Shown here one piece after another: positions 1-64,000 of a stretch of 64,000 nucleotides of DNA. Location: assembly GCF_016599145.1 (NCBI RefSeq), contig NZ_JAENKO010000005.1, positions 53,122 through 117,121 of the forward strand, in the 5' to 3' direction. Origin of the DNA: Tomitella cavernea (GTDB lineage: Bacteria; Actinomycetota; Actinomycetes; Mycobacteriales; Mycobacteriaceae). A program made the position numbers and the translations under genes. How positions within the stretch are numbered: the stretch's first letter is position 1; every line of letters starts with the position of its first letter. The notes under the pieces were generated by a model. The model was not told the DNA's origin, made no database searches, and saw nothing but the letters and a program-made list of their open reading frames with translations.

Positions 1-278
1 CGGGCGCCACGGTGGAGGATCCGGTGGGCAGCGGCGTGCGGGACACCGAGGAGTCGATCCGCGAGTTCTACAGTGTGGTCGCCGGCATGAAGCAGACGGG
101 CGAGATCTACACGATCCGTATCGCCGGCAGCAGCGCGGCCTTCCACTTCCGCATCACCACGGAGGCGGGCGACCAGACGGTGCAGATCACGCCGATCGAC
201 GTGATGACCTTCGACGACGACGCGAAGATCACCAGCATGCGCGCGTACTGGGGTCCGGGGGACATGGTCGCCAAGTAG
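1..278 (+). CDS. NTF2/SnoaL-like protein, 5' end outside window
   Basis: The reading frame is open from the first bases of the window, so the gene is truncated at its 5' end. The 90 or so visible residues resemble the C-terminal part of a SnoaL/steroid delta-isomerase-like (NTF2 fold) protein: a DPVG turn after the first strand, a helix around EESIREFY, then beta strands ending near MRAYWGPGDM. This fold hosts small isomerases, hydratases and non-catalytic binding proteins, so no substrate can be named. It converges on the membrane protein gene that follows, with an 11-bp gap. Family assignment is by motif pattern only. Confidence 0.65.
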   Translation, partial: GATVEDPVGSGVRDTEESIREFYSVVAGMKQTGEIYTIRIAGSSAAFHFRITTEAGDQTVQITPIDVMTFDDDAKITSMRAYWGPGDMVAK

Positions 279-289
279 GCGCTTGCCGG

Positions 290-1501
290 TCAGCTCGTCG
301 GCGTCAACGCGTGCTCGGCCGGGCCGTCGCCGGCGAGCACCGGCCGCGCCTGCCGCACCGACCAGGCGGCGGCGACGACGGCGATCGCCACCGCGAAGCA
401 GGCGAGTGTGTACCAGAGGTTGCCGATCGGATCGCCGTTCGCCGTGACCCCGTCGACGGCGGCGATGTAGTCCGGCAGCGCCGAGGCCCACAGCACCGCC
501 AGCACCACGAGGTAGACGATGGCGTAGAAGCGGATGAACGGATTGTCGTGCCGGACGGAGTCGGCCCCGGTGAGCAGGCCCGCTCCCGATCCGGGACGCA
601 GCCGCAGCCACTGCCGGGTGAGCACCACGACCGCGATCACCGCGATGGCGGCAAGCTCGATCACGTATCCGGCGGCCCGCCAGCCGTTGCCGCCGATGCC
701 CATGATGGTGGCGGGCATGGGCAGGATGAGCACGCCCACCGATGCGAGAAGGCCGACCACGACCGTGCGGCCCGTCAGCGACCACCCGCCGAAACGCCTG
801 CCGGCGTCGGTGCTTTGCATGCCGAAACGCCTGCCGGCGTCGACATGCCGGCCCACGAAGAACTGCACGCACAGCGCCAGCGACATCGGCCAGAGCGCCG
901 CGAACACCACGATCGACGGCACGGGCACCGCGTCGAGGAACGGTTTGGCGATCTCGTTGTCCGCCGACCACTCCCACCAGCGCAGCTGCGGCCCGAGCTG
1001 GTCGAAGATCTCGTAGAACGCGTGGTGCACGAAGCCCACGCATGCCGCGCCGATGAACACCCCGTAGCGGCGGAACACCCCGAGCATCCGCACAAGTTCG
1101 AACGCCATCGTGGCCATGAGCGGGTAGATCGCCACGATATACAGGGGAAGCCGGCCCCACAAGAAATCGACCGCGAACACGTTGTGGGCGAACATCGTCC
1201 CCAAGTACTCCTCGGTGCCGAAATGGGCCGGGAAGTAGATGGGCGGCTCGATGATGAACAGGAAGAACAGCGCGCCGAACCACAGCACCAGGTTGGTCGG
1301 GTCGCCGTGGCGGCGCAGCCGGACGATCGCGTACAGCAGCGCCAGCACCGAGCCGACGATGATGAGCGTGCCGAGCACCGGCAGGGTCCAGTTCTCCAGG
1401 CCGAAGGGGCTGCGGAACGAGACGACGCCGCCCGTCTCGGCGCACGAGAATCCCATCGAGTGCGCAAGTTCGGCGAAGGCCGGCGAACAGTGGTCGGTCA
1501 T
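290..1501 (-). CDS. Multi-pass membrane protein, unknown function
   Basis: A 403-residue integral membrane protein with about nine or ten hydrophobic segments and no signal peptide or catalytic motif that I recognise. Aromatic, His and acidic residues between the helices (for example FVHHAFYEIF and LRWWEWSADN) might bind a ligand or metal. The ATG start is preceded by AGGGAG at good spacing. The middle of the protein carries a DAGRRFG repeat made by an in-frame 33-bp duplication in the DNA. It lies directly downstream of the predicted metal-dependent hydrolase gene on the same strand (36-bp gap), so the two are probably cotranscribed. Function unknown. Confidence 0.7.
   Translation of the reverse strand: MTDHCSPAFAELAHSMGFSCAETGGVVSFRSPFGLENWTLPVLGTLIIVGSVLALLYAIVRLRRHGDPTNLVLWFGALFFLFIIEPPIYFPAHFGTEEYLGTMFAHNVFAVDFLWGRLPLYIVAIYPLMATMAFELVRMLGVFRRYGVFIGAACVGFVHHAFYEIFDQLGPQLRWWEWSADNEIAKPFLDAVPVPSIVVFAALWPMSLALCVQFFVGRHVDAGRRFGMQSTDAGRRFGGWSLTGRTVVVGLLASVGVLILPMPATIMGIGGNGWRAAGYVIELAAIAVIAVVVLTRQWLRLRPGSGAGLLTGADSVRHDNPFIRFYAIVYLVVLAVLWASALPDYIAAVDGVTANGDPIGNLWYTLACFAVAIAVVAAAWSVRQARPVLAGDGPAEHALTPTS
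788..842. repeat. In-frame 22-bp direct duplication
   Basis: Two identical 22-bp copies at 788-809 and 821-842, 33 bp apart, inside the membrane protein gene. They encode the repeated DAGRRFG peptide in a loop between predicted helices. The 33-bp period keeps frame, as expected of a slippage duplication. Confidence 0.85.
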
Positions 1502-1537
1502 GCGGAACTCCCTGTAACGGACTGTCGGTGAGCGGGG

Positions 1538-2470
1538 TCAGGAAGCGGTGGAGGCGGATCCGGCCGTGTACCAGCGCGTGACGTCGTAGCCGTCGTCGTA
1601 GCGGCGGAACCACACGTCGGCGAGCGCAGGCAGGTTCTCATGCTCGGGGTTGTGCCGGGGAAGCTGGCTGCGCACGGTGCCGGCGAGCGCGACGAGCTGC
1701 TCGCGCATCGGGAGCGCCGTGAACGCGCGTGGCATGGGGCCGCGGTCGACGTACTCCATGCCCGGGATCAGCTTGGACAGGCGCTGACGGCGTCGGTAGT
1801 TGGCGAACATGCACATCGCATCCACCTGCCGATCCTCCAGCGGCACATGCTTGTTGAATCCCTCGCAGGCGATGCGGATGACGTCGAGCACGTGCTTGAA
1901 GATCGATGGCGCCATGCGCATGCGGTAGGTGTCGCTGCCGATCACCGAGTCGAAGATGATCAGCGCGGAGCTGCGGTGCTCCACCTCCTCGACGAAATGC
2001 CAGATGAACAGCGATGCCACGCGGTCGTCGCCCGGACGGAACAGCCGCGCTTCGTTGTCGAGCATCAGCTTGAACACCGGGGTGAAGGTGGCCTCCAGGT
2101 CCGCGGTGTAGGCGAGGCGGTAGTCGGCGGAGGTCTCCACCGCGAGCTTGTCGAAGGCACCGATGACACCGTCGAGGGTCTCCTGCAGCGACGGGTACCG
2201 GCGCACGAGCGCGGCGGCGTGCTGGCGGTGGGCGGCCGAGTGCTGACCCTCCTGGCGGACGAACGCGGTGGCCTCGCCCGCGATGTCCGGGTCGGTGATC
2301 CTGGGCATGACTTCGCGGATCATGTTGACGATCATCTTCTCGAACCCGATGGCCAAAAACGACACGGCATTGGCCATCGCGGAGAACGACGGGTTGTCGG
2401 GGTTCCAGTTGAAGGGGACGTCGTACTCGTCGAAGGCGAAGCGCATCTTGCGCATCTGCAGGTCGGTCAT
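1538..2470 (-). CDS. Predicted metal-dependent hydrolase (PF10118 type)
   Basis: A 310-residue protein matching the PF10118 family of predicted metal-dependent hydrolases. It has the family's all-helical look and its conserved acidic/His clusters EGQHSAAH (about residues 74-81) and EEVEHR (about 160-165), probable ligands of a metal centre. Biochemistry of the family is poorly known. I place the start at the second candidate (ATG 2470) because a GGCGAGGAG ribosome site lies seven bases upstream of it; an earlier GTG at 2476 is too close to that site. It is divergent from a TetR gene, which probably regulates it. Confidence 0.8.
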   Translation of the reverse strand: MTDLQMRKMRFAFDEYDVPFNWNPDNPSFSAMANAVSFLAIGFEKMIVNMIREVMPRITDPDIAGEATAFVRQEGQHSAAHRQHAAALVRRYPSLQETLDGVIGAFDKLAVETSADYRLAYTADLEATFTPVFKLMLDNEARLFRPGDDRVASLFIWHFVEEVEHRSSALIIFDSVIGSDTYRMRMAPSIFKHVLDVIRIACEGFNKHVPLEDRQVDAMCMFANYRRRQRLSKLIPGMEYVDRGPMPRAFTALPMREQLVALAGTVRSQLPRHNPEHENLPALADVWFRRYDDGYDVTRWYTAGSASTAS

Positions 2471-2524
2471 CGGCACACTCCTCGCCGTCCGGCGCCGCGC
2501 GGCGGCGCGCAGGGGTTATACGAA

Positions 2525-2550
2525 CATACAACCAGTCGGATTACTGTATG
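2525..2550. promoter_or_regulatory. Candidate TetR operator
   Basis: An inverted repeat CATACA-N14-TGTATG lies in the divergent gap between the PF10118 hydrolase and the TetR gene. It falls in an A+T-richer patch that probably holds the hydrolase promoter. A site of this kind usually binds the adjacent dimeric TetR protein. Not more than a candidate. Confidence 0.4.
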
Positions 2551-2708
2551 GTCAATGGCGGGTGCATCGCGTCAGGTGCCGGCGGTCTTCGCGCGGGGTA
2601 GGCGGTGGGGCGCGTGGTAGCGTCGGCCGGGCCGCCCAGCGGCGGTGCGGGGTGAAGGGAATCCGTGCGCCCCGGGGCACGGGGCATTGCGAGACGAGGA
2701 CACGGCTG

Positions 2709-3317
2709 GTGGCGCGCAGACGAGGCTGGGGCGGTGCACCCCCCGCCAACGATGAAGAGGCCGCCGAGAGGATCGTCGCCGCGGCGGTGGCACTGATCAC
2801 TGAGACCGGGTCCGGTATCACCATCGCCGACGTGGCCGAACGGCTGGGCGTGATCCGGCAGACCGTGTACCGCTACTTCCCCAGCGCCGACTCGCTCATG
2901 CGCGCGGCCGCGATCGCCTCGGTCGACGGCTTCCTCGACCGTCTCACTGCGCACGTCCACGGCCTCACCGACCCGGCCGGCGCGATGGTGGAGGCGGTAC
3001 TCTACACGCTCGAGGAGGTCCACCGGATCCCCCACCTGGGCCTCATGCTCTCCGGCGAACATGCGCAGGGGGTCACTGCGCCCGAGGCGATCGGCTTCGG
3101 CATGACGATGATCCGCCGGTTCGACGTGGACTGGGGGGCCCATGGCTACGATGACGCGGCGCTGCGGGAGCTCGTCGAGTTCGTGCTGCGGACCATGCAG
3201 TCGTTCTTCCTGTCGCCCGCGGACCCCGCCTGGGGGCGCGCGGTTCTGCGGCGCTATCTGGACCGGTGGATGGGCACGGCGATCGCCGCGCAGGCGCAGA
3301 TCACCCCCGCGCGGTAG
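2709..3317 (+). CDS. TetR-family transcriptional regulator
   Basis: A 202-residue regulator with a typical TetR N-terminus: helix-turn-helix around residues 37-58 (ITIADVAERLGV, then QTVYRYFPSADSL), followed by a helical ligand-binding region with no recognisable specificity. The GTG start at 2709 has an acgagga ribosome site eight bases upstream; longer readings of the frame run into the hydrolase gene and its promoter. It is divergent from the PF10118 hydrolase gene, suggesting local repression of that gene and its membrane partner. Confidence 0.85.
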   Translation: MARRRGWGGAPPANDEEAAERIVAAAVALITETGSGITIADVAERLGVIRQTVYRYFPSADSLMRAAAIASVDGFLDRLTAHVHGLTDPAGAMVEAVLYTLEEVHRIPHLGLMLSGEHAQGVTAPEAIGFGMTMIRRFDVDWGAHGYDDAALRELVEFVLRTMQSFFLSPADPAWGRAVLRRYLDRWMGTAIAAQAQITPAR

Positions 3318-3441
3318 GGGCGGCCGGGTCCTGGCCGATCCGGCCTCCGGCGAGGTCGAGCACCGATTGCCGCCGAAGCCGCTGGAACGCGCGCTCGAAC
3401 TGTGCACGCGGTGCGCGGATTGCAGGGCGGGTCGCAGCGTG

Positions 3442-4137
3442 TCAGCGCCCGGTGGGGCGCAGCACGATCTCGGTGGGGTGCGCGTCCGCGGGTGTGCGCA
3501 CGGCGTTGCCGACGGCGCGGGCGACGGTGGCGGGCGCGAGGAACCGCCGCGGGTTGTACGTCGCGCCCTCGGAGGCGACGATTGCCCGCTGCATGGGGGT
3601 GTCGATGCGTCCGGGGTGCACGGAGGTCACGCGCAGCCCCGGCTCTTCCTGGCGGAGCGCGTCTCCGAACGCCCGCAATGCGAACTTGCTGGCGGCGTAG
3701 GAGCCCCACCCGGGGTTGGCGCGCAGACCGGCCCCCGAGTTGATGAGCACCACGTGGCCGCCCGCCGCGCGCAGTGCGGGGAGCAGCGCGCGGGTGAGCT
3801 CGACGACGGCGAACACATTGGCTTCGAAGGTGCGTCGCCACTGCCCGGCGTCCGACTCGTCCACGGAACCGAGTTCGCAGATCCCTGCGCTGTGCACGAG
3901 CACGTCGAGCCTGTCGATGCGTGCAGTGGCCTCGGCGACGGCCGTCGCCGAGGTGAGATCCACCCGCCACTGTTCGGCGCCGGGCAGTTCGGCCGCCAGC
4001 GCGCCCAGCTGCGACGCGTCGCGGCCGCCGAGCAGCAGGCGATGGTCGGCGGCGAGCTCGCGCGCGATGTCCGCCCCGAGCCCGCTGGACGCGCCCGTGA
4101 CCAGCGCGGTCCGTGTGACGGCGTCGGTGCTGGTCAT
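3442..4137 (-). CDS. Short-chain dehydrogenase/reductase
   Basis: A 231-residue classical SDR. Visible are the Rossmann TGASSGLG cofactor loop (about residues 12-19), the NVFAVV strand with the structural Asn, the catalytic Ser in LINSGAG, and YAASK with the catalytic Tyr and Lys. NADP(H) use is plausible because an Arg (GGRDAS) follows the second strand. Substrate unknown. The ATG at 4137 has GGAGG six bases upstream. It is divergent from the flavin reductase gene and convergent with the TetR gene. Confidence 0.88.
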   Translation of the reverse strand: MTSTDAVTRTALVTGASSGLGADIARELAADHRLLLGGRDASQLGALAAELPGAEQWRVDLTSATAVAEATARIDRLDVLVHSAGICELGSVDESDAGQWRRTFEANVFAVVELTRALLPALRAAGGHVVLINSGAGLRANPGWGSYAASKFALRAFGDALRQEEPGLRVTSVHPGRIDTPMQRAIVASEGATYNPRRFLAPATVARAVGNAVRTPADAHPTEIVLRPTGR

Positions 4138-4215
4138 GTGATGCCTCCAAGGTGCGGCCGTACCGGTCCGCGGGTCCGGGATGTGGATCGCTGTCCGGGC
4201 TGGGACGATGGCCGT

Positions 4216-4770
4216 ATGGTAACTGCGGCGCGCGGCGGCGGACAGCGACGGCTGATCGACCAGGACGAGCTGCGGCGTGTACTGGGGAACTTCTGCACCG
4301 GGGTCACCGTGATCACCGCCCTGCACTACGGCGCACCGCAGGGATTCGCGTGCCAGTCGGTGACGTCGCTGTCGCTGGACCCGCCCTTCGTCTCGTTCTG
4401 CCCCGCCAAAAGTTCCCGTAGCTGGCCACTCATGCGCGGCGCGGGCGGGATCTGCGTCAACGTGCTCTCGCACGAACAGCTGCAGCTGTGCCGTCGATTC
4501 GCCACGAGCGGAGCGGGGAAGTTCGAGGACACCGCCTGGGAGCCCGCGCTCAACGGCGCCCCGGCGCTGCACGGCACGCTGGCGCGTATCGAGGCCGAGG
4601 TGGAGTTCGAGCACGACGCGGGCGACCACACGATCGTGATCGCCCGCGTCAGCGAGCTGGAGGTGCACCGGCAGGCCGATCCGTTGCTGTTCTTTCGCGG
4701 CGGGTACGGCAGCTTCGTGCCTTCCCGGCCGGGGGACGGGCAGGCGCGCTCCGGGTTCGCTCAGACCTGA
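4216..4770 (+). CDS. Flavin reductase domain protein
   Basis: A 184-residue FMN-binding flavin reductase (PF01613, HpaC/HsaB-like). The family features are VLGNFCTGVTVIT near the start, the SVTSLSLDPPFVSFCP flavin-binding stretch and the conserved GDHTIVIARV motif. Such proteins pass reduced FMN or FAD to a partner monooxygenase, often in aromatic or steroid-ring catabolism; no partner oxygenase is adjacent, so the partner is unknown. It converges on the MFS transporter gene. No strong ribosome site precedes the ATG. Confidence 0.85.
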   Translation: MVTAARGGGQRRLIDQDELRRVLGNFCTGVTVITALHYGAPQGFACQSVTSLSLDPPFVSFCPAKSSRSWPLMRGAGGICVNVLSHEQLQLCRRFATSGAGKFEDTAWEPALNGAPALHGTLARIEAEVEFEHDAGDHTIVIARVSELEVHRQADPLLFFRGGYGSFVPSRPGDGQARSGFAQT

Positions 4771-4789
4771 TGCCTCCCAGGCGGCCGGG

Positions 4790-6145
4790 TCAGGCGCGGG
4801 AGTGCACGGTATCGGTGTCGCCTGGGTGCGGCTCCAGTTCCGCCTCGTCGACCGCTTGCGCGGGTCCCTCGGCGGCGACCTCGTCTTCGAGGACCTCGAG
4901 CTCGCGCTCGGCGCGCGGCTGCGTTGTGGGGCGCAGCGCAAGGAAGCCGACGGCGACGAGGCAGCACAGCGCTCCGGCCCAGAACGGCGCGGCCATCGCG
5001 GGATCGTCGCCGGAGCCGAACCACTCGGCGAGGTGGCCGACGAGGATGGCGGAGACGGCGCCGCCCATCCAGCGCAGGAAGTTGTAGCCGGCGCTGGACA
5101 CGGATCGCACCGTGCCGGCCGAGCTCATCGCCGCGCCGGTGAACAGCGTGTTGAGGACGCCGGACACCAGGCCGGAGACGACGACGCCGACGACGATGAG
5201 CGCTTCGGATTCGACGGCGGTGCCGACTGCGATGATGGCGAGCACGACGGCGCAAAGGAACACCGCGCCCATGAGACCGTGCCGCTCGCCGAATTTCGCC
5301 GAGACGCGCGGCGCGATGAATACGCCGGAGATCGCGACGCACACGCCCCAGCCGAAGAAGACGAAGCCGATGTAATAGGCCCCCTTGCCCAGGGCGAACG
5401 GGGCCCAGGCGATCACGGCGAAGAACGCTGCCGTGTAGAACGCGGAGCCGATGGACGTCATCAGCAGGTTCCGGTCTTTGAGTGCGCGGAGCGGGTCGGT
5501 GAGCCGGATCGGCGTGCGGTGCGCCTTGTCCCCGTCGCGCTGGAGCATGATGACGCACAGCAGCGCGCCGATGGCCATGAGGATGGCGGTGCCGGCGAAC
5601 GGCCCGCGCCACGAGATGCTGCCGAGCACGGCGCCCGCCAGCGGCCCGACGGCCAGGCCGAGGCCCAGCGCCGCCTCGTACATGAGGATTGCGCCTTTCT
5701 GGCCGCCGGTGGCGGCGCCGACGATCACCGACAGCGCCGTGGCGATGAAGAACGCGTTGCCCAGGCCCCAGAGGGCTCGCAGCCACACGAGTTGCTCGAT
5801 GGTGCCGGCGAAGGCGCACAGCCCGGCGGCGATGACGATGAGGATCAGCCCGGCGACTACGGTGCGCTTGGCGCCGAAGCGGTAGCTCATCAGCCCGGTG
5901 AGCAGCATCGCGAACACCTGCACGCCCAGGTAGGACGCGAACAGCAGGGTGGTCTGCGAAGGCGTGGCGTGCAGTGCCTCGGTGATGGTGTTGAGGATCG
6001 GGTCCACCAGGCCGATGCCCATGAACGCGATGACTGCGGCGAAGGCCGTGACCCAGACCTGCTTGGGCTGGCCCTTGAGCGCATCGAGCAGTCCGGGATG
6101 TTCGTCGGCGTGGGCTGGTGGTGCGCCCTGCGGGGTGGTGCTCAT
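4790..6145 (-). CDS. MFS drug/metabolite exporter
   Basis: A 451-residue, 12-helix major facilitator transporter. The A-like motif between helices 2 and 3 is present (GLMSYRFGAKRTV), and GPLAGAVLG in helix 5 fits the antiporter motif C of drug exporters. The C-terminal 45 residues are an acidic cytoplasmic tail. It overlaps the upstream MarR gene by four bases (ATGA), so the two are translationally coupled, and MarR probably controls its own repression and that of this pump. Confidence 0.88.
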   Translation of the reverse strand: MSTTPQGAPPAHADEHPGLLDALKGQPKQVWVTAFAAVIAFMGIGLVDPILNTITEALHATPSQTTLLFASYLGVQVFAMLLTGLMSYRFGAKRTVVAGLILIVIAAGLCAFAGTIEQLVWLRALWGLGNAFFIATALSVIVGAATGGQKGAILMYEAALGLGLAVGPLAGAVLGSISWRGPFAGTAILMAIGALLCVIMLQRDGDKAHRTPIRLTDPLRALKDRNLLMTSIGSAFYTAAFFAVIAWAPFALGKGAYYIGFVFFGWGVCVAISGVFIAPRVSAKFGERHGLMGAVFLCAVVLAIIAVGTAVESEALIVVGVVVSGLVSGVLNTLFTGAAMSSAGTVRSVSSAGYNFLRWMGGAVSAILVGHLAEWFGSGDDPAMAAPFWAGALCCLVAVGFLALRPTTQPRAERELEVLEDEVAAEGPAQAVDEAELEPHPGDTDTVHSRA

Positions 6146-6699
6146 CGTGCGTGCGTCTCGCTTTCCTGGAAATGCGGTGTGCCGGGTCCGTCGGTGTCGC
6201 CCGCACCGGCGGGGCCCGGGAGGTCCAGCGCGAGCATGGCGTTGAGCGCGGGGACGGATGCGGCGATCGCCTGGCGGTCGCCGTCGGTGAGCTGTTCGAG
6301 GAGCGCGGCGAGTAGGACGTTGCGCTCGCGGGCCACGTGCCCCAGGCGTTCGCGACCGGACGCGGTGAGTTCGACGAGCACGGCGCGCCCGTCGTCGGGA
6401 TCGGGCCTGCGCTGGACCAGTCCGAGTTTCTCCACGCGCCGGATGATGGCGGTGGCGGTGGGCATGCGGATCTGCTCGCGTTCGGCGAGCTCCCCCATGC
6501 GCAGCGGACCGTGGTCGAGCACGGTGGTCAACGCCGTGCTCTGCGCGGGTGTGAGTTCGACGGACGGTACGCGGCGGCGCACGAGGTTGTTCAGGCGCAG
6601 TAGCACCGGACGCAGGTCGGCGGCCAGCACGGCCTCGTCGCTGGAAAACCGAGGTGCCGTCGATTGGGACGCCTGTGCAGTCACCGTCTTGTCGGACAT
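6142..6699 (-). CDS. MarR-family regulator
   Basis: A 185-residue MarR-type winged-helix repressor. The recognition region MGELAEREQIRMPTATAIIRRVEKLGLVQRRPDPDDGRAVLVELT shows the wing with its conserved D-DGR signature. It is the first gene of a two-gene operon with the MFS exporter. The ATG at 6699 lies inside a perfect operator-like palindrome and has no ribosome site, so the message is probably leaderless. Confidence 0.88.
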   Translation of the reverse strand: MSDKTVTAQASQSTAPRFSSDEAVLAADLRPVLLRLNNLVRRRVPSVELTPAQSTALTTVLDHGPLRMGELAEREQIRMPTATAIIRRVEKLGLVQRRPDPDDGRAVLVELTASGRERLGHVARERNVLLAALLEQLTDGDRQAIAASVPALNAMLALDLPGPAGAGDTDGPGTPHFQESETHAR

Positions 6700-6722
6700 A
6701 GTTAGTAAGTCTAACTAACTAT
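6698..6722. promoter_or_regulatory. MarR operator-like palindrome
   Basis: Perfect 8-bp arms ATAGTTAG and CTAACTAT separated by nine bases, overlapping the marR start codon on the minus strand. The size, symmetry and A+T richness in a G+C-rich background fit a MarR dimer site and autorepression. Confidence 0.65.
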
Positions 6723-6805
6723 CACCAGAGCATAAAGCGGAGACGGCGTGGCGTCTGTCACCCGTCGCCCTTGCGGTAGCCGTGAACGTGCGTCACACTA
6801 AGAGC

Positions 6806-7633
6806 ATGGAGCTGGCTTACGATATCCGCGGGGAAGGCCCCACCCTGGTGCTGGTGCACGGCGTGATCCATCGGCGCCACGCGTGGGACCCGGTGGTCGA
6901 CCTGCTCGCCCGGCACCGCAGGGTGGTCACCGTCGACCTGCCCGGGCACGGTGACTCCCCGGAGATGCCCGAGGGCCCGAACCCGCTGCAGATCGGGGCC
7001 GACCTCGCCGTCGAGTTCTTCCGCGAGATCGCGCCCGAGGAGAAGGTGCACGTGGCCGGCAACTCGCTGGGCGGCTGGATCGCGCTCGAGGCGGCCGCGC
7101 GCGGCGAGGTCGCATCGGCCACCGGCCTGTCCCCTGCAGGCTTCTTCGCCGGCGCGCTCGACCAGGCGCGCGCGGTCAACACGTTCCGCACCCTGCGTTG
7201 GGCCACGCGACGGATGGGCGGGACGCGCGATGCGTTCGTCAGCAACCGCGTGGGGAAGTCGGTGGGTATGGGCGTGTTCATGTCGCACCCGTGGCGTGTG
7301 CCCGCGGAGACGGCCCGTATTGATGCGGAAAGCCTGCTCAGCAACAAGGTGATCGACCGCGGGCTCAGCGCGGACTTCGCGTTCAGCCGCCCCGTCGACA
7401 CGTCCGTGCCGGTCACCGTGGCGTGGGGGAGGCGCGACCTCGTCCTGCCCTGCTACGAAGCCAAACGCGTGCATCAGGCGTTTCCGCAGGCCGAGGTGAC
7501 GATCATCCCTGGCGTCGGTCACGTGCCGATGTGGGACAATCCGCAGCTGGTGGCGTCGATCCTGCTCGCCGGCAGCGCGGGGCCGACGGTGCCGCGCTGC
7601 GCACCGGGTGCGCAGGCCCGTCCGGCGAGCTGA
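6806..7633 (+). CDS. Alpha/beta-fold hydrolase
   Basis: A 275-residue single-domain alpha/beta hydrolase. The oxyanion loop VHGVIH, the nucleophile elbow GNSLGG, the acid Asp in WGRRDLVLP and the catalytic His in GVGHVPMWDN are all present and correctly ordered, so the enzyme should be active. Substrate unknown. The start could be ATG 6806 or an in-frame GTG at 6782; neither has a strong ribosome site. I prefer 6806 because homology-like sequence begins with MELAYDIRGEGP. A tandem repeat separates it from the convergent LLM gene. Confidence 0.85.
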   Translation: MELAYDIRGEGPTLVLVHGVIHRRHAWDPVVDLLARHRRVVTVDLPGHGDSPEMPEGPNPLQIGADLAVEFFREIAPEEKVHVAGNSLGGWIALEAAARGEVASATGLSPAGFFAGALDQARAVNTFRTLRWATRRMGGTRDAFVSNRVGKSVGMGVFMSHPWRVPAETARIDAESLLSNKVIDRGLSADFAFSRPVDTSVPVTVAWGRRDLVLPCYEAKRVHQAFPQAEVTIIPGVGHVPMWDNPQLVASILLAGSAGPTVPRCAPGAQARPAS

Positions 7634-7640
7634 CGCCGCG

Positions 7641-7748
7641 AGTCGAACCGACGGGCAGAGTCGAACCGACGGGCAGAGTCGAACCGACGGGCAGAGTCGA
7701 ACCGACGGGCAGAGTCGAACCGACGGGCAGAGTCGAACCGACGGGCAG
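7641..7748. repeat. Perfect 18-bp tandem repeat, six copies
   Basis: Six uninterrupted identical copies of an 18-bp unit (AGTCGAACCGACGGGCAG) fill the gap between two convergent genes. The array begins eight bases after one stop codon and ends two bases before the other. Perfect identity argues for recent expansion, making this a likely variable-number locus. It is also a multiple of three and open in several frames. Confidence 0.95.
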
Positions 7749-7750
7749 AG

Positions 7751-8560
7751 TCAGGCCCGCGAGTCCCGCCAGGCCAGCGCCTGCCGGAGTTCGCCGAAGT
7801 CGTAGTCGGGGCCGCCGGATGCGACGGTGAACAGCGTGGCACCCTGCGCCACCAGCTGGTCTGCCCGCTGCTCGGGGGTGTGGCCGTCGTCCGAGGCGGT
7901 GGGCCAGGGCACCGAGCGTTCGATCTCCGCCGGGTCCCGGCCCACGCCGGCGCAGTGCCGATCCAGGGCGTCGAGCTTCTCCGGGTAGCCGTCCGGGTCG
8001 GCGAACGAGTGCCAGATGTCCGCGTGACGGGCCACGTGCCGGAGCGTCTTGCGCACTCCTCCCCCGCCGACGAGCACCGGGATCCTGCGTGTGGGCGGCG
8101 GGTCCAGGCGGGGCAGCCGCGCCGCGATGCGGTCGAGGTTCTCCCCCAGCAGGTCGATGCGCGAGCCCTTGGTGCCGAACTCGTAGCCGTACTGCTCGTA
8201 GTCCTTGGCGAACCAGCCCGCGCCGACGCCGAGGATGAGCCGCCCGCCGCTGATGTGGTCGACGGTGCGGGCCATGTCCGCCAGCAGGTCCGGGTTGCGG
8301 TATCCGCCGCCCGTGACCAGCGCACCGATCTCGATGCGCTCGGTCTGCTCGGCCCACGCGCCCAGCATCGTCCAGCACTCGAAGTGCGCGCCGTCGATGC
8401 GGCCCTGCGCATCCGGGTAGAGCGGAAAGAAGTGGTCCCAGTTGAAGGCGATGTCCACACCGGCGTCCTCGGCGCGCAGCACGGCGTCGCGGATCATTCC
8501 GTAGCGGGGGGCGTGCTGCGGCTGGAGCTGCACGCCGACGCGGATGGGGCGGTCCGTCAT
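7751..8560 (-). CDS. LLM-class F420-dependent oxidoreductase
   Basis: A 269-residue luciferase-like (TIM-barrel) protein. Family signatures include FNWDHFFPLY near the first strands, the IEIGALVTGGGYRNP stretch, and DHISGGRLILGVGAGW, the glycine-rich segment typical of F420-dependent LLM enzymes. Actinobacteria of this group make F420, so that cofactor is likely. The substrate is unknown. ATG 8560 has a good GGAGGTC ribosome site. The 3' end abuts the 18-bp repeat array. Confidence 0.85.
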   Translation of the reverse strand: MTDRPIRVGVQLQPQHAPRYGMIRDAVLRAEDAGVDIAFNWDHFFPLYPDAQGRIDGAHFECWTMLGAWAEQTERIEIGALVTGGGYRNPDLLADMARTVDHISGGRLILGVGAGWFAKDYEQYGYEFGTKGSRIDLLGENLDRIAARLPRLDPPPTRRIPVLVGGGGVRKTLRHVARHADIWHSFADPDGYPEKLDALDRHCAGVGRDPAEIERSVPWPTASDDGHTPEQRADQLVAQGATLFTVASGGPDYDFGELRQALAWRDSRA

Positions 8561-8692
8561 GGGCTGACCTCCGAAGGTGTCGGGTGTGCGTTCACCACGA
8601 CTGTATGCACAAACCGCCGCGATCGCGCCGGGTCCGGCGGGTTGCGCATACGCTCGGCGGGGGTGACAGGCGGACGGCGGGTGCGCGCACCG

Positions 8693-10729
8693 TCACCGCC
8701 GTACGGCCACCACCAGGTGCCCCACCTCCTGCACCGCGAAGTGCGCCGGGTCGAACGCGGACGGGGAGAAAACCGCCGGCTCGCTCACGTCGCCCGGTTC
8801 GCGGGGCAGGCGTGAGACCGACAAGCTGTACACCCAGCCCTGCGGGGTGCGGCTGAGCACGAACACGTCGGGCGCACGTACCGGCGACGCGTCGAGCGCA
8901 GCGGCCAGCCCGTCGCCGGCCTTCGCCCAGTCGCGGATGAGCCCGTTGCGGTCGGCGAAGCCGGCCTTGGGGTTCGCATAGGCGGACGTCACCGTCTGGA
9001 AGCCCCGGTACGGGTAGAACGCCAGCAGGGAGTGGTCGTCTGTGAGCGCAACCAGGTCGCTCGCCTTCCGCCCTCCGCTGAGCGCGGAAATGGCGTCGTG
9101 GATCTCCTCTGCGGACGGGCCGCCCGCGGTGCGCTGCAGCTCGGTGCCTTCGGCGATCACGCCGTCCGGCCCCGGGGTGTTGAGTGCGGCCCGGTTCCAG
9201 GCGGGTTCGACGGTGCGCGTCTGGTAGGAAACGTGCAGCATGGACGCTACCGCGAAGGCGCCGACGAGGGCGGTGACGACGCGGGCCCGCTCGGCCGCCT
9301 GCGCACGCCGGGACGGATCGCGCACCCGCCGCCGGGCGAGCGCGGCCGCGTCGCGGATGCCGAGCACCCCGGCGCAGGAGAGAGCCAGTATCAGTAGCGG
9401 CTCCAGACGGAACGCGAGCAGCGTGGTGGACACGAGCGGCGCCAGGAACGACAGCGCGTACCAGAGCAGTGCGGTGCCGACCGCGAGGGTCAGCCCCGTC
9501 GCGACCACGTCGCGTCGCGCGCGCACCACCAGCCAGCCCAGGCCGACGGCGCACAGCGCCCCCAGGGGCGTCGCGTAGAAGACCGGGGTGGGGATGCGGG
9601 CGCCGATCTCCGGCAGGAACTTCGCCGCCGTGCTGTCCGGTTCGAGGGGGCTCGACGCGAGGAGGTACGGGACCCACACCACCGCGACGAACGGGAGCGC
9701 CGAGGCCACCGCGATCGCGGCGCCGCGCAGGAACCGGCGCAGGTGGGTGCGGGCGCGCGCCTGCAGGGCCACCGTCGCGACCACGGCTGCGAGGAACACG
9801 GCGGCCACGCCCGCGATCAGCGCGTGCGTGATCGCCGCGAGCCCCACGTAGACGCCGATCCCCGCGCACGCCCCGGCGTCGAGACGTCCGTCACGGAGCA
9901 GCCTGCGCGCCGTGCGCAGCGCCAGGACGGCCAGGGGCGGGGCCAGGGCGACGAGGATCCACGAATACGGGGAATAGGCCGCCGTGTGCAGTCCCACGAG
10001 CGCCGTGACCATCGCCAGGATCAGCGCCGTCGACGGCCGCACGACCCGGGCCCACAGGACGTGGGCCAGCGCCGCCGCCACCGCCAGGGTGACGATCGAC
10101 CAGATCTTGTAGAACTCCCAGGCGTGGATCCCGGTGGCATCGGCCAGCCGTCCGCCCACCCAGAACCAGGCCGGCGAATAGTAGGGCGGCAGGTCGGGGT
10201 AGACGGCGTCCGCGAGGGCAGGCGAGTCGGTCATGCGGGTGAGGAATGCGGTGCGGAACTGCTGGTCGCCGCCGAGCCCGTTGAGGTAGAACTTCGTGCC
10301 GGTGAGCAGCCACGACTGGATCGCGGTGCTCAGCAGCGCCGGCAGCACCCACCCGGCCGCGACGATGAGGCGTCCCGAGCCGCGGTGCGGGCGGCGGCGG
10401 CAGCGGTGCCGGCTGCAGAGGAGCACCGTGCCCGCGAGGCAGGCGGTGACCGCGAGGGTGACGAGCGATGCGACGACCGTCGGCACCTCCGACGGCATCG
10501 GGAAACGCAGGCGCCGGTAGGCGGCCTGGTAGCCGATGCTCACCGCCGCGGCCACGATCGCGGCGCCGACGATCTGCGCGACGACGGACCGGCCGAGGCC
10601 GGTCCCCGGGTATACCGGCGCGCGGGGAGTGTGGGTCGAAGGCACGGTGACGAGCGTAGCCAGAGTGTCGACGGCTCCGGTCCGGGGGAACCGCGCGGCG
10701 GCATCCCGCGGACCCTCCCGGTAGGTCAT
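8693..10729 (-). CDS. aftA: Galactan 5-O-arabinofuranosyltransferase AftA-like
   Basis: A membrane protein of about 678 residues with roughly a dozen helices and a C-terminal periplasmic domain. AftA transfers the first arabinofuranose from decaprenyl-phosphoryl arabinose to the cell-wall galactan. The region TKFYLNGLGGDQQFRT, followed by YYSPAWFWVGGR and HAWEFYKIWSI, matches the conserved first periplasmic loop of AftA as I remember it, with the acidic residue expected for a GT-C enzyme. The C-terminal block LAFYPYRGFQTVTSAYANP also matches. In mycobacteria aftA sits beside the emb and dprE genes; here it stands alone, so it could be a relocated or extra copy. The exact start is uncertain because no ribosome site precedes ATG 10729. 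Confidence 0.82.
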   Translation of the reverse strand: MTYREGPRDAAARFPRTGAVDTLATLVTVPSTHTPRAPVYPGTGLGRSVVAQIVGAAIVAAAVSIGYQAAYRRLRFPMPSEVPTVVASLVTLAVTACLAGTVLLCSRHRCRRRPHRGSGRLIVAAGWVLPALLSTAIQSWLLTGTKFYLNGLGGDQQFRTAFLTRMTDSPALADAVYPDLPPYYSPAWFWVGGRLADATGIHAWEFYKIWSIVTLAVAAALAHVLWARVVRPSTALILAMVTALVGLHTAAYSPYSWILVALAPPLAVLALRTARRLLRDGRLDAGACAGIGVYVGLAAITHALIAGVAAVFLAAVVATVALQARARTHLRRFLRGAAIAVASALPFVAVVWVPYLLASSPLEPDSTAAKFLPEIGARIPTPVFYATPLGALCAVGLGWLVVRARRDVVATGLTLAVGTALLWYALSFLAPLVSTTLLAFRLEPLLILALSCAGVLGIRDAAALARRRVRDPSRRAQAAERARVVTALVGAFAVASMLHVSYQTRTVEPAWNRAALNTPGPDGVIAEGTELQRTAGGPSAEEIHDAISALSGGRKASDLVALTDDHSLLAFYPYRGFQTVTSAYANPKAGFADRNGLIRDWAKAGDGLAAALDASPVRAPDVFVLSRTPQGWVYSLSVSRLPREPGDVSEPAVFSPSAFDPAHFAVQEVGHLVVAVRR

Positions 10730-10769
10730 GAGCAGGACGGATCCGCCCCGAACGCATCCGGCGGTGCGC

Positions 10770-11171
10770 TCAGGTGAGCACCGCCTGCGACTGGGTGACC
10801 TGGGCGACCGGACGCCCGTCATCGTCCACCAGCTCGACGACGACGGCGATCGTCCTGCGCCCCACGTGCAGCGGGCGCGCCGTCGCGGTGACGGTGCCGC
10901 CGGCAACGCCGCGCAGGAACACAGTGTTCGACGAGGTGGTGGACGTTCCGGCGCCCTCACGCAGGTTGAGGAAGGCCGCGACGGCCCCGGCGCTGTCGGC
11001 GAGCGCCATGATGGTGCCGCCGTGCAGGATTCCGCCGGCCGTGCACAGCTCCGGGGCGTGCCGCACCCTGGCCACGACCCGCTCCGGCGACGCCTCCATC
11101 AGCTCCAGGCGCAGGTGCTTGGCGAGCGGCATGAGCCCGCGCCACTGCTCGTCGGTCAGCGTGTCCGCCAT
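10770..11171 (-). CDS. Hotdog-fold thioesterase (PaaI type)
   Basis: A 133-residue hotdog-fold acyl-CoA thioesterase of the PaaI/YbgC-like group. The signature is GGILHGGTIMALADSAGAVAAF, with the HGG turn and the acidic active-site residue on the central helix, and the SSNTVFLRG strand. It probably hydrolyses acyl- or aryl-CoA esters; substrate unknown. ATG 11171 has GAGGAGG five bases upstream. It is divergent from an XRE regulator. Confidence 0.85.
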   Translation of the reverse strand: MADTLTDEQWRGLMPLAKHLRLELMEASPERVVARVRHAPELCTAGGILHGGTIMALADSAGAVAAFLNLREGAGTSTTSSNTVFLRGVAGGTVTATARPLHVGRRTIAVVVELVDDDGRPVAQVTQSQAVLT

Positions 11172-11301
11172 GGCGTCCTCCTCGGTGATGGTGCCCCGCC
11201 GACGTCCGGCGGCCGAGTCCGATTCTGCCGCGCGGAGATCACCGCAGCGATTACCTCGGAGGTCATGGCGGGCGGACGCGCCGCGGCATACCGTCGGCAC
11301 C

Positions 11302-12120
11302 ATGACGCAGACCGCCCGGCACGGCACGGATACGGTGGGCGCCCTGCTGCACCGCTGGCGGCTGCGCAGAGGCCTCACGCAGATGGACCTGGCGCTACGG
11401 GCCGAGGTGTCCACCCGGCACGTCAGCTTCGTCGAAACCGGCCGGTCGAGTCCCACGGCGCCGATGATCGTCACGCTGTGCGAGGCACTCGAAGTGCCGC
11501 TGCGCGAACGCAACACGCTGCTGTTGGCGGGCGGGTTCGCCCCCGCCTACCGGGAGCACGGGCTCGCCGACCCGCCGATGGCGGCGGTGTGCGACGCCAT
11601 CGCCCACATCCTCAAGTTCCACGAGCCGTATCCGGCTCTCGTGGTGGACCGCGGATGGGATCTCGTCGACGCCAACGGCGCGCTGACCCCGCTGCTGGCC
11701 GGCGTCGCCGACCCGTCGCTGCTGGAGCCGCCGGTCAACGTGCTGCGGCTGAGCCTGCACCCGGACGGCCTCGCCCCGCGCATCGAGAACCTGGCCCAGT
11801 GGCGGGCGCACCTGCTGCGCCGACTGGGCCAGGAGATCGAGGCCTCCGCCGACACGGGGCTGGAACGGCTGCGTGCCGAACTGCGCGGATACCCGTGCCC
11901 GGGCGGTGCCGGCACGGCCGCGGGCAACGGCGGAGCGGATGCCGGCGGAGCGGAGGACGGGATCATCGTGCCGCTGCGCCTGCGCACCGACGTGGGCGTG
12001 CTGTCGCTGCTCAGCGTCACCACGGTGTTCGGCACCCCGCTCGACGTGACGGTGTCCGAGCTCGCCATCGAATCGTTCTATCCGGCGGACGCGGAGACGG
12101 CCCGGGTGTTCACGGGTTGA
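11302..12120 (+). CDS. XRE-family regulator with MmyB-like ligand domain
   Basis: A 272-residue regulator. Residues about 12-68 form an HTH_3/XRE domain (RRGLTQMDLALRAEVSTRHVS, then ETGRSSPTAPMI). The rest matches the MmyB-like ligand-binding domain common in actinobacterial regulators (PYPALVVDRGWDLVDANGAL). The ligand is unknown; a few characterised members bind fatty acids. No ribosome site is visible before ATG 11302, so it may be leaderless. It reads towards the sugar-importer genes but has its own divergent partner, the thioesterase. Confidence 0.85.
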   Translation: MTQTARHGTDTVGALLHRWRLRRGLTQMDLALRAEVSTRHVSFVETGRSSPTAPMIVTLCEALEVPLRERNTLLLAGGFAPAYREHGLADPPMAAVCDAIAHILKFHEPYPALVVDRGWDLVDANGALTPLLAGVADPSLLEPPVNVLRLSLHPDGLAPRIENLAQWRAHLLRRLGQEIEASADTGLERLRAELRGYPCPGGAGTAAGNGGADAGGAEDGIIVPLRLRTDVGVLSLLSVTTVFGTPLDVTVSELAIESFYPADAETARVFTG

Positions 12121-12211
12121 GCGGGTGGCTGGTCCGGTGCTGCTAGCGTTCTGGCGCAACCCTCTACCCGGATCGTCCGGCACGTTCCTGCCGGTGAAGG
12201 GAACCGCCCTC

Positions 12212-13375
12212 ATGGCCTCAGTGACCTATGCGCGCGCGTCGTGCATCTTCCCGGGCTCGGAGCGCCCGGCCGTCGACGCACTCGACCTCGAGATCATCGA
12301 CGGCGAGCTGCTGGTGCTCGTCGGGCCGTCCGGCTGCGGCAAGTCCACCTCGCTGCGCATGCTGGCGGGGCTCGAGCACGTGAGCGCCGGCGGCATCAGC
12401 ATCGGCGACCGCGACGTCACCGGTCTGCAGCCCAAGGACCGCGACGTCGCGATGGTGTTCCAGAACTACGCGCTGTACCCGCACATGTCGGTGGCCGAGA
12501 ACATGGGCTTCGGGCTCAAGCTGGCGAAGACCCCGAAGGCCGAGATCACCCGGCGCGTGGCCGAGACCGCCGAGCTGCTGGGGCTCACCGAGTTCCTGGG
12601 CCGCAAACCCAAGGCGCTCTCGGGCGGGCAACGGCAGCGTGTGGCGATGGGCCGGGCGATCGTGCGCCAGCCGCAGGTCTTCCTCATGGACGAGCCGCTG
12701 TCCAACCTCGACGCCAAGCTGCGCGTGCAGACCCGTGCGCAGATCGCCGACCTGCAGCGCCGCCTCGCCACCACGATGGTCTACGTGACCCACGACCAGG
12801 TGGAGGCCATGACGATGGGCGACCGGGTGGCGGTGCTGCGCGACGGCGTCCTGCAACAGTGCGCCCCGCCCCGACAGCTCTACAACAGGCCTGTCAACGA
12901 GTTCGTGGCCGGCTTCATCGGCTCGCCGGCGATGAACCTGTTGCGCCTCCCCGTCGTCGACGGAGGCCTGCGGCTGGGCGACGCAGTGGTGCCGGTGGAA
13001 CGCGGGGTGGCGGACCGCTCCGGTGGCGAGCTGGTGCTGGGCATCCGGCCGGAGCATTTCGTCACCGTCGGAACCGAGGGCGCGGGGGACCGCGTCACGG
13101 TGGAACTGAGCGTGGACGTGGTGGAGGAGTTGGGCGCCGACGCCTACATGTACGGGCACCTCGACGTGGCCGGCGCGATCGCGAGGCAGGGCGCGGTCGC
13201 GGAGGTCCCGGGGACGGGCGCGGTGCCGGGGACCGGCGCGGCCGGATCGGCGCACCAGATGGTGGCCCGGGCGGACTGGCGCACCCCGCCGCGGCGCGGG
13301 GACCGGGTGGCCCTGGCCTTCGACCCCGCCGAGGCCCACCTGTTCTCGACGTCGGACGGGACGCGGGTCGGTTGA
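12212..13375 (+). CDS. sugC: ABC sugar importer ATPase (SugC/UgpC/MsmK type)
   Basis: A 387-residue nucleotide-binding subunit. Walker A is GPSGCGKST (about residues 38-46), the Q loop is FQNYALYPHMS, the signature is LSGGQRQR, Walker B is VFLMDEPLSNLD, and the switch His is in VTHDQVEAMT. A C-terminal OB-type regulatory domain with GIRPEHF is typical of carbohydrate importers (CUT1). It energises the binding protein and permeases encoded just downstream. The symbol follows the LpqY-SugABC trehalose system, though gene order differs from mycobacteria, where sugC is last. Confidence 0.85.
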   Translation: MASVTYARASCIFPGSERPAVDALDLEIIDGELLVLVGPSGCGKSTSLRMLAGLEHVSAGGISIGDRDVTGLQPKDRDVAMVFQNYALYPHMSVAENMGFGLKLAKTPKAEITRRVAETAELLGLTEFLGRKPKALSGGQRQRVAMGRAIVRQPQVFLMDEPLSNLDAKLRVQTRAQIADLQRRLATTMVYVTHDQVEAMTMGDRVAVLRDGVLQQCAPPRQLYNRPVNEFVAGFIGSPAMNLLRLPVVDGGLRLGDAVVPVERGVADRSGGELVLGIRPEHFVTVGTEGAGDRVTVELSVDVVEELGADAYMYGHLDVAGAIARQGAVAEVPGTGAVPGTGAAGSAHQMVARADWRTPPRRGDRVALAFDPAEAHLFSTSDGTRVG

Positions 13376-13532
13376 CGCGCGCGATACGTTTCGTGAACGA
13401 CTGTGAACGTCTGCGGACGACTGCGGGCCGGTTTCGCCACGGCCGGTAAGTCATGTCACAGTAATCGGCGACAGGCGCGCGCAGACGTGACATGCTAGCG
13501 CCGACGGAATTCGGTAAGGGGAAAGGCGAACC

Positions 13533-14822
13533 ATGCGTTCTTACATTCCACGGGCGGTCGTGGCGGTGACGGCGGCGGCCACGATCGCACTCGCCGGCTG
13601 CTCGAGCAGCGACGACGGGGGCGGGTCGTCCGCGGCCGGGGAGGGATCCGACGGCGGCAGCGGCAGCATCAGCTTCGCGATGGGATCGAATGATGCCGAC
13701 AAGGTCAAGCCGCTGATCGAGAAGTGGAACCAGACGCACCCGGATCAGCAGGTGGAGTTCAAGGAGCTGCCGGCGGACGCGGACGGCCAGCACGACAAGC
13801 TCGTCCAGTCGCTCCAGGCGGGCAACGACGACTACGACGTCATGGCCCTGGACGTCACGTGGACCGCGGAGTTCGCCGCCAACGGCTGGATCGCGCCGCT
13901 GGAGGGCGACCTCGCGCTGGATACCTCGCAGCTCCTGCCCGCCACCGTGGAGAGCGCCACCTACAACGGCAAGCTCTACGCGGGCCCGCAGAACACCAAC
14001 GCCCAGCTGCTCTACTACCGGACCGACCTCGTCGAGCAGGCCCCGGCCACGTGGGATGATCTCACCGCAAGCTGCGACAAGGCCAAAACCGCCGGCGTGG
14101 ACTGCATGGTCACTCAGCTCAAGAACTACGAAGGGCTGACGGTCAACGCGACCCAGTTCATCAACTCCTGGGGCGGGTCGGTCGTGGGGCCGGACGGCAA
14201 GACTCCCACCGTCGACTCCCCCGAGGCCAAGGCGGGCCTGACGGCGCTGGTCGACGGCTACAACAGCGACGTCATCGCGAAGCGCTCCAACGGGTTCGAC
14301 GAGGAAGCCACCAACAACGCCTTCGTGAACGGCGAAGCGATGTACGCCTACAACTGGCCGTACATGTACGACAACGCGGACTCCGACGGCAGCGGCGACA
14401 AGCCGAAGTCCGCTGTGCAGGGCAAGTTCGCGGTGGCCCCGATCGTCGGGGAGAACGGCCCGGGCGCGTCTACGCTGGGCGGCTACAACCTGGCCATCAA
14501 CGTCAATTCCAAGGCCAAGAACACCGCGCTGGACTTCATCCGCTTCATGGAGAGCCCCGACAGCCAGATGTCGTTCGCTGAGAACGCCTTCCCCCCGGTG
14601 CTCGCGTCCATCTACGACGACCCGACCCTGGCGGAGAAGTACCCGTACATGCCGGTGCTGAAGACGGCGCTGGAGAACGCCAAGCCGCGCCCCGTGACCC
14701 CGTTCTACTCGGCGGTCAGCAAGGGCATCCGGGACAACGTCTACGCGGCGCTGACCGCGGGCAAGTCCATCGATCAGGCCGTCACCGACATCTCGACGGT
14801 GATCAAGAACGCCGGCCAGTAA
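13533..14822 (+). CDS. LpqY-like sugar-binding lipoprotein
   Basis: A 429-residue extracellular solute-binding protein. A signal peptide ends in the lipobox LAGC (Cys about residue 22), followed by a Ser/Gly/Asp linker. The phrase DVMALDVTWTAEFAANGWIAPL closely resembles the mycobacterial trehalose-binding LpqY, as does the GGYNLAINV-type region near the C-terminus. It should capture trehalose or a similar alpha-glucoside and deliver it to the two permeases downstream. It has its own leader after the ATPase gene and a strong ribosome site (AAGGGGAAAGG). Confidence 0.82.
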   Translation: MRSYIPRAVVAVTAAATIALAGCSSSDDGGGSSAAGEGSDGGSGSISFAMGSNDADKVKPLIEKWNQTHPDQQVEFKELPADADGQHDKLVQSLQAGNDDYDVMALDVTWTAEFAANGWIAPLEGDLALDTSQLLPATVESATYNGKLYAGPQNTNAQLLYYRTDLVEQAPATWDDLTASCDKAKTAGVDCMVTQLKNYEGLTVNATQFINSWGGSVVGPDGKTPTVDSPEAKAGLTALVDGYNSDVIAKRSNGFDEEATNNAFVNGEAMYAYNWPYMYDNADSDGSGDKPKSAVQGKFAVAPIVGENGPGASTLGGYNLAINVNSKAKNTALDFIRFMESPDSQMSFAENAFPPVLASIYDDPTLAEKYPYMPVLKTALENAKPRPVTPFYSAVSKGIRDNVYAALTAGKSIDQAVTDISTVIKNAGQ

Positions 14823-14830
14823 CCAGCCTG

Positions 14831-14852
14831 GATCGCCCCGCGCGGGGCGATC
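14831..14852. terminator. Hairpin between binding-protein and permease genes
   Basis: A perfect 22-bp G+C palindrome (GATCGCCCC arms) lies nine bases after the binding-protein stop codon. It lacks a T tract. In importer operons such a hairpin commonly protects the upstream message or limits read-through, so that binding protein is made in excess of membrane subunits. Confidence 0.6.
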
Positions 14853-14877
14853 GGCGAGAACGGGGACGACGAAGAAG

Positions 14878-15975
14878 ATGGCTGGATCTGCCGAGGCAGA
14901 CGACGCCCGGGCCGCGGCCGGAGTCATTGACTCCGGCCGCGGCGCCCGTGCGGACATTGATCGGTCTTCCGGAGGCGATGCTCCCGGCGGCGGCGGCCCC
15001 GGCGGCGTGTTCGGGCGGCTGCGGGCGCGTGTCGCACGGTTCGACAGGCGCCTGATCTGGTTCGTCGGCCCCACGGTGCTGGTGCTGGCGGCGATCATCG
15101 GATATCCGGTGGTGCGCGCCGCCTACATGTCCTTCCAGCAGGACAAGGGCCTCGACCCGGATACCGGCATGTTCGTCCAGGGCGGCTTCGCCGGGCTGTC
15201 CAACTACAAGATGTGGCTGCTGGGCGACTGCGGCAGCGGCGCGTGGTCTTGCGTCCCCGGCACGCTGGGCCACGATTTCTGGCCGGCCGTCGGGATCACC
15301 TTCTTCTTCGCCGTCATCACCGTCTCGGTGGAGACGGTGTTGGGCATCTGGATGGCGACGGTCATGGGCCGCTCGTTCCTGGGCCGCTCGCTGCTGCGCG
15401 CGGCGGTGCTCATCCCATGGGCGATCCCCACCGCGGTCACCGCCAAGCTGTGGGCGTTCATCTTCGCGCCCGACGGCATCGCCAACAAGATCATCGGCCA
15501 CCCGATCGCGTGGACCACCGATCCGTGGGCATCGCGGTTTGCGGTCATCATCGCCGACGTGTGGAAGACGACGCCATTCATGGCGCTGCTCATCCTGGCA
15601 GGGCTGCAGATGATCCCCAACGAGCTCTACGAGGCGGCGCGCGTGGACGGCGCCTCCGCGTGGCAGCGGTTCACGCGGATCACGCTGCCGCTGGTCAAGC
15701 CCGCCCTGATGGTGGCGGTGCTCTTCCGAACCATGGACGCGCTGCGCATGTACGACCTGCCCGCGATCCTCACCGGCGACTCGGGCGCCTCCCCCACCAC
15801 CACGATGTCGATCCTCGTCACCGCCGACATGCGGCAAGGCAACTTCAACAGCGCCTCCGCGTTGTCGACGCTCGTCTTCATCATCATCTTCATCGTCGCA
15901 TTCATCCTGGTGAAGTTCCTGGGGGCCAACGCCGTCAGAACGCAGGACGAGCAACGCAAGGGAGGCGCACTGTGA
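14878..15975 (+). CDS. sugA: ABC sugar permease (SugA type)
   Basis: A 365-residue MalF-type permease with six to seven membrane helices starting near residue 60. The EAA loop that contacts the ATPase reads EAARVDGASAWQRFTRITLPLVKP. The ~50 residues before the first helix are low-complexity and contain a DNA palindrome, so the true start could be downstream of ATG 14878, although gaagaag precedes that codon. Its stop overlaps the next permease gene (GTGA). Confidence 0.85.
   Translation: MAGSAEADDARAAAGVIDSGRGARADIDRSSGGDAPGGGGPGGVFGRLRARVARFDRRLIWFVGPTVLVLAAIIGYPVVRAAYMSFQQDKGLDPDTGMFVQGGFAGLSNYKMWLLGDCGSGAWSCVPGTLGHDFWPAVGITFFFAVITVSVETVLGIWMATVMGRSFLGRSLLRAAVLIPWAIPTAVTAKLWAFIFAPDGIANKIIGHPIAWTTDPWASRFAVIIADVWKTTPFMALLILAGLQMIPNELYEAARVDGASAWQRFTRITLPLVKPALMVAVLFRTMDALRMYDLPAILTGDSGASPTTTMSILVTADMRQGNFNSASALSTLVFIIIFIVAFILVKFLGANAVRTQDEQRKGGAL
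14911..14943. repeat. Near-continuous 33-bp palindrome in sugA 5' region
   Basis: Perfect 16-bp arms (GCCGCGGCCGGAGTCA and its complement) around a single T, within the first 22 codons of the permease reading frame. It would form a very stable hairpin in the mRNA close to the start codon and could modulate translation, or serve as a dimeric protein site. Confidence 0.85.
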
Positions 15976-16952
15976 CGGCAGGACGGCACCGCGCGCCCGA
16001 CGAGGACACCGGCCCGGACCGAGCGCAGGGACCCGAAGACGGTCCGGCGGGCGTGGCGGGCGGCGGCGTGCGCGTCGCCGAGCGCCCGCGGGAATCCTCA
16101 CCCGGCCCGACGACGCACCGCCGTCCCTGGTGGCCGACCGTGCGCACCTATCTGGGCGTGGCGGTGATCCTCGTGTGGGGGCTCGCGCCGTTCTACTGGA
16201 TGGTGGTCGTCGCCTTCCGCGAGCGGTCGCACACCTACGACACGACGCCGTGGCCAACCCACCTGACTCTGCAGAACTTCGGCGATGCGCTCGACACCTC
16301 CAGCGGCAACAACTTCCTGGGCGCTATCGTCAACAGCCTCATCATCGGTGGCGTCACCACCGTCGTCGCGCTGCTCATCGGCATCTTCACCGCATACGCG
16401 CTCGCCCGCATGGAGTTCCGCGGAAAGTTCCTTCTCACCGGCGTCATCCTGGGTGCCGCGATGTTCCCGCCGGTGGCGCTGGTGACGCCGCTGTTCCAGC
16501 TGTTCGGCGACATCGGCTGGATCGGGCAGTATCAGGCGCTGATCATCCCGAACATCTCGTTCGTTCTGCCGCTGACCATCTACACGCTCACCTCGTTCCT
16601 GTCGGACCTGCCGTGGGAGCTCGAGGAGGCGGCGCGCGTGGACGGGGCCACCCGGCTGCAGGCCTTCCGCATGGTGCTGCTGCCGCTGGCCGCGCCCGCC
16701 TTGTTCACTACGGCGATCCTGGCGTTCATCTTCACCTGGAACGAGTACATGCTGGCCAGCCAGCTCTCGAACGAATCGACGCGGCCGGTGACGGTGGCCA
16801 TCGCACTTTTCCACGGGCCGAACTCGTTCACCATCCCCTACGCGGCGATCATGGCGGCGGGCACCCTGGTGACTATCCCGCTGGTGATCATGGTGCTCCT
16901 CTTCCAGCGGCGGATCGTCTCCGGACTAACCGCGGGCGGGGTGAAGTCGTGA
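15972..16952 (+). CDS. sugB: ABC sugar permease (SugB type)
   Basis: A 326-residue MalG-type permease. After a 60-residue low-complexity N-terminus come six helices. The EAA loop EAARVDGATRLQAFRMVLLPLAAP identifies the ATPase contact. The GTG start overlaps the sugA stop and has ggagg just upstream, so it is translationally coupled. It completes the importer. Confidence 0.87.
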   Translation: MTAGRHRAPDEDTGPDRAQGPEDGPAGVAGGGVRVAERPRESSPGPTTHRRPWWPTVRTYLGVAVILVWGLAPFYWMVVVAFRERSHTYDTTPWPTHLTLQNFGDALDTSSGNNFLGAIVNSLIIGGVTTVVALLIGIFTAYALARMEFRGKFLLTGVILGAAMFPPVALVTPLFQLFGDIGWIGQYQALIIPNISFVLPLTIYTLTSFLSDLPWELEEAARVDGATRLQAFRMVLLPLAAPALFTTAILAFIFTWNEYMLASQLSNESTRPVTVAIALFHGPNSFTIPYAAIMAAGTLVTIPLVIMVLLFQRRIVSGLTAGGVKS

Positions 16953-16992
16953 CGGACGGCGCGGGGAGGCCGGCGACGCGCGAGGAACCGCG

Positions 16993-17217
16993 GTGACAGG
17001 CGCGGATCGCCGGCCCACCGAGGTGGAGCGGGCACGTCGGCGGCGCGGCCAGCGGCTCGAGGCGGTGCTGGGCTTCCTCGGCTTCTTTCTGGTGGTCACC
17101 GTCGTCGCGGCGGTTCGGGCGATCGTCATCGGCGGGCCGAGCATGCTCGCATCCCTGATCCTGCTGGTGCTGCTGGCGTTGACGGGGTGGGCGCTCCGCG
17201 AGCGACTGCGGTCCTGA
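16993..17217 (+). CDS. Small two-helix membrane protein
   Basis: A 74-residue protein with a basic N-terminus (ERARRRRGQR), two hydrophobic segments (about residues 24-44 and 49-66) and a short basic tail. It starts 40 bp after sugB with a gaggaa ribosome site and a GTG, and is probably the last gene of the importer operon. I do not recognise the family. Confidence 0.6.
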   Translation: MTGADRRPTEVERARRRRGQRLEAVLGFLGFFLVVTVVAAVRAIVIGGPSMLASLILLVLLALTGWALRERLRS

Positions 17218-17267
17218 CGGCCGGTGCCCGCCCCGCGCCGGTCACCCCGGCGCCCGCCCCGCGCCAC

Positions 17268-18821
17268 TCACCGTCCGTGCACGCGCACCGTCACCGGATC
17301 GGACCCGTCGGCGCGGACGGTGAGGTAGCGGCCCCCGGGCGCCGAGGTGACGGACCCGCCGTCCACCTCGGCCACGTAGCCGTCCGGGTAATGCAGGGCG
17401 GAGACGTAGATCAGCGTCTCGCCGGCGGGCCCCGGCTCCTGAGCGCGTGCGCCGGGCTCGTAGGTGTAGCTGAATGCGCCGGATTCGATGTCGAAGTCCA
17501 TGGTCACCGGCGTGCCCGCCGTCGCCTGCGGATAGGTGCGCACCAGGTGCCGGCCGATGGAGGGCTGCCCCGGAGCGTGGGCCGCGGCGAACGGGTCCGG
17601 CTCGGTGTAGTCGGCCCCGCGCGTGGAGCTGTAGTGCCAGTAGAACCATCCGGCGAAGCGCTCGTCGGCGTTGCGCAAGGTGTTCCCCAGCACGGCGGGG
17701 TCGCCGTCGCCGAACTCGGTGACCACGGTGGGCAGCCCCGTGCGCGCGGTGAAGGCGTCGATGTTCGCCCACGTGTGATCCTGCTGCGCGGGGCACAGGC
17801 TCGCCAGTTCCGTGGATTGCCCCAGGTAGATCGACGTCTGGCTGGGGACGCAGTAGTCGTGCGGGGCGAAGACGATGCCGGTGTCGGTGATCGGCCGCTC
17901 GGTCCCCAACTTGGACGGCATCAGCTGGTTCCAGGTGACGTTGGGCTCCCAGTAAACGGGGATGTCCGGGTTCCGCGCCCGCACGGCGGCAGTCAGAGAT
18001 TCAAGTGCCGCCTGGTAGCGGCCGTCGAATCCGGGGCAGCCCACGGGGAAGCAGGTGGGCGCGCTTGTGCCGGGCCACGGCTCGTTGAGCAGTTCGATGC
18101 CCATGGCGCCGTCGTGCCCGCGCACCGCCCCGGCGAGCGCGCCCAGCGCGTCACCGAGCCGGTCGAGCACCTCGTGGTCGTTGTTCCACACTTCGTCCCA
18201 GCCGACGTTCATGCTCGGCATCAAGTAGTACAAGGGGAAGCCCGGGTTCGGCTCGCCGGGCGGCGGCCGTGCTTCGATGGACCACGGGGGGAACCCGTTG
18301 CCGCCCCACACCGGGGACAGGCCGTCCTGGTGGTTGTCGAGCAGGGTGCGGATCCCGTGCGCCGCGAGCATGTCGACCATGCCGACGACGCGGCCGATGT
18401 ACGCGTGGTCGATGCGGCCGCGCTCCGGCATGAGCCCGGCGAAAGAGACCCCCAGGCGCACGGCGTTGAAACCGTATCCGGCGAGGAGCTCGGCATCGCG
18501 GGGCGTGATCGTGAATCCGTCGCCGGACACCACCAGCTCCCGCGCTTGCCCGCCCGAGCCGCCCTTGTCGACGTTGTTCACGCCGTGCATGAGGATGGTG
18601 CGCCCGTATTCGTCGACGATGCGGGTCCCGTCGGTGTGCAGCGGCCCGGTGCGGAGGCCCACCGACGTTCCTGCAGGTGCCGCGGAAGCCGCGGTGGCGA
18701 GGGCCGTGCCCAGTCCGATGGTGACGGCGCACGCCAGCGCGGCCAGCCGGCGCAGGGCGTACTGCACCGGTGCTGCGCCGCGGCGCCCTGCACGGGCCGT
18801 CGACGAACGATGGACGCCCAT
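17268..18821 (-). CDS. Secreted GH5 glycosidase, endoglycoceramidase-like
   Basis: A 517-residue secreted protein with a Sec signal peptide ending near ASAAPAG. It is a glycoside hydrolase family 5 enzyme: the acid/base Glu lies in ELLNEPWPG and the nucleophile Glu in VVTEFGDGD. HGVNNVDKGG and HQDGLSPVWGGNGFPPW resemble endoglycoceramidases, which cut the bond between oligosaccharide and ceramide, more than cellulases. The last ~90 residues form a beta-rich domain as in those enzymes. ATG 18821 follows AGGGGGCAG at good spacing. Glycolipid hydrolysis is an inference. Confidence 0.8.
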   Translation of the reverse strand: MGVHRSSTARAGRRGAAPVQYALRRLAALACAVTIGLGTALATAASAAPAGTSVGLRTGPLHTDGTRIVDEYGRTILMHGVNNVDKGGSGGQARELVVSGDGFTITPRDAELLAGYGFNAVRLGVSFAGLMPERGRIDHAYIGRVVGMVDMLAAHGIRTLLDNHQDGLSPVWGGNGFPPWSIEARPPPGEPNPGFPLYYLMPSMNVGWDEVWNNDHEVLDRLGDALGALAGAVRGHDGAMGIELLNEPWPGTSAPTCFPVGCPGFDGRYQAALESLTAAVRARNPDIPVYWEPNVTWNQLMPSKLGTERPITDTGIVFAPHDYCVPSQTSIYLGQSTELASLCPAQQDHTWANIDAFTARTGLPTVVTEFGDGDPAVLGNTLRNADERFAGWFYWHYSSTRGADYTEPDPFAAAHAPGQPSIGRHLVRTYPQATAGTPVTMDFDIESGAFSYTYEPGARAQEPGPAGETLIYVSALHYPDGYVAEVDGGSVTSAPGGRYLTVRADGSDPVTVRVHGR

Positions 18822-18948
18822 ACTGCCCCCTGGTGTGCGCGCTACTGCCCCGGTGCCGATCGCCCGCCGGGGCGCCTCGTGCACATGGACATTAGTCCAG
18901 AATGGCGCGCATCACAGTGCTTTCCGCCGAGGCTGTGAGTAGTCACAA

Positions 18949-19428
18949 TCAGCGCGGCCGCAGGACGCCCACCGTGCGCTTCTCGATCCAGCCGAGTCGC
19001 AGAGTGCGCCCGGCGATCAGCCACGCATCGTCTGCTCGTCTGTAGGAGTCCTCGTATGTCAGGTGCCAGGCGTGGTCCACCAGCCGCTCGTCGGGGCCGG
19101 AGACATGGTGGGCGATGCACGCGACGCGCCCCCACGCCTGCCCGGGGGGTCCTGCGGTGAACACAGTGCCCACCATCGCGTGCTGCGTCGCGCGCAGGCC
19201 GTCGAGGCGGGCGAAGTTCCGGACGATCGCCTCGCGCCCGCCGACCACGTCGACCGGCGCCGTCTCCTTCGGCGGCCGCGGCTGGCGCAGGACCGCGTCG
19301 GCGGTGAACAGTGCGCCGAGCGCGGTGAAGTCACCGTCGTCGACCAGCGCCGCGTACCGGTGGACCAGGTCGCCCAGCGCGATCCTGTCCGCCAGAGTGA
19401 TGTGGTCGGCCGGGGACGGCTCCGTCAT
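18949..19428 (-). CDS. SnoaL-like (NTF2 fold) protein
   Basis: A 159-residue protein of the SnoaL_4 type: ALGDLVHRYAALVDDGDFTALGALFTADAVL is the usual N-terminal helix-turn and active-site Asp region, and the C-terminal sheet ends in IAGRTLRLGWIEKR. Members include dehydratases, isomerases and dioxygenase beta subunits; the activity here is unknown. It is coupled to the upstream LLM gene through an ATGA overlap, so the two may act on one substrate. Confidence 0.8.
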   Translation of the reverse strand: MTEPSPADHITLADRIALGDLVHRYAALVDDGDFTALGALFTADAVLRQPRPPKETAPVDVVGGREAIVRNFARLDGLRATQHAMVGTVFTAGPPGQAWGRVACIAHHVSGPDERLVDHAWHLTYEDSYRRADDAWLIAGRTLRLGWIEKRTVGVLRPR

Positions 19429-20354
19429 CGCGCAGCTCCCGTCGCCGGGTTCGCGGTCGTGGGCGTCGTCGGCGCTGCGAGGCCCAGCCGTTCGGCGCAG
19501 GCGGACAGCTCGTCACACTGCTGCTGCAGGTCGGTGGCACCGCTGCCGGCGAGGACGATGCGCGAAGCGCCGGCCACCCTGAGCTTCGCGGTCCGTGCCG
19601 GATCGATCTTCGTCACCGCGTGCCCCAGGGTGAGCTCGACGGCATCCGGATCGCGGCCCGCGTCCTCGGCGGCCCGGCGCATCTCCGCCAGAGCCTGCTG
19701 CAGTGCGTCGCCGTGTAGGCCGAGCGGCTGGAATCCGTCGCCGCGCCGCCCCGCACGGCGCGCCGCGGGCTTCGAGTGGCCGCCGATGTGGATGGGGATA
19801 CCGCCCGGCCGCACCGGCTTGGGGTAGGACATCGCACCGCTGAAACGGAAGAACTCGCCGTCGTGCACAGCGCCTTCGGCGGCGGTGTCCGCCCACAGCG
19901 CCCGGAGCACGTCGATGGATTCGTCGGCGCGGCGCCCGCGCGTGCCGAAGTCCGTGCCGCACGCCTCGATCTCCTCGCGCATCCAGCCCACTCCCGCGCA
20001 CACGCGCAGGCGGCCGCCGGAGAGCCGGTCGATGGTGGCCAGCCGCTTGGCCAGCGGCACGGGGTGGTGGTTCGGCAGGATGAGCACCCCGGTGGCCAGG
20101 CCCAGGGTCTCCGTGCATCCGGCCAGGTAGGCGAGCAGGTCGAGGGGGTCCGGAATGGGGCAATCATCGGCCAATTCCATACGGCCCGAGGCGGCGTAGG
20201 GGTACTCGCTCGAGTACCGCGACACGACGACGGCGTGCTCGACGGCGACGATCGACTCGAAGCCGCAGGCCTCGGCGTGCCGGGCATAGGTGGCGATCCA
20301 ATCGGGGTCGGCGGCGCGCCCGGTTTCGGTGGGCACCATCACGGCATAACGCAT
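19425..20354 (-). CDS. LLM-class F420-dependent oxidoreductase
   Basis: A 309-residue luciferase-like monooxygenase-fold protein of the TIGR03619 type. Recognisable are ACGFESIVAVEHAVV, ATGVLILPNHHPVPLAKRLATIDRLSGGR and VGWMREEIEACGTDF, the conserved F420-group core. Likely redox chemistry with F420 on an unknown organic substrate. The start at ATG 20354 lacks a clear ribosome site; an upstream GTG at 20363 is the alternative. It is cotranscribed with the SnoaL gene. Confidence 0.85.
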   Translation of the reverse strand: MRYAVMVPTETGRAADPDWIATYARHAEACGFESIVAVEHAVVVSRYSSEYPYAASGRMELADDCPIPDPLDLLAYLAGCTETLGLATGVLILPNHHPVPLAKRLATIDRLSGGRLRVCAGVGWMREEIEACGTDFGTRGRRADESIDVLRALWADTAAEGAVHDGEFFRFSGAMSYPKPVRPGGIPIHIGGHSKPAARRAGRRGDGFQPLGLHGDALQQALAEMRRAAEDAGRDPDAVELTLGHAVTKIDPARTAKLRVAGASRIVLAGSGATDLQQQCDELSACAERLGLAAPTTPTTANPATGAAR

Positions 20355-20439
20355 GATCTGCACGCTAACGCCGGGCGGCGCGTCGTGTGCACCGCGTCTC
20401 CCGGGTGCCGGAACGCTTCCGCGCTGCCCCCGCGCCGGA

Positions 20440-21051
20440 CTACCGAGCGGCGAGGATCTTCAGCGCGAAGACGATCGAATCGCCGGCCTGGATCGCCCCG
20501 TCGGGCGTGCCCTGCGGGTAACCGTCGGCGGGCGGGATCGCCACCGCCACGGACGAGCCGACCGTCTGGCCCACGAGGGCCTGCCGGAACCCGGGCACTA
20601 CGCCGGAGGCGGGGAACGCGGCGGGCTTGCCGCGCTGGTAGGCGCTGTCGAACACGGACCCGTCGCGCCCGTCGACGCCCACATAGCAGACCAGCACGGT
20701 GGACTGGGCGGTCACCTGCGGTCCGTCGCCCTTCTCGAGGGTCTCGACCTGCGTCCGGTCGACGGTGAACGGCGTGTCGACAGTGATGCCGGGGGCCGTG
20801 GAATCGGTCTGGCCCGTCACCGAGATCGCGCCGGTGGCGCCGTCGAGCTGCCACTGGACCGGGGCGTCGGCCGGCGCGGGATCGGATGGGCAGGTGGGGG
20901 CGCTCGACTCCTGCGCGCCGGCCTGCGTGGTCGCGGTCGCGGCCGGCGCGGTCGTGGTGTCGGCGGCGGTGTCGGTGGACGAGGAGCAGCCGGCGAGGAG
21001 CAGCGCGCACGCGGCGGCGGGGACGAGGATGAACGCCTTCGGGGTCTTCAC
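20440..21051 (-). CDS. FKBP-type peptidyl-prolyl isomerase lipoprotein
   Basis: A 203-residue lipoprotein. The signal peptide ends in LLLAGC, then a Thr/Ala linker, and the C-terminal half is an FKBP domain (VLVCYVGVDGRDGSVFDSAYQRGKPAAFPASGVVPGFRQALVGQ, with the VIPGF-like and GYPQG strands). It should act outside the membrane as a prolyl isomerase or chaperone for exported proteins. GTG 21051 is the only start that gives a proper signal peptide. Confidence 0.85.
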   Translation of the reverse strand: MKTPKAFILVPAAACALLLAGCSSSTDTAADTTTAPAATATTQAGAQESSAPTCPSDPAPADAPVQWQLDGATGAISVTGQTDSTAPGITVDTPFTVDRTQVETLEKGDGPQVTAQSTVLVCYVGVDGRDGSVFDSAYQRGKPAAFPASGVVPGFRQALVGQTVGSSVAVAIPPADGYPQGTPDGAIQAGDSIVFALKILAAR

Positions 21052-21193
21052 GACCGCCCACTGTAGTGATCGCGGCACAGCATCCGCCCACCGCACCGCG
21101 ACGGCCGTACGCCGCGGGGGGCGGCACACGGCCGTCGGACGGCGTGACGGTGGTGTTTCGCGGACGGTCTAGCGACCGGTCGTGACGTGCCGG

Positions 21194-22708
21194 TCAGCCC
21201 GCGGCCGGGACGGCGACCGGATCGGACCCCTCGGCGGCCGGCGCGCGGTAGGCGGCGAATCGAGTGAACCGGCGCGGGATGCCGAGCGCCATCACCAAGG
21301 CGAGGAGGCCCGCCCCGGCGGCCACGAAGAAGGCGGCGACATATCCGCCCTCGGTGTACACCACGGCCCCTCCCGTCAGCTGCGGGTCGATCGGCGCCAT
21401 GAACGAGTTGTTCATGACGGTGTAGGCGATCACAGGGGTGATCGACGCGACGAGGCTCTGCGACACGCCGGTCATGCTCGCAGTCGAGGCCTGCAGCTCG
21501 GGCGGGGCCGCCTTGATCACCAGGTTGGGGATGGCGGCGTAGCCGAGGCCGGTGCCCAGGCCGAACACCGCGCCCCACAGCAGCAGCAGGCCCTTGTCGT
21601 CGTTGGCGAGCGCTGTGAGCGTGCCGCCGACGATGAGGAGCGCCGACCCGTTGAGCAGCAGCGTGCGCGCCGCGACGCCGCGGCCGCACAGCATTCCCAC
21701 CACGATGCCGCCCACCATCGTCAGCGCGCCGATGGGCACCTGGAAGATCGCGAAGCCCTCGGCGTCCACGCCGAAGCCGTAGCCGAGGCCCAGTTCCGAC
21801 GGCGTCATCGCCATGCTCGGCAGGATCGTGGAGTAGACGCTGGTCGCGCCGTAGACGGCGCCGGCGGCGGCCACGGTGAACAGCACCGGGCGCAGCCGCA
21901 GGATGTCGAGGCGCATCAACGGCTCGCTGATCGTGCGCGACGAGGCCAGCCAGGCGCCGAGCAGCACCAGGCCGCCGAACAGGTACAGGAGGGTGGATCC
22001 GGCTCCCCAGCCCCAGGTGGGGCCGAAGCTGACGGCGATGAGCACGCCGGCGATCCCGGCACCGAGCAGGATTGCGCCGATGAAGTCGATGCGCGAGCGC
22101 AGCCGGACGGCGGACTCGGGGGTGCCCACCAGGATGAGGACGCCGAGCACCACGAGCGTGACGGTGAAGAACCAGAAGATGCTGCGCCAACCGAAGTCGT
22201 CGATCAACCAGCCGGTGAGGAACGGGGCGGCGATGCTGATCAGCCCCATGCCGGCGGTGGCGATGCTCACCGCGAGCGGGACGGTCTTCGACGGGAACAC
22301 GTCACGGATCAGCGAGTAGCTCAGGAACAGGCACGGCACGAGCATGCCGGCGAGCGCGCGACCGGCGATCATGAGCGCATAGCTGCCGGCCAGGGCCGAC
22401 AGGAGCGAGCCGACGGCCGCGATGACGAGGCAGACGATGAGCAGTCGGCGTTTGCCGTGGATGTCTGCGAGTTTGCCGACGAGCGGGGCGGCGACCGCAC
22501 CGAGCAGCAGGAACGCGGTGATGAGCCAGGCGGCCTGCGTGGTCTGGAAGTGCGTGGCGATATCGGGCAGCGCCATCGCGATCATCAAGTAGCTGACGCT
22601 GAGCAGTTCGAGCACGAGCACGATGGAGAACAGCGAGAACGCGAGCCGGGGCGACCAGCCGCTCCCCTCCGTCGGTCCGGACGCGGCGGCCGAGGTGGTC
22701 GGGATCAT
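21194..22708 (-). CDS. MFS transporter, DHA2-like, 14 helices
   Basis: A 504-residue major facilitator of the drug:H+ antiporter-2 type with about 14 helices. The A motif GKLADIHGKRRLL follows helix 2, and MALPDIATHF in helix 1 and GWRSIFWFF are typical of DHA2 exporters. Substrate unknown. ATG 22708 has a GGAAGGAAA ribosome site. Confidence 0.87.
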   Translation of the reverse strand: MIPTTSAAASGPTEGSGWSPRLAFSLFSIVLVLELLSVSYLMIAMALPDIATHFQTTQAAWLITAFLLLGAVAAPLVGKLADIHGKRRLLIVCLVIAAVGSLLSALAGSYALMIAGRALAGMLVPCLFLSYSLIRDVFPSKTVPLAVSIATAGMGLISIAAPFLTGWLIDDFGWRSIFWFFTVTLVVLGVLILVGTPESAVRLRSRIDFIGAILLGAGIAGVLIAVSFGPTWGWGAGSTLLYLFGGLVLLGAWLASSRTISEPLMRLDILRLRPVLFTVAAAGAVYGATSVYSTILPSMAMTPSELGLGYGFGVDAEGFAIFQVPIGALTMVGGIVVGMLCGRGVAARTLLLNGSALLIVGGTLTALANDDKGLLLLWGAVFGLGTGLGYAAIPNLVIKAAPPELQASTASMTGVSQSLVASITPVIAYTVMNNSFMAPIDPQLTGGAVVYTEGGYVAAFFVAAGAGLLALVMALGIPRRFTRFAAYRAPAAEGSDPVAVPAAG

Positions 22709-23115
22709 GATTTCCTTCCCGCCCCGCCTGGGTGTCGGACGGGTGCGTGTGCGGTGAAGTCATTGCTGACGTGACACAGCACACGCTCGACTCTCGGGGT
22801 GGAGAAGGGCTCTGTTCCGCGAGACGGGAAACCCCCGGTCCGTGGCCGTCGGGCGGCCGTACGCGGGCATCGCGATTACGCACGTCGACGCAGGTGTTCG
22901 ACGGTTTCGCGTGGCTCCGGGGGGCGTGCGGGCGATGGGCGCGTGTCCGCCCGCTCACCGGGAGACGGGTGTCCGGGGGCCGGGGACGCACCAGCGCCGC
23001 CGATCGGGCCCCGCTGCGGATTCGGGTTGCGGATCCGCAGCGGCTGCCTGGTCGGCGGCGCTGGTGGTGTGGAGCAGGGGCGTCTAGCTTTCCGCCCCGA
23101 TAGATGCCGTGGGCG
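22709..23115. other. Intergenic region, no gene seen
   Basis: About 400 bp between the MFS gene (its upstream side) and the 3' end of ino1. It should contain the MFS promoter near 22,710-22,800. Open frames here are short, shift-ambiguous G+C artefacts without ribosome sites. Confidence 0.5.
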
Positions 23116-24216
23116 TCAGCCCTCCGCCCCGATGATGAACGCCTCGAGCTCCTCCCGGGCGTGGGTGTCCTCCATCTGGACCGGCGGGGACTTCATCAGG
23201 TATGCGGACGCCGGGAGGATGGGGCCGGCCAGGCCGCGGTCCTTGGCGATCTTGGCTGCGCGCACGGCGTCGATGATGATGCCGGCGGAGTTCGGCGAGT
23301 CCCACACCTCGAGCTTGTATTCGAGGTTCAGCGGCACGTCGCCGAAGGCGCGGCCTTCGAGGCGCACGTAGGCCCACTTGCGGTCGTTGAGCCAGCCCAC
23401 GTAGTCCGACGGGCCGATGTGGACGTTCTCGTCGTCGATCTTGCCGGCCAGCGAGCCGCTGAGGTTGCTGGTGACGGCCTGGGTCTTGGAGACCTTCTTG
23501 GACTCGAGGCGCTCGCGTTCGAGCATGTTCTTGAAGTCCATGTTGCCGCCGACGTTGAGCTGCATGGTGCGGTCGAGCGCCACGCCGCGGTCCTCGAACA
23601 GGCGGGCCATCACGCGGTGGGTGATGGTGGCGCCCACCTGGCTCTTGATGTCGTCGCCCACGATCGGGACGCCGGCGTCGACGAACTTCTGGGCCCACTC
23701 CGGGTCGGAGGCGATGAAGACGGGCAGCGCGTTGACGAAGGCCACGCCGGCGTCGATGGCACACTGGGCGTAGAACTTGTCGGCCTCGTCGGATCCGACG
23801 GGCAGGTAGGAGACGAGGACGTCCACCTGGGCGTCCTTGAGCGCCTGGACGACGTCGACCGGCTGGGCGTCGGCTTCTTCGACGGTCTCCTTGTAGTACT
23901 TGCCGAGGCCGTCGAGCGTGGGGCCGCGCTGCACGATCACGTCGGTGGGCGGCACGTCGGCGATCTTGATGGTGCAGTTCTCGGAGTTGTTGATGGCTTC
24001 CGAGAGGTCGAAGCCGACCTTCTTGGCGTCCACGTCGAAAGCGGCGACGAACTGGACGTCGCGGACGTGGTACTTGCCGAACTGCACGTGCATCAGGCCG
24101 GGGACGGTGGAATCCGCGGGCGTGTCCTTGTAGTAGTGCACGCCCTGGACCAGGGATGACGCACAGTTGCCCACCCCCACGATGGCTACGCGCACTGCGG
24201 TGCTGTTATCACCCAT
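23116..24216 (-). CDS. ino1: Inositol-1(3)-phosphate synthase
   Basis: A 366-residue myo-inositol-3-phosphate synthase of the short actinobacterial type. It converts glucose-6-phosphate to inositol-3-phosphate with NAD+, supplying phosphatidylinositol, PIMs and mycothiol. The Rossmann motif is [10 protein letters not shown] (about residues 13-22); [26 protein letters not shown] and [11 protein letters not shown] are the family's catalytic-core segments. The start codon lies inside the 3' end of padR with aaggagaa upstream, so expression is coupled to that regulator. The padR-ino1 pair is conserved in mycobacteria. Confidence 0.96.
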
Positions 24217-24805
24217 GGTCGGGTTCTCCTTCTTTCTTGGCGGCCGCCGCGTTGATCGTCGGCGGTTCGGTTGAGTCGGTCCGGCTCGCTCCGGACTCGG
24301 CGGCGATGACCTCGTTGAGCCAGCGGACCTCGCGTTCGCTGGATTCGAGGCTCAGCTCGTGGAGCTGACGGGTGTAGCGGTTGATGTGGCCGGAGGCGCG
24401 GCCGACGGCGTCGCGCAGGCCCTCGCGGCGCTCCTCCACCTGGCGACGCCGGCCCTCGAGGATGCGCATGCGGGCCTCGGCGGGGGTGCGGCTGAAGAAC
24501 GCCAGGTGCACCCCGAAGCCGTCGTCGGTGTAGTTCTGCGGGCCGGTGTCGGCCACCAGCTCCGCGAAGCGCTCCTTACCCGCAGGGGTGAGGCGGTAGA
24601 CCTTGCGGGCCCGTCGTCGCACCACGCCGTCCGCCCCCTCTTCGTCGGCGATGAGGCCGTGGGCCTGCATGCGCTTGAGGGTGGGATAGAGCGAGCCGTA
24701 TGAGAACGCCCGGAAGGCGCCGAGCAGGCCGGTCAGTCGCTTGCGCAGCTCGTATCCGTGCATGGGTGATTCGTGCAGGAGGCCGAGGATCGCCAGCTCG
24801 AGCAC
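24209..24805 (-). CDS. PadR-family regulator
   Basis: A 198-residue PadR repressor: [23 protein letters not shown] at the very N-terminus, [19 protein letters not shown] in the recognition helix and wing, and a C-terminal Vir_act_alpha_C-like dimerisation helix bundle. It overlaps ino1 by eight bases and presumably regulates it. An A+T-rich divergent region with an imperfect inverted repeat around 24,886-24,911 lies upstream and may be its operator. Confidence 0.9.
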
Positions 24806-24995
24806 GCTTCACCGCCTTTCGGGCGAGTCGGGTCCGATCGGGCGGCACGTCGGTGTGCCGGATCGGTCGGTGCGTCATTTGTATCGCGCCGATATATGTA
24901 GAAACTATAGACGACTTTCACACTTTGCCGACATGTCGGCGCGTTGTGATTCTCACCACCTCTCGCCCGGGCAGGCATGCACGTACCCTGAACGG

Positions 24996-25400
24996 GTGCA
25001 CACGCAACGGCAGGTGGTGGACTACGCGCTGCGGAGGAGATCCGTGCTCGCGGCGGTGTCCGGCGGCCGCACCGGGCTGGACGAGGTCTGCGACGCCGGC
25101 CCGTACCTGCTGCGGGCCGCGCAGTTCCACGGCCGGCCCAGCGACGTGGTCTGCCCGGTCTGCCGTAAGGAGCCGTTGGCGCTCGTATCGTGGGTCTTCG
25201 GCGAGCGGCTGGGCCAGGTGTCCGGCTCCGCCCGTACACTCGACGAGTTGGAACGGCTGGCCGTGGCGCACGACGAGTTCACTGTGCACGAGGTCGAGGT
25301 CTGCCGCACGTGCAGGTGGAATCACCTGGTGCGGTCGTACGTCCTGGGCCGGGTTCCGGAACCCCGCGGCACACGGCGGCGGCGCAGCGCAGGCTCGTGA
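24996..25400 (+). CDS. DUF5318 protein with zinc-ribbon cysteines
   Basis: A 134-residue protein matching the conserved hypothetical encoded before ponA1 in mycobacteria (DUF5318). Two CxxC pairs, VVCPVCRKEP and EVCRTCRWNHL, frame a basic core and look like a zinc ribbon. The function is unknown, but constant linkage to ponA suggests a role in envelope growth. The GTG start at 24996 is the one that gives the conserved N-terminus QRQVVDYALRRRSVL. Confidence 0.8.
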   Translation: MHTQRQVVDYALRRRSVLAAVSGGRTGLDEVCDAGPYLLRAAQFHGRPSDVVCPVCRKEPLALVSWVFGERLGQVSGSARTLDELERLAVAHDEFTVHEVEVCRTCRWNHLVRSYVLGRVPEPRGTRRRRSAGS

Positions 25401-25612
25401 GCCGTATTATCGTGCGCGCGGAGTGCGCGCGCAGGCGTGCCGCCGTGCCGTAACGGTGCCGCGCTCCGCCGCGACGTCCCGCACAGCGGTCGCCGCACGG
25501 CCGCGGCGGGCCCGCCGCTACCACCGGCCGGAGGCGCCGGCCGGTGATCCGCGGCCGCAAGTGAACAATCATCCGAGCACCCGCCGCGGGCCCGCAACGA
25601 TCTGGAGACGCA

Positions 25613-28057
25613 TTGGTCTACATGCCACCGGGGTCATCCGAGCCCCACGACGATATGCCCGACGGCCGTGATCCGCGCGACCCCGCGCCCACCGGCGGGC
25701 GCAAGGCGCTGCGCATCTTCGGAAAGACGGTCAAGTACGGGCTCATCGTCCTGCTGGTGCTCATCGTCGGCGGTGCGGCCGCCGGGGGCGTGTACTACTG
25801 GCAGGCAGACATCCCGCAGCCAGGATCCATCCGGGCCCCGCAGACGGCCACCATCGTGGCCGATGACGGGACCACCGTGCTCGCCGAGATGGGCGCCAAC
25901 CGCAAGGACGTCGACCTCGATCAGGTCCCGCCGCACGTGCGCAACGCCGTGATCGCCGCCGAGGACCGCAACTTCTACTCCAACCCCGGCTTCTCCGTGT
26001 CCGGGTATCTGCGCGCGGCCCGCGACAACGTGCTGGGCCGGGACAACGCCGGCGGCGGCTCCACCATCACCCAGCAGTACGTGAAGAACGCGCTGGTCGG
26101 ATCGGAACGCACTGTGTGGCGCAAGATGAAGGAGCTGGTCATCTCCGCCAAAATGACCCGTAACTGGTCCAAAGACCAGATCCTCGAGGCCTACCTGAAC
26201 ACGATCTACTTCGGCCGCGGCGCGTACGGCATCGAGGCCGCGTCGGAGGCGTATTTCGGGGTGCCGGTCGAGCAACTCGACGTTGCGCAGGGTGCGGTGC
26301 TGGCGGAGGTCATCCGCAGCCCATCGGCGCTGGATCCGGCGGTCAATCCGGACATGGCGCAGGCGCGCTGGAACTACGTGCTCGACGGGATGGTGGAGAT
26401 CGGTGCGCTCGATCCCGCCCAGCGTGCGTCCCTCGCATTCCCCACGGTGCTGGAGCAGGGCGCGAGCCAGGACCAGGAGAACCGGCTCGAGGGGCCCAAC
26501 GGCCTGATCAAGACGCAGGTGATCCAGGAGCTCAAGGACGCCGGGATCAGCGAGCAGGAGATCAACACCGGCGGCCTGAAGATCACCACCACCATCGATC
26601 CGCAGGTGCAGAACGCCGTGGTCGACGCGGCCACCTCCAAGATGGAGGGCGAACCGGACACCCTGCGGACGGCCGTGGTGTCGGTGGATCCGCGCACGGG
26701 CGCAGTCCGCGGCTACTACGGCGGGCCCAGCGGCACCGGGTACGACTTCGCGAACGCCCCGCTGCAGACCGGCTCCACCTTCAAGGTGTTCGGTCTGGCG
26801 GCGCTGCTCGACGAGGGGCGCTCGCTGGCGACCACTTTCGACAGCTCCCCGTTGACGGTCAACGGCATCGACATAGGCAATGTCGGCGGCGAGTCCTGCG
26901 GCACCTGCACCATCGCGCAGGCGCTGAAGATGTCGCTCAACACGAGCTTCTACCGCATGGAACTGTCACTGGATCACGGCGCCGAGTCGGTGGCGGACAT
27001 GGCCCACAAGGCCGGCATCCCCAAGAAGATCCCGGGCGTGGAGGGCACCAGCCTGCAGAACGACGACGGCAACGTCTCGAACGGCATCATCCTGGGCGAG
27101 TACCTGTCGCGGCCGCTCGACATGGCGTCCGCGTACGGCACGTTCGCCGCGTCGGGCATCCATCACGACCCGTTCTTCGTCTCCAAGGTCGTCACGTCCG
27201 ACGGCAATGTGCTGCTGGACCGCGACCCGGGTGACGGTGAGCGCGCCATGTCCGCCGCGGTCGCGGACAACGTGACCGCGGCCATGGAGCCGATCGCCGC
27301 GTACTCGCGCGGGCACAGCCTCGCCGGCGGGCGCGACTCCGCCGCCAAGACGGGCACCACGCAGCTGGGCGACACCGGCGCCAACAAGGACGCCTGGATG
27401 ATCGGCTTCACCCCGTCGTTGAGCACCGCGGTGTGGGTCGGCGACATCACGAGCGGCAAGCCGCTCACCAACTATGCCGGCAACACGATCTACGGCTCGG
27501 GCCTGCCCTCGGACATCTGGAAGTCCGCGATGGACGGCGCGCTCAAGGGGACCGACTTCGAGACCTTCCCCACACCCAAGTCGATCGGCGGGGTGGCAGG
27601 GGTGCCGCAGTGGACGCGGGAGTCGCCCACCACGACCACCGGTCCGGCTCCGACGACGACCGAGGGGCCGGCGCCGACGACGGCGCCCGGCAATGACCGG
27701 CTCCCGGACGTCCAGCTGCCGCAGATCTCGCAGACGGAGATCATGGGCGTGCCGGTGCCGGTGATTGTCCCACCGAACCGCGGCGGCAACGAGCAGGGGC
27801 CGGGCGGCGGCACCGGAGACGGCGGCACCGGAAACGGCGGCAACGGCAACGGCAATGGCGGTAACGGCGGTGACGGCGGCAACGGCAACGGCAATGGCGG
27901 TAACGGCGGTAACGGCGGCGGTGGCGGCAACGGCGGCGGCGCAGGCGACGGCGCGTCCGGCCCGACGGGTGACGCCGATGGCCAGGCGGACGGCGCCGTC
28001 GATGGACGTGCCGGCGCCGGCTACGCAGTGCAACCGGCGGGCGTCGGTGGTGCGTGA
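25613..28057 (+). CDS. ponA: Bifunctional class A penicillin-binding protein
   Basis: An 814-residue PBP1-type enzyme that polymerises and cross-links peptidoglycan outside the membrane. A cytoplasmic tail precedes one membrane helix (about residues 41-64). The GT51 domain carries the catalytic Glu in AAEDRNFYSNPGFS and GGSTITQQYVKN. The transpeptidase has the nucleophile motif STFK, the SLN motif in MSLNTSFYR and the KTGTT motif. The C-terminus is a Thr/Pro linker and a Gly/Asn-rich tail containing a 39-bp DNA duplication. The TTG start at 25613 has ggaga upstream; ATG 25622 is possible. Orthologous in position to mycobacterial ponA1. Confidence 0.94.
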   Translation: MVYMPPGSSEPHDDMPDGRDPRDPAPTGGRKALRIFGKTVKYGLIVLLVLIVGGAAAGGVYYWQADIPQPGSIRAPQTATIVADDGTTVLAEMGANRKDVDLDQVPPHVRNAVIAAEDRNFYSNPGFSVSGYLRAARDNVLGRDNAGGGSTITQQYVKNALVGSERTVWRKMKELVISAKMTRNWSKDQILEAYLNTIYFGRGAYGIEAASEAYFGVPVEQLDVAQGAVLAEVIRSPSALDPAVNPDMAQARWNYVLDGMVEIGALDPAQRASLAFPTVLEQGASQDQENRLEGPNGLIKTQVIQELKDAGISEQEINTGGLKITTTIDPQVQNAVVDAATSKMEGEPDTLRTAVVSVDPRTGAVRGYYGGPSGTGYDFANAPLQTGSTFKVFGLAALLDEGRSLATTFDSSPLTVNGIDIGNVGGESCGTCTIAQALKMSLNTSFYRMELSLDHGAESVADMAHKAGIPKKIPGVEGTSLQNDDGNVSNGIILGEYLSRPLDMASAYGTFAASGIHHDPFFVSKVVTSDGNVLLDRDPGDGERAMSAAVADNVTAAMEPIAAYSRGHSLAGGRDSAAKTGTTQLGDTGANKDAWMIGFTPSLSTAVWVGDITSGKPLTNYAGNTIYGSGLPSDIWKSAMDGALKGTDFETFPTPKSIGGVAGVPQWTRESPTTTTGPAPTTTEGPAPTTAPGNDRLPDVQLPQISQTEIMGVPVPVIVPPNRGGNEQGPGGGTGDGGTGNGGNGNGNGGNGGDGGNGNGNGGNGGNGGGGGNGGGAGDGASGPTGDADGQADGAVDGRAGAGYAVQPAGVGGA
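27836..27913. repeat. Two 39-bp repeats encoding the Gly/Asn tail of PonA
   Basis: Copies at 27836-27874 and 27875-27913 differ at a single base and keep frame. They lengthen the low-complexity GGNGNGN tail. Slippage in this tract probably varies tail length between strains. Confidence 0.8.
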
Positions 28058-29757
28058 CGCGCACAGGCCCGCCTGATCCCCCGGGGGAGTCCGGAACTCC
28101 CCCGGGGGATCCTGCGTCGCCGCACGTGGCGTCCCCCGGGCCGCCGCAGGCCGCGGACGCCGCGCCGCCGCCCGGAGTGGACGGCCGCGACCTCCCGTCA
28201 CGCACGGACACGCTGACCGTCGGGCTCTCCACCCTGGTCGGCGGTCCGGTGGGCGTGCATGCGGACGTCGGGCGGCAACGCTTCTTCACGCCGTTGCGCG
28301 TGCTCCTGGCGCTGTCGGTGGCGGTCCTGGCGCTGTCGTGGCTCGGAAAGGCCCCGTGCATCCAGCAGTATCCGGGCGGCGAGGACGGGGCGATGACGCT
28401 CGACTGGCGGGGCAGCCGCCAGTACGTGGCGATGTGCTACTCCGACACGATTCCGCTCTACGGCATCGAAAAGCTCGCGCAGGGCGAGTTCCCGTACAAG
28501 TCGTCGTGGACCGACGGCTCCGTGGGCCCCGACGGGCAGCCGGTGATCCGGCACATGGAGTATCCGGTGCTCTCCGGGCTCTACCAGTACGCGTCGATGC
28601 GCATAGCCAAGGCGTGGCATGCGGGTGCCGAGGCCGGCATGCTGCCGGGCGCGCTCGAGGTGGTCATCTACTTCAACGTGGTCGCCGCGGGGCTCGCTCT
28701 GGCGTGGCTGATCACCGTGTGGGCGAGCGCGTCGCTGACGGGCCGCCGTCGCCCGTGGGATGCGGCGCTCATCGCGCTGAGCCCGCTGGTGCTGGTGCAC
28801 GCCTTCACCAACTTCGACGCGCTGGCCACCGCGTTCGCCATGGGTGGGCTGCTGGCGTGGGCGCGGCGCAGACCGGTGCTCGCGGGTGTGCTGCTGGGCC
28901 TCGGCGCGGCGGCCAAGATGTATCCGGCGCTGCTGCTGGGGCCGCTGCTGGTGCTGTGCTTCCGGTCCGGGCGGATGCGCGCGTGGTGGAAGGCGGCCGC
29001 CGGCGCCGTCGTCGCCTGGGCGGCGGTCAACCTGCCCATCGCGGTGCTCTACCCCGACGGCTGGGCGGAGTTCTTCCGTCTCAACCGGTTGCGCCCCATG
29101 GACCCGGATTCGATCTACAACGTCATCGCCTCGTTCACCGGGTGGACCGGGTTCGACGGCCCGCTCGCGCCGGGCGAGACGCCGTCGACGCTCAACATGG
29201 TGACGATGGGGTTGTTCGCCGCCGCGTGCGTGGGGATCCTCGCGGTCGGCCTCACTGCGCGCCGTCGCCCCCGGGTCGCGCAGCTCTGCTTCCTGGTGGT
29301 GGCGGCGTTCCTGTTGACCAACAAGGTATGGAGCCCGCAGTACTCGCTGTGGCTGGTGCCGCTCGCGGTGCTCGCGTTGCCGCACCGCAGGATCCTCCTC
29401 GCATGGATGACCGTCGACGCCCTGGTGTGGGTGCCGCGGATGATGTTCTACCTGGGTGTGTCCAACATGGGCCTGCCGGAGCAGTGGTTCACGGCCACCG
29501 TCCTGGTGCGGGACATCGCGGTGGTGGGGCTGTGCGCGCTGGTGATCCGGCAGATCTACCGGCCGGGCGAGGACCTGGTGCGGGCGGCACCACCGGGCCC
29601 GGTCTTCGGTGCCGCGCCGGTCGACGACCCGGCGGGCGGCGTGCTCGACGGGGCGCCGGATGCGCCGGGCAGGACCCCGGCCCGCGGTGCCGCGGACCGG
29701 CCGGGCGCGCCGCCGCGTCCGCACAGGAGGCCGGTGGCACGCCTCGCGCGTCGGTGA
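28054..29757 (+). CDS. GT87-family polyprenol-linked glycosyltransferase
   Basis: A membrane protein of up to 567 residues, orthologous by sequence and position to mycobacterial Rv0051 (GT87/DUF2029). About ten helices are visible, with the periplasmic acidic loop typical of GT-C enzymes and a strongly conserved stretch NKVWSPQ(Y)SLWLVPLAVLALPHRRILLAWMT. It probably uses polyprenyl-phosphate mannose or a similar donor in cell-envelope glycan synthesis. The GTG at 28054 overlaps the ponA stop, but a later GTG at 28126 gives a length closer to the mycobacterial protein and lies just after a strong hairpin, so the real start may be there. Confidence 0.82.
   Translation: MTRTGPPDPPGESGTPPGDPASPHVASPGPPQAADAAPPPGVDGRDLPSRTDTLTVGLSTLVGGPVGVHADVGRQRFFTPLRVLLALSVAVLALSWLGKAPCIQQYPGGEDGAMTLDWRGSRQYVAMCYSDTIPLYGIEKLAQGEFPYKSSWTDGSVGPDGQPVIRHMEYPVLSGLYQYASMRIAKAWHAGAEAGMLPGALEVVIYFNVVAAGLALAWLITVWASASLTGRRRPWDAALIALSPLVLVHAFTNFDALATAFAMGGLLAWARRRPVLAGVLLGLGAAAKMYPALLLGPLLVLCFRSGRMRAWWKAAAGAVVAWAAVNLPIAVLYPDGWAEFFRLNRLRPMDPDSIYNVIASFTGWTGFDGPLAPGETPSTLNMVTMGLFAAACVGILAVGLTARRRPRVAQLCFLVVAAFLLTNKVWSPQYSLWLVPLAVLALPHRRILLAWMTVDALVWVPRMMFYLGVSNMGLPEQWFTATVLVRDIAVVGLCALVIRQIYRPGEDLVRAAPPGPVFGAAPVDDPAGGVLDGAPDAPGRTPARGAADRPGAPPRPHRRPVARLARR
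28075..28111. terminator. Perfect 16-bp hairpin at the ponA/GT87 junction
   Basis: Arms GATCCCCCGGGGGAGT and its complement flank a 5-base loop, starting 18 bases after the ponA stop codon. It has no T tract. It sits inside the longest reading of the GT87 gene but upstream of the alternative GTG at 28126, consistent with an attenuating or mRNA-stabilising hairpin. Confidence 0.7.
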
Positions 29758-29788
29758 CGACGCCGGATCGGTGGCATATCCTGCGCTG

Positions 29789-30559
29789 GTGACTTCAGGA
29801 CGATGGACATCGATCTCCCGCATCGCCGTCGCCGTGTCCGCCGCCGGCCTGGTGCTGGCCGGCTGCGGCAGCAGCGACGGTTCTTCCGACGCGGCCGCCG
29901 CCACGACCGCCACCGGCGCCGCCGGTACGACGGCCGCGACGACCCCGCCGCCCACGACGGAGGCAGGGCTGTGCGACTTCACCGCGTCGCCGCAGGCCGC
30001 TGCGCGCAACGTGCACCCGCCGAAGGACTCGAACCCGCCCACCACCGGCACTGTGCCCTTGACCCTGGCCACGTCGGTCGGAACCATCGGGCTCACGCTC
30101 GACCGCGCGCAGGCGCCGTGCACGGTCGAGAGCATGGTGTCGCTGGCCCAGCAGGACTACTTCGACGACACCCCGTGCCACCGGCTCACCGACCAGGGCA
30201 TCTACGTGCTGCAGTGCGGTGACCCGACGGGCACCGGCCGCGGCGGACCCGGCTACACCATTCCCGACGAGTTCCCGCAGAACCTCGCGCCGGCCGAGGG
30301 CATGGGCCCCGGCACCGTCGTCTACCCGCGCGGGTCCATCGCGATGGCGAACACCGGCCGGGCGCACTCCGGCGGCAGCCAGTTCTTCCTGGTGTACAAG
30401 GACTCGCCGCTGCCGCCCGAGTACACGGTGTTCGGCACCATCGACGAGGCCGGGCTGGCGGTGCTCGACAAAGTCGCCGCCGCCGGCACCGAGCCGGGCC
30501 CGGGCGGCATGACGGCGCCCACCATGGAGGTGCAGATCACCGACGCCACCGTCGGCTGA
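29789..30559 (+). CDS. Cyclophilin-type peptidyl-prolyl isomerase lipoprotein
   Basis: A 256-residue secreted lipoprotein. A signal peptide with lipobox VLAGC is followed by an Ala/Thr/Pro linker and a cyclophilin domain. Present are FDDTPCHRLTDQGIYVLQCGDPTGTGRGGPGY and SIAMANTGRAHSGGSQFFLVY; the active-site Arg, Gln and Phe are conserved. It should fold exported proteins. The GTG start lies about seven bases after a TATCCT -10-like element, which suggests a leaderless message. Confidence 0.87.
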   Translation: MTSGRWTSISRIAVAVSAAGLVLAGCGSSDGSSDAAAATTATGAAGTTAATTPPPTTEAGLCDFTASPQAAARNVHPPKDSNPPTTGTVPLTLATSVGTIGLTLDRAQAPCTVESMVSLAQQDYFDDTPCHRLTDQGIYVLQCGDPTGTGRGGPGYTIPDEFPQNLAPAEGMGPGTVVYPRGSIAMANTGRAHSGGSQFFLVYKDSPLPPEYTVFGTIDEAGLAVLDKVAAAGTEPGPGGMTAPTMEVQITDATVG

Positions 30560-30925
30560 GCGCCCCGGGCGTCGACTGTGCGCGCCGCACCCGCCGCCGG
30601 CGGACCGAACCCCGACGTGAGGACGGACCGCCCGCGGCGGGCTTCTTTATCACCGATTTCTCCCAGTCCCTCGCATTGACACGCGGTATCTGGTTCACTT
30701 GTGCAAGTTGAGACTGAAGTGGTTGCTGAGGCGTGCCTGATTACTGAAGCACATGTGATGCATGATGCCGTTGTGATTGACGCTCGAGCGACCACTGACG
30801 CCGATGCTCACCGAGAGGACTCGAGCGGCCGCGGGGCCTGGGCGTAGTGCCGACCCCGCGGTGGCAGGTCCGGACGCCCCTGAGGGAGGAGGACGACGCG
30901 TCGCCCGCGCGCGCGTCAACCGACG
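30560..30925. other. Intergenic leader before the amidase gene
   Basis: 366 bp with no credible gene. It holds a weak intrinsic terminator for the cyclophilin gene (30630-30650), an unusually A+T-rich stretch at about 30,645-30,790 that includes a TTGACA -35-like hexamer at 30,676, and downstream CTCGAG-type complementary segments able to fold. A leader this long before an autolysin could be regulatory, but I could not match it to the c-di-AMP (ydaO) riboswitch. Confidence 0.5.
30630..30650 (+). terminator. Weak intrinsic terminator after cyclophilin gene
   Basis: A 5-bp GCCCG/CGGGC stem with a 3-base loop followed by TTCTTTAT. Orientation fits the end of the cyclophilin transcript. Confidence 0.55.
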
Positions 30926-32035
30926 ATGAAACGATCTGCTTTCGCTTCGCTGCTGCTGGCGGGCGTCACCGCGGCGGCCTTCGTGGTGCCGGCCACGAGT
31001 GCGGCCGCCGATGACGTCTCCGGCGACGCCCTGGCCGGCAAGACCGTGTTCCTCGACCCGGGCCATCAGGAGTCCGCGGCGGGCCACGACATGTCCAAGC
31101 AGGTGGACGACGGGTACGGCGGCACCAAGAACTGCCAGACCTCCGGAATGACCGCGCTGGGCGGCACCCCCGAGTATGCGATCACCTACAACGTGGCGGA
31201 GATCGTCAAGGGCGCCCTGCAGCAGCTGGGGGCGGACGTGGTCATGAGCCGCGGCGCCACCGGCTGGGGAGGCTGCATCACCGACCGCGCGGACAAGGCC
31301 AACGAGTCTGGTGCGGATGTGGCCGTGAGCATCCACGCTGATTCCACCTCGGCGGGGACGGACACCACGAACCACGGTTTCCACATGATCATCCCGAAGC
31401 TCGACGGGATCACGGACGCCAAGGCCGAGAAGGCGCAGGCCGACGGCGGGCGTGCGGCGTCGAAGATCATGCGCGACGTGTACCGGGACAGCGGGTTCAC
31501 GCCGTCGAACTACCTGGGCCGGGACGGGCTGGATGAGCGTGGCGACGTCGCAGGCCCGGCGCTCACGGAGGTCCCGTTGGTGTTCGTGGAGATGGGCAAC
31601 GGTTCGAATCCCGGTGACGCGAAGGTCCTCGAGAGCGCAGACGGGCAGGCGAAGCACGCCAAGGCCATCGCCGTCGGCATCGCGACCTACCTGGCCGGCG
31701 GCGGCGCGGCGGGTGCGGCCGCGGAGGACGCGGTGGCGGACGAGTCGGGGGCCGACGAACCGGGGGGTGGCTCGCCCGAGGCCGGGGGCGGTGCCACCGG
31801 CGGCACGGCGGACGGCGCCGGTGGCGGTGTTGTCGGGGGAGACGGCGGCATGCTCGACGGCGTCCTGGACCGCGTCGACGACGTGATGGACCTGTTCGAG
31901 CAGCTGATCTCAGTCAACGGCATCGACTCGCTGCTGGCGCTCATCAACGACGGCAACATCGCGAAGGTCGAGGGGATTCTCGGCACGGCGACGGACCTGG
32001 CGGGGCCGTTGCTGGCCGAGGCGGGGACCGCCTGA
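30926..32035 (+). CDS. Secreted N-acetylmuramoyl-L-alanine amidase (Amidase_3)
   Basis: A 369-residue secreted zinc amidase that cleaves the bond between muramic acid and the stem peptide. The signal peptide ends near TSAAADD. Zinc-ligand motifs are LDPGHQES, the glutamate region TPEYAITYNVAE and VSIHADS; the catalytic Glu is in VFVEMGNGSNP. It resembles mycobacterial Rv3717 in having an inserted loop after GHQ. The C-terminal ~110 residues are a Gly/Ala-rich linker and a helical tail. No good ribosome site is adjacent to ATG 30926, although a strong ggaggagg lies 35 bases upstream. Confidence 0.86.
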   Translation: MKRSAFASLLLAGVTAAAFVVPATSAAADDVSGDALAGKTVFLDPGHQESAAGHDMSKQVDDGYGGTKNCQTSGMTALGGTPEYAITYNVAEIVKGALQQLGADVVMSRGATGWGGCITDRADKANESGADVAVSIHADSTSAGTDTTNHGFHMIIPKLDGITDAKAEKAQADGGRAASKIMRDVYRDSGFTPSNYLGRDGLDERGDVAGPALTEVPLVFVEMGNGSNPGDAKVLESADGQAKHAKAIAVGIATYLAGGGAAGAAAEDAVADESGADEPGGGSPEAGGGATGGTADGAGGGVVGGDGGMLDGVLDRVDDVMDLFEQLISVNGIDSLLALINDGNIAKVEGILGTATDLAGPLLAEAGTA

Positions 32036-32061
32036 CCGGCGGCGCCGCACGGACGGCGACC

Positions 32062-32113
32062 TGACGCCCGCGACGGGGGCCGCGCATCGGTGCGGCCCCC
32101 GTCGCGGGCGTCA
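32062..32113. terminator. Strong bidirectional terminator hairpin
   Basis: Perfect 22-bp arms (32062-32083 and 32092-32113) with an 8-base loop, between the convergent amidase and LuxR-type genes. The right arm includes the LuxR-type stop codon. It probably ends both transcripts. Confidence 0.75.
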
Positions 32114-32719
32114 GAGCTCGTCGAGAGTGACCAGGCCGTCCTGCACCGCCCGCGCGACGAGCGCCGCCTTGGAGTTGGCCGTGCGTCCCACCAGCTCGTA
32201 CTTCACCCGGATGCGGGACAGGTACGTGGAGACGGTGCCGGGGGCCAGGCCGAGCTTCTCCGATACCGCCGCTTTGGACTCCGACTGGAACCAGGACAGC
32301 AGCACCTCCACCTCGCGCGCCGACAGGCTGGGCTTGGGCAGCGCCTGGCCGGGCCGTCCTGCCGGACCCGGTGTTCCAGTGGCGGATGCTCCCGGCCCGG
32401 GGCCGCCCGGCATCCGCCACGGGGGATCCTGGGTGCGCGGGTCCTGGCTGCGCGCACTCCGGGTGCGGGACTCCTGTTCCGGCTGCCTCCGCGGGGCCGG
32501 CGGGCGTGCCCCTTCCGGGCCGCGGTGGCCGGTGGGGCGGGGCACGACGCGACCGGGCTGGGGCCGGGGGTGCGGCCGCGCGCCGCTGGGGAGATCGGGA
32601 CGCCCCGTCGGGTCGGACCGCATGGGACGGACGCGACGACGCGACCCGGCAGTGCTCGCGGAATCGGAGTGCGCCTCGTGGTCGGTCCGGTCATCGTCCG
32701 AGGGCGTGTCGTGTGCCAA
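32111..32719 (-). CDS. Small LuxR-type HTH protein, copy 1
   Basis: A protein of about 202 residues: a long Pro/Arg/Gly-rich disordered N-terminus and, from about residue 130, a GerE/LuxR-type helix-turn-helix (LSAREVEVLLSWFQSESKAAVSEKLGLAPGTVSTYLSRIRVKYE). There is no receiver or ligand domain. The C-terminus ARAVQDGLVTLDEL nearly repeats that of a second gene 1.1 kb away. The start is uncertain; the TTG at 32719 sits too close to its GAGGAG. Confidence 0.75.
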   Translation of the reverse strand: MAHDTPSDDDRTDHEAHSDSASTAGSRRRVRPMRSDPTGRPDLPSGARPHPRPQPGRVVPRPTGHRGPEGARPPAPRRQPEQESRTRSARSQDPRTQDPPWRMPGGPGPGASATGTPGPAGRPGQALPKPSLSAREVEVLLSWFQSESKAAVSEKLGLAPGTVSTYLSRIRVKYELVGRTANSKAALVARAVQDGLVTLDEL

Positions 32720-33214
32720 CGCTCCTCAACTCCCTTCGTGGACGGGACGGCCATGTCCCGCCGGTCGCGCCGCGAACATGCGTCCCGTGGCCGGTGCGAT
32801 GCCGTCCCCTGCCGCACTGCCGACTGCGCGCAGTGCGGCCAGCCGGCGGGCGCTGTCGCCGTCGTCCGTCGGAAGTCCGGCGCTGCGGGCGGACGGATCA
32901 CAGAGGCAGGGGGTTCCGGACGCATTGTTCTGCGGACCTGCACCACCCCGGACGAACCCGTTCGCGGAGGTGATCATCTACCGAAAAATTGCTTTCGTGA
33001 ACGAGGCTAGTGACGGACTCCGACAACTTCTGCGCGATGCGTCCACGCCTGTCCGTTCGCAATCAAACTGTTGTTCTAAAATTGTCCGAGAGGTGTGGCC
33101 GGTGCATTGACGATGCGCGCCACGAAAGCCCGAAGGCCTGCTTTGATGCGAATGACATCAATGCAATTCATATCTTGCGGCACTGTGGCGTCCGCGCCGG
33201 AAGTCACGACTCGG
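32720..33214. other. Intergenic region between two LuxR-type genes
   Basis: About 500 bp with no credible gene. The left half is G+C-rich; 32,980-33,190 is distinctly A+T-richer and probably contains the promoter for copy 1. I see no palindrome strong enough to name. Confidence 0.5.
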
Positions 33215-33592
33215 TCACAGCTCTTCGAGGGTGAGGATCCCGTCCTGGAGTGCGCGCGCCACCAGCGAGGCCTTCGTGCCTGCGTTGCGGCCGACCGCCT
33301 CGTACTTGCCGCGGATGCGGTGCAGGTGCGACTTGATCGTGCCGGGCGCCACGTGCAGCTTGCCGCTGACCTCGGTCTTGGAATCCGAGAGCAGCCAGCA
33401 GCGCAGCACCTCGATCTCGCGGTGCGACAGCGTGGGCTGCGCGTAGACCCGCGCCTGAGCGGGGGGTGCGTCGGGCCGGAAGATGGTGGCCGCTCCCCGC
33501 CCGGGGGCGGCGGTTCCGCCTCCCCGCGCGCGTGTGCCGTCGGGTTCGGTGCCGTCGCCCGGCGTGTGCCGGCCGCGTTCCGGTGTGCGCAC
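33215..33592 (-). CDS. Small LuxR-type HTH protein, copy 2
   Basis: A 125-residue paralogue of the neighbouring protein: a shorter disordered N-terminus, then LSHREIEVLRCWLLSDSKTEVSGKLHVAPGTIKSHLHRIRGKYE and the ending ARALQDGILTLEEL. Copy 2 reads GTIKSHLHRIR, the usual LuxR recognition-helix pattern, where copy 1 has GTVSTYLSRIR, so the two probably bind different sites. The GTG at 33592 has an excellent GGGGAGG ribosome site. Both copies lack any sensory domain. Confidence 0.8.
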   Translation of the reverse strand: MRTPERGRHTPGDGTEPDGTRARGGGTAAPGRGAATIFRPDAPPAQARVYAQPTLSHREIEVLRCWLLSDSKTEVSGKLHVAPGTIKSHLHRIRGKYEAVGRNAGTKASLVARALQDGILTLEEL

Positions 33593-33772
33593 TAGATCCT
33601 CCCCAGATGCTCTCGCCGGCGGGCATCCATGCCACACCGCACGGCGCACCGGGATCGCCTCCGGCCCGCCGTCGCCGGTCACTGGTGGTGTGATCGATCA
33701 CTGAGCCGAATTCGTTTCACAACCCGACGGTCGGTGACGGGGTGAATGGCGGGATATCCAGGAACGGGTGTT

Positions 33773-35203
33773 CTATAAAACGGTTGTTCTATCGGGCGGC
33801 TTTCCAGACGAAGGTTCTCGGCGCACCGGACTGCGGGGCGATCGCTGCGGGCCATCGCCCGTGGGGGACGCCCGCAGGAATACGGTGAAGAGGACGGCGA
33901 GAAGCGCGATCTGTCCCCACACGCCGAACCACACCGCGTACTCCCATCGGCGCGCCGCGTCCGGGTCGGTGCCCAGCGCCGCGTAGTAGCGGAACAAGGC
34001 GATTCCGAGCGCGGTGTTGGCAGTCAGATACCCGGCGACCAGCGGCCACGGCACGCGCAGCAGCACGAAGAACGGGAGCAGCCACAGCACGTATTGCGGC
34101 GAGTGCACCTTATGCAGCAGGAGGAACCCGCACAGCATCGCCGCCGAGACCTGCAGCCAGGGGTAGGTGCCCGTGCGGCGGGCGATCCGGACGCCGATCC
34201 ACAACGCCAGCGCGAACGAGGCGACGACCAGCACGGGCGAGGCGACGGAGACGACGGCGTCGTAGGTGTCGTCGTCGCCGATGAGCGGACGCAGGCCCCA
34301 GTACCAGAGGGAGTTCGTGGTGATGTCCGCCGTGCGCTTGCCCTGGAAGGCGAACGACGCCAGCCAGCCGCGGAACCCGAGGACGGCGAACGGCAGGTTG
34401 ATCGCGACGGCGACCGCGGCGGCGACGCCGACGGTGGCGAGCGCGCCGCGCACGTCGAGAGCGCCGGATCGCCATGGTCGGGCCGGCGTCCCTGCGTCCT
34501 GGTCGTCGGGCTCGGGGTCGTCGGGCTCGGGGTCGTTGGGTGGGGGGGCGGCGTGCCGCGTGACGGGGCCCCACAGGACCGCCAGCGCGACGGGCAGCAC
34601 GAACAACCCCGGGTAGAGCTTGAGGCAGGCGCCCACCGCGAGCAGTGCTGCGGCGATCATCCCGCGGGTCCGCAGCGTGCCGGGGCCCTTCAGCATCACG
34701 AAGGCGGCGGCGACCGTGGCGGCCACCGCGGGCAGGTCCCAGTTGTGGAAGGCGAACAACACGACGGCCGGGCTCAGCGACCACCACAGTGCCCGCCACC
34801 CGGCGATCCGGCCGAGCAGCCACGCGGTGAGCAGCCCGAACGGCGCCATGATGATGGCGCTGTGGAGCAGGAAGGCGGCGTCGGTGTGCGATCCGATGCC
34901 GCCCAGCCACATGAGCAGCCCGCTGAGCACCGGGTACTCGACGGTGCCGCCGAACAGGCTCCCGGAGGCGGTGATGCCGCCGTGCAGGAATGGGAAGACG
35001 TGGTTGTCGATGTCGCGGCCGATCCACAGGTACTGGATGTCCGAATAGCACACGTCGACGTTCTTGAGGGCCTCGAACTTGAGGCTGCGTCCCAGGTCCG
35101 AGAACGGCGGCCCGGCGCAGCGCGCCTTGTTGACGTACCCCAGCACCAGGGTCACCAGGGATGCGAGGACGACGACGGTGGTCGTCCGGGCGGGCAGGCG
35201 CAT
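33773..35203 (-). CDS. GT87/DUF2029-like membrane glycosyltransferase
   Basis: A 476-residue membrane protein with about ten helices, similar in architecture to the GT87 protein at 28 kb (CYSDIQYLW, VEYPVLSGLLMWL, HKVHSPQYVLWLLPFFVLLR). The shared SPQY-LWLLP block supports the same family. An acidic insert PEPDDPEPDD in a cytoplasmic loop comes from an 18-bp duplication. It probably transfers a sugar from a polyprenyl-phosphate donor; acceptor unknown. No ribosome site stands out at ATG 35203. Confidence 0.75.
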   Translation of the reverse strand: MRLPARTTTVVVLASLVTLVLGYVNKARCAGPPFSDLGRSLKFEALKNVDVCYSDIQYLWIGRDIDNHVFPFLHGGITASGSLFGGTVEYPVLSGLLMWLGGIGSHTDAAFLLHSAIIMAPFGLLTAWLLGRIAGWRALWWSLSPAVVLFAFHNWDLPAVAATVAAAFVMLKGPGTLRTRGMIAAALLAVGACLKLYPGLFVLPVALAVLWGPVTRHAAPPPNDPEPDDPEPDDQDAGTPARPWRSGALDVRGALATVGVAAAVAVAINLPFAVLGFRGWLASFAFQGKRTADITTNSLWYWGLRPLIGDDDTYDAVVSVASPVLVVASFALALWIGVRIARRTGTYPWLQVSAAMLCGFLLLHKVHSPQYVLWLLPFFVLLRVPWPLVAGYLTANTALGIALFRYYAALGTDPDAARRWEYAVWFGVWGQIALLAVLFTVFLRASPTGDGPQRSPRSPVRREPSSGKPPDRTTVL

Positions 35204-35364
35204 GGGGGCCAGCGTAGGGAAGAACGCCCGGGGGCGACGGCGCGCGCCCGTTGATTCGCGCGCGCGGCCGGCCCCGCGCCGATACGCTGCGGACCAGGAC
35301 GACAGCGTGCGGTGCGGCAGCGTCCGATTGCAGCTGCGACGGCCGGCGAGGGCGGAGGCGGGTT

Positions 35365-36765
35365 GTGACCGACGCGGAGGCCGGGCGTCCGGATACGCGG
35401 CCCGCGGGCCGGAACCTCACGCGCCGCCAGACAGTCGGCTACGCCCTCGGCTCGCTGGGGACGGGCGGATTCGGCGTGGTTCCGGGCCTCCTGCTGGCCT
35501 ATTACCTGACGGACACGCTCGCGGTCGCCGCCGGGCTCGCCGGGACCGTGGTCCTGGTGCCCAAGCTGTGGGACGTCCTCATCGCGCCCGCCATCGGTCG
35601 GATGACCGACCGCACGCTCATGGCCCGCGGCGACCGGCGCCCGTGGCTGCTCGCCGGGGCGGCCGCGTTGCCGGCGGCGTTCGCGCTCACCTTCCTCACA
35701 CCCGGTGCGCTGTCGGGCGGTGCGGCGGCCGGCTGGGTGGTCGTGTTCTTCCTGCTGGCGGCGACCGGCTACGGCGTCTTCCAGGTTCCGTACGTGACCA
35801 TGCCCACCGAGATGACCGCCGACCCGGCCGAGCGCACCACCATCACAGCCTGGCGGATCGCCATGCTCACCGTCGGAATCCTGCTGTTCGGCGTCACCGC
35901 GCCGGTCCTGGTGACCGTGGGCGGCGAGGGACGTGGCGGATACGCGCTGATGGGCGTCGTGCTGGGGTGCGGGATCGCCGCCGGCATGGTGGCCGCGTGG
36001 CGCGGCACGCGCGGCATCCGCACCGTGCGGGTCGGCGAGGTCACCGGCACCGTCCGCTCCCAGCTGCGCGCCGCCGCCGGCAACAGGCCGTTCGTCGCGC
36101 TGCTCGCGGCATTCGTCCTGCAGGCGGTGGCCTCGGGGGCGATGCTCGCGGCGGCACCGTACTTCGCGCGGTACCACCTGGGCGACGAGGGACTCACCTC
36201 CGTGCTCTTCGCGTGCCTGGTGGGGCCGGCGCTGGTGACGATGCCGCTGTGGCACCGGGTCGCCGGGCTGGTGGGCAAGCGACCTGGGTACGTGCTGGCG
36301 ACGGCGGTGTTCGCCGCGGGCGCGCTGGGCCTGACGACGGGCGGATCGCTGCCGGCGGCGGGCGTGTACGCGCTGGTGGCCGTGGTCGGCGTCGGGTACG
36401 CGGGCACACAGATGTTCCCGCTCGCCATGCTGCCGGACACGCTGGCCGACGACGCCCGCGCCACCGGTGCGTCGCGCGCGGGCATCCTCACCGGGGTGTG
36501 GACGGCGGGCGAGACGGTGGGCCTGGCGCTGGGGCCGTTCGTCGTCGTGTCCGTGGTGCTGGGGCTCAGCGGGTATGTCTCCGGCTCCGGCGACGAGACC
36601 ATGGCCCAGCCGTCGTCCGCGCTGCACGCGATCACTTGGTCGATGTCGCTGGTGCCGGCGGCGTGCGCCCTGCTGAGCATCGTGTTCGTGCTGGCGCATC
36701 GCCCCCCGGATCACGGCCGGACCGGGCATGCTGGAGGAGGTGAGCAGATAGGACGAGGCGGGTGA
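35365..36765 (+). CDS. GPH-type MFS carrier (MelB-like)
   Basis: A 466-residue, 12-helix transporter of the glycoside-pentoside-hexuronide/MFS_2 group. LWDVLIAPAIGRMTDRT and MARGDRRPWLLAGA correspond to the conserved helix 2-3 and loop motifs of MelB-like symporters, and YVTMPTEMTADPAERTTITAWR is another family block. Substrate may be a sugar or a lipid, as in eukaryotic MFSD2A relatives. GTG 35365 follows GGCGGAGG. It lies six bases before the PLP-lyase gene, so the two form an operon. Confidence 0.85.
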   Translation: MTDAEAGRPDTRPAGRNLTRRQTVGYALGSLGTGGFGVVPGLLLAYYLTDTLAVAAGLAGTVVLVPKLWDVLIAPAIGRMTDRTLMARGDRRPWLLAGAAALPAAFALTFLTPGALSGGAAAGWVVVFFLLAATGYGVFQVPYVTMPTEMTADPAERTTITAWRIAMLTVGILLFGVTAPVLVTVGGEGRGGYALMGVVLGCGIAAGMVAAWRGTRGIRTVRVGEVTGTVRSQLRAAAGNRPFVALLAAFVLQAVASGAMLAAAPYFARYHLGDEGLTSVLFACLVGPALVTMPLWHRVAGLVGKRPGYVLATAVFAAGALGLTTGGSLPAAGVYALVAVVGVGYAGTQMFPLAMLPDTLADDARATGASRAGILTGVWTAGETVGLALGPFVVVSVVLGLSGYVSGSGDETMAQPSSALHAITWSMSLVPAACALLSIVFVLAHRPPDHGRTGHAGGGEQIGRGG

Positions 36766-36771
36766 TGCCGG

Positions 36772-38343
36772 ATGGATCCGGACGGACGAGAACAGGAACC
36801 GGCGGGGCGGCAGGATCGAGGCTCCGCGGCCGAAACGCCGTTGGGTACCCGAGCGCACCGGGTGCTGGCGGAACTCGCGGACCTGCGGCGCGATGATCTG
36901 CCCACCCGTGGCGGTACCACCACGGCGTACGTGTTCGACTCGGGGCTCGGCGAGGTCGACGCGGTGGCGCTGCGCGCCTACGAGCTGCTGGCGCACGTCA
37001 ACGGCCTGGACCCCACGCAGTTCCCGTCGGTGGCCCGCATCGAGAACGACCTGGTGGCCATCGTCGCCGGTCAACTGGGCGGCGACGACGCGACCGTGGG
37101 GACCGTCACCAGCGGCGGCACCGAGTCGTGCCTGCTGGCGGTGCTCGGTGCGCGCGAGCTCTGGCGGCGTCGGCGCAGCACCGGCAATCCGCGGATCGTG
37201 GTGCCGGCGACGGCGCATGCCGCGTTCTTCAAGGCCGCGCACCTGTTCGGCCTCAAGGTGCAGACGGTGCCGGTGGATCCGGACACGCTGCGGGCGGATC
37301 CGGAGCAGATGGCGGCAGCCATCGGCCCGCGTACCGCGCTCGTCGTCGTCTCGGCGCCGTCCTACGCATACGGGGTGGTGGACCCGGTGGAGCCCATCGC
37401 CGCGGCCGCCGCGCGGTGGGAGGTGCCCTGCCACGTGGACGCGTGCATCGGCGGGTGGATTCTGCCGTTCCTCGATGACGCGCCGCCGTTCGCGTTCGAC
37501 ATTCCGGGGGTGACGTCGGTCGCCGTGGACCTGCACAAGTACGGCTACGTGCCCAAGGGCGTCTCCGTGCTGCTGCACCGGAGCGCCGAGCTGCGGCGGC
37601 TGCACTGGTTCACGCTGGCCGGGTGGGCGGGGTATCCCCTGGTCAACCCGACACTGCAGTCCAGCCGCCCGGTGGGCCCGATGGCGTCGGCCTGGGCGGT
37701 GCAAAAACTCCTGGGCATCGAGGACCGCGGCCCGGGCGACGGTTTGCCGGGGTTCCGGTCCCTGGCCGTGTCGGCGCACGGTGCTGCGCGTCGCCTCGCG
37801 GCCGGGATCGACGGGACCGACGGATCCCCCGGGATCGACGGGCTGCACACCGTCGGGGCGGTGGACTCGACGCTCGTGGCGTTTACCGACGACGGCGGGC
37901 CCGACGACCCGGACGTGCGCGTCGTGGTGGACGAGCTCGCGCAGCGCGGGTGGTACCTGCAGGTGCAGCCGTCGATGGGCACCGCGCCGCGTGCCCGGCG
38001 GGTGCCGATGACGGCGCACGCCTCCATCACCGGTGCGGCTGCCGGGCGGATCGACGAGCTGCTGGCAGCCCTGCGTGAGGCGGCCGACGCGGCCCGCGTG
38101 CACGGCCGGGTCGAGCCCGACGCGCGGCTGGTGGAGATGGCGCGCACCATCGAACCCGCCGAACTCAGCGAGGAGCAGGTCGAGGGCCTGCTGCGGCTGG
38201 CGGGCGTGGGCGACGGCGTCCCCGCCGGGCTGCCCACCCGCATGGCGCCGGTGCACGCGCTGGTGGACGCCATTCCCGCGCCGCTCGCCGAGCGCCTGCT
38301 CACTGCGGTGCTCAGCCGGCAGTTGACGCCGCCGCCGCCGTGA
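36772..38343 (+). CDS. PLP-dependent decarboxylase/sphingosine-phosphate-lyase-like enzyme
   Basis: A 523-residue group II PLP enzyme. The PLP-binding TSGGTESCLLAVLGAR, the aldimine-stacking His in ATAHAAFFKAAHLFG, the Asp of HVDACIGGWILPF and the catalytic Lys in VDLHKYGYVPKG are all present. The GYVPKG context is that of sphingosine-1-phosphate lyases rather than glutamate decarboxylases. In this setting it could cleave a phosphorylated long-chain base; together with the GH5 endoglycoceramidase-like enzyme this hints at sphingolipid use, an inference only. Operon with the upstream MFS carrier. Confidence 0.82.
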   Translation: MDPDGREQEPAGRQDRGSAAETPLGTRAHRVLAELADLRRDDLPTRGGTTTAYVFDSGLGEVDAVALRAYELLAHVNGLDPTQFPSVARIENDLVAIVAGQLGGDDATVGTVTSGGTESCLLAVLGARELWRRRRSTGNPRIVVPATAHAAFFKAAHLFGLKVQTVPVDPDTLRADPEQMAAAIGPRTALVVVSAPSYAYGVVDPVEPIAAAAARWEVPCHVDACIGGWILPFLDDAPPFAFDIPGVTSVAVDLHKYGYVPKGVSVLLHRSAELRRLHWFTLAGWAGYPLVNPTLQSSRPVGPMASAWAVQKLLGIEDRGPGDGLPGFRSLAVSAHGAARRLAAGIDGTDGSPGIDGLHTVGAVDSTLVAFTDDGGPDDPDVRVVVDELAQRGWYLQVQPSMGTAPRARRVPMTAHASITGAAAGRIDELLAALREAADAARVHGRVEPDARLVEMARTIEPAELSEEQVEGLLRLAGVGDGVPAGLPTRMAPVHALVDAIPAPLAERLLTAVLSRQLTPPPP

Positions 38344-38453
38344 GGCGCACCTGCGAGAGCCGGCCACGGCGCACGGTGCCGGCACGGGCGGACATCGCAG
38401 GTCAGCAACCCGTCTGGTAGCTTGACGGGGTTGCTTGACGCAACGACCCTCCT

Positions 38454-38472
38454 GCCACGGATACGCCGTGGC
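38454..38472 (+). promoter_or_regulatory. Leader hairpin before rpsF, possible S6:S18 site
   Basis: A 7-bp GCCACGG/CCGTGGC stem with a 5-base loop, 34 bases before the rpsF start. Many bacteria regulate rpsF operons through an S6:S18-binding leader hairpin containing CCG; position and the CCG-containing arm fit, but the bulge structure was not verified. Confidence 0.4.
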
Positions 38473-38506
38473 CGTTTCTCAAGCCCATAGGAGGTGATGA
38501 GGTCCC

Positions 38507-38794
38507 GTGCGTCAGTACGAAATGATGATCATCCTCGAGCCGAGTCTGGACGAGCGCACCGTTACCCCGTCCATGGAGACGCTGCTGAACGTCGTCCGTG
38601 AGGCCGGCGGCAAGGTCGACAACCTGGACGTCTGGGGCAAGCGGCGGCTTGCCTACGAGATCGATAAGAAGACCGAAGGCATCTACGTCGTGGTCGACAT
38701 GACCGCCGAGTCCGCCACGGTCAAGGAGTTCGACCGCCAGCTGGGTCTGAACGAGTCGGTTCTGCGTACCAAGGTGCTGCGCCGCAGCGCCTGA
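38507..38794 (+). CDS. rpsF: 30S ribosomal protein S6
   Basis: A 95-residue S6 protein ([18 protein letters not shown]...; [20 protein letters not shown] is the hallmark central region). It binds 16S rRNA with S18 in the small-subunit platform. First gene of the conserved rpsF-ssb-rpsR-rplI cluster. The start is a GTG with an AGGAGGTGAT ribosome site. Confidence 0.97.
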
Positions 38795-38997
38795 GCGTTC
38801 GCGGCACGGCAACCACCCATCGATCCGAGCACCATCCGATCCGACCACCGGCCGCTGCGAAAGGGCCGTTCCGGCACGACTGTTCCGATGATGGACAGCA
38901 CGCCCGGAATCCGCGCGGCACGCCCGGCCGGTGAATGCCCGAGCATTCGCGTCAACCCGCGGCCCCGTCGTCGGGGCCGACCGCACGAGGAGGACAC

Positions 38998-39507
38998 ATG
39001 GCAGGCGAGACCGTCATCACCGTGGTCGGCAATCTGACCGCAGACCCCGAACTCCGCTTCACCCCCTCCGGGGCGGCGGTGGCCGGGTTCACCGTGGCGA
39101 GCACGCCCCGCCGGTTCAACCAGCAGACGAACCAGTGGGAGGACGGCGAGGCCCTGTTCCTGCGCTGCAGCATCTGGCGGCAGGCGGCGGAGAACGTGGC
39201 CGAGTCCCTCACCAAGGGCGCCCGCGTGGTCGTGCAAGGCAGGCTCAAGCAGCGGTCCTTCGAAACCCGTGAGGGCGAGAAGCGCACCGTTGTGGAGCTC
39301 GACGTCGATGAGATCGGCCCGTCCCTCCGCTACGCGACCGCCAAGGTCGAGAAGGTCAGCCGTGGTGGCGGTGGCGGCGGCGGATATGCCGGCGGCGGTG
39401 GCGCACCCTCAGGCGGCGGCCGGTCGGGCGGCGACGATCCGTGGGGCAGCGCCCCGCAGGCGTCGGGCTCGTTCGGCGGCGCTTCGGACGACGAGCCCCC
39501 GTTCTGA
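38998..39507 (+). CDS. ssb: Single-stranded DNA-binding protein
   Basis: A 169-residue SSB. The OB fold spans about residues 1-115 ([39 protein letters not shown]), followed by a Gly-rich flexible tail and the acidic tip DDEPPF that recruits partner proteins. It protects single-stranded DNA in replication and repair. ATG 38998 has GAGGAGG upstream. A G+C hairpin follows the gene. Confidence 0.97.
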
Positions 39508-39530
39508 CCCGCGCAGCCTGGGCCCCGCCG

Positions 39531-39550
39531 CGGTGGGGCCGGGCGGCGCC
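39531..39550 (+). terminator. Hairpin between ssb and rpsR
   Basis: GGCCCC/GGGGCC arms with an 8-base loop, without a T tract. A candidate attenuator or message-stabilising hairpin inside the operon. Confidence 0.45.
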
Positions 39551-39617
39551 CGTCGGAGCCGGGTGAGCGCAGCGGGGCGGCAAGGCCCCGTGAGAACCCA
39601 GACTACGGAGAAGGACC

Positions 39618-39872
39618 ATGGCCAAGGCGCGAGAGCGCAAGGCGCAGGCCACCAAGGCGCAGAAGACCAAGGCCTGTGCGTTTTGCAAAGAGAACAACAC
39701 GGTGATCGATTACAAGGACTCCGCGCTGCTGCGCCGGTTCATCAGTGATCGAGGCAAGATCCGTGCCCGCCGGGTGACCGGCAATTGCGTCCAGCATCAG
39801 CGGGACGTAGCCGTTGCCGTCAAGAATTCGCGTGAGGTGGCGCTGCTGCCTTACACGCCGACGGCTCGTTGA
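39618..39872 (+). CDS. rpsR: 30S ribosomal protein S18
   Basis: An 84-residue S18 ([40 protein letters not shown] is diagnostic). CAFC together with the later NCVQH keeps the cysteine/histidine pattern of a zinc-binding (C+) form, so this is presumably the zinc-replete version rather than a C- paralogue. ATG 39618 has GGAGAAGGA upstream. Confidence 0.97.
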
Positions 39873-39888
39873 GGAAGGGGATTTACCG

Positions 39889-40350
39889 ATGAAGCTGATC
39901 CTCACCGCTGATGTCGAGAACGTCGGTGTTGCTGGAGAATCGGTCGAGGTCAGGGACGGCTACGGCCGCAACTACCTGCTGCCCCGCGGGCTGGCCATCG
40001 TGGCCTCGCGCGGCGCGCTCAAGCAGGTGGAGGGCATCCGCCGCACGCAGGAGGCCAAGCGCGTGCGCGACATCGATCACGCGGGCGAGCTGAAGGGCGC
40101 CATCGAAGGCCTGGACGCCGTGGAGCTGCAGGCGCGTACGGCCTCGGACGGCGAGAAGCTGTTCGGCTCCGTCACTGCCGGCGACGTGGCCGATGCCCTG
40201 CGGGCCGCCGGCGGCCCGAACATCGACAAGCGCACCCTGGTGCTGCCGAAGACGCACATCAAGAGCGTCGGCGAGTATGAGGTGTCCGTCAAGCTGCACG
40301 CGGGCGTCACTGCCGTGTTCACGCTGACGGTCACCGGTGCCGCGGCCTGA
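39889..40350 (+). CDS. rplI: 50S ribosomal protein L9
   Basis: A 153-residue L9: [36 protein letters not shown] is the N-terminal rRNA-binding domain, followed by the long connecting helix and the C-terminal domain. Last gene of the rpsF cluster; it is followed by a strong terminator. Confidence 0.97.
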
Positions 40351-40379
40351 TCCGGCCCCGGCGCGCGTAGGCCGCGCAT

Positions 40380-40428
40380 CGCCGCCGACCCCCGCACCGA
40401 CTTTCGGCGCGGGGGTCGGCGGCGTTTT
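40380..40428 (+). terminator. Intrinsic terminator after rplI
   Basis: Perfect 15-bp arms (40381-40395 and 40409-40423) with a loop that itself pairs, followed by GTTTT. A textbook terminator for the rpsF-ssb-rpsR-rplI operon, so dnaB has its own promoter. Confidence 0.9.
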
Positions 40429-40549
40429 CGCGTCGCACTGGAACTGGTACCAGTTCACTGCTGCGGGCGCGGTCTGCACGGCGGGCGAAGTGGTCGTCCG
40501 TCCCGGTCGGCGCGCTGACCGGCCTGGTCGTGACGGTCGTCACGTCGGC

Positions 40550-40795
40550 TTGTGGACAGCTTGTGGAAAGCGCGACGCGGCCGCAACGGCGACACGCCCG
40601 GATGCCGGGTCGGCGCGACACGCCGAAGAACCAACAATTCACAGGGTGTGATGTTCATCTGGCGGTCCCTACCTGCATGGATGGCATAACTCCAGAAGTT
40701 CATCCACAGCTTGTCCACAAGGGGTTCACAGGCTGGCGGCATGTCTTCACAGGTCTGCGGCGACTACTCACAACTTATCCACAACCTCATCCACA
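40550..40795. promoter_or_regulatory. DnaA-box cluster upstream of dnaB
   Basis: Six sequences equal or close to DnaA boxes: TTGTGGACA (40550), TTGTGGAAA (40561), TCATCCACA (40700), TTGTCCACA (40711), TTATCCACA (40775, perfect consensus) and TCATCCACA (40787). They occur in three closely spaced pairs in both orientations within a 620-bp gene-free gap (40351-40972). This suggests DnaA control of dnaB, or a DnaA-titrating or origin-like site. Confidence 0.75.
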
Positions 40796-40972
40796 GGTGC
40801 AGTTGTCACTCGCGCGCGGACGTCCTACGGTCGTTCCGGGCGTCCCGTCCGCGGGTGTGCGCGGGGCTCTATACGGGCGGTCGGCGTGGCGTGATCAGAA
40901 CTTGTCACAGGCCCGGTGTAGTTGTAGTTCGAAGGCCACTGGGGCCTTCGTGTGAGGGGAGGCTTGAAGCGC

Positions 40973-42370
40973 GTGTCGGTGGTCGACGATCGTGATCAGT
41001 CCGGGTTCTCGGACGGACCGCTGCCGCAGGAGCCCCCCACCGAGGACTTCGGCCGCCAGCCCCCGCAGGACATGGTCGCCGAGCAGTCCGTGCTGGGCGG
41101 CATGCTGCTGAGCAAGGACGCGATCGCGGACGTGCTTGAGGTGGTCCGGTCGTCGGACTTCTACCGGCCGGCGCACCAGAGCATCTACGACTCGATCCTG
41201 GACCTCTACGGCCGCGGCGAGCCCGCGGACGCCGTCACCGTGTCCGCGGAGCTGGACCGGCGCGGCGAGCTCAAGCGCATCGGCGGGGCCCCCTACCTGC
41301 ACACGCTGATCTCCACGGTGCCCACGGCGGCGAACGCCGGCTACTACGCCGAGATCGTCGCGGACAAGGCCGTGCTGCGCCGTCTCGTGCAGGCCGGCAC
41401 CCGCATCGTGCAGTACGGGTATGCGGGGGCCGACGGCCAGGACGTGGATGAGGTGGTGGACCGCGCCCAGGCGGAGGTCTTCGAGGTCACCGAGCGGCGC
41501 ACCACCGAGGACTACGTGCCGCTCGAGGAGTTGCTGCAGCCCACGTTGGACGAGATCGACTCCATCGCCACGCGCGGCGGCCTGTCGCTGGGCGTGCCCA
41601 CCGGGTTCATGGAGCTTGACGAGGTCACCAACGGCCTGCACCCGGGGCAGATGATCATCGTGGCGGCCAGGCCCGGCGTGGGGAAATCCACCCTGGGAAT
41701 GGATTTTTTGCGATCATGTTCCGTTAAACACGGAATGTCGAGCGTGATCTTCTCCCTGGAGATGAGCAAGACGGAGATTGTGATGCGTCTTCTTTCCGCC
41801 GAGGCCAAGGTGAAGCTGGGCGACATGCGGGCCGGCAAGATGTCCGACGACGACTGGACTCGTCTGGCACGACGCATGAGCGAGATCTCCGAGGCGCCGT
41901 TGTTCGTCGACGACTCGCCGAACATGACGATGATGGAGATCCGGGCCAAGGCGCGGCGGCTCAAGCAGAAGCACGACCTCAAGCTCATCGTGGTCGACTA
42001 CCTGCAGCTGATGACGTCGGGTAAGAAGGTCGAATCGCGGCAGCAGGAGGTGTCGGACTTCTCGCGCAGCCTCAAACTCCTCGCGAAGGAGCTCGAGGTT
42101 CCGCTGGTGGCGATCTGTCAGCTCAACCGTGGCCCGGAGCAGCGCACCGACAAGAAGCCTATGGTGTCCGACCTGCGCGAATCCGGATCGCTAGAACAGG
42201 ATGCTGACATGGTGATCCTGCTGCACCGCCCCGACGCGTTCGAGCGGGACGACCCGCGCATGGGCGAAGCCGACCTGATCCTGGGCAAGCACCGCAACGG
42301 TCCCACCGCCACGGTCACCGTGGCGCACCAACTGCATTTGTCGCGGTTCGTGGACATGGCGCGAGGGTAG
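40973..42370 (+). CDS. dnaB: Replicative DNA helicase DnaB
   Basis: A 465-residue hexameric replicative helicase with an N-terminal DnaG-interacting domain (PPQDMVAEQSVLGGMLLSKDAI), a linker, and a RecA-like domain with Walker A RPGVGKST, Walker B LIVVDYLQLM and SLEMSK. There is no intein, unlike some mycobacterial DnaB genes. GTG 40973 gives MSVVDD, matching the mycobacterial start, with GAGGGGAGG ten bases upstream. The gene is intact, but its TAG stop overlaps the 5-bp target duplication of a Tn7-like transposon that begins four bases later. Confidence 0.96.
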   Translation: MSVVDDRDQSGFSDGPLPQEPPTEDFGRQPPQDMVAEQSVLGGMLLSKDAIADVLEVVRSSDFYRPAHQSIYDSILDLYGRGEPADAVTVSAELDRRGELKRIGGAPYLHTLISTVPTAANAGYYAEIVADKAVLRRLVQAGTRIVQYGYAGADGQDVDEVVDRAQAEVFEVTERRTTEDYVPLEELLQPTLDEIDSIATRGGLSLGVPTGFMELDEVTNGLHPGQMIIVAARPGVGKSTLGMDFLRSCSVKHGMSSVIFSLEMSKTEIVMRLLSAEAKVKLGDMRAGKMSDDDWTRLARRMSEISEAPLFVDDSPNMTMMEIRAKARRLKQKHDLKLIVVDYLQLMTSGKKVESRQQEVSDFSRSLKLLAKELEVPLVAICQLNRGPEQRTDKKPMVSDLRESGSLEQDADMVILLHRPDAFERDDPRMGEADLILGKHRNGPTATVTVAHQLHLSRFVDMARG

Positions 42371-42374
42371 GGCG
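42370..42374. repeat. Left target-site duplication GGGCG
   Basis: GGGCG immediately outside the left transposon end; its first G is the last base of the dnaB stop codon. An identical GGGCG follows the right end. Five base pairs is the duplication length made by Tn7 and Tn5053-type transposases. Confidence 0.9.
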
Positions 42375-42500
42375 TGCCGCTCGCGCGGGATTCTGGGACT
42401 GAACGCGTTATACCTGGGATTCTGGGACTGGCTCCTGGGGTTTTGCGTTCGGTTGGGACTGGGAGCTCGGAGAAACACCAAGAAGGGAAGGCTATCCTGA
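42375..42500. repeat. Left transposon end with transposase-binding repeats
   Basis: Terminal 25-bp inverted repeat, then further copies of the inner motif: GATTCTGGGACT at 42389 (within the tip) and 42418, TTGGGACT at 42453, with CCTGGGGTTTTG at 42434. The array resembles multiple TnsB sites of Tn7 ends. It closes with an iron-box-like motif starting at 42482. Confidence 0.85.
42482..42500. promoter_or_regulatory. Iron-box-like motif in the left end
   Basis: GAAGGGAAGGCTATCCTGA matches 15 of 19 positions of the DtxR/IdeR consensus TWAGGTWAGSCTWACCTWA. The AAGGCTANCCT core begins 113 bp from the element tip, the same distance as in the neighbouring element. It could be a host-regulator site or simply part of the end. 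Confidence 0.4.
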
Positions 42501-42556
42501 GTGTCCGTTGTGCTTCCGTTCGCGCCTCGGCAGGGGGAAGCGGACGGCGTCCAAGC

Positions 42557-42600
42557 TGACGGCGCCGGCCCTACCGTGGTCGGAGAGACCGGCGTCGTGA
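42557..42600. terminator. Long hairpin at the end of the left cargo operon
   Basis: Complementary arms around CGCCGG/CCGGCG with a few mismatches, ending seven bases before the stop codon of the Hsp90-like gene (minus strand). A related hairpin with the same GCCGGCCCTACCG arm lies inside the second element at 63,350, so it is a conserved component of these left ends. Confidence 0.55.
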
Positions 42601-42607
42601 CGCTTGA

Positions 42608-44434
42608 TCATTCGACGACGGTCGCGAAGCGTGCCCAGTCGGTGAACTCCCAATCCCATCTGCGGCAGACCCGTTCCCTTGGCAGTTCGTCGTTGCTGGG
42701 GTCGACGAGCATGAGCTTGACGTAGCGACCGTCCCCTATCAGCACTGCCAGCAGGTAGCCACCTGGGGATGCGAGCATCAGGGACATCTCGTTGTTCGTC
42801 ATGGCAAACCGCGCATCCGCGTGGTCGACCTTCTTGACCTCGATTCGGACTGGCTCTCCGGCAGGGTCGCTGCCCGAGAGGTCGTAGCCGACATTCTGCC
42901 CGCTGACGTCTTCAAGGCGCCACCCGCGGCCATTGAGGTACTCCATGGTGGCGACTTCGGCAGTGCGCCACCTGGAGACGATGTCTGCCAGAGGCTCCCC
43001 CGTGGGGGGCACATGTGTTTGGCGCGCATCTTCTGTTGGGCGTTGGACGATGACTGGCGGGGAGGGCGGCGGCGACACGGTCGGCCCCCTGTCGACAACG
43101 CGCTGCTCGGCGGCGGTGAGCCTCCTACCGTAGCTACGGGCCATCTCTCCCAGGTGCGTGCCCAGGGTCGCAATCGACTCGTCGGACAACTTCGCGACCA
43201 CAGATTCATCGACGAGCCGCTGGAGCTCGAGGGTGTCGAGCCCCAGGACGGACTTCAGCGCACGTGCATTGCGCTGGTTTTTCTTCGCATACAGCGCTAC
43301 CGGTGCACCTGCTGGGAAGACGTAGGTGACCTCGTCGGTCGTCAGAGGTACCGGCGAGTAGGCGAAGGGCTTTGTCCGGGACTTCATTTCACGTTGGAGC
43401 GCACCGAGCAGAGCGCTGCTGGCTGTCACGTGCGAAGACACCAAGAGGGAGCGGAGATCTTCGCCCTCCAGGATTAACTCCCAGAGCCGCTGGAATAATG
43501 GAGCCTCTGGCGTAGTCAGCTCGTGTGCGATCGCGGAAGCGGCCTCTGCGAGCACCTGCCGAGTGGATTCGTCCTCGACAACGGCGTGTGTTCGTGACGG
43601 ATCGGTTAGCAGATCTCCGGATACGGCCACGGGCAGGCCGGGTTCGTCGTCCAACGGCAACCCGCATGCGAGCCGGCCGCGAAGCCCAATTAGCGACTGG
43701 GCGCGTGCATCGAGCGGGACAGCGATCGTCGCCGACTCGTGCCGCAGTAGACCGAATCTCGCGGCCCCGGACTGGTCGTGGAGTGTCACGCCCCCTTCAT
43801 TGCGATCCACACGGATGCTGATGGGTCGCTCGGAGGTGCTGATGTCGACTCGGTAGACGTGACGCAGGAACAGCAGACTCGTCGGGTCGATGGCGGCCAG
43901 CGGGGCATCAGCGCCGCCGCGGCCGAAGATCGTGAAAGTTGCGCCGTCGATCCAGTCGGTGTTGCGGATATCACACGGGATCCGGATCAGAGGGACTGCA
44001 GAGGGTGACCGTTCGCCGAGCAGCTGGGCAGTGACTTTTCGGTCGAAGGTAAAGGCCACGTCGGAGGACTGGATATCGACACGCGAGGCGATTGCAGCGA
44101 GAGACTTGAACCCGATACCGCGGTATCCAATCGAGTCACCGCCTCGGTGCTTGGTCGAACTTGCACTTCTACACAATGCCTCAGCGTCAACGGCGGGCAG
44201 CGATCGGCCATTGTTGGCCCACGACCATACGCTTCCACCGAGACCAGTGATGGTGATGATGGTGGATCCAGCATCATCGGAGTTCTGCAGCAACTCGTAG
44301 GGAACTCGATTGCGGTAGGTGTCGGCCAGCAGGTCTTCCATTCGGGCGATCTCCCCAAAAAGCCCTGGGGCCTGCCTATGCTCGTCGACCATCTGGGCTT
44401 GCAACGCTGACAGGTGGTGAATCATCTCGATCAT
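42608..44434 (-). CDS. Hsp90-like ATPase with C-terminal DUF3883 domain
   Basis: A 608-residue protein. The N-terminus is a sacsin/Hsp90-type GHKL ATPase: YELLQNSDDAGS carries the Asn and Asp of the nucleotide pocket, and IGYRGIGFKSL is the glycine-rich lid. The last ~120 residues match DUF3883 (NOV), with VRIEVKKVDHADARFAMTNNE, a PD-(D/E)XK-like nuclease-fold signature. Such proteins occur in restriction and phage-defence islands, so an anti-phage role is likely but unproven. Base composition is lower in G+C than the chromosome. Its ATG overlaps the stop of the preceding gene, giving a two-gene unit. Confidence 0.75.
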   Translation of the reverse strand: MIEMIHHLSALQAQMVDEHRQAPGLFGEIARMEDLLADTYRNRVPYELLQNSDDAGSTIITITGLGGSVWSWANNGRSLPAVDAEALCRSASSTKHRGGDSIGYRGIGFKSLAAIASRVDIQSSDVAFTFDRKVTAQLLGERSPSAVPLIRIPCDIRNTDWIDGATFTIFGRGGADAPLAAIDPTSLLFLRHVYRVDISTSERPISIRVDRNEGGVTLHDQSGAARFGLLRHESATIAVPLDARAQSLIGLRGRLACGLPLDDEPGLPVAVSGDLLTDPSRTHAVVEDESTRQVLAEAASAIAHELTTPEAPLFQRLWELILEGEDLRSLLVSSHVTASSALLGALQREMKSRTKPFAYSPVPLTTDEVTYVFPAGAPVALYAKKNQRNARALKSVLGLDTLELQRLVDESVVAKLSDESIATLGTHLGEMARSYGRRLTAAEQRVVDRGPTVSPPPSPPVIVQRPTEDARQTHVPPTGEPLADIVSRWRTAEVATMEYLNGRGWRLEDVSGQNVGYDLSGSDPAGEPVRIEVKKVDHADARFAMTNNEMSLMLASPGGYLLAVLIGDGRYVKLMLVDPSNDELPRERVCRRWDWEFTDWARFATVVE

Positions 44435-45336
44435 TCTTCACCGTCGATAACGCGCACGACGACCCGGTGCGGATCACCTGGCAGGTCAGCGATGTCAATG
44501 ACGCTGCGGCCGATCCACCGAGGCTGGCGACGGGGAGTAGCCCCCTGGGCGTCTACCGGTATGTGGCCATAAAACGTGCAGGGGCGATCATCGAGCAGGA
44601 ACCCGCTGTCGTCCAGGATCTCAAATGTGATCTCGGGGACGTCCACTTCAAATGGTGCGAAATCCTTCACCGTGGATCCGTCATTTTCCCAATCAAGCCG
44701 ACCCAGGTATGTCTTGAGAAGATCCTCCGCGCTACCGAATTCGAAGGAGCCTTCGGTGTGCACGGTCAATGTAGTGCGGTAGTCCCCCTTCGAAAGGAAG
44801 GCATTTGCGACGGCGACCTTCGGATGAGGAGCATCCACGCTGGTCTCGTCCACCACAGTGATCTCGAGAGGTGTAGTCGGACTTGGAAGCATGAGATCTG
44901 AGTTTATGAATAGGTTCCGAACATCGTCGAGATCGTGGGCCGTCAGGCGGAGATCGATTTCTTTCGTGGTAAGCGGGACACGACACGACCAGGTGTCACT
45001 CTTGGCAGATACGCGGATAAGGCCCTTCTTGGCCTTCCTTATCTTCTCAAGTACGATCCATTTATAGTCACTCGAAGGCGCGGGTGTATCGCGTCGATTC
45101 AGTGTAAGGAAGACCTCCGAAGCATAGTCACTGCCATCGCTATCCTTGAACCGATCAGTCCAGTCCTCGGGTAAGAACCGGAAGGAACCGGAGAAAGCAA
45201 CCTGCTGCTCGTAGTCGTTCGCGTAGCCGGGTTTGGTGACGAGCCGCGCTTGAGCGTCTTCTACCTGCCATCCGACTAGCGATAGCGCCAGCTCGTCGAC
45301 GCAAATGTTGATTGCCTCGGATGTCTTGTTTCCCAC
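44431..45336 (-). CDS. Uncharacterised partner of the Hsp90-like ATPase
   Basis: A 301-residue, mainly beta protein with no motif that I recognise, no membrane segment and moderate G+C. I place its start at GTG 45336 because AAAGGAATACC precedes that codon; an upstream GTG at 45366 has no ribosome site. It is coupled by ATGA overlap to the Hsp90-like ATPase gene, so the two products probably act together, perhaps as sensor or adaptor and effector in a defence module. Structure prediction would be the only quick way to place it. Confidence 0.65.
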   Translation of the reverse strand: MGNKTSEAINICVDELALSLVGWQVEDAQARLVTKPGYANDYEQQVAFSGSFRFLPEDWTDRFKDSDGSDYASEVFLTLNRRDTPAPSSDYKWIVLEKIRKAKKGLIRVSAKSDTWSCRVPLTTKEIDLRLTAHDLDDVRNLFINSDLMLPSPTTPLEITVVDETSVDAPHPKVAVANAFLSKGDYRTTLTVHTEGSFEFGSAEDLLKTYLGRLDWENDGSTVKDFAPFEVDVPEITFEILDDSGFLLDDRPCTFYGHIPVDAQGATPRRQPRWIGRSVIDIADLPGDPHRVVVRVIDGEE

Positions 45337-45482
45337 GGTATTCCTTTCGAAACGAATATTTGTCACGTAAAAACCTGAGCGACTCTATCGTTCGATGCGG
45401 ACAGCGCACTCTCTGGCATGTCCGGAGATTCCGATCGTTACGAGCCACTGATACCTGAACCATGCCTGCATTCCGGGACGCA

Positions 45483-48400
45483 TTATGGCTTCGTCTCTTC
45501 GGTGAGGCCATCGACGATCCGCATCGTCTCTACGGCAACGGCGGTCACCCGGCCGATGAGGTCGACGATGTAGCGGGGGGCGTGGTGTTCATCTGCCCAG
45601 TCGTTGGGGTCGTTGACGATCCCCGACGCCTTGTCGGTCTTGACCTGGTAGCGATCCAGGACCCAGCCGAGCGCCGAGCGTGAGCCCAGCAGGTACCGTT
45701 CCGCACCCTTCGGGATGCCGGTGATGGTGACCTTGGGGTTGTAGACGATCGCCGTGTGGTCGTCGACCTTCTTGCCCGTGTCGGGGTCGACGGTCTTGGC
45801 CCATTTCATCTTCTGCACCCGCCACGTCTCCCGGACGGCAGGATCCGCCCCCGCCTTGAGCTGGACGTCGAGCGGGTACGGTTCGACGTTCTCGTAGCCG
45901 ATGTGCAGTGCGGCGAGCCGCCGGCCCGCATCCGCCAACTGGTCGAACCGTGCGCGGGTTTTGGGGGTGGGGATGTGCGGCAACATCTTCTTCAAGTCGA
46001 CGGCGTAGGCGTGCCGGTAGGCGGGGTCGTGCAGGAGCCCGTAGACGTAGTCGAAGATGTCGTCCTTCGACACCGGCCCGCACAGCGCCTCGGAGTAGAG
46101 GTTCTGGATGGCGTCGGTGATGTTGTCGACCCGCCGATACCCCCACTCATCCACCACACCATCACCGGTGGCGAGGTCCAGGTGCCCGTCCGTGGCGGCG
46201 GCTTTCTCGTAGGTCCAGCGTGGGAAGAACTGACCTCCTTGGCCGAAGAAGTTTAGGTCTGGAAGAGAATCCACCATGAGCCCACAAAATGGTGAAGGTG
46301 TCCCCCCGACATTGAGTTGCATTCCGGTGTTGGTGTGGTGGGGGGTCGGGAACATCGACGCCAGCTGGTAGCGGCGTTCGTTGAGGGCGTTGGAGAAGTA
46401 ACTTGCCTGCTTTTGGAACGGTCGGTAGAGCGACGTACGGAACGCATTATCGTCGCGAACGAGAACGTTGTCTCGGGCGAGCTGCTGCTTGAGGCTGGAG
46501 TTCCAACTGACCCGGCCCGTACCCGTGTACTCGGGGTGCGCGCGTAGGAAGGCAGTGACGTCTTGCTCGCTGCGGCGTGCGAGCCCCGCCTGCTGCGCGT
46601 GCGTGTTGAACTCGCGTCGCACCTGCGCGTACTGGTCGAGCATTTCGGTGACGTTCTCTTGGAGGCCGGCGCGTGAGGAGGTGTAGCACCATGCGTCACG
46701 CCCGGTAGCCAATCCACGAGAGTGAGCCGCGAAGACCGTGATCTGTCCGGGCTTGGGCTTCTTGTTGCCGATGGCGGGCCAGGTGGCGAAGGCGTCGTCG
46801 CGCTGGCCGAGCCAATCACCGTGGCTGTTCGGGGTGACGGCGGTCCAGCTGAGGTCCGTCAAGGTGGCTTTGTCGACGCGGTCGAGCTTGTCGTCGCGGG
46901 ACAGGTAGTCGCCGATGTCGTGGTAGAACACCTCACACGGGCCCGTGTGCGCGGGGTTCTTGACGCCGAGGAAGATCGCGACGGTGTTGCGGCTGCCTGC
47001 GCCGAATACCTTGCCGCCCTCTTTGCGGGAGAGCTCGCCGGCGGTGCGCTGGTTGCCGCGCAGGTTGTAGACGTAGATGCGGGAGTATTCGTCGGCGAGG
47101 GACAGGCGGATGCCGTCGGCGGTGTTGCCGTCGACCCAGCCGCCATTGGACACGAAGGCGACGACGCCGGCGTCGCCGATCCGGTCGGTCGCCCACCGGA
47201 ACGCCCGCAGATACGAGTCGTACAGGCTGTTCTTGTTCGTCCCGGTCGACCGCTTCGCGTAGGTGTCACCGATCCGATTGTCGAGGGTGGGGTAGGCGAT
47301 GTTCGCGTTGAGGTCGTTGGCGCTGTTCTGCCCCACCGAGTAGGGCGGGTTGCCGACGATGATGTTGATCGGCACCCCCAGTTGCCGCAGAATCCGTTCG
47401 TTGTTCTGCGGGAACATCACGGTATCGAGGCTGTCGCCGTCCTCGGTGATCTGGAACGTATCGGCCAGCACGATCCCCTCGAACGGCCGATACCCGCCGC
47501 CGGTGCCGGCGTCGGGGAGGGCGTGGAAGGTGGTCTCGATGTTCACCGCGGCAATGTAGTAGGCCAGCAACATGATCTCGTTCGCATGCAACTCGTCCGC
47601 ATACTTGCGGGCCAGATCATCCCGGTCGATGAGCCCGGACTGCAGCAGGCGGGTCAGGAACGTGCCGGTGCCGGTGAACGGGTCGAGAACATGCACACCC
47701 GCATCGGTGATGCCCCGGCCGAACGCGTCCCGGGATGCCTGGTCGGCGGCCCGCAGGATGAAGTCCACAATCTGCACCGGCGTGTACACGATGCCCAGCG
47801 CCTCGGCCTGACGCGCGAAGCCGAGTTTGAAGAACTTCTCATACAGCTCCGCGATCACCTGCTGTTTACCCTCGGCCGTGGTCACCTCCGAGGCCCGTAC
47901 CCGCACGGACGCGTAGAACCCCTCGAGCCGCGCCGTCTCGGCCTCCAGCCCCGCGGCGCCGAGCAGGTCGACCATCGCCTGCATCGTGATCGAGACGGGG
48001 TTGTGGGTAGCGAACTCGTGCCCGGCGAACAGGGCATCGAACACCGGCTTGGTGATCAGATGCTGCGCAAGCATGCTGACCGCATCGTCATCGCCGATGG
48101 AATCGTTGAGGTTGTCCCGCAGGCCCTGCACGAACGCGGCGAACCCCTCCGCCACCTCGGTATCGGCCTGGCCCAGGACGGCGCGGATGCGGGAGATTAG
48201 CGCATTGGCGATGTCGGCGACATCGCCTGCCCAGTCCTCCCAGTAGGTGCGGGTGCCGACCTTGGTGACGATCCGCGCGTAGATCGCCTCCTGCCACTCC
48301 GACAGCGAGAACAACGCCATCTGCTTGGCGAGTTCCCGGTCCGCGGCGGCCGGATCCACCGCATACGGGTCGCCCCCGTCTCCGGGCTCGATGGTCTCGG

Positions 48401-50465
48401 TTTCCCCGCCGGTCGATGCCGGATTCGCGGCGGCGGTGGGGCCGATGTGCCCGCCGAGGATCGCCTCCGTCCCCTGCCCCGCATCCGCGCCGGCATCGGT
48501 GGTGGTGTTGAGGGCGATGGAGTTGACGATCGCGTTGAACCGGTCGTCGTGGGCGCGCAGCGCGTTGAGCACCTGCCAGACCACCTTGAACCGCTGGTTA
48601 TCGGCCAGGGCTTTCTCCGGCGCCACGCCGGCGGGCACGGCCACGGGCAGGATGATGTAGCCGTAGTCCTTGCCCTCGGCTTTGCGCATCACCCGACCCA
48701 CGGATTGCACGACATCGACCACCGATTTGCGCGGGTGCAGGAACAGCACCGCATCCAGGGCCGGCACGTCGACGCCCTCCGAGAGGCAGCGGGCGTTCGA
48801 CAGGATGCGGCACTCCCCCGCCGGGATGGGCGCTTTGAGCCAGGCCAGTTCGCGGCCACGCTGCAGGGCGTTGAAGGTGCCGTCTACGTGCCGCACCTCG
48901 CACGCCAAGTCCAGGTTGGTGGTGTCGACGGGCTTGCCGTCATCGGCCGAGGTGTCGAGCATGTCGCGGTAGCCGTCCACCACCGCGGGGAAGACACTCG
49001 CGAGGAGTTTCGAGGCTTTGATGTTCTCGGCGAACGCGACCGCCCGGCGCATCGGCGGCTCCCCCGGCGTGAAGCCCTGACCGTCGGGGGCGGTGCCGGC
49101 CCGTTTCGCCAGCCCGTTCCAGCAGCCCACGATCTTCGACGCGTCGTCGAGGCGCAGCTCGCCGAACCCGGCAGACATCTGCGCCTGCAACGGGGCGGCG
49201 ACCATGTCCTCGTCGACGGTGAGCACGAGGACCTTGTAGTCGGTGAGTAGACCCCGTTCGACCGCGTCGCCGAACGAGAGCCGGTGCAGCTCCGGGCCGT
49301 ACACCTGCTCGTCGTCCATGGAGGTGATCTCGGCGGCATGCTCGTCGGCCTTCGCCCGCACCGCTTCGTCGTAGATGCGCGGCGTCGCCGTCATATACAG
49401 CCGCCGAGCGGCGCGGATGTAATCGTCGTCGTGGATGCGCACGAACGCCGACTCGTCCGCGCCAGCCAGGGTGACGCCGGTGGTGCGGTGCGCCTCGTCG
49501 CAGATGACCAGGTCGAACGGATCCACACCATCGTTCTGGGCGCCGTGGATGACCGGTAGGGACTGGTAGGTGGTGAACACGACCGTCAGGCCCTTGGCGC
49601 GTTTGCGGTGGCCCATCTCCGAGGCCAGGCGCGCTGGGTCGGTGGTGACCGGCACGGCGACGTCGTGGGCGGCGATGTCCTCGGCCGCGCGGGAGACCTT
49701 GGTGTCGGAGCAGACGGCGAAGGCCCGCATGTCGCGAGTGGTTTGGGCGGTCCACTCGCGCAGCGTCTGCGAGAGCAGGGAGATCGAGGGGACGGCGAAC
49801 AGGATCCGCGCCGACCCGCCCGCCTCGGCGGCGGCGCGTTCAGCGATCTTCAGGGCCGTGAAGGTTTTGCCGGTGCCGCAGGCCATGATCAGCTTGCCCC
49901 GGTCGTTGCCGGCGGCGAAGCCACGGAAGACGGCGTCGATCGCCTCAGCCTGGTGTTTACGCGGCGTGTGTTTGACCGCAGGTGCGAGCTCGACTTCGAG
50001 GTTGCCGGCCGGCCAGGCGATGTCCCAGTCGATGGGCGCCTCGGCGATCTCGGCGAGCCCGATGCGCTGCACGGGGATCGTCTGATCGTCGAGGGCCTCC
50101 TCGGCGTGCGGGCCCCACTTGTCGGTGGTCGAGATGATCACCCGGTTCGTGAAGGGCTTTTTGCCCGACGCGGTGAAGAAGCTGTCGATATCGCCCTTGG
50201 CGAGGGTGTGGGCAGGTTCGTAGAACTTGCACTGGATCGCCGTGTACTCGCCGGAGTCGCGTTCGCGGGCGACCAGGTCGATGCCGGTGTCGGGTTTGCC
50301 GTCGCGGCCGGGCCAATCGGCCCACCGCCACACCTGGTCGTACTGCTGGGCGAGGGTGGGGTCGAGTTGGAGGTAGCGGACCATGAGTTGTTCGAACAGG
50401 GTGCCGCGTTCCGAGTTCGACGGCGCCTGCCGGAATGCCTCGATCACTTCATGCACCGACGCCAC
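45483..50465 (-). CDS. Type ISP restriction-modification enzyme (LlaGI/LlaBIII-like)
   Basis: A 1660-residue single-polypeptide restriction-modification enzyme. An Mrr-like PD-(D/E)XK nuclease is at the N-terminus (Asp63 in GIDLVA and QCK at 78-80). The superfamily 2 helicase has Walker A MACGTGKT (about 194-201) and DEAH (about 323-326). An N6-adenine methyltransferase follows with motif I DPFTGTGTFL near residue 930 and NPPY near 1040. The C-terminal ~500 residues should be the target-recognition domain. Such enzymes methylate one strand of an asymmetric site and cut after translocating towards another enzyme. GTG 50465 follows GGGAGG. It lies in the transposon just after the tns operon. 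Confidence 0.9.
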   Translation of the reverse strand: MASVHEVIEAFRQAPSNSERGTLFEQLMVRYLQLDPTLAQQYDQVWRWADWPGRDGKPDTGIDLVARERDSGEYTAIQCKFYEPAHTLAKGDIDSFFTASGKKPFTNRVIISTTDKWGPHAEEALDDQTIPVQRIGLAEIAEAPIDWDIAWPAGNLEVELAPAVKHTPRKHQAEAIDAVFRGFAAGNDRGKLIMACGTGKTFTALKIAERAAAEAGGSARILFAVPSISLLSQTLREWTAQTTRDMRAFAVCSDTKVSRAAEDIAAHDVAVPVTTDPARLASEMGHRKRAKGLTVVFTTYQSLPVIHGAQNDGVDPFDLVICDEAHRTTGVTLAGADESAFVRIHDDDYIRAARRLYMTATPRIYDEAVRAKADEHAAEITSMDDEQVYGPELHRLSFGDAVERGLLTDYKVLVLTVDEDMVAAPLQAQMSAGFGELRLDDASKIVGCWNGLAKRAGTAPDGQGFTPGEPPMRRAVAFAENIKASKLLASVFPAVVDGYRDMLDTSADDGKPVDTTNLDLACEVRHVDGTFNALQRGRELAWLKAPIPAGECRILSNARCLSEGVDVPALDAVLFLHPRKSVVDVVQSVGRVMRKAEGKDYGYIILPVAVPAGVAPEKALADNQRFKVVWQVLNALRAHDDRFNAIVNSIALNTTTDAGADAGQGTEAILGGHIGPTAAANPASTGGETETIEPGDGGDPYAVDPAAADRELAKQMALFSLSEWQEAIYARIVTKVGTRTYWEDWAGDVADIANALISRIRAVLGQADTEVAEGFAAFVQGLRDNLNDSIGDDDAVSMLAQHLITKPVFDALFAGHEFATHNPVSITMQAMVDLLGAAGLEAETARLEGFYASVRVRASEVTTAEGKQQVIAELYEKFFKLGFARQAEALGIVYTPVQIVDFILRAADQASRDAFGRGITDAGVHVLDPFTGTGTFLTRLLQSGLIDRDDLARKYADELHANEIMLLAYYIAAVNIETTFHALPDAGTGGGYRPFEGIVLADTFQITEDGDSLDTVMFPQNNERILRQLGVPINIIVGNPPYSVGQNSANDLNANIAYPTLDNRIGDTYAKRSTGTNKNSLYDSYLRAFRWATDRIGDAGVVAFVSNGGWVDGNTADGIRLSLADEYSRIYVYNLRGNQRTAGELSRKEGGKVFGAGSRNTVAIFLGVKNPAHTGPCEVFYHDIGDYLSRDDKLDRVDKATLTDLSWTAVTPNSHGDWLGQRDDAFATWPAIGNKKPKPGQITVFAAHSRGLATGRDAWCYTSSRAGLQENVTEMLDQYAQVRREFNTHAQQAGLARRSEQDVTAFLRAHPEYTGTGRVSWNSSLKQQLARDNVLVRDDNAFRTSLYRPFQKQASYFSNALNERRYQLASMFPTPHHTNTGMQLNVGGTPSPFCGLMVDSLPDLNFFGQGGQFFPRWTYEKAAATDGHLDLATGDGVVDEWGYRRVDNITDAIQNLYSEALCGPVSKDDIFDYVYGLLHDPAYRHAYAVDLKKMLPHIPTPKTRARFDQLADAGRRLAALHIGYENVEPYPLDVQLKAGADPAVRETWRVQKMKWAKTVDPDTGKKVDDHTAIVYNPKVTITGIPKGAERYLLGSRSALGWVLDRYQVKTDKASGIVNDPNDWADEHHAPRYIVDLIGRVTAVAVETMRIVDGLTEETKP

Positions 50466-50578
50466 CGCGCCCCACCTCCCGCATCATTGTTGCCCGCGTG
50501 TCGCAGAGCAGCCGACTATCTGGTCATCATGTCAGGCAGCTCGGACGAATACCCCGGTGCTCACCACCGTGCCCGTAC

Positions 50579-52759
50579 TCATCGGCTGGACTTGGGGTAA
50601 TCGGGTGGCGAAGCGAAGGGGCCGGTGTATTCGGCGATGCGGCTCAGCCGGTCGATGTTCGCTCGGGCGAGGTTGTACAGCTTCGTGCCTTCGGCGGTGA
50701 GTGTGCGGGGTGCGGATCGTGTTCTTGGAGTGAAGATGTCCGCACCGAGGGCGCGGGAGAGGAACACCGATTCGCGTCCGATCTGGGTCGACCGGATTCC
50801 GTAGAGGGCTGCGGCGTCGCCGTGCGTAGGGCAGTGGGCGGTGTCGGCGAGGCGGCATAGTTTCAGGGCCACGGATTTCTCACCGGCACAGGCGAGGTGC
50901 ACCAGCTCTTCAACGTCGCCGGCAGCGGAGGCGGCAAGGCGCAGCGACAGGCTGGTGCGGCGTAGGTCGGTGCGGCCGATCGTCTCGAGGAAGCGTTGCT
51001 CGCGGCCGTGTGGCGACCACGATTGGGTGGCGTCGTTGTACTCGGGGGTGTAGGTGACGGGTTCGCCGATGCGGTGCTTCAGCAGCAGCCGGGCGGCGAC
51101 TTCTCCGGCAGCGTCCCGTAGGCCCTCGGGCATGGTTTGGACGAACTTGCGATAGCTGTACGCGGCCGGCCCGTGGAGGAGCTGCGCACCGTGGGTGACC
51201 AGTGGGTCGTTGCCTGTCAGCAGTTGCCAGACGTACCGCTGGATCTTCCAGGTGAATGCGTCAGTGAGGTACATGCCCCCGGCGCGGGCCAGTTGGCGGG
51301 TGTGGTTGCGTCCGATAGCGGCGGGCGTGGGGAAGAGCCGGCGTCGTCGCCGGTAGTCGATCGGTGGCGGGCAAGTTTTAAGGTGTGCGTGCAACTGGCA
51401 TAGATAGTTGAAGACGGCGGTCCCGAGTTCGTTGCTCACCAGGTGGTTGAGCGCGCCCCGGACCTCGTCGGCGGCGAGGTCGTGTCCGAACTCGGCGGCA
51501 AGAAGCGCGTAGTCGACTCGGCGTCCCATCGTGGCGAGGGCGATTGGCGCGGTCAGCGGGAAGTTCCGGGCGACGCGCCCCACCATGGCGGGTGCGTGGT
51601 CACAGACGGCGGGCCAGATGTTCGTCGGAAGATTCATCGCATCGATCGGATCTGACACAGCGCTGTAGAGCGCTTTTGCTGAGTGTTGCGGGCGTCGGCG
51701 GCCGATGCGGTCGGTGACGGCCGTGCCAGTTCCAGTGGGTGGCTTGCGTCCCAAGAGTCGTAGCAGGTGCACTGTCGGACGGGCACTCTTCGACCGGGCC
51801 AGGTGGTTTCCCAGCTTCTTGATGCGCGATGGCGTCAACCATGTACCGGCAAGCTCCTTGGGGCCGGTGGCGGTGGTGAGGATTTCGACGGCGGCGGTCA
51901 GCGCGAGGAGGAACTGGGGGGTGGTCACGGCGGCGGCGCCCGTGCGGCCGGCGGATGTGCGCACGAAGTCGGCGGCAGTCAGCTGCCGCGTCCACGATCC
52001 GGGGTCGGATCCGCCGGGCAGTGTGCCGACGCCGTCGACATAGGTCATCGCGTTGAGAGCCGCCCGGACGATCGGGGCGGCATCCGAGAGGATGCTCTTG
52101 GCGGTGAGGTACTCGCCACCTGCGTAGGCGCACACGGCGCCACCGGTGTCGAGCACTGTGGTCAGCCATTGGTGCGCCCGGTACGCAGCGCTGTCGATCT
52201 CGATCTGATGCGCAGCACTCGCAGCGAGTGTCTCTGTCGAACAGGCGTAAGGACATCGAGCCAAGCGCCATGCAGACACTGGTGAACTGGCAGTTCGCGG
52301 GTGGTGGACTCGCGCGTCGCGAGCGCGTGAACCGCAAGCGGGGCAATAGTCGGCGAGCACTGTGCGGTGGGTGTCGCAGACGGTGACCCACCGCAGATGC
52401 CACGCGAGCTTCCACCGCAGGTTGCCCGCTTGCAGGCATTCGGGGCAGAAGCGGCTGCCGCGCACGTGCGACCACGCGCCCTCGCCAGCGCAATGGCCAA
52501 CGGTATGAGCCAGCCCGACATTCTCATACCGCCGCATTGTGGCGTGGCGGAGCCGCTCAACGGGGACACCGGTATTCGTCGCGATCGTTTCCAGGGTGTG
52601 GGCATTGGCGTTCCGGGTGAACGGCACGGCCCGGTCATAGTTGCTTAGGTCGTATGTCCCGGTGATGTCGCGCGGTCGACAGGCGTTGAGGTCGACGAGA
52701 TACTCGATCCACGAGTCCAGGGATTCGTCGGGCAGCAGGTCGGCGATGATCGGCAGCAT
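50579..52759 (-). CDS. TnsD/TniQ-like target-selection protein
   Basis: A 726-residue protein with an N-terminal TniQ domain. Zinc ligands are visible as CPEC (105-108), CDTH (128-131) and CPAC (139-142). The remaining ~550 residues are helical and basic, with HTH-like segments. That length is well above minimal TniQ (about 400) and closer to TnsD of Tn7 (about 500), the subfamily that binds a fixed chromosomal site. I infer that it recognises the 3' end of dnaB. Its ATG overlaps the stop of the ATPase gene (TGATG), so it is the last gene of the tns operon. Confidence 0.85.
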   Translation of the reverse strand: MLPIIADLLPDESLDSWIEYLVDLNACRPRDITGTYDLSNYDRAVPFTRNANAHTLETIATNTGVPVERLRHATMRRYENVGLAHTVGHCAGEGAWSHVRGSRFCPECLQAGNLRWKLAWHLRWVTVCDTHRTVLADYCPACGSRARDARVHHPRTASSPVSAWRLARCPYACSTETLAASAAHQIEIDSAAYRAHQWLTTVLDTGGAVCAYAGGEYLTAKSILSDAAPIVRAALNAMTYVDGVGTLPGGSDPGSWTRQLTAADFVRTSAGRTGAAAVTTPQFLLALTAAVEILTTATGPKELAGTWLTPSRIKKLGNHLARSKSARPTVHLLRLLGRKPPTGTGTAVTDRIGRRRPQHSAKALYSAVSDPIDAMNLPTNIWPAVCDHAPAMVGRVARNFPLTAPIALATMGRRVDYALLAAEFGHDLAADEVRGALNHLVSNELGTAVFNYLCQLHAHLKTCPPPIDYRRRRRLFPTPAAIGRNHTRQLARAGGMYLTDAFTWKIQRYVWQLLTGNDPLVTHGAQLLHGPAAYSYRKFVQTMPEGLRDAAGEVAARLLLKHRIGEPVTYTPEYNDATQSWSPHGREQRFLETIGRTDLRRTSLSLRLAASAAGDVEELVHLACAGEKSVALKLCRLADTAHCPTHGDAAALYGIRSTQIGRESVFLSRALGADIFTPRTRSAPRTLTAEGTKLYNLARANIDRLSRIAEYTGPFASPPDYPKSSR

Positions 52760-53781
52760 CAGCGTGTCCTCCCCCGGGCTTTGGCTGCGGCGAGAAGGTC
52801 ATCAGTCGTCGGGTGCCGATGCTGACTGATGGCGCGGATTACCGTGTCCTTGAGCAACTCGAACGACAACCCGGTGAGCCCGTCGGCCAAGCCGAACAGG
52901 TTCGCGGCAAAAGTCGGTTCCCGCAGTGACGTGGTATCGAGCCCGTCGATCAGCTCGAGGCGCGTCATCAAAGCGCCGACCCGTCGATGCCACGCGCGCC
53001 TTTGCGCGTCGTCTGTGCTGCTGAACGCGGCAAGCTCCCAGCGCTGCATGCGCCCCGCGAGTTGTACTGCTGCGGAGTACGCGTCTTCGGACCTGTCCGA
53101 ACGTTTGAGCAGGGCACTGTGTTCGAGGCCGGCGCCGGCGAACACGAACGTCACCGGCAACGCGTCGAGAGTCAGTTTGAGATTGTCCGTCAGATCCCGG
53201 GCGACGCCGACGCGGCGGAGCATGTGGGCGTCGTCGACGACGATCAGGTGCGTGCCGAGGCGCGGCAGAACGGCGCGAAGCGTTCGGAGGATGTCGGTGC
53301 CCGGGTACGATCGGGCCACAGGAATGCTCGCGAACTCCGCCACCGATCGCAGCAGGTTCGGCCAGCTCGCGCCGGCGTCGCCGACGAATATTACCGGGAT
53401 GTGGGCGGCGCGGATCCCAGTGCCGGGATCGTGTGGATAGCGCAGTAGTTCGTCATGAACGCGCAGCATGGCTGCGGTCACGGCCTGGGTTTTGCCGACC
53501 ATGGCTGGGCCGTTGACAGCGAGCCACCGGCGGTCGGCGTTGACCGTATGCTGGTTGTGGTCGATGACCTGGTGCATGGCCTGTTCGATTCCGTGGATGT
53601 CGGACGTCTCGATCGGGCCAATTGACCGGATCCATCGAGTCACGGCGCTCAGATCGCCATCGAGTCCGCAGGGTGGCGGATCAGCGGTATCGCGCCTTCG
53701 TAGGCGAGGCCAATCCTTCAGGTTCTGCAGCACCGGCGGCGATGCAGCGGTACTGAGGCCGCCGAGCGTTGCTGTGCTCAC
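52759..53781 (-). CDS. tnsC: TnsC/TniB-like AAA+ transposition ATPase
   Basis: A 340-residue AAA+ protein. Walker A is GPAMVGKT (about 91-98), Walker B IVVDDAH (about 180-186), and TFVFAGAG is the sensor-1 strand. In Tn7-like systems it couples target recognition by TniQ/TnsD to activation of the transposase and gives target immunity. I place the start at GTG 53781, which overlaps the transposase stop codon and has GGAGGACC upstream. Confidence 0.87.
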   Translation of the reverse strand: MSTATLGGLSTAASPPVLQNLKDWPRLRRRDTADPPPCGLDGDLSAVTRWIRSIGPIETSDIHGIEQAMHQVIDHNQHTVNADRRWLAVNGPAMVGKTQAVTAAMLRVHDELLRYPHDPGTGIRAAHIPVIFVGDAGASWPNLLRSVAEFASIPVARSYPGTDILRTLRAVLPRLGTHLIVVDDAHMLRRVGVARDLTDNLKLTLDALPVTFVFAGAGLEHSALLKRSDRSEDAYSAAVQLAGRMQRWELAAFSSTDDAQRRAWHRRVGALMTRLELIDGLDTTSLREPTFAANLFGLADGLTGLSFELLKDTVIRAISQHRHPTTDDLLAAAKARGRTR

Positions 53782-55796
53782 CAGAGGTCCTCCGTGTCGT
53801 CGTTGGCGGTTCCGGTGTCCCATGTCGCGAATGTGTCGACATTGACAGGCGGAGGCGAGGGCGGATCTACGTTGGTGGTCTCGATCGACCCGGGGGTCGA
53901 TGCAGGGTCGTTGACGGACGCTTCAACGCGGGCGCGGTCGCGGGACCAGCGCACAGTCTCAGTTCGGGCTTCATGTTCGGCGAAGCGGCGGAACGCTGTT
54001 CCGGCGCTCGCACGTTCCCCGCGTGTGAGACGGCTGCGTCCGAGGAACCGTGTCAGGTCGTCGGCGACGAGCTCACTGAAGGGCGGGAAGGTGCTGCCGT
54101 CATCGTGGATGGCGTGCAGGACGTGCCATCGGCCGTCGTGGTTGTCGCGGAAGAACAGGCGGGCGCGATCGTAAGGGTCGAAGTAGAACCGCCGCTCACG
54201 TCCTGGCCGGGACAGCGGAGACAGTGTGCCGTGGCGGATGGTGTTCAGGATCGGTGCGTCATACCGGAAGTTGCCGACGTGAACCCCGTCGGATGCGATC
54301 GTGAGTACTACAGAGTCCAGGAACGCGAACACGTCATCGGGGTGCGGTGCGACGTGGAGGTCGCCGCCGCACACGAGTGCCTGCTCGTAGCGCTGCGCTG
54401 GTGTCAGGTACCGGCCGGGGGTGGTCGGTGAGGGCAGGCCGCTGTGCGGCCGGTACGGATAGTAGGTGGTGGCCCACTCCTGGAAGATCGACTGCAGCCC
54501 TGCCAGCGTGAGCTCGGGCGTGACGCCATCGCCCCGGTGCTGGGCGCCGCGGCCCACGTATCCGGCCAGATCTTGCTGCATGATGTCGAGCGTGCGGTTG
54601 GCGGACTCGACGAACGGTTTATCCATGCCGCGGCGCGTGCGCGCGAACTCTATGGTGGCCCCGCAGCGGGCGAGCGCGTCGATGACCCGCAGGTTCTCGT
54701 ATTCGCCGCCGTGATCCATGACCACAGTGCCGATGTTGAGGGCTGGGTTGAAGGCGACGACGTCGGGAACGCCGAGCGTCAGCGAGTGCGGGCGGGACCG
54801 CTCAGGCAGGACCAGCGGGGACATCAGATCGAACAGCAGCAGTCGGGTGTCACGGCCGGAGGGCTTGTCTGGGGACAGTCGGATGCTCATCAGCCGGGTG
54901 ACGACGCAGACCGCCACCGACAGCCATGGCCGGAACCGTCGTCCCGTGTGCGGGCAGTACACCTCGATGTTTGCCTGTGTAGCGTCGATCTCGATGCGTT
55001 CGCCCGGCATGGATGGCGGCGGGCGTCGGTAGCCGCGTTGTGCACGTGCCCCCTGGGAGCGGCGGGACTTCGCGGTACCGGTCAGCCCGATCTCCTGGGA
55101 TACGAACCGGACAGCCATTTCCAGGGTGTAGGGGGTCAGGCGGGGATCGTCGATGCCGTGGGAGTCCAGCTCGCGGCGGATGCGGTTGATGCGGGCCTGC
55201 AGGTGGACGGTCGAGCCGTGGCGCTGGAGATCGGTCAGCACCCGGAGGATGACCTGGTACGAGTCGTCCTGCAGGCCGATAAGGGGGTTGTCGTGGCGTG
55301 GTCCCTCGGGTTGGTGCGGGGCGAGGGATCGCACTCCCCCACTCTCGAACTTTCCGATCATGCGGTAGAAGCTGGAGCGAGAATAGCCGGGGGTTTGCGC
55401 GAGATCGCCGACCTTCTGGGCGATGCGCTCCTTGCGGGTTGTGACGGTGGGATCGAAACGCGGGTCGCTTCCGGCCCGCCAGGTCCCAGAGGGGTCGCCG
55501 TAAAGGGCCTCGCGTACATGATGCGCGCGTTCGAGCGCGAGCGAGCGGGCCCTGTCGGGGAGATCGTCGAGGACGTCGCCCGGTTCGGCGAGCCGGGGGC
55601 GGTCGGCCTGATGGAATGCCTGGAACATGCCGATGGCCTGCAATAAAGGGATATCGAGGTACTCGCCGTCATCGGTGCGGACGGTGACCACCGGCGGAGT
55701 TGCTGCCGCCGCGATGGTGACGATGGAGCACAACTGGCCGGCGAGCTCGAGGCGCGCCCCGATCCCGAACCGTGGGGTGTCGCCGTTGCTGCTCAT
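53778..55796 (-). CDS. tnsB: TnsB/TniA-like DDE transposase
   Basis: A 672-residue DDE integrase-fold transposase. Catalytic residues are visible: Asp271 in RIEIDATQ, Asp361 in VMDHGGEYEN and Glu397 in KPFVESANRT, giving the classical D-35-E spacing. An N-terminal HTH (YSRSSFYRMIGKFESGG) should bind the end repeats, and a Mu-transposase-type C-terminal beta barrel follows (RRFYFDPYDRARLFF). It joins the transposon 3' ends to target DNA, producing 5-bp duplications as seen here. ATG 55796 is the preferred start; the upstream extension is low-complexity. Confidence 0.9.
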   Translation of the reverse strand: MSSNGDTPRFGIGARLELAGQLCSIVTIAAAATPPVVTVRTDDGEYLDIPLLQAIGMFQAFHQADRPRLAEPGDVLDDLPDRARSLALERAHHVREALYGDPSGTWRAGSDPRFDPTVTTRKERIAQKVGDLAQTPGYSRSSFYRMIGKFESGGVRSLAPHQPEGPRHDNPLIGLQDDSYQVILRVLTDLQRHGSTVHLQARINRIRRELDSHGIDDPRLTPYTLEMAVRFVSQEIGLTGTAKSRRSQGARAQRGYRRPPPSMPGERIEIDATQANIEVYCPHTGRRFRPWLSVAVCVVTRLMSIRLSPDKPSGRDTRLLLFDLMSPLVLPERSRPHSLTLGVPDVVAFNPALNIGTVVMDHGGEYENLRVIDALARCGATIEFARTRRGMDKPFVESANRTLDIMQQDLAGYVGRGAQHRGDGVTPELTLAGLQSIFQEWATTYYPYRPHSGLPSPTTPGRYLTPAQRYEQALVCGGDLHVAPHPDDVFAFLDSVVLTIASDGVHVGNFRYDAPILNTIRHGTLSPLSRPGRERRFYFDPYDRARLFFRDNHDGRWHVLHAIHDDGSTFPPFSELVADDLTRFLGRSRLTRGERASAGTAFRRFAEHEARTETVRWSRDRARVEASVNDPASTPGSIETTNVDPPSPPPVNVDTFATWDTGTANDDTEDLW

Positions 55797-55963
55797 CGCC
55801 ACCACAGCCTCGACGAGAGCCGGATCGGACGGTCTAGATCGGTATCGCAGTGGCACTGGGCGAGTGTGCGCAGCACGCGCGCCCGGCCTGTGGGGCCGCC
55901 GCCATATGCGTCGGCGGCGGCGCCGAGCGTGGTCGTGGTCCGCGCCAGGCTGTCGGTCTCGGT

Positions 55964-56650
55964 CTACCACTCCTCGCGTGTGACAGGGCATTTCCAGCGC
56001 AGTGCCCCGAGAAGCCGCAGGTTGACGGCGTGCTGGCGGGGCATACTGCCGCGGAGCGTGTAGTCGATGCCGTGTGCGCCGAGCGTGTCGGGCATCAGGT
56101 CGGCCAGCATTGCGCGGGCGTAGTCGTTGAGCAGCGACTCGGAGCGCACACTCGCGATCTCGATGCCGCTGTCAGTGGTGATCAGTAGATCAGGGATCTG
56201 AAGGATCTTCTTGGTGCCGATCGGCCAGACCAGGATGCACGGCTGGCTTTGGTAGCCGGTCACGTCGGCGCGCCGGTCGAGCGCGATCATCCACAGCTCC
56301 TCGAGCTTGGATTCGGCCCACACGACGGCGGGTCTGCCGCTGCTGCGGGTGGTGTGCAGCATGAGGTTCGATCTGGCCTGCATGTGCGAACCGAGCCGCC
56401 GCACTGGAAGCGCCCCGCCGCGGGCCACGCCGGCGAGTGCGTCGAGCCTGATGATGCGGGTATCGGAACCGTCCCAGATCACCGCCGTGCAGCCGGCGAC
56501 GGCGCGGCGACGCACCTCTGGCTCCTGCAACGCGGCGAGTGCCTCGTCATTGGACAGCGTGTTCGACAGATGGGTGCGGATCTGGCTAGGGGTGCGGCGG
56601 ACTCCTTTGCGGGCGCTGACAGAGGTGCCGGTGATGAAATCCGACCTCAC
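55964..56650 (-). CDS. tnsA: TnsA-like endonuclease with atypical active site
   Basis: A 228-residue protein with the TnsA N-terminal nuclease pattern: the Glu region WAESKLEELW (Glu113/117), the QP turn, and the Asp in IPDLLI (Asp154). The usual (E/Q)-x-K lysine motif is replaced by SVR (167-169) in EIASVRSE. TnsA cuts the 5' ends of the transposon to give cut-and-paste movement. If the substitution disables cutting, the element would move by cointegrate formation. The GTG at 56650 has GGAGG upstream. First of the four core transposition genes. Confidence 0.75.
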   Translation of the reverse strand: MRSDFITGTSVSARKGVRRTPSQIRTHLSNTLSNDEALAALQEPEVRRRAVAGCTAVIWDGSDTRIIRLDALAGVARGGALPVRRLGSHMQARSNLMLHTTRSSGRPAVVWAESKLEELWMIALDRRADVTGYQSQPCILVWPIGTKKILQIPDLLITTDSGIEIASVRSESLLNDYARAMLADLMPDTLGAHGIDYTLRGSMPRQHAVNLRLLGALRWKCPVTREEW

Positions 56651-56809
56651 CACGCCACCTCCGCCCGGGGAGTCGGGCGCCGCAAAACCGTAGGGCGGGC
56701 AGTGCGGGGGTTGACAGCAGCCCGTAGGCAGGCTGAAATAGACACAGCGAACCTCCAAGAGGTGCGAGAAGAGATATGAGCAGCGGCGCCAACCGCTGTG
56801 AATACTGTG

Positions 56810-56846
56810 GAAGAGGCCGGGTGGCAGCCCGGTCTCTTCGCTTTTT
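56810..56846 (+). terminator. Intrinsic terminator on the plus strand upstream of tnsA
   Basis: GAAGAG and CCGGG arms pair with CCCGG and CTCTTC around TGGCAG, followed by GCTTTTT. The orientation ends a plus-strand transcript coming from the tnsA 5' region, opposite to the tns operon. It could end an antisense or small RNA, or stop outward read-through. Confidence 0.7.
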
Positions 56847-56850
56847 GCGC

Positions 56851-57072
56851 TCATGGCCCCGCACGGGACCGGCCGGCTTCCGGCTCGCTGTCACACAACG
56901 CGTCGATCGCTTCGGCGGTGATGGAGCTGAGGGTGCGTTCGGTCTGACCGGCGCGGGTGTACAACCGCTGGGCGGTTTCCGCGGGGAGCCGAACCTCGAT
57001 TCGGACGACCTGGCCCGCGGCGACAGTGCGCAATACGCGACGACCGAAATGCGTCGGCGGAAGATGGATCAT
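56851..57072 (-). CDS. Ribbon-helix-helix (CopG-like) regulator
   Basis: A 73-residue protein with a ribbon-helix-helix pattern: strand VRIEVRLP, helix AETAQRLYTRAG, then the second helix SSITAEAIDAL. It lies 200 bp upstream of tnsA on the same strand, and a perfect 24-bp palindrome is found 71-94 bp upstream of its own start. RHH proteins typically autorepress through such sites. It may control transposition, or be an orphan antitoxin; no toxin gene is adjacent. Confidence 0.7.
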   Translation of the reverse strand: MIHLPPTHFGRRVLRTVAAGQVVRIEVRLPAETAQRLYTRAGQTERTLSSITAEAIDALCDSEPEAGRSRAGP

Positions 57073-57426
57073 CGAGTTGCGAACCTCTCACGAGAAGACC
57101 AGATTCCTGTGAAATTATCGGTTGCAACTCCGATGTGACGCACACTACCGGCATGTGCCGGTAGTGGACAAGGGCTCGTCCGAAACGGTGCTGCGGCAAC
57201 ATGATCAACCTCGGTTGGCGTTGACAGTTCTCATGCGAGAGCAGATCCGGGGCCGCCGGGGCCGGGGCTGTGCGGTGCGCTCGAACCCCAAGCGCCGACA
57301 GCGCTCGACCCTGGAGGGGGTGCCGCCGGCCGAAGACATGCCGGAACTTGTCGTAGCCGCGTGGTCCCATTCCCGGTAGGAGGCGGACGCCGTCGGCCGC
57401 CCCGGTGAACGGAGAGGACACACATC
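57073..57426. other. Divergent control region of the tns side
   Basis: 354 bp between the RHH gene and a divergent unknown gene. It contains the 24-bp palindrome at 57143, a TTGACA -35-like hexamer near 57,220 on the plus strand, and a ribosome site for the gene at 57427. No other gene is evident. Confidence 0.55.
57143..57166. promoter_or_regulatory. Perfect 24-bp palindrome, candidate RHH operator
   Basis: CACTACCGGCA and its complement separated by two bases. Its position between the RHH gene and a divergent gene makes it a strong candidate operator for the RHH protein and a switch for the tns operon. Confidence 0.65.
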
Positions 57427-57801
57427 GTGACCATCACAGCACCGACCCCGCCCACAGACGACGACATCACCCGCATCGTCAGCGACTACGTGGCCGAGCG
57501 CGCATCTATCGGCGTGAAGTTCGCGCAGGCGCACGCCACCGTCACCACCACCGAAGGGGAGGTGACCGTCGTCTTCGATCCGGCCCTCGCCGGCATGACC
57601 GACGAGCTGTTCGCCGAGCTCCGCCCCTTCGACAACCTGGCGGCCTGCGCCGGCAACCCGCTCGCCGGCAACGACGACGTCGGCGCCTGGCGCCGCACCC
57701 GGCTCATCCGCGTCGACACCCTCTTACGCGGCGGCAACGACCTCGGATCGCTGACCGTCCACGAGCTGCACCAGCGGGCCACCGTCGTGCCGAAGCCGTA
57801 G
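57427..57801 (+). CDS. Uncharacterised small cargo protein
   Basis: A 124-residue acidic soluble protein with no recognised domain. TTEGEVTVVFDPALAGMTDELFAEL suggests a small alpha/beta fold. A GTG start follows GGAGAGGA. It is the first of two plus-strand genes divergent from the tns operon and may be cotranscribed with the next gene 134 bp on. Confidence 0.6.
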   Translation: MTITAPTPPTDDDITRIVSDYVAERASIGVKFAQAHATVTTTEGEVTVVFDPALAGMTDELFAELRPFDNLAACAGNPLAGNDDVGAWRRTRLIRVDTLLRGGNDLGSLTVHELHQRATVVPKP

Positions 57802-57934
57802 CGCACGCCGGCCACGCAGCCAGTCGCCGCACCGGAGCATGAGAGAGGAGCACCCCGCACGCACCGAGCCGGAGGCGCCGCCCCCCACGGAGCGAGCGCT
57901 GGACCTGGCAGTACTTGACGCGAAGGACGATGCA

Positions 57935-59086
57935 ATGACCATGACAACGGCCAGTGATCCGCTCGGGCCTGGCACCGAAATCCAGATAGCGCTCCTCCTC
58001 CCCGCCCATGAACACCTGGCGCCCGACGACGCGCTCGTGGCGCTGCATCGGGCCGGACTCGACGCGGCGAGCGCCCTGTTCATCGATACACCGACGACCG
58101 ATATGAGCCGGTGGCCGGCCGCCGACGCGGCGTTCCGCGAGGCCATCGCCGCCGCCCACCCGCGAGCAACGACGACGCCGCTCGTCTGGGCCAGGGTGCG
58201 CACGGCACCTGAATACCCGTCGGTATCCCAGATCGAGATGGAACGGTACGGCAGCCAGCGAGAGCCCGCGCCCCGCGATCCCTCGTGGCCACCCGACTTC
58301 ACCGGGGTTCCCGTCGCGGCGCTGCGCGACCGCAGGGAGGCGGCGCCCGGCAGCCGGATTCTGCAACACATCCCGCCCGGCGACGGCTGGCACCGTGTCG
58401 CCTGGACACGCTTCGACTACCCGAACATCAACGCCGTCGACCTGCTGTGCGAATGCTCGATACAACAGCTCCACCACCCCGACGGACACACCATGGGGTT
58501 CGCCGGTAACGACACATGCGCCTACCGATCCGCGGCCGCCTATCTGCGGGCTCTGTCACGCCAGCGGGAATTTCCGCACACCGCGCCCACCGCATTGCGG
58601 GACATGCTCGACCTCGCGCTCGCCGGCGAATGGCTCGGCCAACCGGGCGGCAGCGCGTTGTGGGGATCGAACCTTTACCTGCAGACCGTATCGATACTGC
58701 TCGACACCGACATGCCCTGGGACCTCGCGAACGAGGCCGTCCAGCAACGCCTGATCGACATCAACGGAGCCGTGCTCGGGATGCCCCGTCCCGCACGTAC
58801 CGCGCCGGCCGGGCCGATCATGGACTGGGACAGCAACGCGGCGACCGACGGCGACTGGCTGATCTGGTGGTCCCGCCTCGACCGCCGCTACCAGGTGGAA
58901 GTCATCCGCGACCCCGCCCACAGCAGCACCGGGCAGCTAACCGTTTACGACCACGAGGCCGACGACACGCCACTGCACAGCGAGAAGGTCGTGCTGTCGT
59001 ACGGGGCGGTGTTCGGCCCCGACGCCGGCGACGTGACGGAGTGGAAGCAGATCGCCGCCGCAGTAGTCGACGCGCGCGACGGGTAG
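57935..59086 (+). CDS. Uncharacterised 383-residue cargo protein
   Basis: A soluble protein of 383 residues with high G+C and chromosome-like codon use. It is rich in Trp and acidic residues (WLIWWSRLDRRYQVEVI; WHRVAWTRFDYPNINAVDLL) and has no motif that I can name. ATG 57935 is preceded by GAAGGACG. An upstream extension to 57839 is possible but has no ribosome site. It converges on the ATPase gene that follows. Confidence 0.6.
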   Translation: MTMTTASDPLGPGTEIQIALLLPAHEHLAPDDALVALHRAGLDAASALFIDTPTTDMSRWPAADAAFREAIAAAHPRATTTPLVWARVRTAPEYPSVSQIEMERYGSQREPAPRDPSWPPDFTGVPVAALRDRREAAPGSRILQHIPPGDGWHRVAWTRFDYPNINAVDLLCECSIQQLHHPDGHTMGFAGNDTCAYRSAAAYLRALSRQREFPHTAPTALRDMLDLALAGEWLGQPGGSALWGSNLYLQTVSILLDTDMPWDLANEAVQQRLIDINGAVLGMPRPARTAPAGPIMDWDSNAATDGDWLIWWSRLDRRYQVEVIRDPAHSSTGQLTVYDHEADDTPLHSEKVVLSYGAVFGPDAGDVTEWKQIAAAVVDARDG

Positions 59087-59186
59087 CGCCCCCCGGCAGC
59101 GGGCCCCAGCGCCAGGTGTCGTAGATCAAGTGCGCTTGGCTGGCGGACCCTGTCATGGGTCGGCGATCGGGGCCCGAGGTAGCTCA

Positions 59187-60149
59187 TCAGCGTGTGTCGC
59201 GCAGGCACTCGCGTAGGTACGGGAGCGCGAACGCGACGCGCCGTTGGCCGGCGGGCTCGATCAGATCCGCCTCTGTCAGCCACAGTGCGCACGCTTCCGC
59301 ATCGCCGGGGGTGGAACCTGTGCGTGCCGAAATATCGCAGAGGAAGCTGGGGTGGTCGTCGGCCGCCATCGCTTCGAGGAATCCGAGCTCAGGCGGGGCA
59401 AGGCGCCGCAGTGAGGGCTCGTGGATCATGCGGCCCACGAGACGAGCTGCCTCGACGCTGGCGCTTGTGACATCGGCGCTGGTGATCGTGGTACTACCGG
59501 GGCGGCGGCTCCATGCGAGGTGTCCGACGAGCTGGATCAGGAACGGATAGCCGCGCGCGGCGGCTGCTGCTTTGGCGAGAGCATCATCGCTGATGGTCCG
59601 TCCCGCACGCTCAACCGGTACGCGAATGGCAACCGCTGCCTCGTCATGGTCGATCATGCCCAGCTCGACCCGGTGAGCATCGCGAAGGAGCGGCAGCGCA
59701 CGCTGTCCGGCGAGACTTGTTGCGGCCGGCGGTAGCCCAGCGACGACCACGTCGACGCGGGGGCCGCCGCGCGCAGCGGCCTTGCATGTGGTGAGCACCG
59801 TGCGCAGCTCGTCGATGTCACCGCCATGGACCTCGTCGATTGTGATCAGCACGTCGATCGTTCTGCCGCTGGACGGTGGGTGCAGGCGGTCGGCGGTGAT
59901 CCGGGCCGGCAGGCCACGGGTAGCGGTCTCAGCCACGACAAGTCGGCCACGCGCCCTTGAGATGGCCTCAAGCTTGTTCAGCAGCACCGTCTTGCCCACA
60001 CCGCTGTGTCCGGTGACAAGGGAAACGGAAAGTGAGCTGCCAGTGGGATCGTCGAGACTGGTGGCGAACGCCTGGATCGTGCCGCCGCGCCCGGCCAGCA
60101 GCGGTGGCGACACGCCGAACGAGGGGCGAAATGGGCTGTGGGTGGTCAC
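59187..60149 (-). CDS. AAA+/ORC-like ATPase, cargo
   Basis: A 320-residue P-loop ATPase. Walker A is GHSGVGKT (about 47-54), Walker B LITIDEVH (about 100), and a C-terminal winged-helix-like segment contains ALWLTEADLIEPAGQRRVAFALPYLRECL. It looks like the Cdc6/ORC-like or archaeal-type ATPases common on actinobacterial mobile elements, and differs from the TnsC-like protein at 53 kb. The GTG start at 60149 is fixed by an AGGGAGGAG ribosome site. Role unknown: defence, replication or transposition accessory. Confidence 0.72.
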   Translation of the reverse strand: MTTHSPFRPSFGVSPPLLAGRGGTIQAFATSLDDPTGSSLSVSLVTGHSGVGKTVLLNKLEAISRARGRLVVAETATRGLPARITADRLHPPSSGRTIDVLITIDEVHGGDIDELRTVLTTCKAAARGGPRVDVVVAGLPPAATSLAGQRALPLLRDAHRVELGMIDHDEAAVAIRVPVERAGRTISDDALAKAAAAARGYPFLIQLVGHLAWSRRPGSTTITSADVTSASVEAARLVGRMIHEPSLRRLAPPELGFLEAMAADDHPSFLCDISARTGSTPGDAEACALWLTEADLIEPAGQRRVAFALPYLRECLRDTR

Positions 60150-60588
60150 TGACTCCTCCCTGCTTCTTCGGCATCGGACACCGGTGCGAGCGCCACAGCC
60201 AGTATCAAGAGCGATGCGGAGATGCGGGGGCGCTTCGCGTCGGCGGGCCTCTGTATCGCCGCGACCAACCGCGGCCAGTGCTGACCCGTTCACAGCGCAT
60301 CCTTGACCAACCTGGAGCCAGACGGAACGACTGCACGGTAATGTGACTCGAGCGGTCAGCCGACCGTGCAGCAGATCATGTGCCAATCCACAATATTATG
60401 CACGACCCACGCGTTGGCGGGGCTTGCGACGCGGAATACTCCTTCTATGATTTCGTCTATTCTAGTAATTCTGGTACCGCATGGCCCAACACTTTTCCAC
60501 AACAGGGGCGCTGGCACTCTGGAAATTCCGCGGTTGCTCGCTGTGTCAGTTATCTGGCAAATCAGATACAAGTAGAGAGGGTGATCTA
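60150..60588. other. Intergenic region, A+T-rich towards the HEPN gene
   Basis: About 440 bp with no credible gene. G+C falls sharply from ~60,370 onwards, marking the boundary of the foreign HEPN gene. Promoters for both flanking divergent genes should lie here. Confidence 0.5.
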
Positions 60589-62586
60589 TTGACGTCGGCA
60601 GGTCTATTTCAACAACGAGAAAGATGGCTTGAGGAACTGGGCCAATACGTCAAGAACGGGGAACGAATAATCTGTGAAGCCGGATATGTACCACTTTCTG
60701 CAATTGCAGAAGAATTTGTCGATGCGGCGAATGACCCTAGGCCGCATGACGGTCAACAGAAAAACGACTGGCAATCACGCGTACGGGACATCATGGATAC
60801 GGTTGAGTGGTTAGGGCCAGAGTTCACCAGCATTGTTTACACAACTGTGAGCGACCTGCACTCTTCCGTCACCAATGGACTTCTGGTGCATAAGAAGGGC
60901 AAATTGAACCTAGATGATTCGAAACGACCTATAGTGGCGCAAAATGCCTCATCAGTCGTCAAGTTACTCGATAGTGACGATGTTCTCATCGCCGCCTGGC
61001 ATGATCTGATTGCGGCTTGCAAAAGTTCTGATCATGCGATATTCCCGGTTGAGCGTGTTAAATTCCTCCGCGATAATGTGGTTGCGCTATGCAGACGCCG
61101 CCGACAGGACCCTGGCCATTTCGGTCCGCTTCAGATGGCATACAGCGTTCTCCTAGGACATGACCACGCCGTGCGCTATGCGCAATCGAGAATTGGCGAC
61201 GAGATATCGCCGTCAGCACCTGACCCGGACGCAGCGTCCTCCTTGACGCCGGACGCGCTCGAACGACTATCAGAACGGTGCATTGTCGCATCTTCATTGA
61301 CCGAAAATTGCGTAGTTTGGTTCCGAATTTCCCCGGCCTTCGTGAAGGAGGCCATATCTATAAGTCATGGCGCAGTAACGTTCTATGCAGCGCAGAATCT
61401 CGCTGCGGTGCTCACTAATCAGAATGTCGCACGAGAATTGTACGATGTTGTGCCAGAAGAACTCCTAACCGACGACGTTCGGAATCTCCAGCTTTCCCGT
61501 AATGGGTCAGATGAGAATCGGGGGTTCGAGTCCACGCCCACTCTCGTGTATGCCCGAGTTATAGTTGAGTCGGTCGAAAGGCACTTGGCAACATCTAATG
61601 CTCGCGTGCTTCTTGACGCAGTCTTGAAGGTTATTGGTACACCTGCAGGATTATGGCACGTGCTTCGCGGCTCGCTCCTTTTTGTAGATGGAGACTATCG
61701 CCAAACTAACTATTTTGACTGGGGGCCGAAAAGTGAGTTTGTCAACCATGAATTGGACTACGTAAATGATGATTTCACCACTAGACTGCGAGAATTTGAA
61801 GATAGGGACCTGGTGATCACGGCAGATGCGGCTACCGAATTATCTCCAATACTTCAACTTCAGGACGAGCTGGAAAATGCTTCAGATGCAAGTCCTGATC
61901 TGGCGGTACGAGCAGCTGTACGTGCGATCGAGCACTGCACGACGCGTACCGAGCTGGGGAGAATCTCTTGGAATGAGTTTGTGAGCAAATACTTATTGGA
62001 CATATATACTGTCGAGCAGTTCGCGTTTCGTACTGTGAGGGGCGTATTCATGGCAGCAGTTGCCAACATTCCGGACCACACCCCAGGCGCGCCGAGAGTT
62101 CCGGAACTTGAGGTGATCGCAGAAGATATACGGAAGAATAGATGGAGCGGGCCGATCATTCGAGCAAGAACAGTAGCCCATACAGCCGAGCTTCGGCGAC
62201 TCTACCGAGATCATTGGCTATGGAGGAGCCTTGCAGAGTTGGACGACACTCTCGCTTCTGCCAGTGCGCTGTCAATGGCGTTCGAAAAGGAGCAGGAGCG
62301 GGTGGACGCGTGCACTGCTCGTTTGCGCCGGACGCGTAATGCGGCTATCCACGGTGGCCCTATCTCCATAGCGGCATGCGAGACTGTCGCGAATTTTGCG
62401 CGGCAAATCGCGGGGTTGGCGCTCGCCAATGTGATCGAAGCCATAGTAGATGAATCGGAAGTAGAGGTTTACACCTCAGATCTGCGAACTCAGTACCGGA
62501 TGCGAGTGGAGAACCTTGTCCGGTCAGGGAACTTGGAGAATCTCTTCGAGTTTCCGGCACCTACGTCACCTCAGCCCGCATCGTGA
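60589..62586 (+). CDS. HEPN-domain protein, low G+C cargo
   Basis: A protein of about 665 residues whose C-terminal part contains RRTRNAAIHGG, the R-N-x3-H catalytic motif of HEPN ribonucleases, in a helical region matching Apea-like HEPN. The N-terminal ~500 residues have no recognised domain. G+C is far below its neighbours, a clear sign of recent acquisition from a different donor. HEPN RNases commonly act in toxin-antitoxin, abortive-infection and other defence systems. I prefer the TTG at 60589 because GAGAGGGTGA precedes it; an ATG at 60481 would add 36 residues but has no ribosome site. Confidence 0.75.
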   Translation: MTSAGLFQQRERWLEELGQYVKNGERIICEAGYVPLSAIAEEFVDAANDPRPHDGQQKNDWQSRVRDIMDTVEWLGPEFTSIVYTTVSDLHSSVTNGLLVHKKGKLNLDDSKRPIVAQNASSVVKLLDSDDVLIAAWHDLIAACKSSDHAIFPVERVKFLRDNVVALCRRRRQDPGHFGPLQMAYSVLLGHDHAVRYAQSRIGDEISPSAPDPDAASSLTPDALERLSERCIVASSLTENCVVWFRISPAFVKEAISISHGAVTFYAAQNLAAVLTNQNVARELYDVVPEELLTDDVRNLQLSRNGSDENRGFESTPTLVYARVIVESVERHLATSNARVLLDAVLKVIGTPAGLWHVLRGSLLFVDGDYRQTNYFDWGPKSEFVNHELDYVNDDFTTRLREFEDRDLVITADAATELSPILQLQDELENASDASPDLAVRAAVRAIEHCTTRTELGRISWNEFVSKYLLDIYTVEQFAFRTVRGVFMAAVANIPDHTPGAPRVPELEVIAEDIRKNRWSGPIIRARTVAHTAELRRLYRDHWLWRSLAELDDTLASASALSMAFEKEQERVDACTARLRRTRNAAIHGGPISIAACETVANFARQIAGLALANVIEAIVDESEVEVYTSDLRTQYRMRVENLVRSGNLENLFEFPAPTSPQPAS

Positions 62587-62904
62587 TTCGCTAGCGGTGG
62601 GCGACCGCAGTACCGGCGATGATCTGGATGGCCGCGCGGGGTGCGGCACTGCACCGGGAGACCCTCGCGGTGGTGCAGGACCGCGACTTCGCGGGCACCG
62701 ACGAGGATGAGGAACTCTCCCATCATTGTCCACACTGCACTCCGACCCCTTCCAGGCTTTGTGTGTCATCCAGGCTCTGCTGTGGCTGCGTGACGCACTG
62801 TGGACCGCATATGCAGTCGGCAGGAGTGGCGGAGTGGCGCTGGAGCCAAGTCCCTATTGGTGGTGCCTCGCGTAGCTCGACCGGCGAGGTATGCAGGCAT
62901 AAGT
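62587..62904. other. Gene-free stretch before the right end
   Basis: About 320 bp. A short plus-strand frame at 62619-62906 has chromosome-like composition but no ribosome site or recognisable domain; it may be a gene remnant. Nothing else is supported. Confidence 0.4.
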
Positions 62905-62918
62905 AAGGCTAGCCTTGC
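62900..62918. promoter_or_regulatory. Iron-box-like motif in the right end
   Basis: A symmetric AAGGCTAGCCTT core at 62905-62916. The 19-bp window beginning one base earlier than this feature matches about 15 of 19 positions of the DtxR/IdeR consensus. It is the right-end counterpart of the left-end motifs. Confidence 0.35.
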
Positions 62919-63004
62919 GTAGTGAATCCCAACGAGGCTTTGTCGAGTCGTCCCAAGACAGACAAAACCCCAGGTCTCTGTCCCAGAATCAGGCGCCAGC
63001 GGCA
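62900..63004. repeat. Right transposon end with transposase-binding repeats
   Basis: The terminal 25 bp (62980-63004) are inverted relative to the left tip. Internal repeats in reverse orientation include CAAAACCCCAGG at 62963 and GTCCCAA at 62949. The CCTGGGGTTTTG element is 30 bp from this tip but 59 bp from the left tip, so the left end carries about one extra repeat, the usual asymmetry of Tn7-like ends. Confidence 0.85.
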
Positions 63005-63009
63005 GGGCG
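63005..63009. repeat. Right target-site duplication GGGCG, shared with next element
   Basis: GGGCG directly after the terminal CA of the first element and directly before the TG of a second left end. It is identical to the copy at the dnaB stop codon and serves both elements. Confidence 0.9.
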
Positions 63010-63116
63010 TGCCGCGGGCGCGCAATTCTGAGACAGAACACGCCATGAGTGAGATTTTGAGACAAACACCTGGGGTTTTGTTGCCCGTTGAGACAGACGC
63101 CTACTCGTTTGATCAG

Positions 63117-63135
63117 GAAGGGAAGGCTAACCTAA
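63117..63135. promoter_or_regulatory. Near-consensus iron box in second left end
   Basis: GAAGGGAAGGCTAACCTAA matches 17 of 19 positions of the DtxR/IdeR consensus. Its core sits 113 bp from the element tip, as in the first element. Confidence 0.5.
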
Positions 63136-63252
63136 TCGGCTGAGGTCACCAGAAAGGGCTCCGACGGCGGTTTCGGCGATATAGTTTCGGACGAGGGTTT
63201 CGGCGCATCAGCGTCTGCAAGGATGATGCGACCCGAACAGTGCACCTGCCGA

Positions 63253-63276
63253 CACCGGAAACGATCGTTTCCGGTG
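63253..63276. promoter_or_regulatory. Perfect 24-bp palindrome
   Basis: CACCGGAAACGA followed directly by its complement, without a spacer. It resembles a dimeric repressor operator. No adjacent regulator gene is visible within the window. Confidence 0.6.
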
Positions 63277-63349
63277 ACCGGGTCCATCGAACTCATGTTC
63301 TGTTATTGTCCATGCCCCGGTCGAGAGAAGCGGCCGGGGTCGAAACAGA

Positions 63350-63387
63350 CGACGCCGGCCCTACCGCGATCGGCAGGGTCGGCGTCG
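63350..63387. terminator. 17-bp hairpin in second left end
   Basis: Arms CGACGCCGGCCCTACCG and CGGCAGGGTCGGCGTCG pair at 15 to 16 of 17 positions around CGAT. It shares its left arm sequence with the hairpin of the first element at 42,557. It probably ends the minus-strand cargo transcript. Confidence 0.6.
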
Positions 63388-63629
63388 CGGCTCTTCATCC
63401 TGACCCGTCATGTCCGGACCCGAGCACGGAAGTGTGCATCCATCTCGGTCGCGGCCCTAGGTGCACATGGATTCGCTCCCACCGGGCTGTGCGTCTGGGG
63501 TGTGACCTAGATGTACACGTTCAGTTCTGTGTATATAGGGAAGGTGTCAGATGCACAGGTTTAGATGAACATGGCCGGTGGCCGACATCGCCGACCAGAT
63601 GTCCTCATCTCTCGGCGTAAGCCCCGTCA

Positions 63630-63995
63630 TCAGACGACAAGCAAGAAGACCGCAGCCGCTGCACCAGCTACGCAGGCGATGACGTCCCCGGTGCCCGACT
63701 GCCAGCGCCGCGTACGCCCCCGCATATTAATCACCGTGGCCACGGCCCCCAGTACGCACAACCCGATGTACACCGACAAGGTGATCTGCGGGCCGAGGAA
63801 CCGCAGACTAACCAGCATGATCGCCGCAACGACGAGCCCCCCAGTGAAATTGGCCAACCGCGGCGGCACCGAAACCGGCTCTACGGAATGCAGAGTGCGT
63901 AGACGGGTGTCCAGCGAGGTGAGGGGGGACCACAACATGTAGGCGGGTCCTGCGGTGTGAAGATGAGAGTTGCGAAGCTCCCCATCGACCACCAC
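63630..63995 (-). CDS. Small membrane protein, cargo of second element
   Basis: At least 121 residues, ending at 63630. Two to three hydrophobic segments (GGLVVAAIMLVSLRFLG, LSVYIGLCVLGAVATVI, ACVAGAAAAVFLLVV) follow a polar N-terminus (LRNSHLHTAGPAYML). A Met codon is present at 63995 but the frame may continue past the window edge. It resembles small actinobacterial membrane proteins of mobile elements; I cannot name the family. Confidence 0.55.
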   Translation of the reverse strand: MVVDGELRNSHLHTAGPAYMLWSPLTSLDTRLRTLHSVEPVSVPPRLANFTGGLVVAAIMLVSLRFLGPQITLSVYIGLCVLGAVATVINMRGRTRRWQSGTGDVIACVAGAAAAVFLLVV

Positions 63996-64000
63996 AGGAC

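What the first reader, a model, noticed from the sequence alone, without database searches (positions are those of the whole stretch)
42370..63009. A complete Tn7-like transposon with exact ends and a 5-bp target duplication
Both tips were located to the base: TG...CA ends, 22 of 25 terminal positions identical in inverted orientation, and GGGCG directly repeated outside both. Inside are TnsA-, TnsB-, TnsC- and TnsD/TniQ-like genes in the expected order with overlapping start/stop codons. The D-35-E transposase spacing and the 5-bp duplication agree with the biochemistry known for Tn7. Tn7-like elements are best studied in Proteobacteria and cyanobacteria; a full one in a mycolic-acid actinobacterium, with 20.6 kb of cargo, is worth description.
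Basis: partly seen in the sequence, partly recalled or inferred. Interest (0 to 1): 0.93.

Follow-up and report, generated by a model that had tools for sequence, protein, structure and literature searches.

The report
Tn7-like transposons stacked at dnaB
A 20.6-kb Tn7-like jumping element sits just behind the stop codon of the replication gene dnaB in an actinobacterium likely related to Rhodococcus, directly against the end of a second such element, and ends of three families are found at the same spot in other species, so dnaB is likely a shared safe landing site that the element's own targeting protein is predicted to recognise.

Summary
The tips and duplication are confirmed to the base: TG...CA ends (22/25 identical), GGGCG at 42370-42374 and 63005-63009, element 42375-63004 (20,630 bp), with tnsA-like, tnsB, tnsC and tniQ genes. 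Three corrections. (1) The right flank is not plain chromosome: a second, related left end starts at 63010; its probable far end, also followed by GGGCG, lies on another contig of the same genome. (2) tnsA carries an in-frame TAG, so 'complete' is doubtful; the tnsA/tnsB overlap is an ORF-calling artefact. (3) Tn7-like elements in Actinobacteria are already known as a clade. The new part is the site. Related elements of Rhodococcus tukisamuensis and Gordonia begin 9 and 8 nt after the last conserved dnaB codon (window: 7). In 28 of 51 family genomes with a TniQ hit, the hit lies within 25 kb downstream of dnaB, in none within 27 kb upstream. Three families of ends (31 of 58 dnaB 3' ends examined) use the site. 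R. tukisamuensis also shows stacking, of two lineages. I infer that TniQ, with a predicted LysR-type DNA-binding C-terminus, reads the end of dnaB as TnsD reads glmS. The papers I opened do not name dnaB as such a site. Activity is untested.

The parts
40952..42370 (+). dnaB, replicative helicase (472 aa), intact; its 3' end is the proposed attachment site
   Evidence: TIGR00665 DnaB E 1e-159
42370..42374 (.). left copy of the 5-bp target duplication GGGCG (first G is the last base of the dnaB stop codon)
42375..42500 (+). dnaB-proximal (left) end: tip TGCCGC, TnsB-site-like cores at 42393, 42422, 42453, box AAGGCTATCC at 42488
42608..44434 (-). cargo: sacsin-type ATPase with NO VEIN C-terminal domain, TmtA-like (likely defence)
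   Evidence: Pfam, NCBIfam, PADLOC
44431..45366 (-). cargo: 311-aa protein, no family found
45483..50465 (-). cargo: type ISP / IIG single-chain restriction-modification enzyme, 1660 aa
   Evidence: Type_ISP_C 2.5e-87, PADLOC REase_MTase_IIG 2364 bits
50579..52759 (-). tniQ/tnsD-like target selector, 726 aa, TniQ domain plus predicted C-terminal LysR-type winged helix
   Evidence: PF06527 4.7e-18
52759..53823 (-). tnsC-like AAA+ ATPase, 354 aa, Walker A GPAMVGKT
   Evidence: AAA_22 8.2e-5, below cut-off
53778..55796 (-). tnsB, DDE transposase; likely start at residue 66 of the 737-aa ORF that opens at 55991
55964..56854 (-). tnsA-like gene, 296 aa, ended by an in-frame TAG; about 57 further residues homologous to relatives' TnsA follow in the same frame
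   Evidence: NF033179 1.2e-13, below cut-off
56851..57072 (-). 73-aa ribbon-helix-helix-like small protein, possible regulator
   Evidence: RHH_5 E 0.017, weak
57405..57842 (+). cargo: 145-aa ORF, no family
57839..59086 (+). cargo: 415-aa protein; a 54-56% homologue lies beside another Tn7-like operon downstream of dnaB in G007
59187..60386 (-). cargo: AAA_16-like ATPase, 399 aa
   Evidence: AAA_16 2.5e-6, below cut-off
60481..62586 (+). cargo: 701-aa protein, no family
62900..63004 (-). dnaB-distal (right) end: tip ...GCGGCA, TnsB-site-like cores at inner positions 19 and 48, box AAGGCTAGCCTT at 62905
63005..63009 (.). right copy of the target duplication GGGCG
63010..63400 (+). left end of a second, related element (20/25 tip identity to the first; cores at 19, 48, 79; box at 63123; shared subterminal stretch to about 63399)
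63630..63998 (-). membrane-protein-like ORF inside the second element (my reading of its sequence), cut by the contig end

Best explanation
This is a 20,630-bp Tn7-like transposon inserted directly behind dnaB, next to the end of a second related element, and its TniQ/TnsD-type protein likely chose that site by binding the conserved 3' end of dnaB. Shown: both tips, the GGGCG duplication, the tnsA-like/tnsB/tnsC/tniQ operon, the neighbouring second left end, and the same position in relatives. Inferred: TniQ (TniQ domain plus predicted LysR-type winged helix) binds dnaB coding DNA, recruits the TnsC ATPase, and the TnsA/TnsB transposase joins the ends a few bases beyond, leaving DnaB intact. 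A site that stays intact can be used again, so newcomers land between dnaB and the earlier occupant and stacks form; GGGCG before element 1, between the two elements, and after the probable far end of element 2 fits two successive insertions. The cargo is probably anti-phage defence (type ISP restriction-modification, a sacsin-type ATPase). This copy may be disabled or altered, because tnsA is cut short.
For: Ends and duplication; control 0 of 1000. Genes. Second left end. Probable far end on contig C41: cores at 19/49/73, then GGGCG, then about 36 bp on DNA 92% identical to G003. Same lineage at dnaB: R. tukisamuensis (20,358 bp, CGAGT on both sides) and Gordonia sp. ABSL11-1. Lineage-i cores sit at 18-20, 48 and 77-80 in 6 of 6 left ends examined (G004 and G249 were not put in). 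28 of 51 TniQ-positive family genomes have the hit within 25 kb downstream of dnaB, 0 within 27 kb upstream. 31 of 58 dnaB 3' ends, 22 of those 28 among them, carry one of three tip patterns, against 128, 7 and 4 of 40,000 random windows. R. tukisamuensis: behind the element lies a lineage-ii end which, before that insertion, would have been +9 from the stop, as in G179.
Against: No transposition or binding was tested. The Aldersonia member (TniQ 42% identical) is not at dnaB, so similarity of TniQ does not fix the target. 23 of 51 TniQ-positive genomes show no hit near dnaB: 4 on the same contig but far away, 19 on other contigs. 27 of 58 dnaB ends match no tip pattern, 6 of the 28 near cases among them. 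The TnsA and TnsC names rest on weak or below-cut-off matches. The right tip of the Gordonia element was not found, and the R. tukisamuensis pair alone is matched by 3 of 1000 controls. The link between contig C70 and contig C41 is inferred, and that far tip matches the second left tip in only 20 of 40 positions. The three tip patterns were drawn after seeing sequences.
Confidence: 0.85

Rival explanations
1. The dnaB 3' end is a passive hotspot: elements land broadly and survive there because it is harmless or near an open replication region, and TniQ does not read dnaB.
For: Different lineages with different ends share the site, and some relatives sit elsewhere.
Against: Offsets from the last conserved codon are narrow within lineage i (7-9 nt in 6 of 7, the seventh 23). 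tniQ faces dnaB in 7 of the 28 near genomes, those with the most window-like TniQ, and runs with dnaB in the other 21, of which G081 has one of each. 0 hits lie within 27 kb upstream of dnaB. Passive survival predicts scatter.
Confidence: 0.1
2. The locus is a dead fossil stack: the elements arrived by Tn7-like transposition long ago and none can move now.
For: In-frame TAG in tnsA; only one TnsB match in the whole genome; the probable far tip of element 2 reads GT where others read TG.
Against: tnsB, tnsC and tniQ are open; the two tips of element 1 match 22/25 and the duplication is perfect, which suggests a fairly recent insertion. TnsA catalytic mutants are reported to keep replicative transposition (PMC8649781, passage).
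Confidence: 0.35
3. It is a genomic island placed by a site-specific recombinase at the dnaB end, with tns genes as passengers.
For: Sits at the 3' end of a conserved gene, as many islands do.
Against: No recombinase family was found among the ten larger ORFs scanned; the boundaries are TG/CA inverted repeats with a 5-bp duplication and TnsB-site arrays, in independent genera.
Confidence: 0.02

Closest known systems
Tn7 (Escherichia coli), TnsABCD pathway
   Same: TnsB-type DDE transposase (profile match to Tn7 TnsB, E 1.2e-3), TnsA-like and TnsC-like partners, TniQ/TnsD, arrays of end sites, 5-bp duplication, insertion just beyond a conserved gene that stays intact
   Different: Site is dnaB, not glmS; TniQ ends in a predicted LysR-type winged helix; the tniQ-side end, not the tnsA-side end, adjoins the target gene (Tn7 orientation is recalled); TnsB only distantly similar
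Actinobacteria-dominated Tn7-like clade of the TnsB tree in PMC8649781
   Same: Host phylum, core genes, arrays of end sites, defence genes among the cargo
   Different: That main text names no dnaB site (0 occurrences); I could not place the window TnsB in that tree
Tn7706 (Rhodococcus erythropolis NI86/21, PMC12915292)
   Same: tnsA, tnsB, tniB, tniQ; 19,377 bp; related host
   Different: Multicopy at several sites, including plasmids (passages); a TnsB on a plasmid of Rhodococcus sp. YL-1, one of the hosts named there, is 28.8% identical to the window's
Tn7-like element of Rhodococcus tukisamuensis NBRC 100609 (locus L029)
   Same: TnsA 43, TnsB 51, TnsC 57, TniQ 44% identical; at dnaB; 5-bp duplication; cores at 19, 48, 79
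   Different: TniQ ORF 862 aa; none of the window's cargo found in it; its neighbour is a relic end of another lineage

Membership tests
Tn7-like transposon | TnsB-type DDE transposase | tested here: met
   D336/D426/E462 invariant in 9 rows; profile matches Tn6677 TnsB 1e-6 and Tn7 TnsB 1.2e-3
Tn7-like transposon | TnsA endonuclease | tested here: inconclusive
   NF033179 TnsA_like_Actin 51 bits against a cut-off of 110; no sequence match to solved TnsA; relative's model lists 1f1z at rank 2, E 0.18, mean pLDDT 56; gene cut by TAG
Tn7-like transposon | TnsC AAA+ ATPase between tnsB and tniQ | tested here: met
   Walker A (invariant G110, K111, T112) and Walker B (VVD/VID, D197) conserved in 5 sequences; AAA_22 below cut-off; no solved TnsC matched
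Tn7-like transposon | TniQ/TnsD target selector | tested here: met
   PF06527 66.6 bits, cut-off 27; profile meets a solved TniQ at 2e-7; model matches TniQ 8bd5_Q, probability 1.00 but E 3e-3
Tn7-like transposon | Several transposase sites inside each end, TG...CA tips | tested here: met
   binding itself untested
Tn7-like transposon | 5-bp target duplication | tested here: met
   GGGCG; CGAGT in R. tukisamuensis and TCTTG in G179 (3 and 1 of 1000 controls reach those scores)
Tn7-like transposon | Directed insertion at a conserved attachment site | tested here: met
   dnaB 3' end in several genera; direction by TniQ itself was not tested
Tn7-like transposon | Transposition dependent on tns genes | not testable with these tools
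   needs an assay
CRISPR-associated transposon (CAST) | Cas effector genes within the element | tested here: not met
   10 larger ORFs were scanned with Pfam and 9 with PADLOC: no CAST effector subunits; Cas3/Csf4/DinG hits fall only on the helicase part of the restriction enzyme, TniQ models on TniQ. CRISPR arrays were not searched for as such

The most novel reading that the evidence does not exclude
Probability: 0.6. Interest if true: 0.68.

Novelty: new variant of a known kind. Interest (0 to 1): 0.58.

Why it matters
The review I opened names only a handful of Tn7-like attachment sites in the passages I saw (glmS, tRNA genes, parE; PMC11406308), and the Actinobacteria-dominated clade had no experimentally characterised member as of 2021 (PMC8649781). 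A defined element with exact ends, a small operon and a predicted attachment site in a highly conserved gene gives a testable route to site-specific insertion in Rhodococcus-type hosts, and a natural system for asking how one site serves several TniQ lineages and how stacking escapes target immunity.

Tried and rejected
Rejected: the right flank as plain chromosome (second left end). A far end of element 2 by pattern with up to 3 mismatches: not found; found only through the flank shared with G003. G003 as a clean empty site: no tip follows dnaB, but 1.8 kb of DNA not shared with C41 lies before the shared flank, so no true empty site is shown; G001 has no tip and its fetched flank shares nothing with C41.

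Aldersonia as a dnaB case: rejected; no tip follows its dnaB and its element's second tip was not found. Gordonia right end: not found. Outside the close relatives: of the 24 named loci, only L029 and L030 show dnaB; the other 22 show none in the stretch held, some of which are short. The order-wide TniQ search gave 5 of 397 at E 1e-8, all in the same family; the genomes listed there are all of that family, so it says little about other families.

TnsC against solved structures: nothing. TnsA fold: weak. Literature searches for dnaB as a Tn7-like site gave no such report; one search listed 2 papers and one, none of which I opened. Of the 4, 13 and 10 papers listed I opened five different ones (PMC8649781, PMC12915292, PMC10293859, PMC11406308, PMC12231136); the rest I saw only as listings.
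Full report
WHAT IS THERE. The window is positions 53122-117121 of contig C70 of its genome, and the contig ends where the window ends. Behind dnaB (40952-42370) an element runs from 42375 to 63004 (20,630 bp), flanked by GGGCG at 42370-42374 and 63005-63009. The first G of the left copy is the last base of the dnaB stop codon, so the DnaB reading frame is unchanged. The tips read TG...CA and match 22/25 when inverted; no other place scanned (44400 to 63994) reaches 18/25. Requiring TG/CA and an exact 5-bp duplication, the pair scores 24/30, and 0 of 1000 random starts reach that.

GENES. On the minus strand lie tnsA-like, tnsB, tnsC and tniQ. TnsB has D336/D426/E462 invariant in 9 rows, one a truncated copy of itself, and its profile matches TnsB of Tn6677 (1e-6) and Tn7 (1.2e-3) among solved structures. 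TniQ has the Pfam TniQ domain at 66.6 bits, and its family profile meets a solved TniQ at 2e-7. Its C-terminal ~75 residues look like a LysR-type winged helix: Pfam HTH_1 passes its cut-off in one of 6 homologues scanned (P0011) and is below it in P0015 and P0019; the family profile meets CysB at 9e-4; the model (mean pLDDT 68) lists TniQ structures first and LysR DNA-binding domains next, with E-values of 3e-3 and above. In the window's own protein Pfam lists only TniQ. TnsC has Walker motifs but no match to a solved TnsC. TnsA rests on NCBIfam TnsA_like_Actin (1.2e-13, below its cut-off), on gene order and on a weak fold match.

tnsA is truncated. The 296-aa frame ends at TAG 55964-55966, and the same frame then continues for about 57 residues that resemble the C-termini of relatives' TnsA, ending near the tnsB start used by homologues. 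Whether this is a real mutation or a sequencing error is open.

A SECOND ELEMENT. At 63010, directly after the right GGGCG, another left end begins: TGCCGCGGGCGCGCAATTCTGAGAC, 20/25 identical to the first tip, 72% identical over a 94-nt stretch around it, with cores at the same positions and further subterminal similarity to 63399. The contig ends 991 bp after its first base. A flank search with the neighbour species G003 led to contig C41 of the same genome, where a right end (cores at 19, 49 and 73 from its tip) is followed by GGGCG and, about 36 bp on, by DNA 92% identical to G003 over 1.2 kb. It was the top of the scan of the first 7 kb of C41, with 20 of 40 tip positions and 5 of 5 duplication bases (score 30, next 27); the spacing of the cores is the stronger sign. 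I read this as dnaB-GGGCG-element 1-GGGCG-element 2-GGGCG-chromosome. The joining of C70 to C41 is inferred; C41 opens with what looks to me like the end of an IS transposase gene, which would explain the break (my reading of the sequence, not searched). The far tip reads GT instead of TG, and the genome has no second TnsB match, so element 2 may be a relic.

THE SITE. One search returned 24 named loci, three of them close relatives (Aldersonia, R. tukisamuensis, Gordonia). Rhodococcus tukisamuensis and Gordonia sp. ABSL11-1 carry the same operon with its tniQ side against dnaB. The R. tukisamuensis element is 20,358 bp with CGAGT on both sides (18/30 tip match; 3 of 1000 random starts do as well). 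Aldersonia kunmingensis carries the operon elsewhere. The window TniQ hits 51 of 401 family genomes (at most two candidates were scored per genome, so this is a lower bound). dnaB was located in all 51 (G022 taken as Aldersonia because contig length and coordinates agree). In 28 of 51 the TniQ hit lies within 25 kb downstream of dnaB on the same contig, in 0 within 27 kb upstream, in 4 on the same contig but far, and in 19 on other contigs. Chance would give about 0.25 of 51 (25 kb of roughly 5 Mb, my arithmetic). The 28 fall in 8 genera (nine genomes in one, seven in another), so they are not 28 independent cases; several hits are fragments.

THREE END FAMILIES. I looked at the first bases after dnaB in 58 loci: the 51 genomes, four congeners, Gordonia, and G025 and G031, which had distant TnsB hits. 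This is not a random sample. 31 match one of three tip patterns: (i) TGCCGC-like with a core, 7 loci; (ii) TGTAG(G/A)(G/T)TC, 18; (iii) TGTCGAGATGCA, 6; 27 match none. Of the 28 near genomes 22 match and 6 do not (G007, G163, G189, G219, G246, G363). In 40,000 random 40-nt windows the patterns hit 128, 7 and 4 times (the pool includes some stretches beside dnaB). The patterns were set after seeing part of the data. Offsets from the last conserved dnaB codon are 7, 7, 7, 8, 8, 9 and 23 for (i), 10-17 in 15 of 18 for (ii) (others 21, 24, 30), and 5-13 for (iii). In one genus near-identical ends sit at offsets 10, 11, 11, 12, 13 and 17 in six species, which suggests separate insertions, though small indels could also do it. 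In the 7 near genomes whose TniQ, often a fragment, is most like the window's (39% identity or more), tniQ faces dnaB; in the other 21 it runs with dnaB, G081 having one of each. One of those seven, G271, has a pattern-ii tip. TnsB proteins of six other dnaB-site elements are 25-27% identical to the window's. In a TniQ tree of 24 rows (17 near dnaB, 5 not, 2 unclear) the near-dnaB label needs 3 changes (12 of 500 shuffles as low): the site is spread over deep branches, with some changes of target.

STACKING ELSEWHERE. Behind the R. tukisamuensis element, after its CGAGT, the sequence reads TGT then TGTAGGTTCCGG, a lineage-ii-type end; the lineage-ii proteins I tried match only the lineage-i genes of that 56.6-kb stretch, and no partner tip was found. 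Counting the duplication once, that end would have stood 9 nt after the stop, exactly where the lineage-ii end of G179 stands. So lineage ii probably came first and lineage i landed between it and dnaB. G302 has two right-end-like places with the same GTTCG duplication at 30.4 and 37.0 kb (17/30 each; no control run for it). This is the pattern expected if the recognised sequence lies inside dnaB and survives each insertion.

ENDS. In lineage i the left ends have cores at 18-20, 48 and 77-80 in 6 of 6 examined (the window's two, R. tukisamuensis, Gordonia, G148, G100; G004 and G249 were not put in), and the distal ends at 19 and 48-49, with a third at 72-74 in 3 of 4 (the core pattern is loose and has a few extra hits). 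A box AAGGCTNNCC lies about 90-115 nt inside both ends of element 1 and the left end of element 2 and occurs nowhere else in the 64-kb window; it is also in the Aldersonia and R. tukisamuensis distal ends, but not in 5 of the 10 ends listed there.

CARGO. A 1660-aa type ISP/IIG restriction-modification enzyme, a sacsin-type ATPase with a NO VEIN domain (TmtA-like in PADLOC), an AAA ATPase and proteins of no known family. The first 323 residues of the restriction enzyme are 81% identical to a gene about 3 kb beyond the tniQ match of the dnaB-site element in G183, and the 415-aa protein is 54-56% identical to one next to tniQ of the element at dnaB in G007, which suggests exchange between elements that share the site.

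LITERATURE. Tn7-like elements in Actinobacteria are known (PMC8649781: passages and one section; PMC12915292: passages; PMC12231136, passages, tells of tnsB and tnsC beside CRISPR genes in Streptomycetaceae). The survey of target selectors (PMC10293859: outline, section 10 and passages), the review PMC11406308 (passages) and PMC8649781 have 0 occurrences of dnaB in the main text. Full-text searches listed no paper whose title or abstract start reports dnaB as a Tn7-like site. The library holds only open-licence papers and supplements could not be read, so the site may be listed in a table I did not see.

VERDICT. Observation confirmed; interpretation right in kind but incomplete. The element is a Tn7-like transposon, probably of a known broad clade; its site, the stacking and the shared use by three lineages are what appears new.

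Noticed in passing
window 42488, 62905, 63123: Box AAGGCTNNCC (AAGGCTAGCCTT at the right end), resembling a DtxR/IdeR-type palindrome (recalled), occurs in the 64-kb window only inside the three transposon ends.
   Followed up: partly
L013-L016 (G003, G004); L030 and L054-L058 (Gordonia): dnaB is interrupted by about 1.2 kb in two congeners, and in Gordonia by two in-frame inserts within one 1108-aa ORF, most likely inteins; the 472-aa window dnaB shows none.
   Followed up: no
L020 (G004) just after the dnaB stop: A lone left end almost identical to the window's, similar for about 40 nt only: a likely relic of the same element in a congener.
   Followed up: partly
G022 contig C45, near 14887: Aldersonia carries the same operon away from dnaB; its other tip was not found, so its target is unknown.
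   Followed up: partly
L169 (G271) and L135 (G370), first 60 nt after dnaB: A lineage-i-like tip followed within about 30 nt by a lineage-ii tip, as if two elements had been nested and decayed.
   Followed up: no
window 42507-42609 and 63297-63399: A 103-nt stretch 71% alike in both elements, with a GC-rich inverted repeat by eye, possibly a terminator shielding cargo from dnaB.
   Followed up: no
window 12152-12209: msiK cis-regulatory RNA (RF01747), 48.4 bits.
   Followed up: no
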